Positions 1-46,253 of a stretch of 46,253 nt of DNA are shown piece by piece. Position numbers and translations under genes: made by a program. Numbering within the stretch: position 1 is the stretch's first letter; the number at the start of each line of letters is the position of its first letter. The stretch is from positions 1-46,253 of IMG/VR virus record IMGVR_UViG_3300047508_000185; one strand, written 5' to 3'. Source of the DNA: a virus. The notes beneath the pieces were generated by a model that searched no databases, had not been told where the DNA came from, and saw nothing but the letters and a program-made list of their open reading frames with translations.

Positions 1-49
1 ACAATGAAAACATTTGGCTGCCATTTGCGCTTGTAGTTATTGTTCCAGC
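1..49. repeat. Terminal redundancy, left copy (circular closure)
   Basis: These 49 bases recur at 46205-46253 with one difference, t at 31 versus g at 46235. A frame running leftward from 574 continues without a stop into 46204, so the two ends join into a circle of about 46,204 bp. The repeat is more likely an assembly overlap of a circular or circularly permuted genome than a true terminal repeat, because it lies inside a gene. Confidence 0.9.
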
Positions 50-574
50 GCTTAAATTTGCGTCATCGGCTCCGAACGTTGGAGTGGTGGCGGTTTTATC
101 GAAGCTGAACGCTGTCGGTGATGTGTTTGTAAGTTTTATCGTGGTTCCGGCAATCGGCAGCGTGGCCGTAATCGTCCCAGTCCCGGAAGTGGTTAGGCTG
201 GCCCCGGTGCCCACCACCATTGCCGCAGTCGTATTCGTCCCGCCCGTGATCGCGTTAAAAGCCGTCCCTGCCGCACCACTGCCGCCAAGCGTTACCGTGA
301 ATTGCTTGAAACTCGGTGCTCCCAGAAATACCTGATACTGCGCTGCCGCCGCAAAGAACCCAAACCCCCCTCCAGGTCCAATATTAGACGGATTGGAAAC
401 GGGTGCCGCCAGCCCAACATCGCTGAAAATGTTCGAAGGTGTCGGACAGGGATTCGCCGTCGAAATCGGGCACACGAGGATCGTAGTATTCGGGAACGAA
501 CTCGGCAGCGACCAGAAGAACCCCTGCCCCCAAGCGCTTCCACTCAACAACAACAACCAGAGTAACTTTTTCAC
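1..574 (-). CDS. Exported virion-like protein, N-terminal part (continues at 46204-45837)
   Basis: This is the 5' part of a 313-residue protein that crosses the circular joint. The start is GTG at 574, overlapping the portal stop (GTGA). Residues 1-17 form a clear Sec signal peptide: MKK, then a Leu/Trp-rich core, then AWGQ. The rest is Gly/Ser/Thr/Ala-rich and probably all beta, as in phage fibre or surface proteins, with a few Cys. The 191 codons to the joint have no stop. A dispersed palindrome lies inside the gene at 376-389. The function is unknown. A signal peptide is unusual for a gene directly behind the portal, so the product may be displayed at the cell surface during infection or may be a domesticated host protein. 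Confidence 0.75.
   Translation of the reverse strand, partial: MKKLLWLLLLSGSAWGQGFFWSLPSSFPNTTILVCPISTANPCPTPSNIFSDVGLAAPVSNPSNIGPGGGFGFFAAAAQYQVFLGAPSFKQFTVTLGGSGAAGTAFNAITGGTNTTAAMVVGTGASLTTSGTGTITATLPIAGTTIKLTNTSPTAFSFDKTATTPTFGADDANLSAGTITTSANGSQMFSL
376..389. promoter_or_regulatory. Dispersed palindrome, site 1
   Basis: GTCCAATATTAGAC. On the minus strand it reads GTCTAATATTGGAC, the same asymmetric variant seen at several other sites. It lies inside a coding region and encodes S-N-I-G. Confidence 0.55.
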
Positions 575-2970
575 TGTGTCATCCTCCGTACCCCTGCACC
601 GTTCCCACTCGGCGGTTGTGGCTTGTGAGGTCGAGCCGCTTGCCCCTTCTCCGCGCGCTGCTGCCTGACTTGTGGCGACTGGGGAATTTGGCCGCCTTGC
701 TTGCCACCCTGCTTCCCACTATCCCCGGAGGGCTGCTTGCCCTGAGGTAACCCGCCTTGGCCTCCAGGAGTCCCGCCAGCCGCACTTTGGCCTGCTGCCT
801 CCCCTGACCCCTGTGACATCGCCTGCGCCTGCTGCATGCGAATCTGGTTCATTACGTGCATCTGCATGTGCTGCTTGATGACCTGCCTGATTTGCAGGTT
901 CTGAGGATCTCTCCCAAGATCCGAGTTCAGCCACTGCCGGCAGATGTCGATATGCACAGCATCGTTATCCACAATCAACTCAGGCTGGATGACCTGCATG
1001 CTCTGGGTCATGAGCTCGATTTCTTCCCACTGCACTTTCTGGTCCCCGTACAGGTTGTCGAGTTCCCTGGGGAGGTGAAATAACTCCATTGACTTCGCTT
1101 TCACTCTGGGGTCCTGCGGGTCGAGCATGCCCGAGGCAATGGCTTGGGACATGGAATCCTGCTGGCCAGGGTCAATGGGGAGGACTCTCGTAACGATCTT
1201 GATGCGGTCCATGTCGATGGCCGCGCCTTTCAGCTTCTCAAACTCCCAGCGGCCGTTGATGCCAAACACCGAGTGCACCCGCTCATCGAGCCAGTTCTCC
1301 GACGCCAGTTGCAAAGTCTGTCTCGCCCACAAGGCGTCAGCGGTTTTCCACAGAGCCAGTTGGGGGCTGAGGGCTGAATCGGACTTGGCACTCGCTGCTT
1401 CCTGGCCGCCCCAGGTATTGACACCCTCTTCGTGCTGGCCTACGGCCGCAGGTGAGACTTTGGCGTGAAACTGCATGTCGGTCAGGTGCGCGGTTCTCCA
1501 CTGCCAGGTCTCGTTCGAGAGCGGCATGGAGTTGATCTGGTGGAAGGCGTCGCTTACAGGTTTTCCAGCGGCTTTGACTTCGATCAGCGTCGACGGGTCA
1601 TTGATGATGTTGTTCTTATCAATTCGTTGAGAATCAATTCCAAGGATCGGCGCCGAGTTGTATCCCTGGTTCCGCATGATGAGTCGATCGGTTTCATCGA
1701 GTTTGAGCTGTCCGGGGATAACGTCGTCGTCGCCGTCTCCCCAGATCCGGCCGGGCACGGGGATGAAGACGTAATGGGTCCAGTGGTTTTCGATGGTGTC
1801 ATTTCTGGCCTCTAGGAGTGTGTCTCCGGTCTTGCTGGCATAGAGTCCGTCCGGGAATTTCTTGACCATCTCGGGATCGAAGAAGTACAAGCTGGGCCTA
1901 AGCCATCCTTCAACGAGGAGTGCTTTGGCGGCGGCAGTTGCTCGTTCGTACCATGCGGCATATTGCGTTGGATCTCCGGGCAGATCGGCCAGGCTCTGCA
2001 TGTAGATGAGGCCGAGGTCCCCACCGGTGGAGTAGGCTTCTCCTCCGCCTTCGGCTCCGACCGAGAGCTTGATTTTCGGAAAGGCCGATTGCAGGCCCAG
2101 GCGGTCAACCACACGATTCCGAATAAGGAAAGGCGCATGCCAGAGGTCATACGAACTGCTCCTGAGATAGATTTCGAGGGGGTTGACCGCTTCCGTCATC
2201 AACTCCCCTTTGGGATACTTTACTTCGCCGGTTTGCGTGGGGACGCGACTGGTAACCGGGGGCGTCGCTTCGACGGGGCCTTGACAGCCGGGACACTGCT
2301 CGTGGGTTCCTTCCATGGGTCCGCAGTTGGAACACTGGCTGCCTCCGGGCGAGAGAAGGATGTCGCGATCTTCGTAGACCGGGGCTGCCACGTAACCGTA
2401 TCTGGGATCTTTTGAGTAGTAGGCGTAGCGGAAGGAATTCCCGAAGAGTCTGAGGTTGATGGCTTCGAGCACCCGGAGGTAGTCATATTTCACCGTCTGC
2501 TTGATGATTTCTAAAGCCGTTTTGGCAGCCTTGGTCGCCGCCTGCGCTTCCGCATCGTCGTTCGAAGGAATGGGCTCGATCAGAGGCTCATTCTGGATAT
2601 AGGCTTTGACCCCGTACAGCACCAGCGTCCGGTAGTAGTTGTTGGGGAAAGCATAATCCCCGGAATCCTGCTGCAGCACATCCCAGGCAACGTTGATGTC
2701 GGACCACTCCAGTTCGTGGTAGCCCATATAGAACAGGCAGTTTCGAAACCATTTTCTAGCGAATTGAATTTTCTCAAAAGATCCTTCTCGCCAATAGTAG
2801 TCAACCAACCATAAAACGCGCTTCTCTAATGTTTCTCCTAATGGGTAGCCACGCGCTACATCCTGCGCTTCCGGTTTTTCGGTTTTGGTACTTAGAACTT
2901 TATCTTTGCCTTTAAAGAAATCGGAGACCTTACCTCCCAATCCCGTGATAAGACCGCCGCTAGCTGGCAT
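571..2970 (-). CDS. Portal protein
   Basis: The protein has 799 residues from ATG 2970. That start has GAAGG about 6 nt upstream and overlaps the endonuclease VII stop; an upstream ATG at 3036 is less likely. The size, the place after TerL, and the acidic and aromatic N-terminal half fit the large P22-type portal family, which forms the dodecameric DNA-entry ring of podoviruses. A four-Cys zinc ribbon sits at about residues 213-229 (CSNC...CPGC). The last 80 residues are Gln/Gly/Lys-rich and disordered, like the barrel or tail extension of long portals. The stop is coupled to the next gene by GTGA. The assignment rests on size, composition and context rather than on a signature motif. Confidence 0.75.
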   Translation of the reverse strand: MPASGGLITGLGGKVSDFFKGKDKVLSTKTEKPEAQDVARGYPLGETLEKRVLWLVDYYWREGSFEKIQFARKWFRNCLFYMGYHELEWSDINVAWDVLQQDSGDYAFPNNYYRTLVLYGVKAYIQNEPLIEPIPSNDDAEAQAATKAAKTALEIIKQTVKYDYLRVLEAINLRLFGNSFRYAYYSKDPRYGYVAAPVYEDRDILLSPGGSQCSNCGPMEGTHEQCPGCQGPVEATPPVTSRVPTQTGEVKYPKGELMTEAVNPLEIYLRSSSYDLWHAPFLIRNRVVDRLGLQSAFPKIKLSVGAEGGGEAYSTGGDLGLIYMQSLADLPGDPTQYAAWYERATAAAKALLVEGWLRPSLYFFDPEMVKKFPDGLYASKTGDTLLEARNDTIENHWTHYVFIPVPGRIWGDGDDDVIPGQLKLDETDRLIMRNQGYNSAPILGIDSQRIDKNNIINDPSTLIEVKAAGKPVSDAFHQINSMPLSNETWQWRTAHLTDMQFHAKVSPAAVGQHEEGVNTWGGQEAASAKSDSALSPQLALWKTADALWARQTLQLASENWLDERVHSVFGINGRWEFEKLKGAAIDMDRIKIVTRVLPIDPGQQDSMSQAIASGMLDPQDPRVKAKSMELFHLPRELDNLYGDQKVQWEEIELMTQSMQVIQPELIVDNDAVHIDICRQWLNSDLGRDPQNLQIRQVIKQHMQMHVMNQIRMQQAQAMSQGSGEAAGQSAAGGTPGGQGGLPQGKQPSGDSGKQGGKQGGQIPQSPQVRQQRAEKGQAARPHKPQPPSGNGAGVRRMTQ

Positions 2971-3427
2971 CGCGACCTTCGTGTTCTGCGAGATAAGCTT
3001 CCGCCTTGGTAGCCCATCCGGGAATGGACTCAACACGATTCAGAAGTCCATTGCACGGAAGACACAGGAGTCCGCGACTCTTGCCGGTTGTGTGGTTGTG
3101 GTCAATGGCAAGCCTATTGGTGATCGGAGCCTTGCCGCAGATTGCACAAACTCCGTTCTGCTTTTCCAGCAGCGCATCGTACCAAGCCTTGCCGACTCCA
3201 TACATCCGATGCATGTCTCGATCCTTCGCGCGGTCCTTGTTCTGCCGATACCAAGCGCTTGAAACGGCCAGCTTCTTTTCCTTGTTCTTCAGGTAGTAGC
3301 CGCGATGATATTCCGCCATGTGCGCCTTGTTTCTGGCGGCAGACTCGCGTTTCAATTGCGCTGCCCGTTCAGGATTGGCCTCGCGCCACTGCTTCACATG
3401 CGCTCGATTCTCTTCAGGAGTTCTCAC
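2960..3427 (-). CDS. Endonuclease VII-family HNH nuclease (homing type)
   Basis: The protein has 155 residues, with a GTG start overlapping the preceding stop (GTGA). A long basic helical N-terminus is followed by the recombination endonuclease VII core: ..YDALLEKQNGVCAICGK, then LAIDHNHTTGKSRGLLCLPCN. This gives two CxxC zinc pairs and the catalytic DHNH. The family cuts branched or double-stranded DNA, and in phages it is often a free-standing homing gene. It sits directly against the portal gene, overlapping its start by 11 bp. A second copy of the family lies at 42354-42998, also just 5' of a virion gene, which supports a mobile origin rather than a role in packaging. Confidence 0.85.
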   Translation of the reverse strand: MRTPEENRAHVKQWREANPERAAQLKRESAARNKAHMAEYHRGYYLKNKEKKLAVSSAWYRQNKDRAKDRDMHRMYGVGKAWYDALLEKQNGVCAICGKAPITNRLAIDHNHTTGKSRGLLCLPCNGLLNRVESIPGWATKAEAYLAEHEGRDAS

Positions 3428-3690
3428 TTTTTCGCCTGCCGCATGCTTCGCAGAAAATCCGCTCCCGGCAGGGGCATGGAGAACAAAGTCTTCCTGGCTT
3501 TGGCTGCCACAGGTTCGGAGGGAGCGAGTTTACCCTCCATACTTCCCGCGCTCACGCCCTGCATTTCGGAAAAAATCCTCATCAACCGTGTCTGAAACTG
3601 GAACACCAGAATCAGACTGAGGATCGCGACGGCCGCGAGGCTCAATACCAGCAAGAGCAGAATTGACATCGTCAGCGTTGATATCGTCAT
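3424..3690 (-). CDS. Single-pass membrane protein, nested out of frame
   Basis: The protein has 88 residues if started at ATG 3690. A hydrophobic helix of about 24 residues (roughly 8-31) is followed by a short basic and polar tail. It overlaps the 3530-3742 frame by 161 bp in a different frame, and its stop overlaps the GTG of the endonuclease VII gene. The clear transmembrane segment and the coupled stop suggest that it is real. No family was recognised. Small nested membrane proteins in phages are often holins, spanins or exclusion proteins. Confidence 0.5.
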   Translation of the reverse strand: MTISTLTMSILLLLVLSLAAVAILSLILVFQFQTRLMRIFSEMQGVSAGSMEGKLAPSEPVAAKARKTLFSMPLPGADFLRSMRQAKK

Positions 3691-3742
3691 CAAAAACTCC
3701 GTATTTCCGCGGGTTCTCGAAAGGTAAATCCGGGTTACCCAT
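3530..3742 (-). CDS. Hypothetical acidic protein
   Basis: The protein has 70 residues from ATG 3742, preceded by GGAGGACGCC, a good ribosome binding site. It overlaps the stop of the upstream zinc-ribbon gene. It is acidic (a DDDINADD stretch), hydrophilic and probably disordered. Its 3' three quarters overlap the membrane-protein frame beginning at 3690. No function was recognised. Confidence 0.5.
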   Translation of the reverse strand: MGNPDLPFENPRKYGVFDDDINADDVNSALAGIEPRGRRDPQSDSGVPVSDTVDEDFFRNAGRERGKYGG

Positions 3743-3950
3743 GGCGTCCTCCACAACACTCTCTGCCCAGCCAGCGTTCCTGCCCATGCACCGTATCCAT
3801 ATACACCAGATCCGCGGACACCCGCCCGCAGCGACTGCAGCGCCCCTGCTTGCCGCTCGATGGCATCAGATTTTTGATGGGAATTTTCGGAGCCGCGTCG
3901 AGTTGGGCTTTCTCCGCGGCAATCTGGGAGTCCAAATTTGGATCAGCCAC
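3735..3950 (-). CDS. Small zinc-ribbon protein
   Basis: This start, GTG at 3950, gives 71 residues and overlaps the upstream stop (GTGGCTGA). ATG 3998 would add 16 residues and overlap that gene further. The C-terminus has CSRCG and a later CCG, a probable zinc site. The dispersed palindrome at 3930-3943 lies inside the first codons and encodes P-N-L-D. Unknown function in the packaging gene group. Confidence 0.45.
   Translation of the reverse strand: MADPNLDSQIAAEKAQLDAAPKIPIKNLMPSSGKQGRCSRCGRVSADLVYMDTVHGQERWLGRECCGGRHG
3930..3943. promoter_or_regulatory. Dispersed palindrome, site 2
   Basis: GTCCAAATTTGGAT, a 12-bp perfect palindrome core, over the start region of the gene beginning near 3950. 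Confidence 0.7.
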
Positions 3951-4557
3951 GATTGATTTTGAACCTCTCAACAGCGGTTCTCCAGGATACGAGGTCATCG
4001 TCAAGCCACGCCGAGCAACAGTCCATCCCTTGAACGTCGCGGCCAAGCACGCGGCAGAATCCTTGCTCGAACGCGCGCTTATCCTCGCCCGGAGTCATGT
4101 ACATGTCACAATCGTCCCCACCATTCGCCCCTGAGCAGCATGCCCCGGAGTATTCGAGGCCCACTTCGGGAGCGTTGACGTAGCATAATCCCGCATCGTC
4201 AGGATTCAGCCGCGCCAAAGTCTTTTCCGAGCCCGTATGCGGGTCGCCCTTGACCCAGTAGCTGCACAGCGGCCAGTATTCAATCTGTTTCGAATCCGCG
4301 GTTGGGACTTTCGGCCAGATCAGCTTGTGAATCTCGACCGTGCGGCTCATCAACTGACAGCTCCTGCCGTAGTTGTAGAAGACGCAGTTGTAACAGGATC
4401 TGGGTTCGTTGTCGGCTGACGCAGCGGAGGAGAATGCGACCTGCCCATTATTCAGGATCGGAGGCAGTTTCGCGTCAGGAGCGGAAATCACCCGGCGAAT
4501 GGAGTTGATTTTCTCCAGATTCTTCGCTTTGTAGGTCAGAAACCCGTCCGTTTTCAC
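3943..4557 (-). CDS. Cysteine-rich hypothetical protein
   Basis: The protein has 204 residues with a GTG start, overlapping the preceding stop as GTGA. It contains about twelve Cys, including CYNC, CACC-like (GACCSG) and MDCCSAW clusters, which suggests one or more metal sites. The N-terminus (about 1-50) is basic. No family was recognised. It lies between TerL and the portal, where small head or packaging accessory genes are usual. Confidence 0.7.
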   Translation of the reverse strand: MKTDGFLTYKAKNLEKINSIRRVISAPDAKLPPILNNGQVAFSSAASADNEPRSCYNCVFYNYGRSCQLMSRTVEIHKLIWPKVPTADSKQIEYWPLCSYWVKGDPHTGSEKTLARLNPDDAGLCYVNAPEVGLEYSGACCSGANGGDDCDMYMTPGEDKRAFEQGFCRVLGRDVQGMDCCSAWLDDDLVSWRTAVERFKINRG

Positions 4558-4814
4558 TGCACTCTCTTGAGTTTCTGTTTCATCGACTGCACTTTGCCGA
4601 CTTTCGCGGCCTTCTCAGCCAAAAACTGCGCGGGTGCGGGATTGGAGGTATTGAGGACTGGGCTTTTGGTGGCCAACTGGTGTTGCAAGCTGACCCCCGT
4701 AGGCATCGGAGTCACGGGAATGCCGGAATCGGTGTCGTCCGAGACAACCGGAGGGGTCGAACTGCGGTAAACCGCTCCTCCAAAATCAACTGGCGCCCCA
4801 CGTTCCTGCGGCAT
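4554..4814 (-). CDS. Hypothetical protein with basic C-terminal motif
   Basis: The protein has 86 residues, with its ATG overlapping the previous stop (TGATG). Residues 1-60 are Pro/Ser/Thr-rich and probably disordered. The last 25 form a basic amphipathic segment, LAEKAAKVGKVQSMKQKLK. The preceding gene (4814-4966) ends in a very similar segment, so the two adjacent genes share a C-terminal module. Unknown function. Confidence 0.65.
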   Translation of the reverse strand: MPQERGAPVDFGGAVYRSSTPPVVSDDTDSGIPVTPMPTGVSLQHQLATKSPVLNTSNPAPAQFLAEKAAKVGKVQSMKQKLKRVQ

Positions 4815-4966
4815 CAGGCTTTCTTGGCCATCTTGATCTTTAATTTCACCGATTTAACGTTGCCCGCTTTGACTGCCTTCTCCGCCAGGCTGCTCACGGG
4901 CTTCAAAGTGTCCATGGTCGAGCCCGGCCGGGTCAATCCGCCCAGGATTGCTCCATTGGTTCCCAT
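4814..4966 (-). CDS. Small basic protein, paralogous tail to its neighbour
   Basis: The protein has 50 residues. ATG at 4966 is preceded by GGGAGGCGATCGAAC, and the stop overlaps the next ATG (TGATG). The C-terminus, LAEKAVKAGNVKSVKLKIK, matches the tail of the 86-residue neighbour in a repeated Lys/Val pattern. It overlaps the 3' end of 4854-5165 by about 110 bp in another frame. Good initiation signals and paralogy support it. Confidence 0.6.
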   Translation of the reverse strand: MGTNGAILGGLTRPGSTMDTLKPVSSLAEKAVKAGNVKSVKLKIKMAKKA

Positions 4967-5165
4967 GTTCGATCGCCTCCCTGCGTTTTTCCGTCTCTGC
5001 CTTAATCTTTTCCATCAACTCGTTGTCCCTGAGCACGCCTTTGTCGATCAGCAGGAGCTCTAGACACTCAATCGCAAAGGCTACCCCCCCGACATTCACT
5101 GCGAGAGCGGCTGTCTTGCTCATTTTCTTCATTTTCCGCACTTCGGCAGCCAGATTCCCGCGCAT
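4854..5165 (-). CDS. Hypothetical helical protein
   Basis: The protein has 103 residues from ATG 5165. That start has AGAAGG 6 nt upstream and overlaps the previous stop (TGATG); a longer in-frame version from 5228 is less likely. It has a basic N-terminus, a central hydrophobic stretch (AALAVNVGGVAFAIECLELLLID) that may be a buried or membrane helix, then a charged helix. The last 35 residues, overlapping the next gene, look low in information and may exist only because of that gene. Confidence 0.55.
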   Translation of the reverse strand: MRGNLAAEVRKMKKMSKTAALAVNVGGVAFAIECLELLLIDKGVLRDNELMEKIKAETEKRREAIEHGNQWSNPGRIDPAGLDHGHFEAREQPGGEGSQSGQR

Positions 5166-5341
5166 CAAGCACCTTCTGGTTCTTCTACTGAGTAATTGCC
5201 ATCTGGTCTTCGTATTGGATTCTTCCATTCATGTCTAATCGTATTAGGAACGTGAAATCGTCTGAATTCAATCCATCCTTCTTTCAACTGCTCTGGCGTA
5301 ATTACTCTGTACGTCTTGGTTAGCGTTGCTGTATCCGTCAT
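5165..5341 (-). CDS. Small hypothetical protein downstream of terminase
   Basis: The protein has 58 residues. Its ATG overlaps the TerL stop (ATGA) and its own stop overlaps the next ATG (TGATG). The sequence (TKTYRVITPEQLKEGWIEFRR) is compact and charged, ending in an acidic tail. No family was recognised. The double overlap argues that it is translated. Confidence 0.6.
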   Translation of the reverse strand: MTDTATLTKTYRVITPEQLKEGWIEFRRFHVPNTIRHEWKNPIRRPDGNYSVEEPEGA

Positions 5342-6864
5342 GTCCGCCCTACCCGCTGAAATCTCAGATTCGCAGGCTTTTGGAACCTAATCGGCCCCCG
5401 ACTCGCCTTCTCCTGCCACTCTTTCATCGTCATCATCTGGTTTCCACCCCGGAACGTCGCCATCTTGTCCCTCAACTTCTCCTGATCGCGCCAATATTCC
5501 CGCGAGAGGGCATCCAAAGCAGGATTTTCCCACAACTTTGGCGTCTCTAACCGTTCGGGAAGGGGTCTGAAGGTGTGGATGGCATAACGAATCGCGTCGG
5601 GGCTATGTGAATTCTCGTGCGAAGCTTCGCCATTGGAGTTCCCGCTGCGATCCTTAGCCCATTTATAACCAGAAAGCTCGCGCCGGGTATTGACGCAATC
5701 GGAACTGACAAAAAATCTGGGCGCCCCCTTGATTTTGGCATTGAACGGATGCTCCAGTCTGGGATCCACATGCAGATACTGCGCGCACTTGAACAGCCCC
5801 GGCCTTACCTCTTTGATCGCCGGATAGCCATTGATGTCAAACTCCGCCAACTCCAAAGCCGCCTGCCGGTTGGCGTAGTCGTAAGCCAGCCCGTCCTGCT
5901 GCCGGCCTTCCATCTTCATGTGCAGTTCTGAAGCAATGACGCGAATCAGCAGCGACGTCCCATAAACCTCAGCGAACTGAAACAGCATTCCGTTGGGAGC
6001 GACAGCGATAAGCACACAGGCCCAAGGGTCGATATCAGATCCGATATCAATTCCGACGATGACTGGCCAGGTTTGCGGAGGGACTGGCAAACCTCCAAAA
6101 ATTCCGTGACATCTTCGAGCATCGTAGACATGAGAGTCCTCCGTGAATTCCTTGTAAACCAGGTCGGTGAAGTCCGAAAAATGTCCATGAATGAACCGCT
6201 CCGCCCAATCCGGAGGATACAGGTTCACCAGGTTCTCTACGTACTCTTCCGGCAGGAACGGGTTATCCATGGAACTCGCGGTGATCCCGCGGTTATTGTT
6301 CTTCCAGGCTTGTTTTCTTTCCGGATCAAAGAAATGCCGCCACACCCAATCGTGACCGGCTGGGTTCGAAGATAACCGTATGAGATGACGCGGAGCCGTC
6401 TTCCGTCGTAAACGTCCAGCCAGCAGGAAAAAGGTCTCTTCTGAAATCTCGGTCGCCTCATCCACATACGCCGCACTCAGATTCATCGACTTGATATGCC
6501 CGGCAACTTTAGGATCCGTGATGTCCAGATGGCGGAAAATCAACTGGTGCCCGTTCGACATCGTGTACGTCTTCTTGGTATCTGCCCACTCCCCGTAATT
6601 CTCCGGAATCATTTCGAGAAACGTCTTCATGGTCGACGTCTCCAGTGAGTTCATGTTGAGGCGCCCCATGAGGCTGAATCCGCCAGGATCGGCGTACATA
6701 TTCAGAATGGCCGAGATCACCAGTCCCGCTGTCTTGCCAGAACCAACGCCACCAACGTAGGCCGCATTGCGTTCCTTCGCTGATATGAACTCCTTCTGAT
6801 TCGGCAGTCGATCCAGGGAGTCGAGCGCATCATGAAACTCGAGCTCCCCAGAGAAAATCCCCAT
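5338..6864 (-). CDS. terL: Terminase large subunit
   Basis: The protein has 508 residues. It is the ATP-driven DNA packaging motor and genome-cutting nuclease that docks on the portal. The ATPase domain shows Walker A GGVGSGKT (38-45), Walker B ending in VDEATE (D135, E136) and the coupling motif SSNPAG (166-170). The RNase H-like nuclease domain has GIDIG (D273), a further Asp in YDYAN (D329) and HSPDAIRYA (D423), the expected metal-binding acidic triad. Length and motif order fit the Terminase_6/PBSX-like group. A downstream chain of small overlapping genes leads to the portal. Confidence 0.95.
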   Translation of the reverse strand: MGIFSGELEFHDALDSLDRLPNQKEFISAKERNAAYVGGVGSGKTAGLVISAILNMYADPGGFSLMGRLNMNSLETSTMKTFLEMIPENYGEWADTKKTYTMSNGHQLIFRHLDITDPKVAGHIKSMNLSAAYVDEATEISEETFFLLAGRLRRKTAPRHLIRLSSNPAGHDWVWRHFFDPERKQAWKNNNRGITASSMDNPFLPEEYVENLVNLYPPDWAERFIHGHFSDFTDLVYKEFTEDSHVYDARRCHGIFGGLPVPPQTWPVIVGIDIGSDIDPWACVLIAVAPNGMLFQFAEVYGTSLLIRVIASELHMKMEGRQQDGLAYDYANRQAALELAEFDINGYPAIKEVRPGLFKCAQYLHVDPRLEHPFNAKIKGAPRFFVSSDCVNTRRELSGYKWAKDRSGNSNGEASHENSHSPDAIRYAIHTFRPLPERLETPKLWENPALDALSREYWRDQEKLRDKMATFRGGNQMMTMKEWQEKASRGPIRFQKPANLRFQRVGRT

Positions 6865-6867
6865 GAA

Positions 6868-7122
6868 CTAGTGCGCTCCTGCCAGCACAGGTCCCTTCGC
6901 CTTCTGTGCCGCAGCCTTCTCCTTCGCCGCCTGCCTCGCGGCCGCCGCTACCATCTTCCGCTGATCCTCTGCCGCCTCCCTCGCCTTCTCCCTCGCCTCC
7001 CACTTCGGCGCCAGCAACTTCGCACTCCCAGGTAACGGCAAATTCAACGCCTTCAAATCCTGATACATCGTCTCAAATTCCCCAATCACTTCTACCGCAG
7101 GCACCACCGGTTTCGTCGCCAT
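6868..7122 (-). CDS. Hypothetical Ala/Lys-rich coiled-coil protein
   Basis: The protein has 84 residues. GGGAGAAAAAC precedes the ATG, and the stop lies 3 bp before TerL. Residues 40-75 form a strongly charged Ala/Lys/Glu helix, probably a coiled coil. It sits where a small terminase subunit or packaging accessory is expected, but no HTH is evident. A dispersed palindrome (7136-7149) lies just upstream of the ribosome binding site. Confidence 0.65.
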   Translation of the reverse strand: MATKPVVPAVEVIGEFETMYQDLKALNLPLPGSAKLLAPKWEAREKAREAAEDQRKMVAAAARQAAKEKAAAQKAKGPVLAGAH

Positions 7123-7135
7123 GTTTTTCTCCCTT

Positions 7136-7149
7136 GTCTAATTTTGGAC
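7136..7149. promoter_or_regulatory. Dispersed palindrome, site 3
   Basis: GTCTAATTTTGGAC lies in the short gap between the genes at 7151 and 7122, a few bases upstream of the ribosome binding site of the latter. It could block transcription or translation there. Confidence 0.7.
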
Positions 7150-7150
7150 C

Positions 7151-7357
7151 CTAAACTTTTCTCGGATTCGTACACCCTGGATGGTAATAAAGCCCATCCC
7201 CACACATCGTCCCATCATTCGAAATGTGTCCCCCCAGCGCCCTGTCCTCCGCCAACCGCTTCCTCCGCGCTGCATCCCACACCGGCCTCATTGCCCGATA
7301 CCGCTCCTCCAACTCCCCTTCTTCCTTCGCCTTCTTCTCCGCTTCACTCAACACCAT
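7151..7357 (-). CDS. Small charged protein with C-terminal Cys pair
   Basis: The protein has 68 residues. ATG 7357 follows GGAGGGTGAG and overlaps the end of the zinc-ribbon gene. It has a charged helical N-terminal half, then a segment with MCGDGLYYHPGC, a possible metal site. Unknown function. It is one of the first genes of the late unit. Confidence 0.6.
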   Translation of the reverse strand: MVLSEAEKKAKEEGELEERYRAMRPVWDAARRKRLAEDRALGGHISNDGTMCGDGLYYHPGCTNPRKV

Positions 7358-7358
7358 C

Positions 7359-7484
7359 TCACCCTCCCACCTTTCGACACTCCACATTCGGACACCGACT
7401 CGGCTTCCCCACCTTTACCCTCGGTATCCACACCCACCCGCACTCCGTACATTTCCACACCGGAATCTCCACCGAAATAATCAT
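7359..7484 (-). CDS. Tiny zinc-ribbon protein
   Basis: The protein has 41 residues and lies immediately upstream of 7357. CTECGW and RCPNVEC form a four-Cys zinc ribbon of the rubredoxin-knuckle kind, W-K-C-x2-C then C-x4-C. No strong ribosome binding site was found. The start codon overlaps a pair of 15-bp direct repeats. Too short for a family call. Confidence 0.5.
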   Translation of the reverse strand: MIISVEIPVWKCTECGWVWIPRVKVGKPSRCPNVECRKVGG

Positions 7485-7618
7485 GGCGAATTGTACCAGT
7501 GGCGAATTGTACCAAAGTCGAAATCACAGGAAAATTCTATTTCGAAAGGATAATTATTCCGAGGGGGTAGGTCGGTGCGGCCGCTTCGTTCGGGGGTACA
7601 ACGTTCGATAGCTCAGTA
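7484..7618. promoter_or_regulatory. AT-rich gap with tandem direct repeat
   Basis: TGGCGAATTGTACCA occurs twice, at 7484-7498 and 7500-7514, with a 16-bp period. Its ends (TGG...CCA) are complementary. The gap is AT-rich compared with its surroundings and contains the palindrome ATAATTAT near 7550. It lies just ahead of the terminase gene group on the minus strand, so a late promoter or operator is plausible, but no clear -35/-10 pair was seen. Confidence 0.4.
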
Positions 7619-8179
7619 TCACAAAACAACGTCATCAAACCCGACAAAGTCTTTAGAATCAGCGTTTCGTGCCGAACCTTGGGATACAGCGCTAGATGCT
7701 TCGATCAGCTCCCCGCGGATGTCCTGCGGATCGTTTGCTAATTGCTTGCGAGTTCGTTTTCCCTTGATAACAGGGGCTTGCACGATCATCGTATTGACTG
7801 CAAGCTGTAAACGCTGGTCCGCGCCTAACACGGAGCCATTGGGAGCCTTTAAATCCGGGTTCACGGCAACAAAAGGTTTTCCTAATATTCTGCATTCCAC
7901 GTGTTTACGCATATCCCAACAGAGGGCAAGGTCCTTTTTTGCATATGCTTGTCTGTAGAGCGCTGCCGGCTCAACAATTTCGTCGAAAGCTTCTAAGACT
8001 GCAATGTTGTGGCGAATTCCTAAGTCTTTGAGCCAAAGGGGCTTGCGACCGCCCTTGTGGCGCACCTTGAACGTACTATGGCGCCGACCATCGTACTTGC
8101 CTTTCATTGGCTGCTCGGGAGTAGAGGCGGGATGGGGGTAAACGCGTTTGGGGATGCCCGACGTGGGACTAGCAGGCAT
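7619..8179 (-). CDS. Candidate small terminase subunit
   Basis: The protein has 186 residues and is the first substantial gene of the leftward late unit. It has a basic, Pro-rich N-terminus (KVRHKGGRKPLW), then a helical middle (NIAVLEAFDEIVEPAALYRQAYAKKDL). Position and size suit TerS, the DNA-recognition subunit, but no diagnostic HTH was seen, so this is inference from context. The start is uncertain: neither ATG 8179 nor ATG 8107 has a good ribosome binding site. Confidence 0.5.
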   Translation of the reverse strand: MPASPTSGIPKRVYPHPASTPEQPMKGKYDGRRHSTFKVRHKGGRKPLWLKDLGIRHNIAVLEAFDEIVEPAALYRQAYAKKDLALCWDMRKHVECRILGKPFVAVNPDLKAPNGSVLGADQRLQLAVNTMIVQAPVIKGKRTRKQLANDPQDIRGELIEASSAVSQGSARNADSKDFVGFDDVVL

Positions 8180-8493
8180 TACGCACGTGGGAGGAGCGTT
8201 GGTCAGGCAAGGGGTAGCGGATGAGAAGACCGAATGGGGGTCTGGGAGGGAGAAGCTTAGGGATTACCGGATTACTGAGCCGATTTTGGTTGAGGAGAAA
8301 TGCTTTTACCGGGCGTAAACGGATTTTGTGGAGTCCGGCCGGCTCTGCAGCATTCTTGCGCAGTAAGACTTGAGCGCGCGACCTGGACACATATTCCCGC
8401 GGCCGGTCTGAAAGTTTCTGGCCATCTGATAAGACACCAATTCGCAATGGATTCGCAAGCAACTGGAATTCCGCCAGCGCACGGAGTAGGGAC

Positions 8494-8507
8494 GTCCAAA
8501 TTTGGAC
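8494..8507. promoter_or_regulatory. Dispersed palindrome, site 4 (perfect)
   Basis: GTCCAAATTTGGAC, a perfect 14-bp palindrome in the control region about 130 bp upstream of the early promoter. Confidence 0.75.
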
Positions 8508-8634
8508 TTGGGGCCAGGTCCTTCCACGGACGAGAGAAAGAATCTGCCCCAAGTCGAGGGCGAATCGAGTCAACAGCTTACTCAGTAGTTTACACACCCT
8601 GTCAAAATTTCTTATTGTGTCCGTAATTATTCCA

Positions 8635-8664
8635 TTGACACGTTTATGGATGTACGTATATATT
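8635..8664 (+). promoter_or_regulatory. Early promoter, sigma70-like
   Basis: TTGACA at 8635-8640 is followed by TATATT at 8659-8664 with an 18-bp spacer; an alternative TATATA gives 16. It points at the leader gene at 8703 and the early operon. A dispersed palindrome lies about 85 bp downstream of the -10 (8747-8760), where a bound protein could stop elongation. Confidence 0.7.
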
Positions 8665-8702
8665 CGTGACAGTCGACAACCAATCGACGGGGAGCAGGAA
8701 CA

Positions 8703-8801
8703 ATGAATCATACGGAACAAGGCACGATTGAGTCCAGCGTTAGGGCGTCCAAAATTGGACGTTCTAGCGAAGGATTCAAACCCGTCCGGACAGGACGTTA
8801 A
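8703..8801 (+). CDS. Leader peptide carrying a palindrome
   Basis: The peptide has 32 residues and is the first frame after the early promoter. ATG is preceded by GGGGAGCAGGAACA. The peptide is basic and has no recognised domain. The palindrome at 8747-8760 lies inside it and encodes S-K-I-G. The next gene starts 13 bp after its stop. It could be a regulatory leader or a real small protein. Confidence 0.45.
   Translation: MNHTEQGTIESSVRASKIGRSSEGFKPVRTGR
8747..8760. promoter_or_regulatory. Dispersed palindrome, site 5
   Basis: GTCCAAAATTGGAC, fully conserved outer halves, downstream of the early promoter and inside the leader frame. Confidence 0.75.
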
Positions 8802-8814
8802 ACACGAGGACACT

Positions 8815-9186
8815 ATGCAACGTTGCTCACCTAAAGCACGATTCGAGTTTATTCACCTGATGATGAAACACTGCACAACCGTACCCGAATTCCAAGCTCG
8901 TAACGCGGCTTTGAAGCTATTGCGCTACGGCACTACGTTGGGACGCATCGCAGAGGACCAATGCAACGGCTTCCAAGACTGGCGCGGGAATTGGGACGAA
9001 CGCGCGGAAAAGCGGGCAGAGGCGAAGGAAGTAAGAATTACCGTGCTAGCGGAAAAGCTTTGCGAGTCGATCGGCTGCAAGATGGTCACACAAGGCGATC
9101 CGCGCGGCAATGTCTTGAAAATCGTAGTACCGGACGGCTACACGAACGATTGGGGCCGCGAAGGAATCGGCGTACCTACAAGCTAG
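8815..9186 (+). CDS. Conserved-type phage protein of unknown function
   Basis: The protein has 123 residues from ATG 8815, preceded by GAGGACACT. The N-terminal half is helical, with LLRYGTTLGRIAEDQCNG. The C-terminal half has a short alpha/beta pattern ending in GDPRGNVLKIVVPDG. A 'helix, Cys-Asn-Gly, then GDPRG-hydrophobic' arrangement recurs in small proteins of many phages whose role is unknown. It may be an early regulator because it is the first full gene after the early promoter. Confidence 0.7.
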   Translation: MQRCSPKARFEFIHLMMKHCTTVPEFQARNAALKLLRYGTTLGRIAEDQCNGFQDWRGNWDERAEKRAEAKEVRITVLAEKLCESIGCKMVTQGDPRGNVLKIVVPDGYTNDWGREGIGVPTS

Positions 9187-9192
9187 CGCATT

Positions 9193-9254
9193 GTGAGCTC
9201 ATTTCGCAGGTGAGCTCACTGGGCAGCTAGCCCAAAAGCCTTTCACCAAAGGCT
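9193..9254 (+). promoter_or_regulatory. Repeated palindrome and hairpin before 9267
   Basis: GTGAGCTCA occurs at 9193-9201 and again at 9210-9218; both are part of the palindrome GTGAGCTCAC. A 7-bp stem AGCCTTT/AAAGGCT (9237-9254) follows, ending just before the ribosome binding site of the next gene. It may be a weak terminator or a translational control element. No T-run follows. Confidence 0.35.
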
Positions 9255-9266
9255 AGGAGAAGAAAA

Positions 9267-9527
9267 ATGAGCAATCCAGTTATCAGGCACGAATCCTGCC
9301 ACAATTGCGGGCGAGATTTTGAAATCCGCGAGTACAGTTACATGAATCACAGCCAATTGATCCCGGTGGCAACCGACAACGGAAAAGTTCAGATTGGAGA
9401 ATGCTGCTGGAATAAGCTGGTCAACCGCACAATCGACTGGACCGATAAAGGCTGGACGTTGGTTCCTGAGATCCTTCACGGCGCCGCTCAGTTCGAAGAT
9501 GCTGCCAAGAATGGCGGCCGGCGATGA
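9267..9527 (+). CDS. Small zinc-binding protein
   Basis: The protein has 86 residues, with AGGAGAAGAAAA before the ATG. CHNCGR near the N-terminus and a central GECCWNKL give a probable four-Cys zinc site. The sequence is compact and soluble. No family was recognised. Its 3' end overlaps the convergent HNH gene by 40 bp. Confidence 0.65.
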   Translation: MSNPVIRHESCHNCGRDFEIREYSYMNHSQLIPVATDNGKVQIGECCWNKLVNRTIDWTDKGWTLVPEILHGAAQFEDAAKNGGRR

Positions 9528-10018
9528 GTCAAGGCTTTACGATGCGGGCACGTTCCATAAATATGCTCTGCATGATTGCAGTTCCAACAGAGCAAACGCA
9601 GATCGTCCGGGAAACCAAGTTTGATGATGACGTGATACCAGCGACCGCCCGTCACGCGGTAGTGCTTCGGCTGTCCTGGATAGTGGCAGCGCGGATCGCT
9701 GTTGCCATTGCGCTCGGCGTGGTCAATCGTCAAGAACTCCTGAGTGGTCTCACCGCAACAGCAGCATTGATTGCCGTAGTGCGCAAAGACGATGGCTTTA
9801 CGCTCAGCAGACTTATTGCGTTGCCAAGCCAGTTTGAGTGGCAAGCGTTTGCGCTGGGACTTGCGGTAATAGGGTGCTGCCTTCTGCCTGCACTGCGGAC
9901 ACAGATTCGGGCCACCCGACGCCGCACCGCATTGGAAGCAAAGCCCAGCAGCCTTACGCTTCGCTTTCCAAGCCCTTCTGTAATCCGCTTTATTCATGTG
10001 GGGAGTAATCCGAAGCAT
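9488..10018 (-). CDS. HNH endonuclease, homing type
   Basis: The protein has 176 residues from ATG 10018; ATG 9997 is an alternative, and neither has a clear ribosome binding site. An N-terminal zinc-binding region (CFQCG, CPQC) is followed by a basic linker, then the HNH core: HYGNQCCCCGE, LTIDHAERNGN, WYHVIIKLGFPDDLRLLCWNCNHA. It lies antisense to the early genes and overlaps the end of 9267-9527, as expected for an inserted free-standing homing gene. Cuts DNA; no obvious role in the phage cycle. Confidence 0.85.
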   Translation of the reverse strand: MLRITPHMNKADYRRAWKAKRKAAGLCFQCGAASGGPNLCPQCRQKAAPYYRKSQRKRLPLKLAWQRNKSAERKAIVFAHYGNQCCCCGETTQEFLTIDHAERNGNSDPRCHYPGQPKHYRVTGGRWYHVIIKLGFPDDLRLLCWNCNHAEHIYGTCPHRKALTHRRPPFLAASSN

Positions 10019-10046
10019 ATCAGATGCGCTTAATGACTTGATTTTC

Positions 10047-10070
10047 GTAGCCGCTCACTCCGAGCGCTAC
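10047..10070. repeat. Inverted repeat, possible terminator-like hairpin
   Basis: GTAG-C-CGCTC, a 5-nt loop, then GAGCG-CTAC: nine paired bases with one bulge. It lies in the gap between the HNH gene start and the gene at 10162. No T-run on either side, so its role is unclear. Confidence 0.35.
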
Positions 10071-10115
10071 GAGACCTTACGGCTGGTAACCGTTCACGGA
10101 CTGCTAGGCAAGGCA

Positions 10116-10129
10116 GTCCAAATTTGGAT
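10116..10129. promoter_or_regulatory. Dispersed palindrome, site 6
   Basis: GTCCAAATTTGGAT, intergenic, ending 32 bp before the ATG at 10162. This is a classical operator or roadblock position. Confidence 0.75.
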
Positions 10130-10161
10130 GTAAAACACGGAACAAAAAAGGGGGCAATCCA

Positions 10162-10620
10162 ATGCCAACATCGCTGAATATCGTACAAAAGTTTTACCCG
10201 GAAGTTACATCTGTCACGGATGCAAAAAGAAACATTCGCGTTGAAGTTACCAAGCGGGATTCCAACTCCGCCACCGTCAAGAATCACAAAGGCTGCGCCA
10301 TGGCAGTGGCTTGCAAACGGAAGTTTAATGCGACGGGCGTGATTATCTCCCGCGCAAGCGCCTATCTCGTGACCGGCGACAAGGCCGTGAGGTACGCGGT
10401 GCCCGCTTCAGTCTCCCGCGAGGTCATTTCCTTTGACCGTGGAGCAGGCTTCGAAGAGGGCGAATACCAACTCTCTAAACCTGCAAAAATTCCCGTCCAT
10501 CACGGGGTCAAAACGGGAAAGGGGAAAGGCCATCAGGGCGGGAGTGACGCGGATCGAAAATTCCATCACGAGACCACGAATGTCAGAACGGCTCTTTACA
10601 GCAAAAGGAATCTGGGCTGA
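10162..10620 (+). CDS. Hypothetical basic early protein
   Basis: The protein has 152 residues, with AGGGGGCAATCCA before the ATG. It is basic, mixed alpha/beta in the first 100 residues (TSVTDAKRNIRVEVTKRD, CAMAVACKRKFNATGVIISRASAYLV), with a Gly/Lys/His-rich tail. It has no recognised domain, and a nucleic-acid-binding role would be only a guess from charge. The palindrome just upstream suggests that it is controlled by the dispersed-site system. Confidence 0.7.
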   Translation: MPTSLNIVQKFYPEVTSVTDAKRNIRVEVTKRDSNSATVKNHKGCAMAVACKRKFNATGVIISRASAYLVTGDKAVRYAVPASVSREVISFDRGAGFEEGEYQLSKPAKIPVHHGVKTGKGKGHQGGSDADRKFHHETTNVRTALYSKRNLG

Positions 10621-10643
10621 ACTGCACATTACACGGAGGAAAA

Positions 10644-10793
10644 ATGGGAGCGATTAAGAGTAAGAAGTGTTCGGCTGGGCACAGGATGGCCGGCGACAAT
10701 CTCTATTTCCGGAAAGACGGCTCGCGCGAGTGCAGGAAGTGCGCAGCCGCGCGTCAGAAGGCACGCCGAAAGAGGCTCAAAAATGAGGCTTAA
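10644..10793 (+). CDS. Small zinc-finger protein, HNH-like N-terminal module
   Basis: The protein has 49 residues, with GGAGGAAAA before the ATG. CSAGH...GDNLYF...CRKCAAARQ is the zinc module often found at the N-terminus of phage HNH endonucleases, but here it stands alone with a basic tail and no nuclease core. It may be a remnant or a stand-alone DNA-binding finger. It overlaps the next gene by 11 bp. Confidence 0.6.
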   Translation: MGAIKSKKCSAGHRMAGDNLYFRKDGSRECRKCAAARQKARRKRLKNEA

Positions 10794-10941
10794 AGCTTGG
10801 TTGCAATGGCTGTTTGCAGTGGTGTTTATGGTTGCCTGGACTGTGGGTACTTTGGCCATGCGTCATCCGATTGAGTGCCTGGTGGTGTGGTTGGCCGTTT
10901 TGTGGTTTGGAGCGCTGCAGTTTCCACGGAGGGAACCATGA
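10783..10941 (+). CDS. Small inner-membrane protein
   Basis: The protein has 52 residues. Two hydrophobic helices (about 5-25 and 30-45) are rich in Trp and Val. The start lies inside the upstream gene and the stop is coupled to the next ATG (ATGA). It is an early membrane protein; superinfection exclusion or host-envelope modulation is possible, but nothing diagnostic is visible. Confidence 0.6.
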   Translation: MRLKAWLQWLFAVVFMVAWTVGTLAMRHPIECLVVWLAVLWFGALQFPRREP

Positions 10942-11183
10942 AGGAAATTAACGCTTTTGCCGTCTTCCTGCGTATGGCGGAAACCGATGATTCAGCGTTG
11001 CGCCTCGCGCCATTAGATGGCGTTCTCAACATGAAAATCGTGAAGGCTGGGACGCAAGTGACCATCGGAGCTGCGGGCGATGTCCTCCACGGCATTATGA
11101 CGGGCAGGTTTATCGGCGGGTTGCTTCTCTGCGATGTGAAGCGGTTCGATCAACTTAAAGCGGAAATGGAGCAAGAGCCATGA
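10938..11183 (+). CDS. Hypothetical early protein
   Basis: The protein has 81 residues, with ATGA overlaps on both sides. It is a mixed alpha/beta soluble protein (AFAVFLRMAETDDSALRLAPLDG...AGTQVTIGAAGDVLHGIMTGRF). No recognised domain. Confidence 0.6.
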   Translation: MKEINAFAVFLRMAETDDSALRLAPLDGVLNMKIVKAGTQVTIGAAGDVLHGIMTGRFIGGLLLCDVKRFDQLKAEMEQEP

Positions 11184-11311
11184 AACTCGATCCTCAAGAC
11201 TGGAAAGACTTGCGCTATCACAAGCCCTTTCCTTACTGGGCAGAGGTGGTTGTCTGCGCGTTCATTCTCATCCTGGGAGCGCTGTCTTGGTACTTGGGGA
11301 GGGATCAGTGA
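11180..11311 (+). CDS. Tiny single-pass membrane protein
   Basis: The protein has 43 residues, coupled at both ends (ATGA, GTGA). A soluble N-terminus of about 20 residues is followed by one transmembrane helix (VVVCAFILILGALSWYL). It is the second membrane protein in this early chain. Function unknown. Confidence 0.55.
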   Translation: MKLDPQDWKDLRYHKPFPYWAEVVVCAFILILGALSWYLGRDQ

Positions 11312-11604
11312 ACTCGTTACGCTGGAGTCTTAATACCGCTGAGGAAGTGATCAAAGTTGCCCAATTACTTTTGGGGGCTCGCGGTTATGTTGTGTTCCGA
11401 TATCCCAATTGCACAGAGCAGCGTCTAGGGCAGATTGAACACAACCTCTGGACGGTTCCTGTTGATCAGCCGTTTGTGCTTGTTGCCAAGACGACCCACG
11501 AAGATTGGGAAGAACAGCGAAAGCTTGCGGCTCCGGTGGTGAATCGCCCGTACACGCCGATGAGCGCAGAGGCAATGCATTACTACCGGGCGGTGACGGA
11601 ATGA
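11308..11604 (+). CDS. Hypothetical early protein
   Basis: The protein has 98 residues, with a GTG start overlapping the previous stop (GTGA) and its own stop overlapping the recombinase ATG (ATGA). It is alpha/beta, with a helix at about 9-24 followed by strands. No recognised domain. Coupling to the recombinase suggests co-production. Confidence 0.6.
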   Translation: MNSLRWSLNTAEEVIKVAQLLLGARGYVVFRYPNCTEQRLGQIEHNLWTVPVDQPFVLVAKTTHEDWEEQRKLAAPVVNRPYTPMSAEAMHYYRAVTE

Positions 11605-12260
11605 CTCCAGCCGTGCTCTACATGCGCTGCTCAGGGATGGGGCAGGTCGATGGAGATACTTGGGACCGGCAACAAGATGCTTGCCGCAAGTATGCCGACG
11701 CACATGAGATTGAAATTGTCGCTGAATACCGCGATGAAGGCTTAAGCGGCAAGACGGAGCTCGAAGGCCGCGCTGGGTTAGCAGCCTGTTTAGAACGTGT
11801 GGAAAACAACGGAGTCAAGCTGGTACTGTGCGAGTCCGCTGACAGACTGGCGCGCGATTCCATGATTGCCGAGTTGATCGTCCGACAATTCCAGAAGGCA
11901 GGCGTCCGCGTGATTGCCGGGGGCGTGGATCTCACGGCTGGCGACGACTCAAATCCGACCGCCAAGCTGATTCGGCAAATCCTGGCATCCGTGGCCGAGT
12001 TCGACCGCTGCGTCACGGTACTCAAACTCAAAGCCGCGCGTGATCGGATGAAGGCAAAAACTGGCAAGTGTGAGGGGCAAAAGGCTTTTGGCCATTACCC
12101 TGGCGAAGCTGTAACCCTGACCATCATCCAAGACCTGAGCAGGAAAAGACAGACTCCCACCCAGATTGCACGGCGCCTGAACGAGCTCGCCATCCCCGCT
12201 CGACTGGGCGGGAAGTGGCACGGAGCGTCAATTCACAAGATTTTGCGGAGGAAAGTATGA
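11601..12260 (+). CDS. Serine recombinase (resolvase/invertase-like)
   Basis: The protein has 219 residues. It has an N-terminal resolvase domain with LYMRCS (catalytic Ser about residue 10), a DRQ..CRKYA helix, DEGLSGKTELEGR, and LVLCESADRLARD (conserved Asp/Arg cluster). This is followed by the long E helix and a short C-terminal helix-turn-helix (TPTQIARRLNELAIPARLGGKWHGASIHKILRR) like the start of the 'recombinase' domain. It is much shorter than large serine integrases (450-700 residues), so it could be an invertase, a resolvase or a minimal integrase. No attP was identified. Its start overlaps the upstream stop. Confidence 0.88.
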   Translation: MTPAVLYMRCSGMGQVDGDTWDRQQDACRKYADAHEIEIVAEYRDEGLSGKTELEGRAGLAACLERVENNGVKLVLCESADRLARDSMIAELIVRQFQKAGVRVIAGGVDLTAGDDSNPTAKLIRQILASVAEFDRCVTVLKLKAARDRMKAKTGKCEGQKAFGHYPGEAVTLTIIQDLSRKRQTPTQIARRLNELAIPARLGGKWHGASIHKILRRKV

Positions 12261-12451
12261 GTCTAAAATTGGACGTCTATGAGACCAGCGGCCGGCTTAC
12301 TGTCCAAGGCCGCAACCATGTTGTCAAACTGCTCCTGGCCAAGTGGGAAAACGCTCAGAATCGCCCTCAGAGCCCTTGGTGGCGGGATATGGTGTCTAGC
12401 CTCTGGAAAATCGCTAAGTCGGGTTGGAGGGGCGTCTGGCCCGCATCCTAG
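12257..12451 (+). CDS. Small Trp-rich protein with palindrome at its start
   Basis: The protein has 64 residues, coupled to the recombinase by ATGA. The palindrome at 12261-12274 covers codons 2-6 and encodes S-L-K-L-D. It is basic and contains several Trp. The 3' end converges on the minus-strand gene ending at 12414 and overlaps it by 38 bp. No recognised domain. Confidence 0.55.
   Translation: MSLKLDVYETSGRLTVQGRNHVVKLLLAKWENAQNRPQSPWWRDMVSSLWKIAKSGWRGVWPAS
12261..12274. promoter_or_regulatory. Dispersed palindrome, site 7
   Basis: GTCTAAAATTGGAC, at the very start of the gene following the recombinase. Confidence 0.7.
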
Positions 12452-12857
12452 CGAGCCTACCGGACAGTTCCGCCTTGCGCTCCTCCGACATGGCAACCGT
12501 CCGTCGACGGTAAATGTGGCAAGCCTGAAGAACTGCCTCTGTAGAAGCCCGATTTGAGGGGTCAAATAAAACTGTGCCCTCATTGTCGGCGGACTGGCCA
12601 ACTGTGCAACCTGCGGCTGCAAGTGCCATCCGAGCCTTGATCCAGCACCCTCGTGGGAGCTGGCCGGATCCTTCCGCAAGCAGTGCGGCGCCAAAAACCT
12701 TCCCATCCAGCGAGTGCTGATAGATATGGCAGGCGGTAAACCGGCGAGTCTTGCCGGGTATCACAAGTTCTCCACAGGCGTCGGTTCTTGTCCTGAGACG
12801 GTTTTTACGGGCGAATTCCCGGATTACATCCTGCGTACCATAGTCGCTCTCTGGCAT
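12414..12857 (-). CDS. Hypothetical protein, last gene of recombination cluster
   Basis: The protein has 147 residues, with AAGGGGGATCC before the ATG. The N-terminal 45 residues (DVIREFARKNRLRTRTDACGELVIPG) resemble a small DNA-binding or replication-associated start; the C-terminus is basic. It contains CHIYxxxxDGKxF and a later CHIYRRR. No confident family. It follows RusA by 10 bp. Confidence 0.6.
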   Translation of the reverse strand: MPESDYGTQDVIREFARKNRLRTRTDACGELVIPGKTRRFTACHIYQHSLDGKVFGAALLAEGSGQLPRGCWIKARMALAAAGCTVGQSADNEGTVLFDPSNRASTEAVLQACHIYRRRTVAMSEERKAELSGRLARMRARRPSNPT

Positions 12858-12867
12858 GGATCCCCCT

Positions 12868-13323
12868 TTAAAACGGCAATTCCGAGTCTTTCACCGGCTG
12901 CCGCACGTAAGGCTTCGATGCCGGCAGAACCTCAGTGACTGTGACCTCGACCCGCGGCGGGTTCCCGTAAGCCTTTGTGGCAAAGAGCTCTGTGACCTGG
13001 CTGTCATCCGCAAAGGCTATACCAGTCAACGAATCCAAAATCAGACGGATGTTTTTATCGAGATCGGGACGGGTTGTTTTCTCCGCGAGGGCTTTGACCG
13101 ACTTGGGCCTGGCGAAGTAGAAGGCAACCATAATCCGGATCGGTACACCTTTGCCGGCAGGCTGGCCGCCCTTCATAGCTTCAAGGCATGTCTGCGAAAC
13201 CTGCTGGCGCCATGGCTTGGTTTTCTTGCTGGCATTGACCAGCACAGCTCGAGTCCAACCCTTCGGGACAAAAGCTTTCAGGCTGCCCTGGCTAACCGGC
13301 TCGCCCAGTACCGTGAACGTCAC
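12868..13323 (-). CDS. rusA: RusA-family Holliday junction resolvase
   Basis: The protein has 151 residues from GTG 13323, overlapping the upstream stop (GTGA); an in-frame extension to 13407 is unlikely. The start MTFTVLGEPVSQGSLK fits the family's first strand. The core PDLDKNIRLILDSLTG then IAFADDSQV (about 86-110) holds the catalytic acidic residues. RusA dimers cut four-way junctions during recombination and replication. Unusually, the protein ends in DSELPF, much like the SSB C-terminal tip (DDDIPF). The neighbours are the other genes of the minus-strand replication cluster. Confidence 0.9.
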   Translation of the reverse strand: MTFTVLGEPVSQGSLKAFVPKGWTRAVLVNASKKTKPWRQQVSQTCLEAMKGGQPAGKGVPIRIMVAFYFARPKSVKALAEKTTRPDLDKNIRLILDSLTGIAFADDSQVTELFATKAYGNPPRVEVTVTEVLPASKPYVRQPVKDSELPF

Positions 13324-13532
13324 AGCTTGCCGCCTTGCAGGATGCCCAGCTTTGGGGCTGGAAGGGGTCTGGGACCGCCTGTTGCCCTCAAGTTGGCTAC
13401 AAACCACTCAGCCATCTCAATCGAAGCAAATTTCGCCAGCAAATGCCCTCCCTGCGAACCAACCTCCCTGGCGTAGACTCCGAAGCGCAACAACGACTGA
13501 CCCTGCGAATCAAGCCTTACGTCCAAAATCAT
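13320..13532 (-). CDS. Hypothetical protein
   Basis: The protein has 70 residues from ATG 13532, overlapping the previous stop (ATGA) and linked to RusA by GTGA. It is a compact alpha/beta protein (ILDVRLDSQGQSLLRFGVYA...MAEWFVANLRATGG). No family. A recombination or replication accessory by location only. Confidence 0.6.
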   Translation of the reverse strand: MILDVRLDSQGQSLLRFGVYAREVGSQGGHLLAKFASIEMAEWFVANLRATGGPRPLPAPKLGILQGGKL

Positions 13533-13852
13533 TTCGCCCTCACGCTCCCGGCTTTTACGTTGCACTGGTAGCACAGACAGGAATTCAACCACGATCCGCG
13601 TTCGTCCTCGATCCGGTCATCCTGCCTGGCTCCGCCCATTCCCCTGCCATCATCGTGCTGGAACGTGGCTGAGTTGAAATAGCCTTGCGTTTCCCGCATC
13701 GGGTTCTGACAGGTACCACAGCGCCAGCCTTGCCGGGCTGCCATGGCGTTGCGGCGCCGTTTGTACTCTGCTCGGCCTTTCTTGTTGGGCAAACAGACTT
13801 CCCGGTTGTCGTCGTACTTGCGGTAAATGTCGTCGACCAGGATGGGAATCAT
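13529..13852 (-). CDS. HNH-like zinc protein
   Basis: The protein has 107 residues from ATG 13852 (ATGA overlap). CGTCQNP near residue 50 and CLCYQC near the end form the zinc knuckles. Between them, FQHDDGRGMGGARQDDRI is a variant HNH signature (His-Asp before a loop). It is probably a small HNH nuclease built into the operon by tight overlaps, so it may be an integral rather than a homing gene. The catalytic pattern is not perfect, hence moderate confidence. Confidence 0.6.
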   Translation of the reverse strand: MIPILVDDIYRKYDDNREVCLPNKKGRAEYKRRRNAMAARQGWRCGTCQNPMRETQGYFNSATFQHDDGRGMGGARQDDRIEDERGSWLNSCLCYQCNVKAGSVRAK

Positions 13853-14418
13853 TCCGGCAACCAACTCACGCAGTACTCCAGAAACGTAGTCAGCGAGGCC
13901 GTAGGGTCGACCAGCTTGTAAGCCTCATAGGCACCCTCGATCCGCTCCCACTGGCTCACACTGAATTTCAGTTTCACCGTCACAATCTGTTCGATGAGTT
14001 GTTCCGGATGCGACTCCTGCAGGGCCTCACGGAATTCCTTTGGCGTTTTCTTGGCTGCGTCAATCACTTCCGGAGAACGTCTAATTTTGGACGAGAGTTG
14101 TTTCAGAACCCCAGCCGAGCCCAGCGGGATTTGCGCCAGTTCTTCCGGAGGAATGTCCACACTCAATTCCTTGTACCGGCCCATGACCAGATAGAGATAG
14201 CTGCGCGACCGCGGAGCCGCATCACACAGCCAGGACTCAAACGAGTGAAAGCCTAAAACTTCCCAGTCGCGGTCTCGATCCACTTCCACGCAGCAACGTG
14301 CAATCTCTGTCCAATCTGCCCACTGCCTTTCAAACTCGCGCACGAAGTTGTCACGGTTCCGCGCCCGCTGCAGGATTAGCAGGTGTTCCGCAACCGATAC
14401 GAAGTCTGTAGTGGCCAT
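13849..14418 (-). CDS. Hypothetical helical protein, possible DNA-binding
   Basis: The protein has 189 residues from ATG 14418, overlapping the previous stop (TAATG). It is mainly alpha-helical. A central segment (LGFHSFESWLCDAAPRSRSYLYLVMGRYKEL...) resembles the helix-turn-helix-rich middle of phage ParB-like or replication accessory proteins, followed by a C-terminal helical domain. This is a weak resemblance. The palindrome at 14079-14092 lies inside the gene. Confidence 0.6.
   Translation of the reverse strand: MATTDFVSVAEHLLILQRARNRDNFVREFERQWADWTEIARCCVEVDRDRDWEVLGFHSFESWLCDAAPRSRSYLYLVMGRYKELSVDIPPEELAQIPLGSAGVLKQLSSKIRRSPEVIDAAKKTPKEFREALQESHPEQLIEQIVTVKLKFSVSQWERIEGAYEAYKLVDPTASLTTFLEYCVSWLPE
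14079..14092. promoter_or_regulatory. Dispersed palindrome, site 8
   Basis: GTCTAATTTTGGAC, inside the 189-residue protein gene, encoding S-K-I on the minus strand. Confidence 0.7.
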
Positions 14419-14687
14419 TAGACTTGTCTCTTCCCGTAGAGCGCTTCCCACTCCTGAAGTTTTTTCAAATCCGTCTTGATGCCTTTTTTGTCGGTTGTGC
14501 CAAGTTGCCGGCGAATCTCATCGAGCCAGATTTTATAGGGGTGATACTTTCTTTCACCGAAGGGATACGCTTCCCGCAACCGTGCGCGTGTTGCTTTCAT
14601 ATCCTCGGGCGTGTTCCATGAACACTGATCCAAGATTTCTGAGATTATTTCCGCCGCCGAGCTGCGCCAATTAGAACGGGATGTCAT
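14418..14687 (-). CDS. Hypothetical protein
   Basis: The protein has 89 residues. It is helical and basic, with a Pro-Phe-Gly-Glu turn (AYPFGERKYHPYKIWLDEIRRQL). It overlaps its neighbours on both sides. The pattern is typical of small replication-module proteins, but no family was recognised. Confidence 0.6.
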   Translation of the reverse strand: MTSRSNWRSSAAEIISEILDQCSWNTPEDMKATRARLREAYPFGERKYHPYKIWLDEIRRQLGTTDKKGIKTDLKKLQEWEALYGKRQV

Positions 14688-14910
14688 TGTCTGTGATTGG
14701 TTCGATCGGTTCGACTCTGGCCTTTTTGGCCGCCAGTTCGCGCGCCTGTTGCTGCAACTCCGCTCTGCGCTTTACCGGGTCATCCTCGGCGCCCGGAATC
14801 TTGCGAATCACCCCACCCCAGCGCGCCAGCTTCGCCAGGAAGCGTTCCTTCGCTTCCTGATACGCTTTGGTTTTTATGTGCGCTTCGAAAGAATGTTCTT
14901 CAGCCATCAT
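14671..14910 (-). CDS. Small helical protein with SSB-like C-terminal tip
   Basis: The protein has 79 residues. ATG overlaps the previous stop (ATGA) with GAGGAGTCA upstream. It is a charged helical protein without an OB fold, yet it ends in TDNDIPF, nearly identical to the bacterial SSB tip (DDDIPF) that docks RecG, RecQ, PriA, exonuclease I and the polymerase chi subunit. It may therefore recruit, or compete for, host replication and repair proteins. RusA in the same operon ends in a similar sequence. Function inferred only from the tip. Confidence 0.6.
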   Translation of the reverse strand: MMAEEHSFEAHIKTKAYQEAKERFLAKLARWGGVIRKIPGAEDDPVKRRAELQQQARELAAKKARVEPIEPITDNDIPF

Positions 14911-15194
14911 TGACTCCTCAGTGGCGGCCGCGCCAAGTAGGCATCCAGCGCCCGCGAATACTTCGGATCCGGTGCGTCTAAAATTGGACTCACAGGCTTG
15001 CGCCCAGAGAACTTGGCATCGTTCCTAATCCACGTGTTCAACGCCAGATTCCAGTTTACAAATTTGTTGCCCTTGCTCATGTGATGGTCCCGGAAAGCTT
15101 CTACCGCTTCCCTCAGATCCACTCCGTACCTCAAAGCATTGTCGCAGTTGTTTTGATTCGGCTGGAAGTCAGGAGGAAACGATGTGCCTTTCAC
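14907..15194 (-). CDS. DnaT C-terminal-like DNA-binding domain protein
   Basis: The protein has 95 residues, with a GTG start overlapping the DUF559 stop (GTGA). It begins FPPDFQPN, then GVDLREAVEAFRDHHMSKGNKFVNWNLALNTWIRNDAKF. This is the F-x2-(H/Y)-x2-K-G...W...W-x-R-N pattern of the C-terminal DNA-binding domain of DnaT and phage replication initiators. In most relatives it follows an N-terminal winged-helix domain, which is absent here. It may be a stand-alone domain or the remainder of a gene cut by the upstream RNA/DUF559 element. A palindrome lies within (14976-14989). Confidence 0.65.
   Translation of the reverse strand: MKGTSFPPDFQPNQNNCDNALRYGVDLREAVEAFRDHHMSKGNKFVNWNLALNTWIRNDAKFSGRKPVSPILDAPDPKYSRALDAYLARPPLRSQ
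14976..14989. promoter_or_regulatory. Dispersed palindrome, site 9
   Basis: GTCTAAAATTGGAC, inside the DnaT-like gene; the minus-strand frame reads S-P-I-L-D there. Confidence 0.7.
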
Positions 15195-15661
15195 AGGCGC
15201 TCCATGATCCTGCCCAAGACGCCGGCCCTATCCTTCAAAACCTCGTCATTCGTGAAGCACAATGTTCTAAAACGGTGCCGCTCTAAATGCTCATCCCGGC
15301 GTGCATCATACTCGCGCCTCGATTCGTGAATCTCTCCGTCAATTTCGATCACCATCTTGTGTCGAAACGAGCAAAAATCTGCAATGTAGCCATAGAGCAC
15401 AACCTGCGCCTGAAAAATAGGAGACAATTGATTCAACTTGGCCCAAAGATGCTTCTCAGCCGGAGTCATCCTCTGGCGCATTTGCTCCGCGAAGATTGCC
15501 TTCTCGGGACTCGATAGGTCCGCGCATCGCTGGATCGCACGATGAGTCTTTTTGACAGCACGGATGCACTTAAGGCATTTGATCGTTTTGCCTTTGGGAT
15601 ACTGCGACTTTCGCTTCGGTTTGAAACAAGAGATGCAATCGTAGAGTTCTTGAGTAGCCAT
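15191..15661 (-). CDS. DUF559 / very-short-patch-repair-like nuclease
   Basis: The protein has 156 residues. The N-terminal zinc ribbon (CISCFKPKRK...KCLKC) is followed by a basic linker and a DUF559 domain of the PD-(D/E)XK fold: MTPAEKHLWAKLN, then YIADFCSFRHKMVIEIDGEIHE, then RRDEHLERHRFRTLCFTNDEVL. The acidic residues of ADF and EIDGE are the probable metal ligands. The family is related to Vsr and to homing nucleases of the EDxHD type. The frame stays open for 162 codons upstream, but that part is better explained as structured RNA. The protein begins at the 3' end of that RNA. Confidence 0.85.
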   Translation of the reverse strand: MATQELYDCISCFKPKRKSQYPKGKTIKCLKCIRAVKKTHRAIQRCADLSSPEKAIFAEQMRQRMTPAEKHLWAKLNQLSPIFQAQVVLYGYIADFCSFRHKMVIEIDGEIHESRREYDARRDEHLERHRFRTLCFTNDEVLKDRAGVLGRIMERL

Positions 15662-16098
15662 GCCAATCCCCGAGTTCGTGGAAGTTCGCAGAGCACGGCC
15701 TTTACAACCGTGCGAATATGCCTGACCCGTCGTTAGGGTTAGCCTCTTCGGATGGCTCACCAGCTCCCGCTTACCACTCGCGAACGAGTGACGGCCCGGT
15801 AACGTCGCTGGATCGGTACGCCACACCCGTTGCCATTTCAGCCTCAGAGCAGACCTTGCGGATTGCCCTTGGTTTCGGTCGGCTTCACTCGACGCCGCTA
15901 CATCTTGGCGCTGTGTGCTTGGCGGGTGCTGCCCTGTGATTTCAGGACAATCGACCTTGGTCAACGTGCATCTGTCACCAGACGCAGATTTCCCGCGAGG
16001 ACTGGACCTTCCGAAATGGGGGAGAATGTCATCGCAGGACCTTAGCATTCGAGGGGTCCGGAAGGCCCTGCGAAGAGTAAACCGGAGCACCCTCGAAT
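15662..16098 (-). ncRNA. Candidate large structured RNA upstream of DUF559 gene
   Basis: There is no convincing gene in about 600 bp. On the minus strand there are several strong pairings: a 9-bp stem (16098-16090 with 16055-16047) enclosing a 5-bp TCCGG/CCGGA stem; a loop segment TCGCAGG complementary to CCTGCGA just 3' of the stem, a likely pseudoknot; TGTCCTG/CAGGGCA (15949-15943 with 15936-15930); GGTGAGCC/GGCTAACC (15761-15754 with 15744-15737); CACTCG-TTCG-CGAGTG near 15790-15775; and TTCGCA/TGCGAA near 15716-15690. The 3' end abuts the DUF559 start codon. It resembles mobile RNA-plus-ORF elements such as HEARO/omega RNA in layout, but identity is unproven. Confidence 0.5.
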
Positions 16099-16188
16099 TC
16101 TGTACAACATCTAACCGCGCCAGGGGTGGTTTGTCAAGTAGCAGCATTTTGGCCTAACCGGGACCGGACTGGGGCCGAAGGAAAACGT

Positions 16189-16252
16189 TATATTCCCGTT
16201 CACAAACTTTTGCAAGAAAAATCTTGCAACGCTTGTAGTGCCGTGTTATTCC
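16189..16252 (+). promoter_or_regulatory. Promoter and operator before the RHH gene
   Basis: The perfect inverted repeat TTGCAAGA-AAAA-TCTTGCAA (16210-16229) overlaps a candidate -35 (TTGCAA, 16224-16229) placed 17 bp from TATTCC (16247-16252). Another AT-rich -10-like TATATT lies at 16189-16194. The RHH gene starts at 16263 without a Shine-Dalgarno sequence, so the mRNA could be nearly leaderless. The repeat is a good candidate for the autoregulatory operator of that RHH protein. Confidence 0.5.
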
Positions 16253-16262
16253 TCGTGGTGCT

Positions 16263-16403
16263 ATGGAAGCCTCCGAAGTCGTAAAAGTCCGCATCCCCGT
16301 CAAAACCATGGAAGCCGTTCGCAAGAAAGCCGAGCAGGATGACCGGACTGCAGCCTACGTTATTCGCATGCTGCTTACACAGGGGTTGGGCAAAAAGCGA
16401 TGA
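16263..16403 (+). CDS. Ribbon-helix-helix DNA-binding protein
   Basis: The protein has 46 residues. VVKVRIPVKTMEAVRKKAEQDDRTAAYVIRMLLTQGL fits the Arc/CopG fold: a beta strand with alternating residues, helix 1, a turn, helix 2. Such proteins bind short palindromes as dimers and usually repress their own promoter. It is the first gene of the second plus-strand unit and is coupled to the next gene (ATGA). It is one candidate for the protein that reads the genome-wide 14-bp palindrome, but the inverted repeat at 16210-16229 is an equally good target. Confidence 0.7.
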   Translation: MEASEVVKVRIPVKTMEAVRKKAEQDDRTAAYVIRMLLTQGLGKKR

Positions 16404-16546
16404 CCGCTCAGGAACTCCGCTGGATCGAACGTGCGCACGACATCCTCGTCGACCGCCACAACGCGAGGCCCGACGAAGCCACGCTGCAGCAGATTGCTTT
16501 TCTGGAGGTTGTAATTCTGGAAGCTTGGGTGGAACTGGAAGTCTAA
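16400..16546 (+). CDS. Small hypothetical protein
   Basis: The protein has 48 residues, coupled to the RHH gene by ATGA. Two helices, acidic C-terminus (FLEVVILEAWVELEV). The stop codon TAA lies inside the palindrome at 16541-16554. No family. It might be the partner of the RHH protein, by position only. Confidence 0.55.
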   Translation: MTAQELRWIERAHDILVDRHNARPDEATLQQIAFLEVVILEAWVELEV

Positions 16547-16554
16547 TTTTGGAC
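16541..16554. promoter_or_regulatory. Dispersed palindrome, site 10
   Basis: GTCTAATTTTGGAC, overlapping a stop codon and ending 16 bp before the next ATG (16571). Confidence 0.75.
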
Positions 16555-16570
16555 GTGAACAAGGAGACGA

Positions 16571-16894
16571 ATGGCTAAGAAAAAAAGCAAGATTGCACGG
16601 CAGAAAGACTTGCCCGGAATGGAAGATCGGAAGATTGCTTCCATCGAAAACGCGGCGCAGGACTACGCGGAAATCCGCGACCAGCGCCAGGAACTTACAA
16701 CCCAGGAAGTGGATCTCAAAACCAAACTCCTGAAACTCATGCACTCCAATGGGAAGACGGAGTACAAACGCAATGGCATCTCGATTCAGATCGTTCCTGA
16801 GGGCGAGAAGGTGAAAGTCAGAATCAAGGCGGAACCCTCCCCGGACGACGCAATTGTCGTGGAAGATGAAGAAGTTGAGGAAGAAGCCTCGTAG
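16571..16894 (+). CDS. Coiled-coil early protein
   Basis: The protein has 107 residues, with AAGGAGACGA before the ATG. It has a basic N-terminus (AKKKSKIARQ), a heptad-like helix (about 22-57), a short beta hairpin (KTEYKRNGISIQIVPEGEKVKVRIK) and a strongly acidic tail. It is positioned just before the Sak4 ATPase, where phages often carry recombination accessory or Gam-like proteins; that is inference from context. Confidence 0.65.
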   Translation: MAKKKSKIARQKDLPGMEDRKIASIENAAQDYAEIRDQRQELTTQEVDLKTKLLKLMHSNGKTEYKRNGISIQIVPEGEKVKVRIKAEPSPDDAIVVEDEEVEEEAS

Positions 16895-16911
16895 TTCCTC
16901 CCCCAGAGGAA

Positions 16912-16950
16912 GGGGCCATCTTAAGTTTTTGGGAAGGGGAAGATGGCCCC
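16912..16950 (+). repeat. 11-bp inverted repeat (hairpin) before Sak4 gene
   Basis: GGGGCCATCTT (16912-16922) pairs perfectly with AAGATGGCCCC (16940-16950) across a 17-nt loop. There is no T-run after it. It could be an attenuator, an mRNA-stabilising hairpin or a protein-binding site between the coiled-coil gene and the recombinase gene. Confidence 0.55.
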
Positions 16951-16988
16951 GACTGCCGATAAAATCTTAAATCAAAGGAAAATCAGCT

Positions 16989-17897
16989 ATGGCCCTGAAA
17001 ATTGTGAAAGCCGCTGAACCAATGCTGGTCGAACGAATCAACGTTTGCCTCTACAGCAGCCCAGGCTGCGGGAAAACAACCATGGGGTTCACTGCCAACA
17101 AGCCCTTGCTCCTCGACGCGGACGAGGGCTCCTACCGCGCTGGCAACCGGAAAGACACTGTCGTTGTCAAGCAGTGGTCTGACATGGCCTCAATCTCGAA
17201 GGAAGACCTTGAGCCCTACTCGACTATCGTGGTCGACACTGCCGGCCGCGCGCTGGACAAGCTGACCGCTTCGATCATCGAAGGCAATCCCAAGATGGGC
17301 AGGGGCGGAGCTCTTACACTCCAGGGCTATGGCGAACTGAAGTCCAAATTTGGATCTTGGCTCAAGATGCTCAACACTCTCGGGAAAGACGTTGTCTTGC
17401 TCTGTCACATGGACGAACAGCGCAAAGGGGATGATGTGATTGAACGTCTGGACGTTCAGGGCGGATCGAAGGGCGAGATTTACAAATCCGTCGACGCCAT
17501 GGGGAAGCTTTACATCGAAGGCAAGAAACGCATGCTTGACTTCTCGCCGCGGGAAAATGCCTACGGCAAGAACCCAGCCCAGTTCGAGATTCTGGAGGTT
17601 CCCAGCCCGCTCCCCACCGACTTCCTCGCAGGACTGATCACCCAGATCAAAACGAAACTCAACCACTTGGCCGAAGTTCACAAGGACGAAACTTTCGCTC
17701 AGGACACTTGGGCTGAGATTGTCGCTGGCCTTACCACCCCGGCAGACTTCAACGCTCTGGTTGGAGAGGCTAAGAAGGCAGGCGCCGCAGTCTCAGCCGT
17801 CCTGCACAAAGCAGCTCTCAAGCGTGGCTTGACCTACAACAAGAGCATTTTGGCCTACGAGGTCAAGGAGGCAGCCCTTGTTGGAAGCAAGAGTTAG
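16989..17897 (+). CDS. Sak4-type RecA-like ATPase
   Basis: The protein has 302 residues. It is a phage single-strand annealing/recombination ATPase of the AAA_24/Sak4 kind. Walker A is SSPGCGKTT (23-31), Walker B STIVVDTAG (78-86), with a VVLLCHMDEQ segment further on. This matches the RecA-like core without the DNA-binding extensions of RecA. Residues 220-302 form a helical C-terminal domain. It is followed by a RecB-like nuclease gene overlapping its 3' end, the usual annealase/exonuclease pairing. A palindrome lies at 17342-17355 within the gene. Start ATG 16989, with AAAGGAAAA about 10 bp upstream. Confidence 0.85.
   Translation: MALKIVKAAEPMLVERINVCLYSSPGCGKTTMGFTANKPLLLDADEGSYRAGNRKDTVVVKQWSDMASISKEDLEPYSTIVVDTAGRALDKLTASIIEGNPKMGRGGALTLQGYGELKSKFGSWLKMLNTLGKDVVLLCHMDEQRKGDDVIERLDVQGGSKGEIYKSVDAMGKLYIEGKKRMLDFSPRENAYGKNPAQFEILEVPSPLPTDFLAGLITQIKTKLNHLAEVHKDETFAQDTWAEIVAGLTTPADFNALVGEAKKAGAAVSAVLHKAALKRGLTYNKSILAYEVKEAALVGSKS
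17342..17355. promoter_or_regulatory. Dispersed palindrome, site 11
   Basis: GTCCAAATTTGGAT, inside the Sak4 gene, encoding S-K-F-G. Confidence 0.7.
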
Positions 17898-18447
17898 CTG
17901 GCTCGAGGAATACCGCCGCTGGAAGCTCATGGAGGACGTCGAGCCAAACTGGCTGGTCACTCGGCTGACCACGGACGAGACGACCGAGAAAATGCTGGCA
18001 GGGACCGCCTTCCACAAAGCCTTCGAGACCGCCGACACCCAGGAGCACCATGTCCTCCAAGCCAACGGCTACCGCTTCGACATCCTCTGTGAGGCTGAAA
18101 TCTGTCTCCCTCAGCTTCAGGAGGTCACTTTGACCAAACCCTATGGCGAACTGCTCGTCAGAGGCACCCTGGATGGCCTTGGCGGGGCTGTGGTGACGGA
18201 GTTGAAGACGACTGGGCAGTTTGACCCGGATCGGTACATGGAGAGCCTCCAGTGGCGTTTTTACCTTGATTTGTCCGAGGCCGACCGGTTCGACTACCAC
18301 GTCTTTGTCACGAACGAATGTGGCGAGAAGCACTACGAGGTCTACCAGTACCACCAGCTCACTCAGTTTCGGTATCCCAAGCTTCATTCTGACTGCCAGG
18401 ATGCAGCGGATGAGTACAGGCTATTTGCGGAGCGGTTTTTGGCTTAG
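17878..18447 (+). CDS. PD-(D/E)XK nuclease, RecB/Cas4-like, partner of Sak4
   Basis: The protein has 189 residues with a TTG start preceded by AAGGAGGCAGCCC, inside the end of the Sak4 gene. The motif series is AGTAFH (41-46), RGTLDG (Asp 99), TELK (Glu 108, Lys 110) and ESLQWRFYL (Gln 125), the canonical PDDEXK_1 arrangement. It probably resects double-stranded ends to give the single strands used by the annealing ATPase. The overlap ensures coupled production. Confidence 0.85.
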   Translation: MLEARVSWLEEYRRWKLMEDVEPNWLVTRLTTDETTEKMLAGTAFHKAFETADTQEHHVLQANGYRFDILCEAEICLPQLQEVTLTKPYGELLVRGTLDGLGGAVVTELKTTGQFDPDRYMESLQWRFYLDLSEADRFDYHVFVTNECGEKHYEVYQYHQLTQFRYPKLHSDCQDAADEYRLFAERFLA

Positions 18448-18475
18448 GGGTTCGGGGCATGGAAGGGAGAGCAAA

Positions 18476-18706
18476 ATGCAGGAATTGAAGCAAGCTCTAG
18501 AAACGTTTGCGAAGGCTCGGAGAATTGACGGGACTGGCGAGGACGTAGAGTTGCCAGATTTCGCGGATGTAGCCTCAGCTTGGGCTACGATGTGCCTTCA
18601 CGATTTGCGCGGCGATCTTCTCAGCCTTGGGTTGGATATATCTAAAGCTCTTAGCGAATTCGACCGAGGGTTAAAACATCCAGAAACACTGAAAGATTTT
18701 GGCTGA
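18476..18706 (+). CDS. Hypothetical helical protein
   Basis: The protein has 76 residues, with GGAAGGGAGAGCAAA before the ATG. It is all-helical and acidic. No domain recognised. The upstream 14 bases ATGGAAGGGAGAGC are repeated at 18710-18723 in the next gap, suggesting duplication of initiation regions in this cassette zone. Confidence 0.55.
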   Translation: MQELKQALETFAKARRIDGTGEDVELPDFADVASAWATMCLHDLRGDLLSLGLDISKALSEFDRGLKHPETLKDFG

Positions 18707-18789
18707 GCGATGGAAGGGAGAGCCCTCCCGTCAGTAACGGTGCCCCGAGCAGTTCTTTGTGGCTAGGGAATAGAGAGGGGAAAACATGG

Positions 18790-19284
18790 ATGGACAAAAA
18801 TACTAAATGCAGCATAAGCGAATTGCTTTCCTGCATCAAGCACATGAAAACAGCGTTAGATGCCTTGAATCATGCCGAAGCAAACGCAGATGACCATGAG
18901 AAGTTTAGCAAGCATGTCGGATTCTACCGCTCAATTGGGGCTATAGAGGCACAGGCCAAGATAGTACAGATTGACCTCGACATTTACGAAAAGGATTTTG
19001 ATGAACGGGAAAAACTTCCAGATGGCGTGCGATGCGGTCAATGCAGCAACTATGTGTGTAACGACACCGTATACCCGACTATGGTCACGTTCGCAGATGG
19101 GAGAATCGTAACGGTTCGTCAAGAGATGGAAGAAGGCCGATATTACCTTAACGTCAGCCCTAAATCTGAGTATCCCAAGCCTTGCGGAATCTGTGATGGC
19201 GTGATCCAAAGTGCCGATGATTTGGAGTGGCACGGTTATGGTAACTGTCGCGAGATCCCCGAGCCGATTATGAAGCAGTTCTGA
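18790..19284 (+). CDS. Zinc-binding hypothetical protein
   Basis: The protein has 164 residues from ATG 18790, with AGAGGGG about 10 bp upstream. An N-terminal helical half (ALDALNHAEANADDHEKFSKHVGFYRSIG) is followed by a C-terminal half with CGQCSNYVC and CGICDGVI, a probable zinc site, and a beta-rich stretch. No family recognised. Confidence 0.65.
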   Translation: MDKNTKCSISELLSCIKHMKTALDALNHAEANADDHEKFSKHVGFYRSIGAIEAQAKIVQIDLDIYEKDFDEREKLPDGVRCGQCSNYVCNDTVYPTMVTFADGRIVTVRQEMEEGRYYLNVSPKSEYPKPCGICDGVIQSADDLEWHGYGNCREIPEPIMKQF

Positions 19285-19299
19285 GATTGGACGGGGGAA
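19285..19299. repeat. 15-bp repeat over ribosome binding region, copy 1
   Basis: GATTGGACGGGGGAA, identical to 19540-19554. Both copies straddle the stop of one gene and the ribosome binding site of the next, and both include ATTGGAC, half of the dispersed palindrome. Confidence 0.6.
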
Positions 19300-19307
19300 G
19301 AAGAGGC

Positions 19308-19541
19308 ATGCCGTTTACGAAGCAATACGCGAAAGTTTTGGCGGGAATGTTAACGGTCGATCAGCATCGGGCGATGATCTACTTGGCGGGGAAAAATCCC
19401 AAGTCTAGCCAAGAGATTACGCAGGAACTGATCGACGAATTGGTTGCGCTGGAACTGGTTAAACCAGTCGTTAAGACTGACGCCAAGCACGCGCTATTAC
19501 TGCTGACGGACCGCGGAAAGAAAGTTGCGGAGTTTGTTTGA
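19308..19541 (+). CDS. Winged-helix-like small protein
   Basis: The protein has 77 residues. QEITQELIDELVALELVKPV, then a short hairpin, then LLLLTDRGKKVAEFV has the layout of the recognition helix and wing of small winged-helix proteins. This is a weak structural guess. Preceded by a GGGGGAAGAAGAGG initiation region. Confidence 0.5.
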   Translation: MPFTKQYAKVLAGMLTVDQHRAMIYLAGKNPKSSQEITQELIDELVALELVKPVVKTDAKHALLLLTDRGKKVAEFV

Positions 19542-19554
19542 TTGGACGGGGGAA
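19540..19554. repeat. 15-bp repeat over ribosome binding region, copy 2
   Basis: GATTGGACGGGGGAA, ending directly at the ATG at 19556. See 19285-19299. Confidence 0.6.
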
Positions 19555-19555
19555 T

Positions 19556-20035
19556 ATGGTCGAATGGGGACAAGTCGAATTGACGCATGGTTTCGTGGCA
19601 TCGTTTTCCCTTGCTGACATGGAAATAATCATGCAACGCCAATGGCGCATCAAGCGCTCCCGTAGGCACGGGCTGACTTATGCTGTGGGCACCGTCAAGA
19701 AGAAACAAGTCGCCATGCACAGGTTGATTTTGCCAGGAGACCACCATGTTGACCATAGGGATGGCAACGGGCTCAATAACCGCCGCGAGAACCTGAGGGC
19801 GTGCACGCATGCGATGAATATGGCTAATCGCGGTATTTCCAAAGGAAACACTACCGGATTTAAGGGGGTAGTTAGATGTGGAAAGCGTTTCGGGGCGCAG
19901 ATTAAGAAGAATCGAGCACATACTTGGCTAGGAGTCTTTTCTGATCCGGCAGAAGCAGCCAGGGCCTACGACAGGGCCGCGCTTGAACTGTTTGGAGACT
20001 TCGCCAGACTAAATTTTGAACGCAAGAGCAATTAA
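19556..20035 (+). CDS. HNH endonuclease with AP2 DNA-binding domain
   Basis: The protein has 159 residues from ATG 19556. The HNH_3 core (VAMHRLILPGDHHVDHRDGNGLNNRRENLRACTHAMNMANRG) is followed by an AP2 domain (TTGFKGVVRCGKRFGAQIKKNRAHTWLGVFSDPAEAARAYDRAALELFGDFARLNF). This is the standard architecture of phage homing endonucleases: AP2 for recognition and HNH for cutting. The final residues are read from a complete AP2 domain, so the gene looks intact. Confidence 0.93.
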   Translation: MVEWGQVELTHGFVASFSLADMEIIMQRQWRIKRSRRHGLTYAVGTVKKKQVAMHRLILPGDHHVDHRDGNGLNNRRENLRACTHAMNMANRGISKGNTTGFKGVVRCGKRFGAQIKKNRAHTWLGVFSDPAEAARAYDRAALELFGDFARLNFERKSN

Positions 20036-20204
20036 GCGGCATAGCTGAGTCTAGAGGGGTGGGGGAAAAATGGCGACGGTCTGTCAAGCAAAATAGTTTC
20101 GTATTGATAACAAATGAGATGTTGCACCGAGACCGCATAAACATTGGGTAAAAGTGATCTTCCTGTTTTGGGTCTAGTAAAATAGAGACAGGAGGCAATA
20201 CTTT

Positions 20205-20402
20205 ATGACACTCACGCAAGTTAAGAAAATGAAGGTTGGAGATGTGGCGAAGTGGCCAGAGGGGGCAAATGGATGCGCTGCTGCTAAGGGTGTGGTTCTT
20301 AGTGATCCGTCGAATGATGCGCTGTTTGTGATGTGGGAGGACGGGCAAAGAACCTACCTGCATGATAAGAACGCCGTCCAGTACATCGAGCGTGCCGCGT
20401 GA
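20205..20402 (+). CDS. Hypothetical SH3-like small protein
   Basis: The protein has 65 residues, with AGGAGG 12 bp before the ATG. It is mostly beta (KVGDVAKWPEG, GVVLSDPSNDALFVMWEDGQRTYLHDKNAVQYIE), like a small beta-barrel adaptor. The 169-bp upstream gap is AT-richer and may contain a promoter, but no clear boxes were seen. Coupled to the next gene by GTGA. Confidence 0.55.
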   Translation: MTLTQVKKMKVGDVAKWPEGANGCAAAKGVVLSDPSNDALFVMWEDGQRTYLHDKNAVQYIERAA

Positions 20403-20617
20403 CGGAATGGGATCAACTTTTGGTAGAGCTGGAGAAGACTGCTACGGGGGCGCACGCACACTGCGCCTCCAAAGCGGCGTATCACCTGAAGGGGTTCATC
20501 AACAAGAAGACTGGATTCGAAGATGGCTCTTTCGATAGGTTCGTGGCGCTCGTACAGGGCGCGGTCTTTCGCGGAGAGTGGAAAGCGCTGGACGACCGAA
20601 TGGCTAGATGGTTCTGA
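20399..20617 (+). CDS. Hypothetical protein
   Basis: The protein has 72 residues, with a GTG start overlapping the previous stop. It is helical. No recognised domain. Confidence 0.55.
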   Translation: MTEWDQLLVELEKTATGAHAHCASKAAYHLKGFINKKTGFEDGSFDRFVALVQGAVFRGEWKALDDRMARWF

Positions 20618-20644
20618 GTCTGGCGGGGAGGAGAGTAAGCAGCC

Positions 20645-20935
20645 ATGAGCGAAACACTGAAAAAGGCGCAGGTTTGGGCAACTAGTCGCAGCGAGAAAGG
20701 TGATCCCGGTCACTACTCGGAATATTGGGATAGCATTCGCGCCGCTCAGTTTGCAGATTCTCTCTCCGCCGAGCTGTGCACCGAGAACCAGAGGCTCAGG
20801 GAAGCGCTGGAGGGGTTGCTAGATGTTATTGGGCCGCTTGGAATATGCACCAATCACGTAGAGGCCAGTGAAGCAGCGTGCAGGGCTGCGCTTATCAAAG
20901 CCCGTGCCGTGCTGGCTCAGGAGAAAGCAAAGTGA
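20645..20935 (+). CDS. Accessory protein with common phage C-terminal helix
   Basis: The protein has 96 residues, with GGGAGGAGAG 11 bp before the ATG. A mid-length helix (ENQRLREALEGLLDVI) and a closing helix (EAACRAALIKARAVLAQEKAK) form a layout typical of small accessory proteins in many phages. The last 36 bases are repeated at 21598-21633. Function unknown. Confidence 0.6.
   Translation: MSETLKKAQVWATSRSEKGDPGHYSEYWDSIRAAQFADSLSAELCTENQRLREALEGLLDVIGPLGICTNHVEASEAACRAALIKARAVLAQEKAK
20900..20935 (+). repeat. 36-bp direct repeat, copy 1
   Basis: This copy encodes the C-terminal ARAVLAQEKAK and stop of the 20645 gene; it is identical to 21598-21633. In both copies the TGA overlaps a GTG start of the following gene. 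Confidence 0.85.
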
Positions 20936-21114
20936 AAACCTACATCACACGCTGGCATTGTCCTGGCTGTGATCGTCAGATCGAACTGCACGCACGACCG
21001 GATATGAAGGCATTCGATGAAACTGTTGGACCGCTTTGTTCTGAGTGCGCTACGAAACTAAGAAGGGACACGTCCTCATCCTGGCTTCCGGATGTGATCG
21101 TGAGATTCGAGTAA
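20932..21114 (+). CDS. Small zinc-ribbon protein
   Basis: The protein has 60 residues, GTG start coupled to the previous stop. WHCPGCD and LCSECATKL form a four-Cys zinc ribbon. No further domain. Confidence 0.55.
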   Translation: MKTYITRWHCPGCDRQIELHARPDMKAFDETVGPLCSECATKLRRDTSSSWLPDVIVRFE

Positions 21115-21118
21115 CCCC

Positions 21119-21553
21119 ATGACTGACTCCAGGGAGAAGACGCCAGAGGCAGAGCGGGAGAAGGCTATGTCGGAAATTGCAACGCTGATACTGGAGATTC
21201 GCAATCTAGCCCATCGCGGGTGGGAGGATCGGAAGAACGCCGAATTTCTCTTTCGTGAAATTGGTAAGAGGGCTCAATGGATTGCGGACTTTGCGGCTCC
21301 GCGAAGCACCAAGATTGAGAGCATGACATTGGCGCTGGAACCATGCCCTGATTGCGGGAGCCGTCATCATCGTAGCTGTGAACTCGCCGTGCCTGCTGAG
21401 AAGTGTAATCGCTGCGTTATCTATCATGGAAATCAGCACAAAACGCGCACGAATGGCACATGGAAAGACTGCGGTCACCCCTGCCACCTGGGAACATCAT
21501 CGTGTGAAACGTGCAACCTTATTAACGCACTTCCAATTACTTCACGCTTTTAA
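21119..21553 (+). CDS. Accessory protein, helical plus Cys-rich
   Basis: The protein has 144 residues. Residues 1-12 (REKTPEAE) are encoded by a 27-bp stretch repeated at the start of the 22036 gene. It has a helical N-terminal half, then a Cys/His-rich half (CPDCGSRHHRSCE, CNRCVIYHGNQHK, CGHPCHL, CETCN), suggesting multiple zinc sites. Its mosaic structure hints at assembly by recombination. Confidence 0.55.
   Translation: MTDSREKTPEAEREKAMSEIATLILEIRNLAHRGWEDRKNAEFLFREIGKRAQWIADFAAPRSTKIESMTLALEPCPDCGSRHHRSCELAVPAEKCNRCVIYHGNQHKTRTNGTWKDCGHPCHLGTSSCETCNLINALPITSRF
21129..21155 (+). repeat. 27-bp direct repeat, copy 1
   Basis: Identical to 22046-22072. Both copies encode REKTPEAE near the start of otherwise unrelated genes. 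Confidence 0.85.
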
Positions 21554-21633
21554 GGCAGGGATTTCACACTCGCGACAAAGAGTTTGCAATCGACATTGCC
21601 CGTGCCGTGCTGGCTCAGGAGAAAGCAAAGTGA
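21526..21633 (+). pseudogene. C-terminal remnant of a 20645-like gene
   Basis: An open frame without a start codon runs from just after a TAA to the TGA at 21631-21633 and ends RDKEFAIDIARAVLAQEKAK. The last 12 codons are identical to the end of the 20645 gene. This is the 3' stump left when a neighbouring cassette was exchanged. Confidence 0.65.
21598..21633 (+). repeat. 36-bp direct repeat, copy 2
   Basis: See 20900-20935. The 698-bp spacing matches loss or gain of one cassette by homologous recombination. Confidence 0.85.
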
Positions 21634-21830
21634 GCACACTTCGCCAGTCCAAAATCGGACTAGAATCGGAACTCGTTTATGTCAGGACTGAACTCGGCCA
21701 GTCTCTATACGACGTTTGTTTCAGTTCGATGAGCGCCGCAGCCGCCGCAAGGAAATGGAAACATCGGGGCATTACTCGCGAATTCGTCCTGCAGATGCGA
21801 CACAAATTCAAGAAGAAGGCCAAGCCATGA
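21630..21830 (+). CDS. Hypothetical basic protein
   Basis: The protein has 66 residues, with a GTG start overlapping the stop of the remnant frame (GTGA). Predicted helical, with a basic tail (RHKFKKKAKP). A degenerate palindrome (21647-21660) lies in its first codons and encodes S-K-I-G. Coupled to the next gene by ATGA. Confidence 0.5.
   Translation: MSTLRQSKIGLESELVYVRTELGQSLYDVCFSSMSAAAAARKWKHRGITREFVLQMRHKFKKKAKP
21647..21660. promoter_or_regulatory. Dispersed palindrome, site 12 (one mismatch)
   Basis: GTCCAAAATCGGAC differs from the consensus at one inner base. It is the only site seen between 17.4 and 30.2 kb. Confidence 0.5.
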
Positions 21831-22039
21831 CTCACAAGTTCCTAGCCGCCAAGAGCGAAGATGAGTTTGACGAGGAATGCGGCAAGTGCGTAGGCGACGG
21901 TTGGGTTGTCGCAGACTGTTTCGAGGACACGTGCTGTTGTCTAGATCCGGAGAATGAGCACGGGCTGGTTCGCTGCCAATGCAATCCTAAGCCGAGACAA
22001 CCGAGAGAAATCTACTTTAGGGAGCCGGACAAGCCATGA
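21827..22039 (+). CDS. Small Cys-rich acidic protein
   Basis: The protein has 70 residues, with ATGA overlaps at both ends. CGKCVGDGW, then CFEDTCCCLDPE and CQCNP, gives a DnaJ-like or ferredoxin-like Cys density and probably binds metal. No family recognised. Confidence 0.5.
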   Translation: MTHKFLAAKSEDEFDEECGKCVGDGWVVADCFEDTCCCLDPENEHGLVRCQCNPKPRQPREIYFREPDKP

Positions 22040-22800
22040 CTTACCCCAGGGAGAAGACGCCAGAGGCAGAGCCGCGCTGGAGAGTTGGCAAGCAGGTTCC
22101 TGTGAACGTCTACGAAGGGGATCGTCCCATCTGCCAGTGTCACACCGCTGTCGATGCGCGGAGAATTGTGGAAGCTGTAAACGCCCGTGTCGCCGTGCCT
22201 GCTGAGGGAGGAGAAGCCGATGCGCGATCTAAATACGGTAGAGCGGTGGATTCTCATGCTGATGACGCTGGCACTCGCAAACAAGCAGACCGACTTAAAG
22301 AGGCTTGGAAGGATGCTGTGGGCGGCGGAAAGCGTACAGAGGACGAAATGATGGCAATGACAGCCCGTCCTACAGATGGCCAAGAAGCGGTGTCCGATGA
22401 ACGAGAGGCCGTGCCAATAGTGAACCCGGCTGGCAAGAATTGGGAGGCTGTCGCACGCGAATCCTTCGCTGCTGGCCGTCGCTCCGTAGTCTCAGAAGAT
22501 GGCCAAGGAGAAGCCATGAATTGTGAATGCCAAGTAGCTGCCCCATATTCAGAATTTAGCATTGATTCATCCCGCTGCCCAAAACACCAAAAGGCAGTAG
22601 ATCCATCGCAGACGGAGAATAAAACATTTCTGTATCACGTCGGAGAAGCTTTTAGAGCTGGAGAACGAGCTGGGTTGCTTGCTGGTCGTCGCTCCGTAGC
22701 CTCAGAGATCAGGGAGTGGGCCGCGCAGATAGAAATAAAAGACGGAATGATCTGGTGCGATATGGTGATTGCCAAGTGCAAAGAACTGGAGGGAAAGTGA
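22036..22800 (+). CDS. Mosaic accessory protein
   Basis: The protein has 254 residues. The start carries the 27-bp repeat shared with the 21119 gene. Two similar segments, SFAAGRRSVVSE (about 145-156) and LLAGRRSVASE (about 216-226), show an internal duplication. The middle has CECQV and CPKH Cys/His pairs. It reads as several gene ends fused in one frame. Coupled to the following gene by GTGA. No enzymatic motif. Confidence 0.5.
   Translation: MTYPREKTPEAEPRWRVGKQVPVNVYEGDRPICQCHTAVDARRIVEAVNARVAVPAEGGEADARSKYGRAVDSHADDAGTRKQADRLKEAWKDAVGGGKRTEDEMMAMTARPTDGQEAVSDEREAVPIVNPAGKNWEAVARESFAAGRRSVVSEDGQGEAMNCECQVAAPYSEFSIDSSRCPKHQKAVDPSQTENKTFLYHVGEAFRAGERAGLLAGRRSVASEIREWAAQIEIKDGMIWCDMVIAKCKELEGK
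22046..22072 (+). repeat. 27-bp direct repeat, copy 2
   Basis: See 21129-21155. Confidence 0.85.
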
Positions 22801-23447
22801 TTACCGACTACCTCAGCAACTCGTGGGAAGCGCATACCGGGCCGGACATCGTGAACGGAGGCAAGATCCCAACCCACTTCGGCACCCGTCAGTACGGTCC
22901 CATGACCAGCTTTTACTGTGAGGGTGAACCCAACTCAGGCTGGCTGGCAGCGCAGCACCGACAGATTCTCGGCAGCTCGCTGAAGATGAAATTCTCGGTG
23001 ATGTTCGATCCGGACGCGCCGGGGAATACAGCGGAATTTGACATCATCATCGCCAAGGACGCTCCGGCGCCGTTCGTGATTGACGGCAAAACCTACTTGG
23101 GCCACAAGTCCAACATGTCATGCCAGATTCTGGGCCTCCGCACGCTCCAGCTCTCGGACGTGAAAGGGAACTGGGTCGGATCGGCGGACGTTTCCCTCCA
23201 GCCGGGAATCTCCTACGACTTCATTTTTGAATACTGGTTCGACTTCAAGGCCAAGCTGTACAAGACCTCAACCGTCAGAATCAACGGGTCAACGCGGTTC
23301 ACGAACGAAGGGTATCCCCTGGCCGCGCAGCCGACCGACTGGAAAGAGTCCTGCACGCTCCAGATTCAGCAGAATATCGGGCCAAAGGGCGTGCGGATCA
23401 GCCAGCTCATGCGCCCTGGCTCAAATGGATGGCTCGAATGGGACTAA
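22797..23447 (+). CDS. Beta-sandwich protein, possible lectin-like fold
   Basis: The protein has 216 residues with a GTG start (GTGA overlap). It is strand-rich, with alternating hydrophobic and aromatic residues (LKMKFSVMFDPDAP, FDIIIAKDA, ISYDFIFEYWFDFKAKLYKTSTVRING, CTLQIQQNIG). This resembles laminin G/concanavalin-like sandwiches that bind or cut polysaccharides, but no catalytic motif was identified. It ends the plus-strand unit together with a small membrane gene, an odd place for a structural protein. Confidence 0.55.
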   Translation: MITDYLSNSWEAHTGPDIVNGGKIPTHFGTRQYGPMTSFYCEGEPNSGWLAAQHRQILGSSLKMKFSVMFDPDAPGNTAEFDIIIAKDAPAPFVIDGKTYLGHKSNMSCQILGLRTLQLSDVKGNWVGSADVSLQPGISYDFIFEYWFDFKAKLYKTSTVRINGSTRFTNEGYPLAAQPTDWKESCTLQIQQNIGPKGVRISQLMRPGSNGWLEWD

Positions 23448-23596
23448 CTTCGCACGATTGGATTGTAGCCTTCGCGGCCGGCGTAGCGGTTGGACTGGGG
23501 CTTGCTATCTTCGCGGTCTACGTCCTGGACCTTCTGCTTTCCAAGGAAAAGAAAAGGCCGCTCCCCAACAAGCGGCCTCCCGACTACCCGCGGTAA
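23438..23596 (+). CDS. Single-pass membrane protein, end of plus unit
   Basis: The protein has 52 residues. ATG overlaps the previous stop. One transmembrane helix (about 8-34) is followed by a short basic, Pro-rich cytoplasmic-style tail. The terminator hairpin of the opposite strand lies within its 3' end. It could be a holin or anchor; no diagnostic feature. Confidence 0.55.
   Translation: MGLTSHDWIVAFAAGVAVGLGLAIFAVYVLDLLLSKEKKRPLPNKRPPDYPR
23555..23578 (-). terminator. Rho-independent terminator of the late unit
   Basis: On the minus strand AGGCCGCT, an 8-nt loop, AGCGGCCT, then TTTTCTTTTCC. An 8-bp GC-rich stem with a U-rich tract lies 25 bp after the last late gene. It also lies near the end of the converging plus-strand unit. 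Confidence 0.75.
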
Positions 23597-23602
23597 AAAA
23601 AA

Positions 23603-23782
23603 CTAACCTCGCATCGCCTCCAATTGCTCGCGGGTCACTGGTGTACCATACGCGACGCGTAATGAAGCCAAAGCGGCCTCGACTGCAGTAATAATCTCTG
23701 CCGGCAGCTTGTTGTTGGTCGCAGCCGCTAGGATTCCTTCGAGCACCTGCAGTCCAATGTTCAGCAAACTAAACCATCCCAT
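23603..23782 (-). CDS. Small hydrophobic protein, last late gene
   Basis: The protein has 59 residues, with AAGGGAGGCTTTT before the ATG. It has an amphipathic/hydrophobic helical N-terminus (WFSLLNIGLQVLEGILAAATN) and a soluble tail. No family. The end position and hydrophobicity would suit a lysis or head accessory role, but this is unproven. Confidence 0.6.
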   Translation of the reverse strand: MGWFSLLNIGLQVLEGILAAATNNKLPAEIITAVEAALASLRVAYGTPVTREQLEAMRG

Positions 23783-23793
23783 AAAAGCCTCCC

Positions 23794-24147
23794 TTACTTC
23801 AGATTTTTAATATCCGCGATCGTCTGGTTCAGGTTGGTCAGCGCACCCGTAAGCTTGTCTTTCAGCGCTGCCTGGGGCGTGCAGGGACCTGTCCCGGCAT
23901 CAAAGGCCGGTCCTGAGCAGTAGGCCTCAAGGGCATCAATGGTCACATCCTTGGCCGCCACTGCCTTGTTAATCAGATCGCAGGCGGGAAACGAGCCGCC
24001 AATGCACTCCTGATGCTGAGTTTTCTCCGAATCCAAAAAACCTTTTGCTGTAGCGATACCGTCGCGCGCGGTCTTCTCAATCGGTGTGCTGGTCGGGCAG
24101 GCAACGGTGAGTAACGCGAGAATCAAAATACTGGCTAGCTGTTTCAT
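23794..24147 (-). CDS. Phage lipoprotein
   Basis: The protein has 117 residues. Signal peptide with lipobox LLTVAC (Cys 17), so it is probably lipidated and exported. The mature part is helical with four more Cys (CIGGSFPAC, YCSG, PCTP), possibly disulphide-bonded. Coupled to the HNH-like gene by ATGA. Might be an outer spanin or an exclusion lipoprotein. Confidence 0.7.
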   Translation of the reverse strand: MKQLASILILALLTVACPTSTPIEKTARDGIATAKGFLDSEKTQHQECIGGSFPACDLINKAVAAKDVTIDALEAYCSGPAFDAGTGPCTPQAALKDKLTGALTNLNQTIADIKNLK

Positions 24148-24677
24148 AACAAGCCCTTCTTGAGCCTGTAGGCTCTACTTCTGCGATTGTTGAAATTCTG
24201 TTCTGAGTAAGTGGCCCATCGACAGTTGCCAGGCTCGTAGTTGCCGTCAGTGTCGATGCGGTCGATGGTCAGACGCGGTGGGCGCTCACCCATATCGGCA
24301 AAGAAATTTGCGAACTCTCGCCAGCGATCACAGACGGTAATGCCGCGTCCACCGTAGATCGGGTATTTCCTGTTGTGAGGATTCGTGCAGCGCTGAATCA
24401 TGCCGTCCCACGACTCATATGCCCCCGTCCTGCGGCCTTTTCGATGCTGCCCATGTTTATACCCATAGCCGACCTTATGGTCGTCCATCCGTTGGCAGCC
24501 GCAACTCGTCGTGTTTCCGCTTCGCAGATGGTCGCCACGCACCAGCTTGATGGTTCCACATTCACAGCAGGCGAGCCACACAATTTGCAGCTTGCCGCTG
24601 CCGAGACTATGGCCGGCTGGCCATCCTGCGACCAGCCGACCGAATCTCTGAGCCGTTATGTCTTTGAAACTGGCCAT
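24144..24677 (-). CDS. HNH-type homing endonuclease
   Basis: The protein has 177 residues. An N-terminal zinc region (CCECGTIKLVRGDHLRSGNTTSCGC) precedes a core with YESWDGMIQRCTNPHNRKYPIYGGRGITVCDRW and LTIDRIDTDGNYEPGNCRWATYSEQNFNNRR. The DRID..G.Y.PGNCRWA signature is common in phage homing-like endonucleases. It sits between an Ig-like protein gene and the lipoprotein gene and overlaps the latter's start by 4 bp. No good ribosome binding site. Confidence 0.8.
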   Translation of the reverse strand: MASFKDITAQRFGRLVAGWPAGHSLGSGKLQIVWLACCECGTIKLVRGDHLRSGNTTSCGCQRMDDHKVGYGYKHGQHRKGRRTGAYESWDGMIQRCTNPHNRKYPIYGGRGITVCDRWREFANFFADMGERPPRLTIDRIDTDGNYEPGNCRWATYSEQNFNNRRSRAYRLKKGLL

Positions 24678-24680
24678 TGG

Positions 24681-25226
24681 TTAAACGGGCGTTCCAAAAG
24701 TCAAAATCATCTTACCTGGAACGGTCGGGGAATCGTCAACTTCGAGTTGATCGGTGCCCGTCACGCCAGTTTTTGTATCCTGGCAGGACACGTTTGCGGT
24801 TCGTGGGTTGACCGCAGGCGGTACTGGCTTGACGGCTTTGAAGGTCGCGGAGCCATCCGAGTTCTGGGTCAGGGTTGCGATGCTGGGATCGTCGATGGCC
24901 CACACAACGCTCGTGGGATCAAGGGTGACGGGGTTGCCCGCTGCATCCGTTTCGATCTCGGAGCAAGGGATTGTCTGGGTATCGGTTTCTTTGCCTGGCA
25001 TGGAATCCTCCGTTGAATTGTTTTCTCTTACGTCTGCGGTTGTAGGTTCACCAAATTTCAAAGTCATGTGGCCTTTGGGAACCAGCTTCTCGACGGCCAC
25101 ACGAATGCGCCGCAACTCATGCAAACTTTCCTTGCTAATATCGCGCTGATCGGCTGCGATGTGGACAAATCTTTTGAACTCGCAAACGAAATCTTCGAAG
25201 AACTGCAGGGTTACATGCTCGGCCAT
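24681..25226 (-). CDS. Ig-like domain virion protein
   Basis: The protein has 181 residues, with GGAGTGACCA before the ATG. A helical N-terminal part (about 1-50) is followed by a bacterial Ig-like (Big) domain: VTLDPTSVVWAIDDPSIATLTQNSDGSATFKAV...ANVSCQDT. Such domains decorate phage capsids or tails and bind surfaces weakly. The C-terminal segment repeats the sequence FGxP seen earlier (MTLKFGEP, MILTFGTP). Confidence 0.7.
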   Translation of the reverse strand: MAEHVTLQFFEDFVCEFKRFVHIAADQRDISKESLHELRRIRVAVEKLVPKGHMTLKFGEPTTADVRENNSTEDSMPGKETDTQTIPCSEIETDAAGNPVTLDPTSVVWAIDDPSIATLTQNSDGSATFKAVKPVPPAVNPRTANVSCQDTKTGVTGTDQLEVDDSPTVPGKMILTFGTPV

Positions 25227-25264
25227 TGGTCACTCCGCTCTAAGAGTCTCATAGTCGGTAAGAA

Positions 25265-25477
25265 TTATTTCCAGAGCCCTTCCCACCACTTGTGCCACGC
25301 GCTTTCCACTGGAGGATCCAGCACGACTTCGACCGGATCGGCAGCCGTGAGCAGAGCGGGCGGTTCTGGAGCGCCCTCCACTTCGACCGAGGCCAGGATT
25401 CGCAGGCGTTCCGCGTCCAGCTTCTCGACCGAAATGATAGTTGCTTTCTTGACGACCTTGCGCTTTTTTCGCGGCAT
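25265..25477 (-). CDS. Small hypothetical protein
   Basis: The protein has 70 residues, with AGGAGAAAGCC before the ATG. A strongly basic start (PRKKRKVVKK) and a Trp-rich end (AWHKWWEGLWK) with a Pro/Val-rich middle. No family. Confidence 0.55.
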   Translation of the reverse strand: MPRKKRKVVKKATIISVEKLDAERLRILASVEVEGAPEPPALLTAADPVEVVLDPPVESAWHKWWEGLWK

Positions 25478-25486
25478 GGCTTTCTC

Positions 25487-25648
25487 CTAGAAAACGATTG
25501 AGGCTACCGCGAGAGCACAAGCTGCCCAACCAAAGTGGAACCGACCGTACCAAGGCGTCCCTGCCGGCAGCGTCGGATTGAAGATGGCTGCGATGCAAAA
25601 GAACACCAGCGCGAAATCCAAGATGATGTTGTTGTGTTGTGCTGTCAT
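25487..25648 (-). CDS. Small two-helix membrane protein, holin-like
   Basis: The protein has 53 residues. Two hydrophobic segments (about 9-24 and 38-53) lie around a short polar loop. Good ribosome binding site (CAGGAGAAACT), and ATGA overlap with the LuxR-like gene. Size and topology suit a class II holin, but this is only a topological guess. Confidence 0.55.
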   Translation of the reverse strand: MTAQHNNIILDFALVFFCIAAIFNPTLPAGTPWYGRFHFGWAACALAVASIVF

Positions 25649-26088
25649 AGTTTCTCCTGCCTTTCGACGTTCTCTGCGTAAGCCGCTGTCTCTGCTTCCG
25701 AGAGCGTTTTACAGAAATATAAGGCCAGTTCCACCCGATTAAAAACTCCAGTCTTATCGAAGATCACCCGCATGTAGTTCTTGATCGTCCCCTCGGTAAA
25801 GCCGAGCGAAGCACCAATCACGACGTTTTGATTGCCCGCGTGTACGGACTCGACAATGCGCTGTTCGAGGTCGGTCAGTTTGGTGTCGCTGCCCTTGAGG
25901 AACGGACGGTGGGAACCGTCTCTCTTCTTGTGAGGTAGTTTCTGGACCACCACCTTTTCGCTGAGAATCTTGTGGTCGACCATGTACTTGTCCACCACCA
26001 GCGCTTTCCGAGGGAGCTCCAGAACCAGCGTCACCGGCTTGGTCAGGGAGATGTGAACATTGGCTCCGCAGGTCGGACAGTTCAGCAC
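25645..26088 (-). CDS. LuxR-type HTH protein with zinc finger start
   Basis: The protein has 147 residues, GTG start. An N-terminal CPTCG is followed by a linker domain, then a GerE/LuxR helix-turn-helix: LTDLEQRIVESVHAGNQNVVIGASLGFTEGTIKNYMRVIFDKTGVFNRVELALYF. This fold binds DNA and activates transcription in LuxR/FixJ regulators. It has no receiver or acyl-homoserine-lactone domain. Finding it within the late unit next to membrane proteins is unusual; it may control late or host genes. Confidence 0.8.
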   Translation of the reverse strand: MLNCPTCGANVHISLTKPVTLVLELPRKALVVDKYMVDHKILSEKVVVQKLPHKKRDGSHRPFLKGSDTKLTDLEQRIVESVHAGNQNVVIGASLGFTEGTIKNYMRVIFDKTGVFNRVELALYFCKTLSEAETAAYAENVERQEKL

Positions 26089-26094
26089 GCGGTC

Positions 26095-26292
26095 TCATTT
26101 CCATAGCAGATGCGTGCTCAACCACAGAATCACCATGGCGACCAGAGCTCCAATCCCATACCAGCGAAAAACAGCCCACATGGGCCAGGTATTTTTCAGC
26201 GGCCGCCCGCGCCTGTCCGGCATATTGCACTTCTCTCTGAAGCCTACAGGGCACGGCCACTGCATTACTGTGCAATTCCGCTCTACGGCCAT
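26095..26292 (-). CDS. Single-pass membrane protein
   Basis: The protein has 65 residues. Its start overlaps the previous stop (ATGGCCGTAG). A soluble N-terminus with two Cys is followed by a C-terminal transmembrane helix (about 44-62, IGALVAMVILWLSTHLL). Unknown; possible lysis-module member. Confidence 0.55.
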   Translation of the reverse strand: MAVERNCTVMQWPCPVGFREKCNMPDRRGRPLKNTWPMWAVFRWYGIGALVAMVILWLSTHLLWK

Positions 26293-26639
26293 GCTGAGAC
26301 TGGCTTCTCGCCGGCAGGCTGTGCCAGGCGCTTAAGCAGAATGTCCAGAGTCGCAATCGACGCCCTGAGTTCACCGACTCGCTGCGAGATGTACTCAAGG
26401 TCTTTCATGTGCTGCATGCGCATGGCTGCGATGCTTTCCGGAGTCAGCTTCATGGCCTTGGCCAGTTGCCGAATGTCGACCGTCTCCGCGGGCGCAGTCA
26501 AGTCTTGTTCTGGTGCGGTTGCCGAATGATCCAGTGGTGCCATAACCGCCTCCCCTATCGCTGCTGCGGCTTTCTTTAGCTTCTCTCCGAGTTGCAGGTC
26601 TGGAATTCTTTTCAAAAGATTCGTCGCAATAGCTTCCAT
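26283..26639 (-). CDS. Hypothetical helical protein
   Basis: The protein has 118 residues. All-helical, Ala-rich, with a C-terminal heptad stretch (DLEYISQRVGELRASIATLDILLKRL) that is probably a coiled coil. No family recognised. Confidence 0.55.
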   Translation of the reverse strand: MEAIATNLLKRIPDLQLGEKLKKAAAAIGEAVMAPLDHSATAPEQDLTAPAETVDIRQLAKAMKLTPESIAAMRMQHMKDLEYISQRVGELRASIATLDILLKRLAQPAGEKPVSAWP

Positions 26640-26647
26640 GAGTGTCT

Positions 26648-27130
26648 TTAACCTTTCGTCCCGCCAGTGGTATCCAGCTTGCGCTGGTTTTCATCGTGCT
26701 CCTCAGAGAGTTTCCGGGCTCCCCGCGCCTTCTCCTCGTCCCCCGGATTCTTGGTGAACGAAGCAACTTTCTCCAGCGCGAGTGCCGCCGTCCGCAGAGC
26801 CAAACCGTATTCTGAGTTCACCAGGGTATGAACCGCTTCCCCAGTGGTCTTGATGTCGTCCAGCTTGCTTGACGTCGCCGTGCCGGTCTTCAGAATCGCT
26901 TCTTTCACTTCCGCCACCGCTCTCGTGGCAACATCGGCGGCGGCAGCAGTCTTGGCTGTATTCTCGGCCAAGGTCTGTTTGACTTCCTCGGCATGGTCGG
27001 CGGCAGCCTTGGCCGCAGCTTTTGCGATTCTTCCGCGAATCATCTGCGCAACCGCCAGAATCCCAATCGAAAGCGGATACAGCAGGGCTACCCACCCGTT
27101 CACCACTTCCGACAATGGGATTGCAGTCAA
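26648..27130 (-). CDS. Membrane-anchored coiled-coil protein
   Basis: The protein has 160 residues with a TTG start overlapping the previous stop (TTGA). An N-terminal transmembrane helix (about 11-31) is followed by a long Ala/Lys/Glu coiled coil (about 36-90) and a charged tail. This topology resembles inner-membrane spanins or holin-associated proteins. With nearby lipoproteins it could form a spanin pair; this is inference. Confidence 0.6.
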   Translation of the reverse strand: MTAIPLSEVVNGWVALLYPLSIGILAVAQMIRGRIAKAAAKAAADHAEEVKQTLAENTAKTAAAADVATRAVAEVKEAILKTGTATSSKLDDIKTTGEAVHTLVNSEYGLALRTAALALEKVASFTKNPGDEEKARGARKLSEEHDENQRKLDTTGGTKG

Positions 27131-27330
27131 GGGTTAGATGGCTCCCGAACCTTAATTCCAAAAGGCTTTAGTTCCGCGCTGGGGGTCAGCGTGAATAGCA
27201 ATTCACAGTCAGGACACTGATACACCGTGACTTCCCCGATTTTCTTCCGTTTCAAATACAAGTGCTTGCCGGTTTCCTTGCAGTTCGTTGTGCTCATAAT
27301 TTTCGGCGTCCTGGAAGCTAGAGTGTTCAT
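27127..27330 (-). CDS. Small zinc-finger protein
   Basis: The protein has 67 residues. ATG overlaps the previous stop (TGATG). NCKETGKHLYLKRKKIGEVTVYQCPDCELLF has a four-ligand zinc pattern within a beta hairpin. Unknown function. Confidence 0.55.
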   Translation of the reverse strand: MNTLASRTPKIMSTTNCKETGKHLYLKRKKIGEVTVYQCPDCELLFTLTPSAELKPFGIKVREPSNP

Positions 27331-27605
27331 CAGAAAAACGGGTTGATCTCCGCATTCCTTTCGTAGTGCAGCATCACCACCAGCCTAATCATCTTGTGCC
27401 TGCGGGTCACGTTATATTTCTGGTAAAGCCGTTTGAGTGCCTGCATAAAGATGGTCCGGCCGCAATGTAACTCTTTCCATGGCTGGTAATCGCCCTTGCC
27501 CCATTGCTTGACCTTCCCAAAACCCCAGCGACCATCCAGCAACAGATCGCAGATTTTGCGCTCAAGGCGTGCATTCTTCAAGGCACGTTCGGATCGGTTG
27601 GCCAT
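27330..27605 (-). CDS. Hypothetical basic protein
   Basis: The protein has 91 residues from ATG 27605, inside the 3' end of the lipoprotein gene. Basic, helical, with aromatic residues (WGFGKVKQWGKGDYQPWKELHCG). It has the density of a DNA-binding protein, but no family was recognised. Confidence 0.5.
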   Translation of the reverse strand: MANRSERALKNARLERKICDLLLDGRWGFGKVKQWGKGDYQPWKELHCGRTIFMQALKRLYQKYNVTRRHKMIRLVVMLHYERNAEINPFF

Positions 27606-27855
27606 TCTTATCCCAGCCGCACCGCGGAGGCTCGACGAAGCGGCAGCCCTTGGTGGGATACTTTGCAACGTAGTCGTTAATCTGTTTGGGAGTATGGTGC
27701 TGGGAGATCAACCCACCCTTACAGATGGGAAGAAGATTCGCGCAATGCGGCAGCGTGGCCGCTTGTTGGAACATGGGAACCGGAGTGGTATCGGGAGTCT
27801 GTTTCTTGCAACCGGCGAGCAGAAGGACGAGGAGCAGCGCGACAGTCAGTTTCAT
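27562..27855 (-). CDS. Phage lipoprotein
   Basis: The protein has 97 residues from ATG 27855 (GAGAGGGATT upstream). Signal with lipobox LLLAGC (Cys 17). The mature part holds five more Cys (LPHC, PICKG, KGCR, PRCG, TCLEEC), probably disulphide-linked. It is the second lipoprotein of the late unit. Candidate outer spanin or superinfection-exclusion lipoprotein. Confidence 0.7.
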   Translation of the reverse strand: MKLTVALLLVLLLAGCKKQTPDTTPVPMFQQAATLPHCANLLPICKGGLISQHHTPKQINDYVAKYPTKGCRFVEPPRCGWDKNGQPIRTCLEECTP

Positions 27856-27863
27856 AATCCCTC

Positions 27864-29270
27864 TCAGTTGCTCAGGATTGGCGTGATGTCCAGAAAACTC
27901 GCAGGGTTTGGCGACAACGTACCTGAGAGCAAGCCCCAATTCAGAGTTGCGCTGGAGTTGGCGTTGCAGAGCACCGCCAGATTGAAAGTAACTACCTGCC
28001 CCGGCGTATAGGTCTGCGATGTGACTTGCGCGCCCGTGAGGCCAATGAAGCCTAAGCCGTTGGCGTTCTGGGAATTCACCGAAGCGAAGGCCTTCGTGTT
28101 CGTGACGTCAATCACTTCCGAGGCACAGGCATTCGGCCCAGCCGTAATCCAGATTCCCGAGCGAATGTCTGCTCGATAGGTCCCGGAAGCGCTGGGGAAG
28201 GTAACGGACTTCGAGAGAACCGTGGCTTGTACGTTCGCCGTGAGGGCAACAGGCAGACCAGCCGTGCTGGCGCTCTGGGGTGTGTTGGCTCCAACTGGGA
28301 TTCCGGCAACACAGGCTGCGGTTGTGGCGCCGCCGTTTGCGTCGGTGCAAAGCAGTGAGCCTGTACCTGAGACCGTGCCGGCCGTCAGCAAGTGTGTGTC
28401 AGTACCCTGCGTAGCCGTTTGGACCGTGCCACCGCCAACCGCGAGAGTGGAGAAGGCTCCCGTGTTCGGAGTGGTTGACCCGATCGTTCCAGGTGCCGCC
28501 CAGGTGCCGCCGAGAAGCAGAGAACTGTTCAGGTTCGCCACCTGCGTGGTCGAGGAGACGATGAACGGCGCCGCTCCCGTCGCAATGCTGGAGATGTACT
28601 GCGCCGCTGAGACCACAGGGCCATTGGCTGTCACGCATGGCCCAATAGCAACCGCATTCACTCCATCCCAGACGAAGCTCTGACTGGTAGTCGAGAACGG
28701 AGTCGAGGCGATGGTGCAGCCGCCAATGGAGTTTGCAGGCCATGTCCAGGAGTGTGCTCCTCCCGTGTCCTGGCTGATTTCGTAGTAGAGCGTTGCTGGC
28801 GCGCCAACGGTTGAGGTAATGGAGTTGGCGACCGTGTTCCCGGTGAGAGTGATTTGGAACAACTGGATTGAGCCGGTAATGACGGAGGGGCAAGTTCCGA
28901 TGCAGACTCCGGTTGTGGTCTTTGAACCAAAGCCTCCCGGGGCGTTCTGGTCCGTCAGAGCAAAGGGGGCTGCGACTTGCGGGCCATAGACTTGGACGGT
29001 GACAGGGAAAGCATTCGCTGGGGCGTAGAAGTGGAAGTTGCCAAGGTTGTCGGCATTCACTGTTCCGGGTTGCGTGCAGGAAGACGTAAAGCTGGTGCAG
29101 AGGGCAATCAGCGGGGAGCAGGGAGCGGAGTTCACGTTGGCAGGTTGGGAACAGATTCCAACAGCGGCAAAGGGGATGGGGCCGCGAGGGCCGATGGCGA
29201 TGCTGTCATAACGTAAATTTTGACCCCAACATGGAACAGCGAGAAGCAGGAACAGCAGAAGTTTTTTCAT
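27864..29270 (-). CDS. Exported fibre-like protein with signal peptide
   Basis: The protein has 468 residues. Residues 1-17 are a Sec signal (MKKLLLFLLLAVPCWGQ). Residues 18-100 resemble secreted surface proteins (GPIPFAAVGICSQP...DNLGNFHFYAPANAFPVTVQVYGP). A Gly/Thr/Ser-rich repetitive beta region comes next, including GGTVQTATQGTDTHLLTAGTVSGTG, and then a C-terminal beta domain. It follows the main fibre gene, so a tail-fibre or receptor-binding role is likely, but the signal peptide is unusual for a virion component. Confidence 0.7.
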   Translation of the reverse strand: MKKLLLFLLLAVPCWGQNLRYDSIAIGPRGPIPFAAVGICSQPANVNSAPCSPLIALCTSFTSSCTQPGTVNADNLGNFHFYAPANAFPVTVQVYGPQVAAPFALTDQNAPGGFGSKTTTGVCIGTCPSVITGSIQLFQITLTGNTVANSITSTVGAPATLYYEISQDTGGAHSWTWPANSIGGCTIASTPFSTTSQSFVWDGVNAVAIGPCVTANGPVVSAAQYISSIATGAAPFIVSSTTQVANLNSSLLLGGTWAAPGTIGSTTPNTGAFSTLAVGGGTVQTATQGTDTHLLTAGTVSGTGSLLCTDANGGATTAACVAGIPVGANTPQSASTAGLPVALTANVQATVLSKSVTFPSASGTYRADIRSGIWITAGPNACASEVIDVTNTKAFASVNSQNANGLGFIGLTGAQVTSQTYTPGQVVTFNLAVLCNANSSATLNWGLLSGTLSPNPASFLDITPILSN

Positions 29271-29280
29271 AGCTTGGCCT

Positions 29281-29598
29281 TTACGTTGCTGCAGTGCTCC
29301 AACTCTTTACATGCACTTGCGCTGTGACCACTGCATTGAGAGCACTGGTTGCAGGGATCTCCACTGGTACCCCTGCAAGAAATTGAAACAACATAACCTT
29401 CCCGCCGCTGAGAACAGGAAACAAGAGTACGCCAAGGCTGTTTTGTCCGGGAGGCACTTGACCAAAAAGTATGCCATCCACCGCCGCCGCATTTAATTCT
29501 GATGGAAGAACGGTCTCCCCACCGAGAGCATAGTTGACAATCGTGAGTTGGGCAGACTGCCAAGAGTCGCTCGAGAGTAGCTGTAGGCTATGACTCAA
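29281..29598 (-). CDS. Small virion or fibre-accessory protein
   Basis: The protein has 105 residues with a TTG start in the end of the fibre gene, and GGAGTGATCT upstream. Beta-rich and hydrophobic (GILFGQVPPGQNSLGVLLFPVLSGGKVMLFQFLAG). It could be a fibre chaperone or tip protein. Confidence 0.55.
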   Translation of the reverse strand: MSHSLQLLSSDSWQSAQLTIVNYALGGETVLPSELNAAAVDGILFGQVPPGQNSLGVLLFPVLSGGKVMLFQFLAGVPVEIPATSALNAVVTAQVHVKSWSTAAT

Positions 29599-31291
29599 AG
29601 ATCACTCCGATGATGCCGTTTGCGACCTTGGTTATGGTGCCGAGCGTAGCGGGCACGGCCGCGCCCGAAATGCCGTTCGCAGGCGATCCGATGCGGGCGA
29701 CGTTCTTGTTTAGCTGGTTATCCGCTGCTCCCGAGTAGCCGTTGCCATCCAAACCGACGCCGGTCGTGTCCGCCTGAATGAACACGTAGTAAAGCCCTGG
29801 GTTGATGGTGAAAGGTGTGCCGAGCGCTGTACTAATCACGCCAATCGCCGCGCTTGACGCGCCGCCATTTGAGGAGTTTGGAACAAGCGTACCGCTGCTG
29901 TCATAGAGGGCGATGTAGACCTTTGACGCTGCGACGGCCGTGTTGACTTGGAAAATGATGTTGCGGACGGTGATCGGATAGAGGACCTGAGTAGCATAAA
30001 CAAACTTGTTCGTGGTGAGGCCGAGCGTCCCGCCACCCGTGGCGGGGGGAGCCATGCCCCAGAACGAGCAGAAATACCCAATCCCAGCGGTTTCGAACGT
30101 GGTCGGCATCTGTGAGGCCGCCAATGTTCCAGCGAGATCAGTAAAGTTGGGTTTTACAACCGAGATGTCCGCGCCCACGCTATTCTGCCGAAGGAACTGA
30201 CTTGCTCCTCCCGTTGCCGAGAGATCCGCATGGGTTCCGCCTCGCGCTAAAGCTAATTGCCCTGTTGTAATCTTGGCTACGTCCAAATTTGGAATGTCAG
30301 CGGCAACCAAGTTCCGCGCCGAGATAACTTGGCCAGCATCTTGTGCCAGCACCGAGGTCGCGCCGCCCGATGCGGACAGATCCACCCCGGTGCCACCCCT
30401 TGCAAGAGCGAGTAACCCGCTGGTGATTTTCGAAGCATCCAGATTCGGTACATCCGCTGCAATGATCGACCGTGCCGAGATTACGTGGGCAGCGCTTTCC
30501 GCCAGAAAAGCCGTAGCTGATCCCGCAGCCGATAGGTCAACCCCAGTTCCCCCGTGCGCCAGAGGAACGAAGTTTTCCCCGCCAAACACTCCTGCACTGT
30601 TGAACTGAATGTCGCCGTTGACCCCTCCGGGAGAACTTGAGGTTGGTCCAGGACCGGGAGCTACCCCACTGCCACCACCACCACCACTTCCGCCAGCCGA
30701 GCCTGCTCCTGAGCCTGTAACAATCCCCGCCGTGCCGACGATGGCTGCAAGCGTGATGTGCTCCCGGAGAATCTGAATTTGCTGCGCTTTGATGTTGTAC
30801 GCCGCGAAGGCTACGGGAGGGGTTCCGACTGAAACATTGGGAATGGATACGAAGCGAACGACTTTGTTGATGTCATCCCAGTAGGGGTAGAAGAAGTAGC
30901 GCGTGGCCGCACTGAGTCCGGTAACTACAAACGGCGAGCCGACGATGGTTGGCCCGGCAACCGTGTTGTCATCCCGGTAGATAGTCAGCCGCTCTGACCC
31001 GTTCGTGCCGTCCCAATAGAACGTGATCTGGGTTCCGACTGCGTTGTAGGTGATAGCTGTAACCACTGAGCCCGGCCGGCCGCCGAGGGAGATGAACTGA
31101 GGGCCGGTGGGGTTGATGATGTCGGGGCCGAAAGAATATGCGCTCTGCGCGGGAGGAACGCTGCCCTGACTTAGCAACTGGTTCAACTGGGTCAGGATGT
31201 AGTCGAGACACTGCTTTGACTGGCCGCCGAGCGCGGGATCATGCGGGAACTGCGACCAAGGCTTTGAGCGGGGCAGGAGGGCTTGGGTCAC
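29588..31291 (-). CDS. Tail fibre protein with 52-residue repeats
   Basis: The protein has 567 residues, GTG start overlapping the previous stop. An N-terminal part is followed by a fibronectin-III-like domain (about 75-140), a Gly-rich hinge (about 193-210), and three tandem repeats of about 52 residues (244-398) of the LARGGTGxDLSA...VISARxxxAADxPNLDxxKIT type. A C-terminal receptor-type domain comes last (about 420-567). These repeats are characteristic of phage tail fibres. It probably mediates host recognition. Confidence 0.82.
   Translation of the reverse strand: MTQALLPRSKPWSQFPHDPALGGQSKQCLDYILTQLNQLLSQGSVPPAQSAYSFGPDIINPTGPQFISLGGRPGSVVTAITYNAVGTQITFYWDGTNGSERLTIYRDDNTVAGPTIVGSPFVVTGLSAATRYFFYPYWDDINKVVRFVSIPNVSVGTPPVAFAAYNIKAQQIQILREHITLAAIVGTAGIVTGSGAGSAGGSGGGGGSGVAPGPGPTSSSPGGVNGDIQFNSAGVFGGENFVPLAHGGTGVDLSAAGSATAFLAESAAHVISARSIIAADVPNLDASKITSGLLALARGGTGVDLSASGGATSVLAQDAGQVISARNLVAADIPNLDVAKITTGQLALARGGTHADLSATGGASQFLRQNSVGADISVVKPNFTDLAGTLAASQMPTTFETAGIGYFCSFWGMAPPATGGGTLGLTTNKFVYATQVLYPITVRNIIFQVNTAVAASKVYIALYDSSGTLVPNSSNGGASSAAIGVISTALGTPFTINPGLYYVFIQADTTGVGLDGNGYSGAADNQLNKNVARIGSPANGISGAAVPATLGTITKVANGIIGVIFES
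30098..30562 (-). repeat. Three tandem fibre repeats (about 156 bp each)
   Basis: Repeats begin at about residues 244, 296 and 348 of the fibre. The first two are closely similar in protein; the third diverges after 25 residues. Repeat 2 alone contains the dispersed palindrome. Confidence 0.7.
30281..30294. promoter_or_regulatory. Dispersed palindrome, site 13
   Basis: GTCCAAATTTGGAA, in fibre repeat 2, encoding P-N-L-D. The same P-N-L-D in repeat 1 is written with other codons and is not a site. Confidence 0.65.
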
Positions 31292-33507
31292 ATCTTCCTC
31301 GACTTGATTTTTTCGATGTCTTCCGCCTTACGTTCCTTGCCCCGCTTCCCACCAGCCTGTTGTTCTTCGAATGCTCCCCTGCGGGCGACGGCCTCCGCGC
31401 GCTCACCCGTTGTTCGAGCAGTGTCGATTTTTGCCTGCTGGTTTTCCCGGATCATGCGCAGTAACTCAACCTTGTCAGCTTCCGGGTCAGGACCTTTGTA
31501 CCTGCGCGTAACTTCTTCCACTGTGCGCCGAGGGGGCTTGTTGACCGCATCCTTGCCCAGATCCGGTTTGCCTACCCCTTCCCGCTTGGCTGCTTCCATC
31601 AACTGCTGTGACGCGGTCCAGTCAGGATGCTCGGCTTTGACCTGATCGAAAAAGCCTTCGCTATGGGCTGCGTTCTCGGCTGTATTGCCCTGCGGGGCGG
31701 AAGATGGTCCTGCGGGACCAGAATTTCCTCCGGACGCTCCTGTGGGCTGGGAGGGGCCTTCCTGCGGGGGAGCGGGGAAGTCTCCTGACATGGGCGTGGT
31801 GCGAGTCTGAAACTTCTCCGGGGTCATCTCCGGATCATTCTCGAGGCGCGTACCAATCTCGCCCGCTGCATTCTTGGCGATCCTGCCGACATTCCATGCC
31901 GCTGCCCCGGCCCCGGCAATCTGTGGCAGAGGGAAAGGGAGTCCGATGCCGTGCGCGGCTCCCATAACCGCGAGTCCTGGCCAAGCCTGCTTGGGATGCG
32001 CCTGCAACATCCGGTAGACGCCTGCGGAAAACTTCCCGCTGACCGCATCGTGGGCCGAGGTCAGAGCCGTAGCGTCTTTCTGCGACTGCTCGAGCTGTTT
32101 AGCCAACGGCGCCTGTCCGGTCTGCCGCATCTGTTGCTGAATCTCTCTGATGTTGCCGGTGGAGAAATCTTTCAGGGGGTTGATTGAGGCATTCGCATCT
32201 TGGCCTTGCAGTGGGTCCAGCATCCCACCGGCAACTCCCTTGTCGAGTTCAAAAGACATTTTGTAGCGGTTGTTGTGAAAATCGAAGCGGGCCGGGCTGC
32301 CATCGAGTTCTTTGGTTCGCGCCCGCGCAGCGTCGGTGAGTTCTCGGTAGGCAGCGGTAAAAACAGCTCTTGATTCCGGCGCGGCATTCTTGCCAAAGGC
32401 GATTCTGCCCACTGCGGTACGTAAAAGTTTGGCATCCCCGAGAGAGAGGTGGGTGGTCGGATCTTCCGTCAGACCCTGCTGCTTGAGCATTCCCTCCCAG
32501 ACCCCGTGTCCAGGGGCTTGTGCCTCGATCTTGGCCCTGGCATCGGCGGAGTTTTCGTACCCTTGCTGCTGGGCGAACTGATCCGCACCCGATACGCCCT
32601 GCATTTTCGCGAGCAGCTTGGCCTCTGCCGGCTTTGGGGTATAACCCGTTTTGGCTATGGTCTTGGCAGCCTCGCTGATCGCGCCCGCGGTAGAAATGGC
32701 TGGAGGCTGGGTAGCATCTTTGTCGATCGTGGGCTGAAGTGCGTCGTTCGCCTGCTTTTCCAGCGTAGCTTTGTGGGTTATGACCGAATCCCGGATTTTG
32801 TTGTAGAGTCCGACGCCGTTCTTCTCAATTCCCTCGCGGGACTGCTGTGCGGCTTTGACCTTGGCAAACTCCCGGCCCGACTGGGACAGTTCCTCGAACG
32901 GGGATTCCCCGCGAATCGTCCTGCGCACCCCTAACAGTCCCATCGTCGCGCCAAGGACCAAGTGAGTACCCAGCCGTTCCACCTCTGGCCAATCCTTAGC
33001 GTCTGCCGCCGCTTTGAGAGGCGCGTATTGATCGTAGGCTCCCTTGAGTACCTGGGCGCTAAACGTCGCACCTAGAGCCCGCCCAACGAGCTGGGGGGAC
33101 GGTCCTGCAGTCAATCCCGTCAGCAAGGCGTTCTCGGGAGTCGTCATACCCCCGGCAAACTCCCCTGCGCCGGTGGCAATGGGATGAGCCTGACGCTCCG
33201 AGGGGGTCATGGCCTGTTCAGGAGCAATGGCCTGCTGGGTCTCCATCCCCGGCAACGGTTTGGCCAGAGCCTGAGCATTGGATGGCGACATTCCCAGACT
33301 GGCACCCGCCTGCCCTAGCCCAGTTTCTACGCGGTCGATGATCGGGAATGCGGATTTAACTCTCTGCCAGGCGGAGGGCTCCGCGGCGCGCATGCTGGAG
33401 ACAGAGCCCGTCATCGGGTCAGCGATCGGCTTGGGGGTCGACGGTGTTTCGTCTACCGGGGTAAAGCCTTCGGTGTCGTCGATCGGGGTAAAACCGGGTT
33501 CGCCCAT
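31288..33507 (-). CDS. Large internal virion / ejection protein
   Basis: The protein has 739 residues. Ala/Gln/Lys-rich and largely helical, with a hydrophobic stretch near 510-545 (GLAVMGAAHGIGLPFPLPQIAGAGAAAW) that could insert in membranes, flanked by disordered Pro/Gly-rich segments. Size, composition and place after the tail protein fit podoviral ejection proteins that leave the head with the DNA. No lysozyme motif was seen. Confidence 0.65.
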   Translation of the reverse strand: MGEPGFTPIDDTEGFTPVDETPSTPKPIADPMTGSVSSMRAAEPSAWQRVKSAFPIIDRVETGLGQAGASLGMSPSNAQALAKPLPGMETQQAIAPEQAMTPSERQAHPIATGAGEFAGGMTTPENALLTGLTAGPSPQLVGRALGATFSAQVLKGAYDQYAPLKAAADAKDWPEVERLGTHLVLGATMGLLGVRRTIRGESPFEELSQSGREFAKVKAAQQSREGIEKNGVGLYNKIRDSVITHKATLEKQANDALQPTIDKDATQPPAISTAGAISEAAKTIAKTGYTPKPAEAKLLAKMQGVSGADQFAQQQGYENSADARAKIEAQAPGHGVWEGMLKQQGLTEDPTTHLSLGDAKLLRTAVGRIAFGKNAAPESRAVFTAAYRELTDAARARTKELDGSPARFDFHNNRYKMSFELDKGVAGGMLDPLQGQDANASINPLKDFSTGNIREIQQQMRQTGQAPLAKQLEQSQKDATALTSAHDAVSGKFSAGVYRMLQAHPKQAWPGLAVMGAAHGIGLPFPLPQIAGAGAAAWNVGRIAKNAAGEIGTRLENDPEMTPEKFQTRTTPMSGDFPAPPQEGPSQPTGASGGNSGPAGPSSAPQGNTAENAAHSEGFFDQVKAEHPDWTASQQLMEAAKREGVGKPDLGKDAVNKPPRRTVEEVTRRYKGPDPEADKVELLRMIRENQQAKIDTARTTGERAEAVARRGAFEEQQAGGKRGKERKAEDIEKIKSRKM

Positions 33508-34584
33508 TTATTTGGCTTTCGTCAGCGACCAGCCACTTGGCAGGGGAGAACTGCCATTGGATTTGTGAGGCTTTCCCTTTGGATCGTAGACCACCGTCCC
33601 TGCCGGTACCGGGGTTGCTCCACGTGGAGCAGTTGGCTGGGTTGGCTGAGTGGGTTGCCGGGTGGCTGTCTTCGTAGGTTGTGCTCCCGCTGCCGCCTGA
33701 ATGTCTGGTCTGAGTCCGGGGATAAGGTCCAAAATTGGATGTGCCTGCACCCAAGCATCCTGCGAAGCTGCCGATTTGACGTCCTCTGTCGCCTGAATCT
33801 TAGCCGAGTTCTCATCCATCCCAGCATCCACTCTGGCTTGTGCAACCCGGATGACAGCTTGGTCGAACCACTGCTTGGCCTTCAGCGTCCTATCAGCGAT
33901 CGAGAGTCTGTCCCAACCCTGCTTCAATTTCTCCAGGCCCTGCGTCTGCTGCATGGCTTCCCGTTTGGCGTTGGTATCGGCATTCTTGGTCGAGGCCGCT
34001 GCGCGCGTGAGGGAAGCTTCCGCCATGAGAGGCTTTGAGACCATTCCGGAGGCTGCGCCCTCCGCCGTGCCTTCCTCGCCAAACTGCTTCTGCAGGGATT
34101 CGATCTGCGCGGCCTTGGCTGCCCGCTGTGTGTTATAACGCGCCACTCCTGGCCCGTAGGCAGTCTCCTGAACTGCCTGCCCCATTCCCGTTGACGATAG
34201 CCCCAGCAGGAGCGCCTTGCCGATGTCCCCGAGCAGGTTGCCGGCATCGTGTCCGAATCCCTGGCCCTTGACCGGAGCCATTTTCATCCACTTCTCATCC
34301 ATCAACCCGCGTTTGGGCTGATTCGCGGGGTCGGACATGGTCTCCTGTTCCCCGCGCGCCTGCGAGAGTTGTTGAGCAAGCGCCTGCCTTCTGGCCTCAT
34401 CGGAGGAAAACGCCTGCCCGCCCATCTGCGAGTTCTGGACCATGGACTGCATCATCGGATCGGTCCCCGGATCGGGAGGCGGCGGAGCCACGGGGTTAAC
34501 CTGAGGAATCATTCCGGGACCCTGAGCGCTTAGTTGCGGGTCGCCGTAGGTTGTTGGATCGTCTTGCATCTGATCGTTTGCCAT
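33508..34584 (-). CDS. Internal virion protein
   Basis: The protein has 358 residues from ATG 34584, with AAGGGGGCC upstream. Gln/Met-rich disordered N-terminus, a helical middle (about 130-270), Pro/Thr-rich tail. Located among ejection-type proteins. A palindrome (33727-33740) lies inside, encoding H-P-I-L-D. Confidence 0.6.
   Translation of the reverse strand: MANDQMQDDPTTYGDPQLSAQGPGMIPQVNPVAPPPPDPGTDPMMQSMVQNSQMGGQAFSSDEARRQALAQQLSQARGEQETMSDPANQPKRGLMDEKWMKMAPVKGQGFGHDAGNLLGDIGKALLLGLSSTGMGQAVQETAYGPGVARYNTQRAAKAAQIESLQKQFGEEGTAEGAASGMVSKPLMAEASLTRAAASTKNADTNAKREAMQQTQGLEKLKQGWDRLSIADRTLKAKQWFDQAVIRVAQARVDAGMDENSAKIQATEDVKSAASQDAWVQAHPILDLIPGLRPDIQAAAGAQPTKTATRQPTQPTQPTAPRGATPVPAGTVVYDPKGKPHKSNGSSPLPSGWSLTKAK
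33727..33740. promoter_or_regulatory. Dispersed palindrome, site 14
   Basis: GTCCAAAATTGGAT, within the internal virion protein gene. Confidence 0.7.
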
Positions 34585-34588
34585 GGAT

Positions 34589-35305
34589 TTAGGCCCCCTT
34601 GAGCGCGGCAGCCCCACTCATCGCCGACCCAGCACCGCCCATCAGGCTACCAATCCCGCTCGCGATTCCTTGGAAGTTCTGAATCCCCGACTGACCCGCT
34701 GCCGGCGTCGTCCCGAGCGAGGTCCCTCCCAGCAACTGTGTCGGATTAAACATCGAGGCCATGGACGCCATGCCACTTGCACCCTGCGCCTGCAGGTTCT
34801 CGTTCTGAAAGAGATTCTGCAGATACTGCTCGGCCAGGCTTTGAGCTCCCTGCTGATTCATTCCCCCGACCATCGCCGCGCGCGCGCCCGAAGATGCAGA
34901 ACCGTATCCCGAGGCGTTCAGTTGGTCCTGAGCTTGCCCCAAGGCATTCTGGTTCTGCTGGTTCCCCTGTGTGAAAGCTTCCTGCTGTTTCTGCTTGTAG
35001 TAAGGCGAACCGAGGTTCATCAGGTTCTTGTAATAGTCCGCGGCCTGCCCGCCATACTGTCCCATGAGGCTTGCGAACTGCGGAGCAAGCTGGTTCTTGA
35101 ACTGCCCAGCCACTACGTTGTCCAGCATCAGGTTCTTGTTCAGAGAACCCGTTGACCCGAAGTCGCCAAAGTTTCCCGGATTGGCGCCGGGGCCGCCGCC
35201 AAACGAGCCATGTTCACCCTGGCCATAGTTTGGATCGAGGCTAATAGGGTTGGTGGACTGAATCGGGTTCGCGCCCCAACCGCTTCCAGTGAGAGGATCC
35301 GGCAT
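34589..35305 (-). CDS. Internal virion protein, Gly/Ala/Gln-rich
   Basis: The protein has 238 residues, with GGAAGGGGGATGTAA before the ATG. Low-complexity N-terminus rich in Gly and Asn, central Gln-rich helix (YKQKQQEAFTQGNQQNQNALGQAQDQLN), hydrophobic Gly/Ala/Ser C-terminus. Typical of podoviral ejection proteins that form channels. No enzymatic motif. Confidence 0.65.
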   Translation of the reverse strand: MPDPLTGSGWGANPIQSTNPISLDPNYGQGEHGSFGGGPGANPGNFGDFGSTGSLNKNLMLDNVVAGQFKNQLAPQFASLMGQYGGQAADYYKNLMNLGSPYYKQKQQEAFTQGNQQNQNALGQAQDQLNASGYGSASSGARAAMVGGMNQQGAQSLAEQYLQNLFQNENLQAQGASGMASMASMFNPTQLLGGTSLGTTPAAGQSGIQNFQGIASGIGSLMGGAGSAMSGAAALKGA

Positions 35306-35842
35306 TTACATCCCCCTTCCGTATCGCGACCGCGAGGAGAGCCAGTCTTGCCAGTCAGGCTGCATGCTCGAATTTTTCTTAGGCACAGGAGGTTTGGGAG
35401 CCGTGTAACTGAAGCCCTCCCCTCCGAGCGCCATGGCCGTCAAGCTGTTTGGCCCTCCGGTAATCGGATCCGTTCCCCCACCGGTAGGATTGCCAAAGGG
35501 CGTAGCTGAGGTTGGATTGAAACTCAGGTTCCCGCCTGGCCGCGCCATCTGCCCTCCAGCGTAAGTGGCAAGATTCTGCCGGTAGGCTGAATCAAACGGG
35601 CCGCCTCCGGTGGCGCGCACCGTCTCCGACTGCAGGATGTTGCTGGGAGGAGCAGGCTTTGGTGTGGGCAAGCCCGTCTTGGCGATACGATTCGGCCCAA
35701 ACGACTCCTGTCCGACATTGCGCGCCCCGGACTGCTCCCCACCGCCGAGGTAGGGTCCAGAGGCACCCCCGCCGAACGAGCCTGCGTTGGGATTTCTCAT
35801 CATCACCTGGGCCGGGTTGTAATTCGGATTCATCGCTGGCAT
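35306..35842 (-). CDS. Hypothetical virion protein
   Basis: The protein has 178 residues (AGAGGAATCT before ATG). Gly/Asn/Pro-rich, mostly disordered. It lies between the tail protein and the internal proteins. Likely virion-associated. Confidence 0.55.
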   Translation of the reverse strand: MPAMNPNYNPAQVMMRNPNAGSFGGGASGPYLGGGEQSGARNVGQESFGPNRIAKTGLPTPKPAPPSNILQSETVRATGGGPFDSAYRQNLATYAGGQMARPGGNLSFNPTSATPFGNPTGGGTDPITGGPNSLTAMALGGEGFSYTAPKPPVPKKNSSMQPDWQDWLSSRSRYGRGM

Positions 35843-35851
35843 AGATTCCTC

Positions 35852-38611
35852 TTAGTTCGGCGGGTTGGCGCCGAAGCCCATGCTGATTCCGCGAAACTGG
35901 TAATTGGATCCCGTGGCGCTGGGGAAGTTGATTTGAAATTTCAGTCTACGCCCCATGACAAAATTCACTCCGCCAATCCTGAATAGTTCTGGACTGTGCC
36001 GGAAGGCCATCCCGCCCGTAAAATCAGGACTGCCCGAGAGCGCGGAAGTGTCATTGACTCCCGGCGTCAGACTGAGCGTCAGCGGATTAAAGAACGTATA
36101 AAAATCGTCGTCAATCCCCTGCACCGCGAAACTCCAGCCATCCGTGGCCAGCATGGAAGGATCGCGATTGGTATTGAATCGAACGAACGTTGGCCTCTTA
36201 ATGAGAAAGGGGTTCTCGTTACCAAACGGATGCAATGTCACAGTTCCGTTCGGAACGGAAATCTCCGTGCCGAATCCACCAAGAATGAAGTCGATGTCCT
36301 GAATCAGATCAACTTGCCCGACCATGAGCCGGATCAGCCCACCAGTTTCGTAAACCACTTCAATCGAGTCGCAGCGCGGAGCCCAATTGCCGGAAACGGG
36401 GTCAACCGTGCCCGGCTGGAATACCCACCACGCCGGGGAATTCGTAGCCATATCGAACGTGTAGTACGAAGCTTCCCCATTCGATGCCAGCAAATCAAGA
36501 TCCAGCACCAAGACGGTGTTATTGAACGTCGACCCGTTAGCCGCGACTACGAGCAGAAGCCAGTTCCGGTTCGCCGTGTGGTAGTAAATCATTCTGGCCA
36601 GCGACTCGGCTCCCGGCGCCATGCTCAGGAGAATGTCTTGCACCGGACGCCCAATGTTTCGAGGAGCGTATCTGTCAGTAAACAGCCACACTTCATCGTT
36701 CGGCGTGAGCCAGAACCCGCCCAGAGACGTCACCGCCACCGCGAACGGAGAAGCACAACCGAGGGCGTAAGGCAGTCTGGAGACGGAAGCGCCTTGCTGG
36801 GAGCCGGTAGAGCCCACCAGATTGTCCGTCAGCAACCCTGTGAGGCGGAACATATCCTGCTTGTCCGACCAGAGGATCAGTGAGCCCGGAAGCTCCATGC
36901 TGCCGTTCAATGACGCATTCTGGATTGGGAGTGTGACTTGATTCAATGGCGCGAAGGACTCCTGCGGCTGGCCAATCAGCGTAGCTTCGACGTTCGAGTA
37001 GAAGAACGAACGTTCCTGCCCCGCCACGCCATAAACAATAATCCGGCCTTGGAACTCGTTGACAAACTTTCCCACTGGCGGAGGAATGTTGTTGAGTTGC
37101 GCTTGTTCGGTCGAAAACGGGAAGGCTGGCGGTTCGGTGTTGGTGTAATCGGCAAACTGCAGTCCAAAGTAGTTCGTTCCCGTGACCGTGGGATGGAAAA
37201 CGTTCCTCTGGACCAGGAAGTAGGTCGCGCCGCCGTCCGCGGTCTCATACAGCCTGACATGCGTAGCCTGGGGATCGTAAATCTGAAACCCAATCCCGCT
37301 GGTGGTTGAGGGAGCGTTGGCTGCCAGAGTCAGTTGCGTAGGGGATTGTACTGAGAGAATCCTGCCTGTAGCTCCGGCGTCGGAAACGATGCTTCTCCCA
37401 ATCCATGCCGGCGTGAACTGCGTGTTGGTTCCCAAAACAATGCGCGAGGTGCTGTTGATGGCAATGGTGCCCGGTTCCCGCAGGGTAATCAGACCGTACT
37501 GCGCGTTGTAGGCAATGTACTGCGTGACCGGACTTAAAGCCCCGACATGGCTCTTGTCCGCATTCTCCCAAGCCCAGGCGTAGGATCTGCCGATTGACTT
37601 GGTGATGCTGGCACCGATTGTGCCCCCGCTGGTACTGGCATCCTGCCCAATCTGCGACCAGGTGAACGTGGTACCTCCCGCAAAGGTCACAATGAAGGCG
37701 CCGTTGAAGCTGGTATCGACTACGTTCGAAACCTGCAGGATATTGCTGTTGGCCAGAAGCCCGGTCAAGGAGGCTGTTCCCGGTGCCGAGACGGTGATGG
37801 TCACGACGCCATTCGCCCTGGCGATGGTCAGAATGTTGGTCGTCACAGCCGCAAAAATCTGGATCTGCGGAGTGGAATCGGGAGAATCTAACCCCCAGCC
37901 TTCAATCTTGGCAGCGTTCGCAAGACGTCCTGCCTGCTTCACCTGGCCATTCATTTCGTAGAGGATGTTGACCAAAGTCTCTCGCGACCATGGACCATTG
38001 AGTTGCGAGTTTCCCACCCCGGACGGGTCTACATAGGGGTTCAACCGCTGCGTCTGGAAGTAGTTCAGTCCTGTGTCGTAGGAGTAAAGCTTGCCATTGA
38101 TGTCGCCCATCAGGTAGGAACCGCCTGAATTCAGCGCTGCCAGCGTACCTCCAGAGCCACTGGCCGCCGCCACTTGGGAAAAGACGATGGTCAAGGTGGT
38201 AGTGTTGACAACCGTGCCGATGGGGAAACTCCCGTTGAACAGCACGTTCGTGTTCCCGGTGATGGTGATGTTCCCGCCCGTGATGCCGGAAGTTGAACTG
38301 ACCACAACCGTGGCGAAAGGAACCAGCCCTCCGGTGTAGGTAACAGTCCCTACCGCGGTTGAGATGGTGAATGGCGGCAGAGCGAAGTATTTCAGGGTGG
38401 TAAAGAACGTGCCTGTCAACGGACTGGGCGCGACTACGTTGGCAAAGCGGCAGCGCTGGATGAAGGAAAAAGCACCCGAGAAGACGTTCGAGGAGAAGGA
38501 CCACATCTTCGGGTTGGTTTCAGTCTCGTCCGAGTAGCCGTTATAGCCAGAATTTAAGCCCGCCAGCACTTCTGCGGGAGCGGCTTCTTTGGGAGATGGG
38601 CGCTGGGCCAT
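35852..38611 (-). CDS. Large tail protein, P22 gp10/T7 gp12-like
   Basis: The protein has 919 residues. The second half contains LPYALGCASPFAVAVTSLGGFWLTPNDEVWLFTDRYAPRNIGRPVQDIL, the blade-like motif of podoviral tail hub/tubular-B proteins that form a beta-propeller and cap the portal channel. Long beta repeats (e.g. GNITITGNTNVLFNGSFPIGTVVNTTTLTIVFSQ) fill the first third. The start ATG lacks a ribosome binding site; an antisense endonuclease gene has been inserted just upstream, perhaps separating it from the original signals. Confidence 0.7.
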   Translation of the reverse strand: MAQRPSPKEAAPAEVLAGLNSGYNGYSDETETNPKMWSFSSNVFSGAFSFIQRCRFANVVAPSPLTGTFFTTLKYFALPPFTISTAVGTVTYTGGLVPFATVVVSSTSGITGGNITITGNTNVLFNGSFPIGTVVNTTTLTIVFSQVAAASGSGGTLAALNSGGSYLMGDINGKLYSYDTGLNYFQTQRLNPYVDPSGVGNSQLNGPWSRETLVNILYEMNGQVKQAGRLANAAKIEGWGLDSPDSTPQIQIFAAVTTNILTIARANGVVTITVSAPGTASLTGLLANSNILQVSNVVDTSFNGAFIVTFAGGTTFTWSQIGQDASTSGGTIGASITKSIGRSYAWAWENADKSHVGALSPVTQYIAYNAQYGLITLREPGTIAINSTSRIVLGTNTQFTPAWIGRSIVSDAGATGRILSVQSPTQLTLAANAPSTTSGIGFQIYDPQATHVRLYETADGGATYFLVQRNVFHPTVTGTNYFGLQFADYTNTEPPAFPFSTEQAQLNNIPPPVGKFVNEFQGRIIVYGVAGQERSFFYSNVEATLIGQPQESFAPLNQVTLPIQNASLNGSMELPGSLILWSDKQDMFRLTGLLTDNLVGSTGSQQGASVSRLPYALGCASPFAVAVTSLGGFWLTPNDEVWLFTDRYAPRNIGRPVQDILLSMAPGAESLARMIYYHTANRNWLLLVVAANGSTFNNTVLVLDLDLLASNGEASYYTFDMATNSPAWWVFQPGTVDPVSGNWAPRCDSIEVVYETGGLIRLMVGQVDLIQDIDFILGGFGTEISVPNGTVTLHPFGNENPFLIKRPTFVRFNTNRDPSMLATDGWSFAVQGIDDDFYTFFNPLTLSLTPGVNDTSALSGSPDFTGGMAFRHSPELFRIGGVNFVMGRRLKFQINFPSATGSNYQFRGISMGFGANPPN

Positions 38612-38643
38612 TAGGCTAGGCCAGATGATGACATAGGGCTATA

Positions 38644-39111
38644 ATGACGTTTATGAAAACTGAATGTATCTGCGAACACTGCGGGAAAACCTTCACCAAC
38701 CCAGTAAGACGTGCCCGCTTCTGTACCACTCTTTGCAACCGTAAAGCGCGGTTCAAGAAGAACTACATTCCAAGCGAGTACGAGAAAGCAGGGATAGGAC
38801 GTTCGAATGTGGGAGCAGCCAATGAATTGAAAGTCGCCGCCGATCTGATGCTGCATGGTTACGATGTCTTTCGAGCACTCTCTCCGCAATGCCCCTGTGA
38901 CCTTGCCATACTAAAGGCTGGCGCCTTACTCCGCGTCGAAGTCAGAACCGGACAAAAATCGCAAGGCAAGAACAAACCCTTCTGGCCTAAGAAAAAACAC
39001 CTCAAAAATTCGGATATCTGGGCTGTGGTTCTACCGGACGAGATCATTTACGATCCGCCTATCATCGCATCCAAGCTTGGTTCCTCCGTGCGAGTGAGCC
39101 GGGAAACCTAA
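38644..39111 (+). CDS. Antisense zinc-finger / PD-(D/E)XK endonuclease
   Basis: The protein has 155 residues; ATG 38653 is an alternative start. The N-terminal zinc module CEHCGKTF...RFCTTLCNRKARF is common in phage homing enzymes. The second half, GAANELKVAADLMLHGYDVFRALSPQCPCDLAILKAGALLRVEVRTG, contains Asp and Glu-x-Arg in a PD-(D/E)XK layout (D...EVR). It is the only plus-strand gene in the minus-strand late region and overlaps the 3' end of the neighbouring gene (39062) by 50 bp. It is probably a homing or group-I-type endonuclease inserted between two essential genes. Confidence 0.8.
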   Translation: MTFMKTECICEHCGKTFTNPVRRARFCTTLCNRKARFKKNYIPSEYEKAGIGRSNVGAANELKVAADLMLHGYDVFRALSPQCPCDLAILKAGALLRVEVRTGQKSQGKNKPFWPKKKHLKNSDIWAVVLPDEIIYDPPIIASKLGSSVRVSRET

Positions 39112-40075
39112 TTTTGGTAGCGGGATTGTTAGATTGTCTTTGCTCCAAAGCGTCTTTCATCATCTGAATGTTCTTCTCGTAGATCGCCGTCCATTCGCCC
39201 GACCGGGTATCGTCACCTGCGACGGAGTACATATTCTTGAGCGCGAGAGCGGCCACTACGCGGATGTGTTCGCGCGGGATCTCGGGCAACGTGGCAAGCG
39301 CATAAGGACTGCCTGCAGCCAAGGCTGGACCGACATTCGTTTTGGTATTGATGATGGTATCGCTGATGATCTTGGTGACCCGATAAACCTGCCCGCCCAG
39401 CTCCACAGTCGGATTGCAGATCAGTTCTGCCTGAATCTCTTCCTGGGCCTGCAGGTTCGGCAGCATGCTTTGGTAGTCGGGTTGAACGAGGTTGGTGAAA
39501 TTCGTGGAAACGCCGGTCACAACGTTGGCTGCTGAAGAGACCACACCTGCGGAGAGGATAGCCAAGGCGATCGGCCAGAACGTATAAGTGACTTCGATTA
39601 CCGTCCCAACCGCCAGCGGCAAACCCATATTCAGTTGATTCCTGCCGCTCAGAAACCAGCGGTAGGGGCCAGCTTGTGAGGGATTCGCACTCGATGCGCT
39701 GTTGATTTCCACGAAGTCTGGATCATTGGGCGAAAGCCCGCGCGAAGTGGAAAACTGCGTCGACCCCGGCGCCATGAAACGGAGTTTGGTGACCTGGTAG
39801 AGCCGGGGAGAGACCGCTCCCGACAGTGCCGAGTCGGCATTGAACATCAGATCGTACTGGTACTGCGCTGTGACGGTGGTAACGCGGACGATGTTGGTGA
39901 AGTAGTGGTTCTTGAGCTTGGTGATTTCTTCCCAGACGTGGATATAGGCGGAATTCAGTTCCCGCAGGTGCTCCGAGGGATCATACCCAGGGAGCCTCTG
40001 CGAGAGGTACTGCACCAGTCCAAAAGCATTCGTTGGGGGTGACTTCACCAACGATAAAACGCCGACTACTGGCAT
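39062..40075 (-). CDS. Head-tail adaptor / tubular protein A-like
   Basis: The protein has 337 residues. Mixed helical N-terminus (SEHLRELNSAYIHVWEEITKLKNHYF) followed by beta strands (VTTVTAQYQYDL, LYQVTKLRFMAPGST) and a C-terminal helix. The arrangement matches podoviral proteins that bridge portal and tail. The call is by position and composition. Confidence 0.55.
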   Translation of the reverse strand: MPVVGVLSLVKSPPTNAFGLVQYLSQRLPGYDPSEHLRELNSAYIHVWEEITKLKNHYFTNIVRVTTVTAQYQYDLMFNADSALSGAVSPRLYQVTKLRFMAPGSTQFSTSRGLSPNDPDFVEINSASSANPSQAGPYRWFLSGRNQLNMGLPLAVGTVIEVTYTFWPIALAILSAGVVSSAANVVTGVSTNFTNLVQPDYQSMLPNLQAQEEIQAELICNPTVELGGQVYRVTKIISDTIINTKTNVGPALAAGSPYALATLPEIPREHIRVVAALALKNMYSVAGDDTRSGEWTAIYEKNIQMMKDALEQRQSNNPATKIRFPGSLARRNQAWMR

Positions 40076-40708
40076 CTAGGTTCTCGGTTGCGGTCCTTTC
40101 GGTGGTTCAGGTTTCTGAGTCAGCAGGTGTGCCAACTGGTCAGCCGATTCCTTTCGCGCCGCCCTCATGGAATCCGCAATGGCCACGGAGATGGTCTCGG
40201 CGGCCTTCGCGCCAGGATCGCGCAGCGCCTGCAGGGCGTCGACGGTGTACGGCTTGTCCATCTTGAGCACTTCGTAGCACTCATCCACATACGGGCTGGG
40301 ATCGTAGACACCCTGTCTTGCCTTGGCCATGTCTCTCTGGTTCTCGAAGAACTCAATCTGCTTCTTGCGCCACTTCAGATTCAGATCGCGCGAAACTGGT
40401 TCGAGAGCGGCTTTCTCTTTCTCGTCGGGCTCATGGTCGAGCATGATGACGCCCAGTTCGGCAAACTGCGAGGTCACAACCGGCATGTAACGTCTCATGG
40501 GGATTTCGACTTCCTCCCCCTGGCGGTCTTTCCAGTCCTTCCTGCGGATCGTGCTCAGGGATTCCGGCAGCTTCAACCACTGCTTCTCGGGAATGAAAGG
40601 CAGCGCAATCCCGCCCCAGCGAATATACGAGCCATCAGGCGTGTAGCGAGGCTTGCCGAGAAACTTGGGGTTCGGCAGCGCCTCGCTCGAATATATGAAA
40701 TAGCTCAT
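40076..40708 (-). CDS. Hypothetical structural protein
   Basis: The protein has 210 residues; GGAGGCAACTG precedes the ATG, overlapping the previous stop (TGATG). N-terminal beta part (SYIRWGGIALPFIPEKQWLKLPE), then long charged helices. Present between capsid accessory and adaptor genes. No family recognised. Confidence 0.55.
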   Translation of the reverse strand: MSYFIYSSEALPNPKFLGKPRYTPDGSYIRWGGIALPFIPEKQWLKLPESLSTIRRKDWKDRQGEEVEIPMRRYMPVVTSQFAELGVIMLDHEPDEKEKAALEPVSRDLNLKWRKKQIEFFENQRDMAKARQGVYDPSPYVDECYEVLKMDKPYTVDALQALRDPGAKAAETISVAIADSMRAARKESADQLAHLLTQKPEPPKGPQPRT

Positions 40709-41088
40709 CAGTTGCCTCCAAACACAGAATCGTAGTTCTCGCGGTATCTTCGGCTGGTTCCCACCGTCGCGCGTTCCTGACCAAACCCAGCTCTGATGAC
40801 AGGTCCCGCTGCTTCCGTCATGTCGTCCAAAAATAGACTCTCATCGCGTTCACGTTTGCGCGCTCCGTGACCCGTCAGACTCTGGCAGAACTGACGCACT
40901 CCGGATTCGCGATTCGAGTAAGACTCGCGATCGGCGGCCTTGAGTTCCTGAATGTCGGTTTCGGTGATTTCGGCGTGGTCAGTGGTTCGGACGCGGTAAG
41001 ATTCGCCATTGTCGGCCTTGCCGACGACATCCAGCTTGCCATCGTCCCGCTTGACCGTCGAGAGTCCCCAGTTACTTGGCAGTTCCAT
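40708..41088 (-). CDS. Hypothetical protein
   Basis: The protein has 126 residues, adjacent to the upstream stop (TAA-ATG). N-terminal beta stretch, a DRESYSNRESGVRQF helical middle, Arg-rich end. The palindrome-like site at 40825-40838 lies inside. Likely virion-associated. Confidence 0.5.
   Translation of the reverse strand: MELPSNWGLSTVKRDDGKLDVVGKADNGESYRVRTTDHAEITETDIQELKAADRESYSNRESGVRQFCQSLTGHGARKRERDESLFLDDMTEAAGPVIRAGFGQERATVGTSRRYRENYDSVFGGN
40825..40838. promoter_or_regulatory. Dispersed palindrome, site 15 (degenerate)
   Basis: GTCCAAAAATAGAC, which reads GTCTATTTTTGGAC on the minus strand. The outer halves are conserved; the centre is not symmetric. Confidence 0.45.
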
Positions 41089-41496
41089 TTAGCCTACGAG
41101 CGCCCACACTACAGCGGTCGGCACACCCGCGCCGGCAAAGCCAAACTTGAACAGGCAGCCCGAACCGAGTCCTGAAATATCGTAGGCCAAGGCGGAAGTG
41201 GCGGCCGTGTCCCCGGTAAGCTGCCCTGTAATGGCAAACGTCGTTTTGATGGGAACGACGAACCAGGTCACGCCGCCATCGAGAGAGCCTTGGAGCGTGG
41301 CCGTTGTCCCCACCGCACCGGTGGTCTGGATATTCAGCGTCCCGCGGTACTCCTTCGTCGGCATGGAGACCGTGAAGGCTACGGCGGTATTGGCGGCAAT
41401 CAGCGTTCCGAGCTTCGCTACTGCGCCATTGGTCAGTTTCGTGACCAGAGAGGGTACAACAACTCCACCCTGGATGTTGACTGTGGCCGATGGCAT
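41089..41496 (-). CDS. Beta-sandwich capsid decoration-like protein
   Basis: The protein has 135 residues (TAATG coupling). Entirely strand-like: TVNIQGGVVVPSLVTKL...GTLNIQTTGAVGTTATLQGSLDGGVTWFVV...GCLFKFGFAGAG. Layout and position suit head decoration or fibre-head accessory proteins. Inferred from composition. Confidence 0.6.
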   Translation of the reverse strand: MPSATVNIQGGVVVPSLVTKLTNGAVAKLGTLIAANTAVAFTVSMPTKEYRGTLNIQTTGAVGTTATLQGSLDGGVTWFVVPIKTTFAITGQLTGDTAATSALAYDISGLGSGCLFKFGFAGAGVPTAVVWALVG

Positions 41497-41753
41497 TAGT
41501 TGCCCTTCGAACTGGCGCGGGAGTCAGACTTGTTGCTGATTTTCACAACTTCGTTATTGACTTCCTTGCCGGCCTTGCCCTCCCCCTGGGCACTGAGCGA
41601 CGTGCTGGAATCCTGGTAGTTGCCTTTGGACCGTGCTTCCTGGTCAATCGGGTTCCCGGAATTAGCATTGGGATCGGGCGTGCCAAGGGCTCCCGAGGCA
41701 ATGGACTCGGCCATGGCGTTGTCGTCCGCTCCGTAGATGTTCGAATCGCGCAT
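41496..41753 (-). CDS. Small disordered virion protein, copy A
   Basis: The protein has 85 residues; TGATG start overlap. SNIYGADDNAMAESIASGALGTPDPN...NPIDQEARSKGN closely matches the C-terminal part of the 42354-42998 endonuclease fusion. The two genes are therefore paralogous virion accessory genes. Ser/Asn/Gly-rich. Confidence 0.65.
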   Translation of the reverse strand: MRDSNIYGADDNAMAESIASGALGTPDPNANSGNPIDQEARSKGNYQDSSTSLSAQGEGKAGKEVNNEVVKISNKSDSRASSKGN

Positions 41754-41992
41754 CAGACTTCGAGAACGGCTTCCAAGGGGTAATCGTTCGGGAGCTGGTC
41801 CTGGGTGTAGGTTTTGGTCAAGGTCGCGTTCGTGGCTCCGCCGTTCACCGTGGTGTTGAATGACGTGAAATCAGCGGCGGGGATGGCAACCATGAATCGG
41901 ATACCCCCATTGGGGTTCTGAAACAACATTTGCACGCTGCCCGAAGCCATTTTGGTGGCAATCACCGTTACTGCCTGAATGTTCATGGTCAT
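41753..41992 (-). CDS. Hypothetical head accessory protein
   Basis: The protein has 79 residues (AGGAGACTTCT before ATG). Beta-rich: AVTVIATKMASGSVQMLFQNPNGGIRFMVAIPAADF. No family. Next to the capsid gene group. Confidence 0.6.
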   Translation of the reverse strand: MTMNIQAVTVIATKMASGSVQMLFQNPNGGIRFMVAIPAADFTSFNTTVNGGATNATLTKTYTQDQLPNDYPLEAVLEV

Positions 41993-42001
41993 AGAAGTCT
42001 C

Positions 42002-42343
42002 CTAGTGGCCAAAGGCCCCAAGCAAGGTGCTGACTGTGCTGACGTTGACGGCGTTGGCCACTTCCACGCCCGTTGTCTGCACAAAGAATTGGAGATTGCC
42101 GTTGGCCGGGTTGATGACCGCATAGTTCGCGCCCTGAAGGTCGGCAATGACCTGGTAGTAGCCCAGCACGGGCGGCAGTCCTGTTCCCAGTCCATCCGTG
42201 GCAAAAGCGTTGAACTGGAAGGCCGATGGAGGAACCGCATACCCCCCGGTCGGATAGGAAGCGTCCCCGGAAACTTTGGCCTGCTTGTAATCTTCCGCGC
42301 CAAGCCCGCGCAGCACCTGAGTTACAACACCAGTCACAGCCAT
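42002..42343 (-). CDS. Hypothetical head accessory protein
   Basis: The protein has 113 residues (AAGGAGTCCTAA before ATG). Beta-rich, Gly/Ala-rich (PVLGYYQVIADLQGANYAVINPANGNLQFFVQTTGVEV). Possible head decoration protein. Confidence 0.6.
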   Translation of the reverse strand: MAVTGVVTQVLRGLGAEDYKQAKVSGDASYPTGGYAVPPSAFQFNAFATDGLGTGLPPVLGYYQVIADLQGANYAVINPANGNLQFFVQTTGVEVANAVNVSTVSTLLGAFGH

Positions 42344-42353
42344 TTAGGACTCC

Positions 42354-42518
42354 TTACGGCTGCTTGCCGTGGTTGCCTTCGGACTTCGCGCGATCGTCGG
42401 TTTCCCCATTCACATCCATGGTCGGATCGGGATTGCCGAGGGCTCGGTTGGCTTCTGCGTTTGCCTTGGAATTCGCGGGGTCGTTCCCGTAGATGTCAGG
42501 ATCGAGAGATGGCGGCAT
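42354..42518 (-). CDS. Small disordered virion protein, copy B (internal start)
   Basis: The protein has 54 residues from an internal ATG at 42518 with GGAGGAATACCC upstream, inside the endonuclease VII fusion frame. The sequence (DPDIYGNDPANSKANAEANRALGNPDPTMDVNGETDDRAKSEGN) is a paralogue of the 41496-41753 protein. Probably the original capsid-operon gene, made independently of the endonuclease. Confidence 0.6.
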   Translation of the reverse strand: MPPSLDPDIYGNDPANSKANAEANRALGNPDPTMDVNGETDDRAKSEGNHGKQP

Positions 42519-42998
42519 TGGGTATTCCTCCATGTAAATCGTTGCTGCTACTGCAAAATTCGCTACCGCGTCAAACCTTCCGAGGGCATGATTGCAGGGA
42601 GAGCACAGCAACCCCCTGATGCACTTGCCGCAAGACTTCTTGCCTGGACAGCAATTGTGGTTGTGGTCAACCGCCAACCGCCTGCCCGAGGAATCGGACA
42701 TCTTGCAGATCGCACAAACACCGCCTTGCTTCGCAAACCGATGTTCATACTCTTCGAGCGTCATGCCGTAGTACTTTTTCAGATCAGCCTTCTTGTGATG
42801 CGCTTTCAGCTCGGCTGGCGTTAATTTCGCTTTCCATCTTCGAGAATATTCAGCGCCAGTCATCTTGTACTCGCGAGCACGTACGCCAGGAGTCTTTTCG
42901 CGCCATTGTTTCACATTAGCAACATTGTATCCGGGATGCTTCTTTTGCCATTCCCGCATGTACTCCCGATGCTTTTTCTTCTGCGCTTCAGTTCTCAT
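42354..42998 (-). CDS. Endonuclease VII-type nuclease fused to virion protein
   Basis: The protein has 214 residues. Residues 1-75 are basic and helical, followed by the endonuclease VII core: GVCAICKMSD...LAVDHNHNCCPGKKSCGKCIRGLLCSPCNHA. This runs, with no stop, into the 54-residue virion module (internal ATG 42518). The ATG has no ribosome binding site. Homing-type gene inserted between the capsid gene and this small gene, losing its stop. Its product carries the virion module as a C-terminal extension. Confidence 0.8.
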   Translation of the reverse strand: MRTEAQKKKHREYMREWQKKHPGYNVANVKQWREKTPGVRAREYKMTGAEYSRRWKAKLTPAELKAHHKKADLKKYYGMTLEEYEHRFAKQGGVCAICKMSDSSGRRLAVDHNHNCCPGKKSCGKCIRGLLCSPCNHALGRFDAVANFAVAATIYMEEYPMPPSLDPDIYGNDPANSKANAEANRALGNPDPTMDVNGETDDRAKSEGNHGKQP

Positions 42999-43021
42999 AA
43001 GTCCAATAATATCATGGACTT
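42999..43021 (-). repeat. Inverted repeat between capsid and endonuclease genes
   Basis: AAGTCCA (42999-43005) and TGGACTT (43015-43021), a 9-nt loop, in the 25-bp gap before the endonuclease. It may be a transcript-processing or insertion-target signal. The halves echo the dispersed palindrome at a wider spacing. Confidence 0.4.
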
Positions 43022-43023
43022 GG

Positions 43024-44304
43024 CTAATATCCAGAGGGCACGCTGAGCCCGGACAGCTTCGTATGCCCCGAAGGAATGTAAGTTCCTATATTAAGGCGCG
43101 TTTCGAGAAACGCCGTGTAGGCATCGGCATACTGTCCTGCGGTAGCGGAGGGGTTCTGCCGCAGAATGGAGCCGGTTCTGTCGTCAAAGCTGAGTTCGCG
43201 GGCGATGACCTTGAACATGAGGTCGCGGTCGACGGCGAAGATATGGTCCTTGGGGCAGTCGGTGTCGATGATCCAAGGGAAGCCTTCCCACTCGACGGCC
43301 GTATAGCCAAGATCGAGTTTCTTGTTGGCGTCGTTGAAGCGCTTGAGCGTCCAGCCCATGTCCATGTAGGCGTGGAGCTGGGACAGGTGGGAAATGAATT
43401 CCATGGAAGGCGAGACTTTGCCCTGCAGGATTTGGGGAGAAGCGATCATCCGGCGCAGGTGGTCGCGGGAGAGCGCCGGACTTCCTGCCAGAGCAATGAC
43501 CCCGGCATTGTATTGCGGCTGCAACGAGCGGTTGATGTTCTGGAAGGTGGCGGAGAGGCTTCCATTGTCCAGAATCAGCTTCAAGCCCGCAATCACGTTG
43601 TTGAACGAGTCGGAAGCGCCCGTGGTGGCCGTGATGGTGATAGCATCGCCGGCTGCCGTCGTGAAAGCCACGTTCGTGGGGCCGATGACGAAGGTTGTGC
43701 CGGTGGCATCTTCGATCGGGTTGGACATCGAAATGATGGTTCCGGTGCCGCGGACCACTGAAGTCGCGCCAACGTGAACGGCAATCATCATGCCCGGCCG
43801 GAGCCAGTGCGTTCCTTCGATTGACCCTGAAGCTACCAGCGTCGAGTTGACCGTGATCGAAGTCGTGACGATCGTTCCGAGCAAGCCGAGAACTCCCGTG
43901 CCATCGAGGAAGGCATAGATATTCAGGTACTTGATGGCGTTGATCGTGGCCATTTTGATGTTAAAGGCCAGCGCGCGCGCGTAGGTCACCGAATCCGCCC
44001 CCGCAGCGTCGAGAGCTGCCCCGGTAAAGCCTACTGAGAGCACGAAGGAGAAGAAGCCGACCACGGCAGACGTCAGCGCTTCTGAGCCGCCCGAAGGCAG
44101 GGTTCCGCCATCGCCATACCAGGAGAAGTTGGCGTTGGGCGTGAAGTGCGTGGGAATCTCCATCCCGCGATTCGAGATGGGAGTGCCTTTGCCGTCCAGG
44201 TAGCGGTTCCAGATCACAGCAGCCGTATTGAACTGCTTGCTGATCCTTGGATTGAACATGATTTTCATCAACGGCTGGGCCGCAGTGAGATTGAACGCTG
44301 GCAT
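43024..44304 (-). CDS. Major capsid protein
   Basis: The protein has 426 residues (GAGGACACGAAA before ATG). Follows the scaffold gene directly. Composition is typical of HK97-fold phage capsids: an N-terminal extended part, a spine-helix-like region (LAFNIKMATINAIKYLNIYAF), P-domain strands with many Thr/Val (TTSITVNSTLVASG, GDAITITATTGASDSF), and a C-terminal segment ending TKLSGLSVPSGY. Called from position and pattern. Confidence 0.8.
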   Translation of the reverse strand: MPAFNLTAAQPLMKIMFNPRISKQFNTAAVIWNRYLDGKGTPISNRGMEIPTHFTPNANFSWYGDGGTLPSGGSEALTSAVVGFFSFVLSVGFTGAALDAAGADSVTYARALAFNIKMATINAIKYLNIYAFLDGTGVLGLLGTIVTTSITVNSTLVASGSIEGTHWLRPGMMIAVHVGATSVVRGTGTIISMSNPIEDATGTTFVIGPTNVAFTTAAGDAITITATTGASDSFNNVIAGLKLILDNGSLSATFQNINRSLQPQYNAGVIALAGSPALSRDHLRRMIASPQILQGKVSPSMEFISHLSQLHAYMDMGWTLKRFNDANKKLDLGYTAVEWEGFPWIIDTDCPKDHIFAVDRDLMFKVIARELSFDDRTGSILRQNPSATAGQYADAYTAFLETRLNIGTYIPSGHTKLSGLSVPSGY

Positions 44305-44319
44305 TTTCGTGTCCTCAGG

Positions 44320-45177
44320 TTACCGCGCTGTGCGTTCCAAGGCTTTGGCAAGAGCGTCTTCGGTGGCTTCCCAACTGTCGCTTGCGCCAGCGGGAGGCTT
44401 GAAGTATTCGCTCGGCCCGGACTCGAATTCCGCGAAGCCGCGCCCTTGAGCGCGTTCCCGTGCGGTCTTTTCCGATTCCGAAGCTGCCTTACGGTCTCCA
44501 GCCCACTCATCGAGAATCCCTTTCATGGTCCGTGGAATATCCGCAAAGTTGCCATTGGAGATTCGCTGGACTACGTTGGGGTCGCTCGAGAGTTCCGCCC
44601 CTAACCGGGCGCGGATGGCTTTGGTTTCCGACTTGGTCAGTTTGAGTTCCTGAATGTCCTTCTGTCCAAGAAGGTCATCGACGCGCGAGTCGTATCGCTT
44701 CTGTGCCGCTGCGAAGGCAATGGCACTTTCCCGCCTCTGTTCCCTGGTTTCCGAGGCTGCGACCTTTTCGCGTAGCGCTTGTAGTTCCCGCACAAGATCG
44801 TTCGTCTGGGAGTCGCCCGAGGGCTTGCCAGAGTCCTTACCTCTGTCGAGCAGGTGCTTATTCTGTTCGAGGAAGGTGTCAGACACGGTCTCTAGGAATC
44901 GGTTTCCTATGGCCGGATCAGTGCGTTGGAGCATCTTCACAAATTCTTGAGGATCAGTCTCAATCTGGTTCCTGATGGCGGCCAGAGCTTTGGGCGCCTC
45001 CATCAACGCATTGAGTTGGTCTTTCGAGTATCCAGAATCGAGCAGGATCTGGCCAATTTCGGCGGCGTCCAAATTTGGAGGAACAGCGGCAGCCGCACCA
45101 GGCTCGGCAGGCTTCGCAGGTTCTGCTGGAGTTGCGTCCGTGACAAACGTGTCACGCAAGGTAGCGTCGGTTGCCAT
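44320..45177 (-). CDS. Scaffolding protein
   Basis: The protein has 285 residues immediately upstream of the capsid gene. Ala/Pro-rich disordered start, then long charged helices (ELQALREKVAASETREQRRESAIAFAAAQKRYDSR) and a basic C-terminal tail (LAKALERTAR), the usual capsid-binding end of scaffolds. It guides procapsid assembly and is lost later. A palindrome lies at 45067-45080, encoding P-N-L-D. Confidence 0.78.
   Translation of the reverse strand: MATDATLRDTFVTDATPAEPAKPAEPGAAAAVPPNLDAAEIGQILLDSGYSKDQLNALMEAPKALAAIRNQIETDPQEFVKMLQRTDPAIGNRFLETVSDTFLEQNKHLLDRGKDSGKPSGDSQTNDLVRELQALREKVAASETREQRRESAIAFAAAQKRYDSRVDDLLGQKDIQELKLTKSETKAIRARLGAELSSDPNVVQRISNGNFADIPRTMKGILDEWAGDRKAASESEKTARERAQGRGFAEFESGPSEYFKPPAGASDSWEATEDALAKALERTAR
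45067..45080. promoter_or_regulatory. Dispersed palindrome, site 16
   Basis: GTCCAAATTTGGAG, in the scaffold gene; third of the sites read as P-N-L-D. Confidence 0.65.
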
Positions 45178-45376
45178 CTGGAGTTACCTTCCCCTCTTGG
45201 TAGATCGGTTTGCAAATAGCGGTGCCTCTAATTCTGGCTGTTTCTAGGAGCTGGTTCAGCAAGGCGGCCATGGAAACCCCCTGGCGGAGAGCCTGCACGC
45301 AGAGGAAATCGTAGTTCTTCACTTCCAGCTTCAGGTGGTAGCGCGCTTTCTCTGTCTTGCGCTTTTGGCGGGTCAT
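45152..45376 (-). CDS. Small ribbon-helix-helix-like protein
   Basis: The protein has 74 residues. RYHLKLEVKNYDFLCVQALRQGVSMAALLNQLLETARIRG fits a strand followed by two helices (RHH/Arc-like), with a basic N-terminal arm. It overlaps the scaffold start by 26 bp. No ribosome binding site is visible. A second candidate regulator for palindromic sites, or a capsid accessory. Confidence 0.5.
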   Translation of the reverse strand: MTRQKRKTEKARYHLKLEVKNYDFLCVQALRQGVSMAALLNQLLETARIRGTAICKPIYQEGKVTPDGNRRYLA

Positions 45377-45823
45377 CTAGACAAACAGGCCGTTGAGCGC
45401 GTCGTACTTGCGATAGATCAGCGTCACTTTCAGGTTGTTGGAGTTGCCGTCCGGGTCGCCGCCTTGATAATCGGTCGCTCCGTTGATGAGGAAGATCCCC
45501 TGGGCTCCTGCCGCCGTCCCAACATTTTTCGGAGTCGAGTTGGCACCGACGACTTGGACGCTCTGTGAGTTTTTGTCCAGCAGTCCGAGTGAACTTCCGG
45601 CGATGTAGGAGAGTCCGGAAAAAGTGTCGCGCACCTGAAGGTCTCCGGTGGCAAGGTTGCTGAATATCGCTATCCCTCCGCAGGTCCAGTCCAGCACCAG
45701 TTGCATGGGAATGGCTTTGTAGCGCGAAGGAATCACTGGGAATAGATTCACTGGTGTGGTGCGCAGAGACAGCAGTTCCGCGTCGTGCAGCGTGTACGAA
45801 ACCACATAAATTGGGGCTGTCAT
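45377..45823 (-). CDS. Virion-associated beta protein
   Basis: The protein has 148 residues. Strand-rich throughout (IYVVSYTLHDAELLSLRTTPVNLFPVIPSRYKAIPMQLVLDW, GIAIFSNLATGDLQVRD). AGGAGGAAATCCCC before the ATG. Located between the exported protein and scaffold genes. Possible head or fibre component. Confidence 0.6.
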   Translation of the reverse strand: MTAPIYVVSYTLHDAELLSLRTTPVNLFPVIPSRYKAIPMQLVLDWTCGGIAIFSNLATGDLQVRDTFSGLSYIAGSSLGLLDKNSQSVQVVGANSTPKNVGTAAGAQGIFLINGATDYQGGDPDGNSNNLKVTLIYRKYDALNGLFV

Positions 45824-45836
45824 GGGGATTTCCTCC

Positions 45837-46204
45837 TCAGTTGATGATCCAGTAGGAATAGCATTCAGGATTTACAGTGATGGTTGACATGTTGATGGTG
45901 AAACTCACACCATTTGCCTTCGACGCCAGAAGGACCGCGGGAGGGACGGTTGGAGTTGTGTTGCAGGTAACTCCAAGATCAAGACCTGCGGCTGAGTTTG
46001 GCTGAACTATGATTGTAGGGGCGCTGCTGCCGATTGCGGTTGTAGATATGACGCAGGTTCCAGTTGAAGCAGTCGTTGCACAGGAAAATTCCCCAGCAGG
46101 AGCAGCGCCACATGCCACTAAGGATGGATTGGCAGATGTACCGACGGCGTTGCAGGGGGCGTTGTTTGTTGAGAATTTACCAGCAGCCAGATTATTCACA
46201 ACAG
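45837..46204 (-). CDS. Exported virion-like protein, C-terminal part (continued from 1-574)
   Basis: This continues the 313-residue protein started at 574. The frame runs through the joint without a stop (GSQMFSLSVVNNL spans it) and ends YSYWIIN. Ser/Thr/Ala/Asn-rich with several Cys, mostly beta. Taken alone it would look like a 126-residue gene starting at 46217, but that Met is internal. Confidence 0.75.
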
Positions 46205-46253
46205 ACAATGAAAACATTTGGCTGCCATTTGCGCGTGTAGTTATTGTTCCAGC
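46205..46253. repeat. Terminal redundancy, right copy
   Basis: Repeats 1-49 with one mismatch (g at 46235 for t at 31), which changes Ser to Arg in the gene spanning the joint. Confidence 0.9.

Follow-up and report, generated by a model that had tools for sequence, protein, structure and literature searches.

The 46,253-nt genome of a soil phage (hereafter the window, meaning the whole stretch of DNA that was analysed) carries 17 dispersed copies of a 14-bp palindrome, and unrelated phages that share this palindrome mostly also encode a relative of one small protein, the product of the gene at 13849. The explanation that we favour, with a probability of about 0.6, is that the palindromes are the sites of this protein and serve as dispersed operators from which transcription is silenced or roadblocked across the genome, timing the phage operons. 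The pairing of protein and site is well supported by the sequence comparisons given below, from which we infer direct binding, dimerisation and silencing by the 13849 product.

All 16 sites listed in a first-pass annotation of this DNA were recovered at their positions, and a 17th (ATCCAAAATCAGAC at 13033), absent from that list, scored clearly over background. When the window was scanned with a symmetric matrix, the 17 sites reached 16.6–24.7 bits and the next best score was 10.1. Exact matches to RTCYAAWWTTRGAY numbered 12, and matches with at most one mismatch 17. Codon-preserving shuffles gave a mean of 0.07 (maximum 1) and 0.56 (maximum 3), respectively, so that the excess over chance claimed earlier held (12 exact matches versus 0.07). 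The palindrome was also the most repeated 14-mer in a de novo search of the window; de novo palindrome matches in L023 and L025 proved to be tandem repeats and were discarded. A literature search with the motif core, TCCAAATTTGGA, returned a single paper on an unrelated subject. Ten of the 17 sites fall within 7.1–17.4 kb, a subdivision made post hoc. The sites are as follows:

376–389, GTCCAATATTAGAC, gene split by the contig ends; the G002 ortholog has a site at the same place (17094)
3930–3943, GTCCAAATTTGGAT, intergenic
7136–7149, GTCTAATTTTGGAC, 13 bp upstream of a minus-strand start
8494–8507, GTCCAAATTTGGAC, perfect palindrome
8747–8760, GTCCAAAATTGGAC
10116–10129, GTCCAAATTTGGAT, 32 bp upstream of the plus-strand gene 10162
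12261–12274, GTCTAAAATTGGAC, immediately past the resolvase stop codon
13033–13046, ATCCAAAATCAGAC, within a RusA-like gene
14079–14092, GTCTAATTTTGGAC, within the candidate reader's own gene
14976–14989, GTCTAAAATTGGAC, gene 14907–15194; the same G002 gene has a site elsewhere
16541–16554, GTCTAATTTTGGAC, 16 bp upstream of the plus-strand gene 16571
17342–17355, GTCCAAATTTGGAT, within a Sak4-like gene
21647–21660, GTCCAAAATCGGAC, intergenic by our gene calls
30281–30294, GTCCAAATTTGGAA, tail-fibre-like gene
33727–33740, GTCCAAAATTGGAT, gene 33508–34617; orthologous site in G002, one substitution
40825–40838, GTCCAAAAATAGAC, gene 40708–41088; G002 has an identical site in the orthologous position
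45067–45080, GTCCAAATTTGGAG, gene 44320–45177; the orthologous G002 site is a perfect palindrome

Comparison with relatives had been proposed in the first-pass annotation, and four sites in late genes were found at orthologous places in the site-bearing contig G002. The reader gene of another contig, G062, has a site near the position equivalent to 14079, in different codons.

Placement was counted for 112 sites in 11 genomes. Sixty-four were intergenic versus 22 expected (p 2e-18), and 30 of these lay less than 50 bp ahead of a start codon, where 11 were expected (p 5e-8). A frequent spacing was 10–20 bp ahead of the start, inside gaps of 27–40 bp; such gaps leave no room for a promoter, and a promoter reading is disfavoured. 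About 40% of the sites are intragenic, and the intergenic preference could be due in part to coding constraint. The many sites located 10–20 nt ahead of a start codon would also suit RNA hairpins (GUCCA-AAUU-UGGAC) that regulate translation or processing from a position ahead of ribosome-binding sites. However, among pair changes on the transcribed strand, the stem-breaking C-A (32) were about as common as the stem-keeping G-U (27), indicating that RNA pairing is not under selection, and many sites are located inside genes, which makes the hairpin explanation very improbable. Orientation relative to transcription was absent, with the better half of the site on the 5' side in 26 cases and on the 3' side in 26. 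These genomic data show that the sites function as DNA elements and that they are over-represented at gene boundaries.

Among all the reading frames of the window, 13849 alone was present in four site-bearing lineages and absent from the site-free relatives. This candidate reader gene lies amid replication and recombination genes:

13849–14451, minus strand, candidate reader, 200 aa, predicted all-helical with a ParB/KorB-like DNA-binding fold and no CTPase domain, probably starting from the ATG at 14418
13529–13864, minus strand, small endonuclease VII/HNH-like gene adjoining the reader, downstream
12868–13407, minus strand, RusA-like resolvase gene, found close to the reader in Tunturi_1 and Tunturi_2 as well
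11505–12260, plus strand, serine resolvase/recombinase; no other recombinase was found in the window, which bears on lifestyle

The AlphaFold2 model of the 13849 product was all-helical (pLDDT 81), and its top Foldseek matches were Spo0J/ParB DNA-binding domains, all of them weak (best E 0.8, TM about 0.35); no sequence match to Pfam or PDB was obtained. Neither the ParB_N domain (CTPase, PF02195) nor the ParA ATPase (PF13614) was detected in any of the 11 genomes searched, the window included. Judging from the model, a DNA-binding fold of the ParB/KorB helix-turn-helix type appears to be present in the protein, without the ParB CTPase domain.

A tblastn search of INPHARED with the 13849 product matched, among isolated phages, only Tunturi_1 and Tunturi_2, which infect Tunturiibacter, an acidobacterium; the Tunturi_2 protein is gp50. 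Dispersed sites of the GTCCAATATTGGAC type number 12 in each genome, and in both the site is the top over-represented palindrome. G062, whose homolog was found from the protein alone, has three GTCCAAAGTTRGAC sites in its 60 kb, and among contigs fetched solely for holding GTCCAAATTTGGAC, G019 and G018 encode homologs (hhalign 1.1e-5 for G018). Two exact sites each were present in G021 and G061. G039 and G032, which have 5 and 8 sites, respectively, when one mismatch is allowed, have a possible distant homolog, which is tentative (hhalign 1.8e-4); the protein of the G050 lineage is a borderline member of the family (hhalign 0.004, with a low-confidence model lacking a clear ParB match), and no homolog was found in the contigs of the site-bearing G017, G020, G022 and G034. 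A different palindrome, CCGTTTAAACGG, was observed in G016.

Relatives of the window were found in IMG/VR with the capsid protein, none having been obtained there with the terminase and Sak4; megablast of the whole window against INPHARED gave no match. In 14 of these relatives (capsid identity up to 84%, about 415 kb) there were no sites at one mismatch, and the reader gene was absent from every one tested. G063, a relative of the Tunturi phages, likewise has neither the reader gene nor sites. In two unrelated virus families the relatives that lack the gene also lack the sites. Tunturi_3 has no sites and no homolog, the same is true of Tunturi_4, and Tunturi_5 has one weak site match and no homolog. 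Bacterial genomes yielded no relative of the reader or of the capsid protein, and therefore a host or prophage of the window was not found.

These distributions bear on who reads the sites. A DNA-binding protein of the host, which the phages exploit or tolerate, could account for a motif common to several unrelated phages, the two named ones infecting one strain. It is nevertheless highly unlikely, since the site-free Tunturi_3 grows on strain X5P2, the host of Tunturi_1 and Tunturi_2 (PMC11924767), and since the relatives of both the window and the Tunturi phages that lack the gene are also devoid of sites; the palindromes are no general feature of the host. The other window proteins put forward at first did not follow the sites either. 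The 45152 protein is also present in site-free relatives, the RHH-like protein at 16263 (frame 16200–16562) and the LuxR-like protein (25645–26088) have no match in the site-bearing G002, and the 8169–8813 frame matches G002 only. A recombinase-related site had been suggested as well. Sequences at module boundaries used for gene swapping, or targets of a recombinase of the phage or of the endonuclease encoded next to the reader, would agree with the placement at gene boundaries, with the resolvase gene of the window, G002 and G018, and with the endonuclease VII/HNH-like gene that adjoins or lies near the reader in the window, G002, G018 and G019, four contigs from two lineages. Yet the resolvase has no match in the site-bearing Tunturi_1, Tunturi_2, G019, G062 and G050, the endonuclease gene has none in the Tunturi phages or G062, and about 40% of the sites lie within genes; this explanation is very improbable.

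The same reader might instead use the sites to organise or handle DNA (for condensation, for segregating an extrachromosomal prophage, for packaging or for marking phage DNA), as Noc or ParB do. The genome-wide spread of the sites in G018, G020 and the Tunturi phages, the many intragenic sites, the location of the reader among replication and recombination genes and its ParB-like predicted fold are consistent with such a role, which we regard as possible but less likely. Against it stand the strong enrichment right ahead of start codons, the confinement of every site of G050 and G017 to one region of about 6–7 kb, and the lack of ParA or ParB_N domains in all carriers searched.

Dispersed genome-wide phage operators are best known from actinobacteriophages. 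In cluster A mycobacteriophages (L5, Bxb1), the stoperators read by the Rep repressor are likewise many short repressor sites across the phage genome, with different versions among related phages, as here. A repressor bound at stoperators halts transcript elongation and keeps the prophage lysogenic. They are asymmetric, 13 bp long and mostly in one orientation with respect to transcription (PMC6550527). The stoperator-like scheme proposed in the first-pass annotation, with a new palindrome, stands in part: the sites are real, dispersed (17 in the window) and often near gene boundaries (64/112 intergenic over 11 genomes), but the window-type site is palindromic and unoriented (26 versus 26) and the candidate reader is predicted to be all-helical and ParB-like. 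KorB of plasmid RK2 is a ParB-family protein that silences plasmid genes from several OB operators (PMC11790492). It is a CTP-dependent sliding clamp, whereas the window has no ParB_N domain and a different operator sequence. Noc of Bacillus subtilis, also of the ParB family, binds specific NBS scattered over the genome (PMC4331003), and is chromosomal, CTP-dependent and active on cell division (PMC8429893); the scattered sites are alike, but here the CTPase domain is absent and the site sequence differs. ParABS partition is disfavoured, as ParA and ParB_N are absent from the 11 genomes and the sites of the window, G018, G020 and the Tunturi phages are spread over the whole genome rather than clustered near one locus like parS. 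SopB, the ParB-type protein of prophage N15, is encoded by the phage and has several inverted repeats at dispersed positions; N15 has few sites and a SopA ATPase partner, unlike the genomes searched here, in which no ParA was found. The system resembles stoperators and KorB operators, failing a defining feature of each.

Under the silencer or roadblock reading, the 13849 product would bind GTCCAAWWTTGGAC-type palindromes, probably as a dimer, at many places mostly at or near gene boundaries. Once bound, it would most likely block or silence transcription genome-wide and so set when the operons are read. Silencing in lysogeny is doubtful for Tunturi_1 and Tunturi_2, because they formed plaques and no integrase was found; the Tunturi viruses have lytic cycles (PMC11924767). 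As far as the literature was searched, such a phage-made genome-wide switch is undescribed. We see about even odds that it represents a new class of regulation, in which a stand-alone, CTPase-less ParB/KorB-type protein and dispersed 14-bp palindromic operators are gained and lost as a unit in several unrelated soil-phage lineages, including lytic phages of Acidobacteriota, with CCGTTTAAACGG of G016 suggesting additional specificities. The same motif together with one small protein family in unrelated soil phages constitutes a testable protein-site pair. Since Tunturi_1 and Tunturi_2 are isolated and their host, Tunturiibacter psychrotolerans X5P2, is cultured, binding, silencing and the effects of gene loss are directly measurable. 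If true, this would show what a ParB-like DNA-binding fold is capable of without the CTP clamp.

All 16 dispersed 14-bp palindromes listed in the first-pass annotation were confirmed in the window, and a 17th site was found at position 13033. Scores on a symmetric weight matrix were 16.6–24.7 bits for the 17 sites and 10.1 for the next best stretch of the window. In the control sequences, every called gene had its synonymous codons permuted and every intergenic run was shuffled. Exact matches to RTCYAAWWTTRGAY numbered 12 in the window versus a shuffled mean of 0.07 (maximum 1), and matches with at most one mismatch numbered 17 versus a mean of 0.56 (maximum 3). When similar 14-mers of the window were counted de novo, GTCCAAATTTGGAC ranked first. 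A literature search for the motif core returned a sole occurrence, in one unrelated paper. One gene of the relative G002 (16912-18183) matches both window ends (1-574 and 45837-46253), and a short repeat lies where the two ends meet. The window, an IMG/VR virus record, is therefore probably a complete genome, permuted so that its ends fall within a gene.

Using the window capsid protein, 22 loci of window relatives were found. The closest (93–94% capsid identity) were G001, with 6 sites, and G002, with 14 (one mismatch); sites were absent from the 14 other relatives searched (≤84% capsid identity, ~415 kb). IMG/VR was also scanned for the perfect palindrome, and sites were then counted over whole contigs. 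Many sites were present in unrelated genomes: at one mismatch, G018 had 13, G019 had 7 and G020 had 20. These three share genes among themselves, and further unrelated carriers were G050 and G017 (7 sites each) and G022 (6) with G034 (3).

The candidate protein for binding the sites (hereafter named the reader) and two other window features are as follows.
13849-14451, minus strand: 200-aa protein, the reader
15191-16147, minus strand: 318-aa frame with a C-terminal DUF559 domain, of the Vsr-like endonuclease type
25645-26088, minus strand: small protein that has a DNA-binding domain of the LuxR type (GerE) and was without a match in G002

In a single-sequence search of the ORFs of these contigs, the reader matched G002 (68% identity), locus L137 of G019 (6e-16) and locus L033 of G018 (1e-4), the last two loci having been fetched solely for containing the palindrome, not for the protein. 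In the reverse test (tblastn of the reader, INPHARED), only Tunturi_1 and Tunturi_2 matched, which are isolates from Tunturiibacter psychrotolerans X5P2, lytic by description (PMC11924767). Each has 12 dispersed sites, mostly GTCCAATATTGGAC and close forms, which a search without prior knowledge returned as the top over-represented palindrome. The contig G062, found by protein match (56% identity), contains GTCCAAAGTTRGAC three times, once within its own reader gene. G062 and the Tunturi phages were chosen because of the protein, and their sites played no part in the choice. Neither site nor reader homolog was present in Tunturi_3, isolated on the same strain X5P2, or in Tunturi_4. Tunturi_5 (309 kb) showed one weak site match and no reader homolog, and G063, a Tunturi relative (74% capsid identity), lacked the gene and had only a site match of background level. 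Thus, in two separate virus families, gene and sites are gained or lost together. Among all window ORFs, 13849 alone is shared by four lineages that carry sites while matching no relative that lacks them. Sites were present and the reader was not found in G017, G020, G022 and G034, records that may be fragments. One of the 14 window relatives without sites, G016 (74% capsid identity; loci L169-L170), carries instead eight copies of the palindrome CCGTTTAAACGG (0.05 expected at one mismatch), dispersed at e.g. 3183, 21929, 23807, 24768 and 25669 and in some cases 8–20 bp upstream of start codons; a reader homolog was not found in G016.

Pfam and PDB sequence searches with the reader gave no match. 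Its AlphaFold2 model was all-helical (pLDDT 81). By fold, its best seven PDB matches were all DNA-binding domains of ParB or Spo0J, although the scores were weak, the best E being 0.8. Homology to the reader was good for the G018 protein (hhalign 1.1e-5) and marginal for that of G050 (0.004 versus 0.41 for a control); the low-confidence model of the G050-lineage protein gave no clear ParB match. An endonuclease VII/HNH-like gene adjoins the reader in the window, G002, G018 and G019, and a RusA-like gene lies near it in the window and Tunturi.

The first-pass annotation had proposed comparing related phages for conservation of the sites. Four late-gene sites have a counterpart at the orthologous position in G002; in three of these, substitutions have left the motif recognisable, whereas early-region sites turn over. 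Gene 14907-15194 has a site in both genomes, at different places. The recombinase also differs between these close relatives, the annealing protein being Sak4-like in the window (16989-17897, plus strand) and ERF-type in G002 (L149 89-970). G002 has, in addition, a long GCC-rich repeat (L149 6311-7251) that could be read as a protein rich in Gly/Cys or in Ala.

Placement was counted for 112 sites in 11 genomes, with approximate calls from a simple gene caller of our own. Intergenic sites amounted to 64 of 112 versus 22 expected (p 2e-18, treating sites as independent, which those of related genomes are not fully), and 30 of these 64 lay at most 50 bp upstream of a start codon versus 11 expected (p 5e-8, same treatment). 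Many sites are located 10–20 bp upstream of the start, within gaps of 27–40 bp, which are too short for a promoter. An RNA stem, in which G-U should exceed C-A among pair changes, was disfavoured (27 G-U versus 32 C-A). The better half-site faced upstream in 26 cases and downstream in 26, thus showing no preference. In Tunturi_1 and Tunturi_2 the better half of asymmetric sites was on the plus strand in 6/7 and 5/6, regardless of gene direction; this may be a founder effect, since the two genomes are related.

The first-pass annotation had likened the sites to stoperators. Those of cluster A are the closest known system in layout, but they are asymmetric and oriented (PMC6550527), whereas window-type sites are palindromic with balanced half-site orientation. 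KorB is nearest in logic, yet it is a CTP clamp (PMC11790492). Noc and ParABS are disfavoured, as neither the ParB_N CTPase domain nor ParA was found in the 11 genomes searched. Of the genes bearing on lifestyle, a tyrosine integrase was matched in G019 and G050 and a serine resolvase in the window, G002 and G018; Tunturi_1 and Tunturi_2 matched neither.

The palindromic motif is real, acts at the DNA level, is enriched at gene boundaries and, in unrelated phages, varies in step with a single phage gene. From these results we infer that the product of the reader gene binds the motif. Less certainly, it would bind the sites as a dimer via a ParB/KorB-like domain and, once bound, would silence or block transcription at many places; the main rival explanation gives the same protein an architectural role instead. 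Our preferred reading remains the regulatory one, and we class the sites as putative operators, dispersed over the genome and bound by a global DNA-binding protein that the phage itself encodes.
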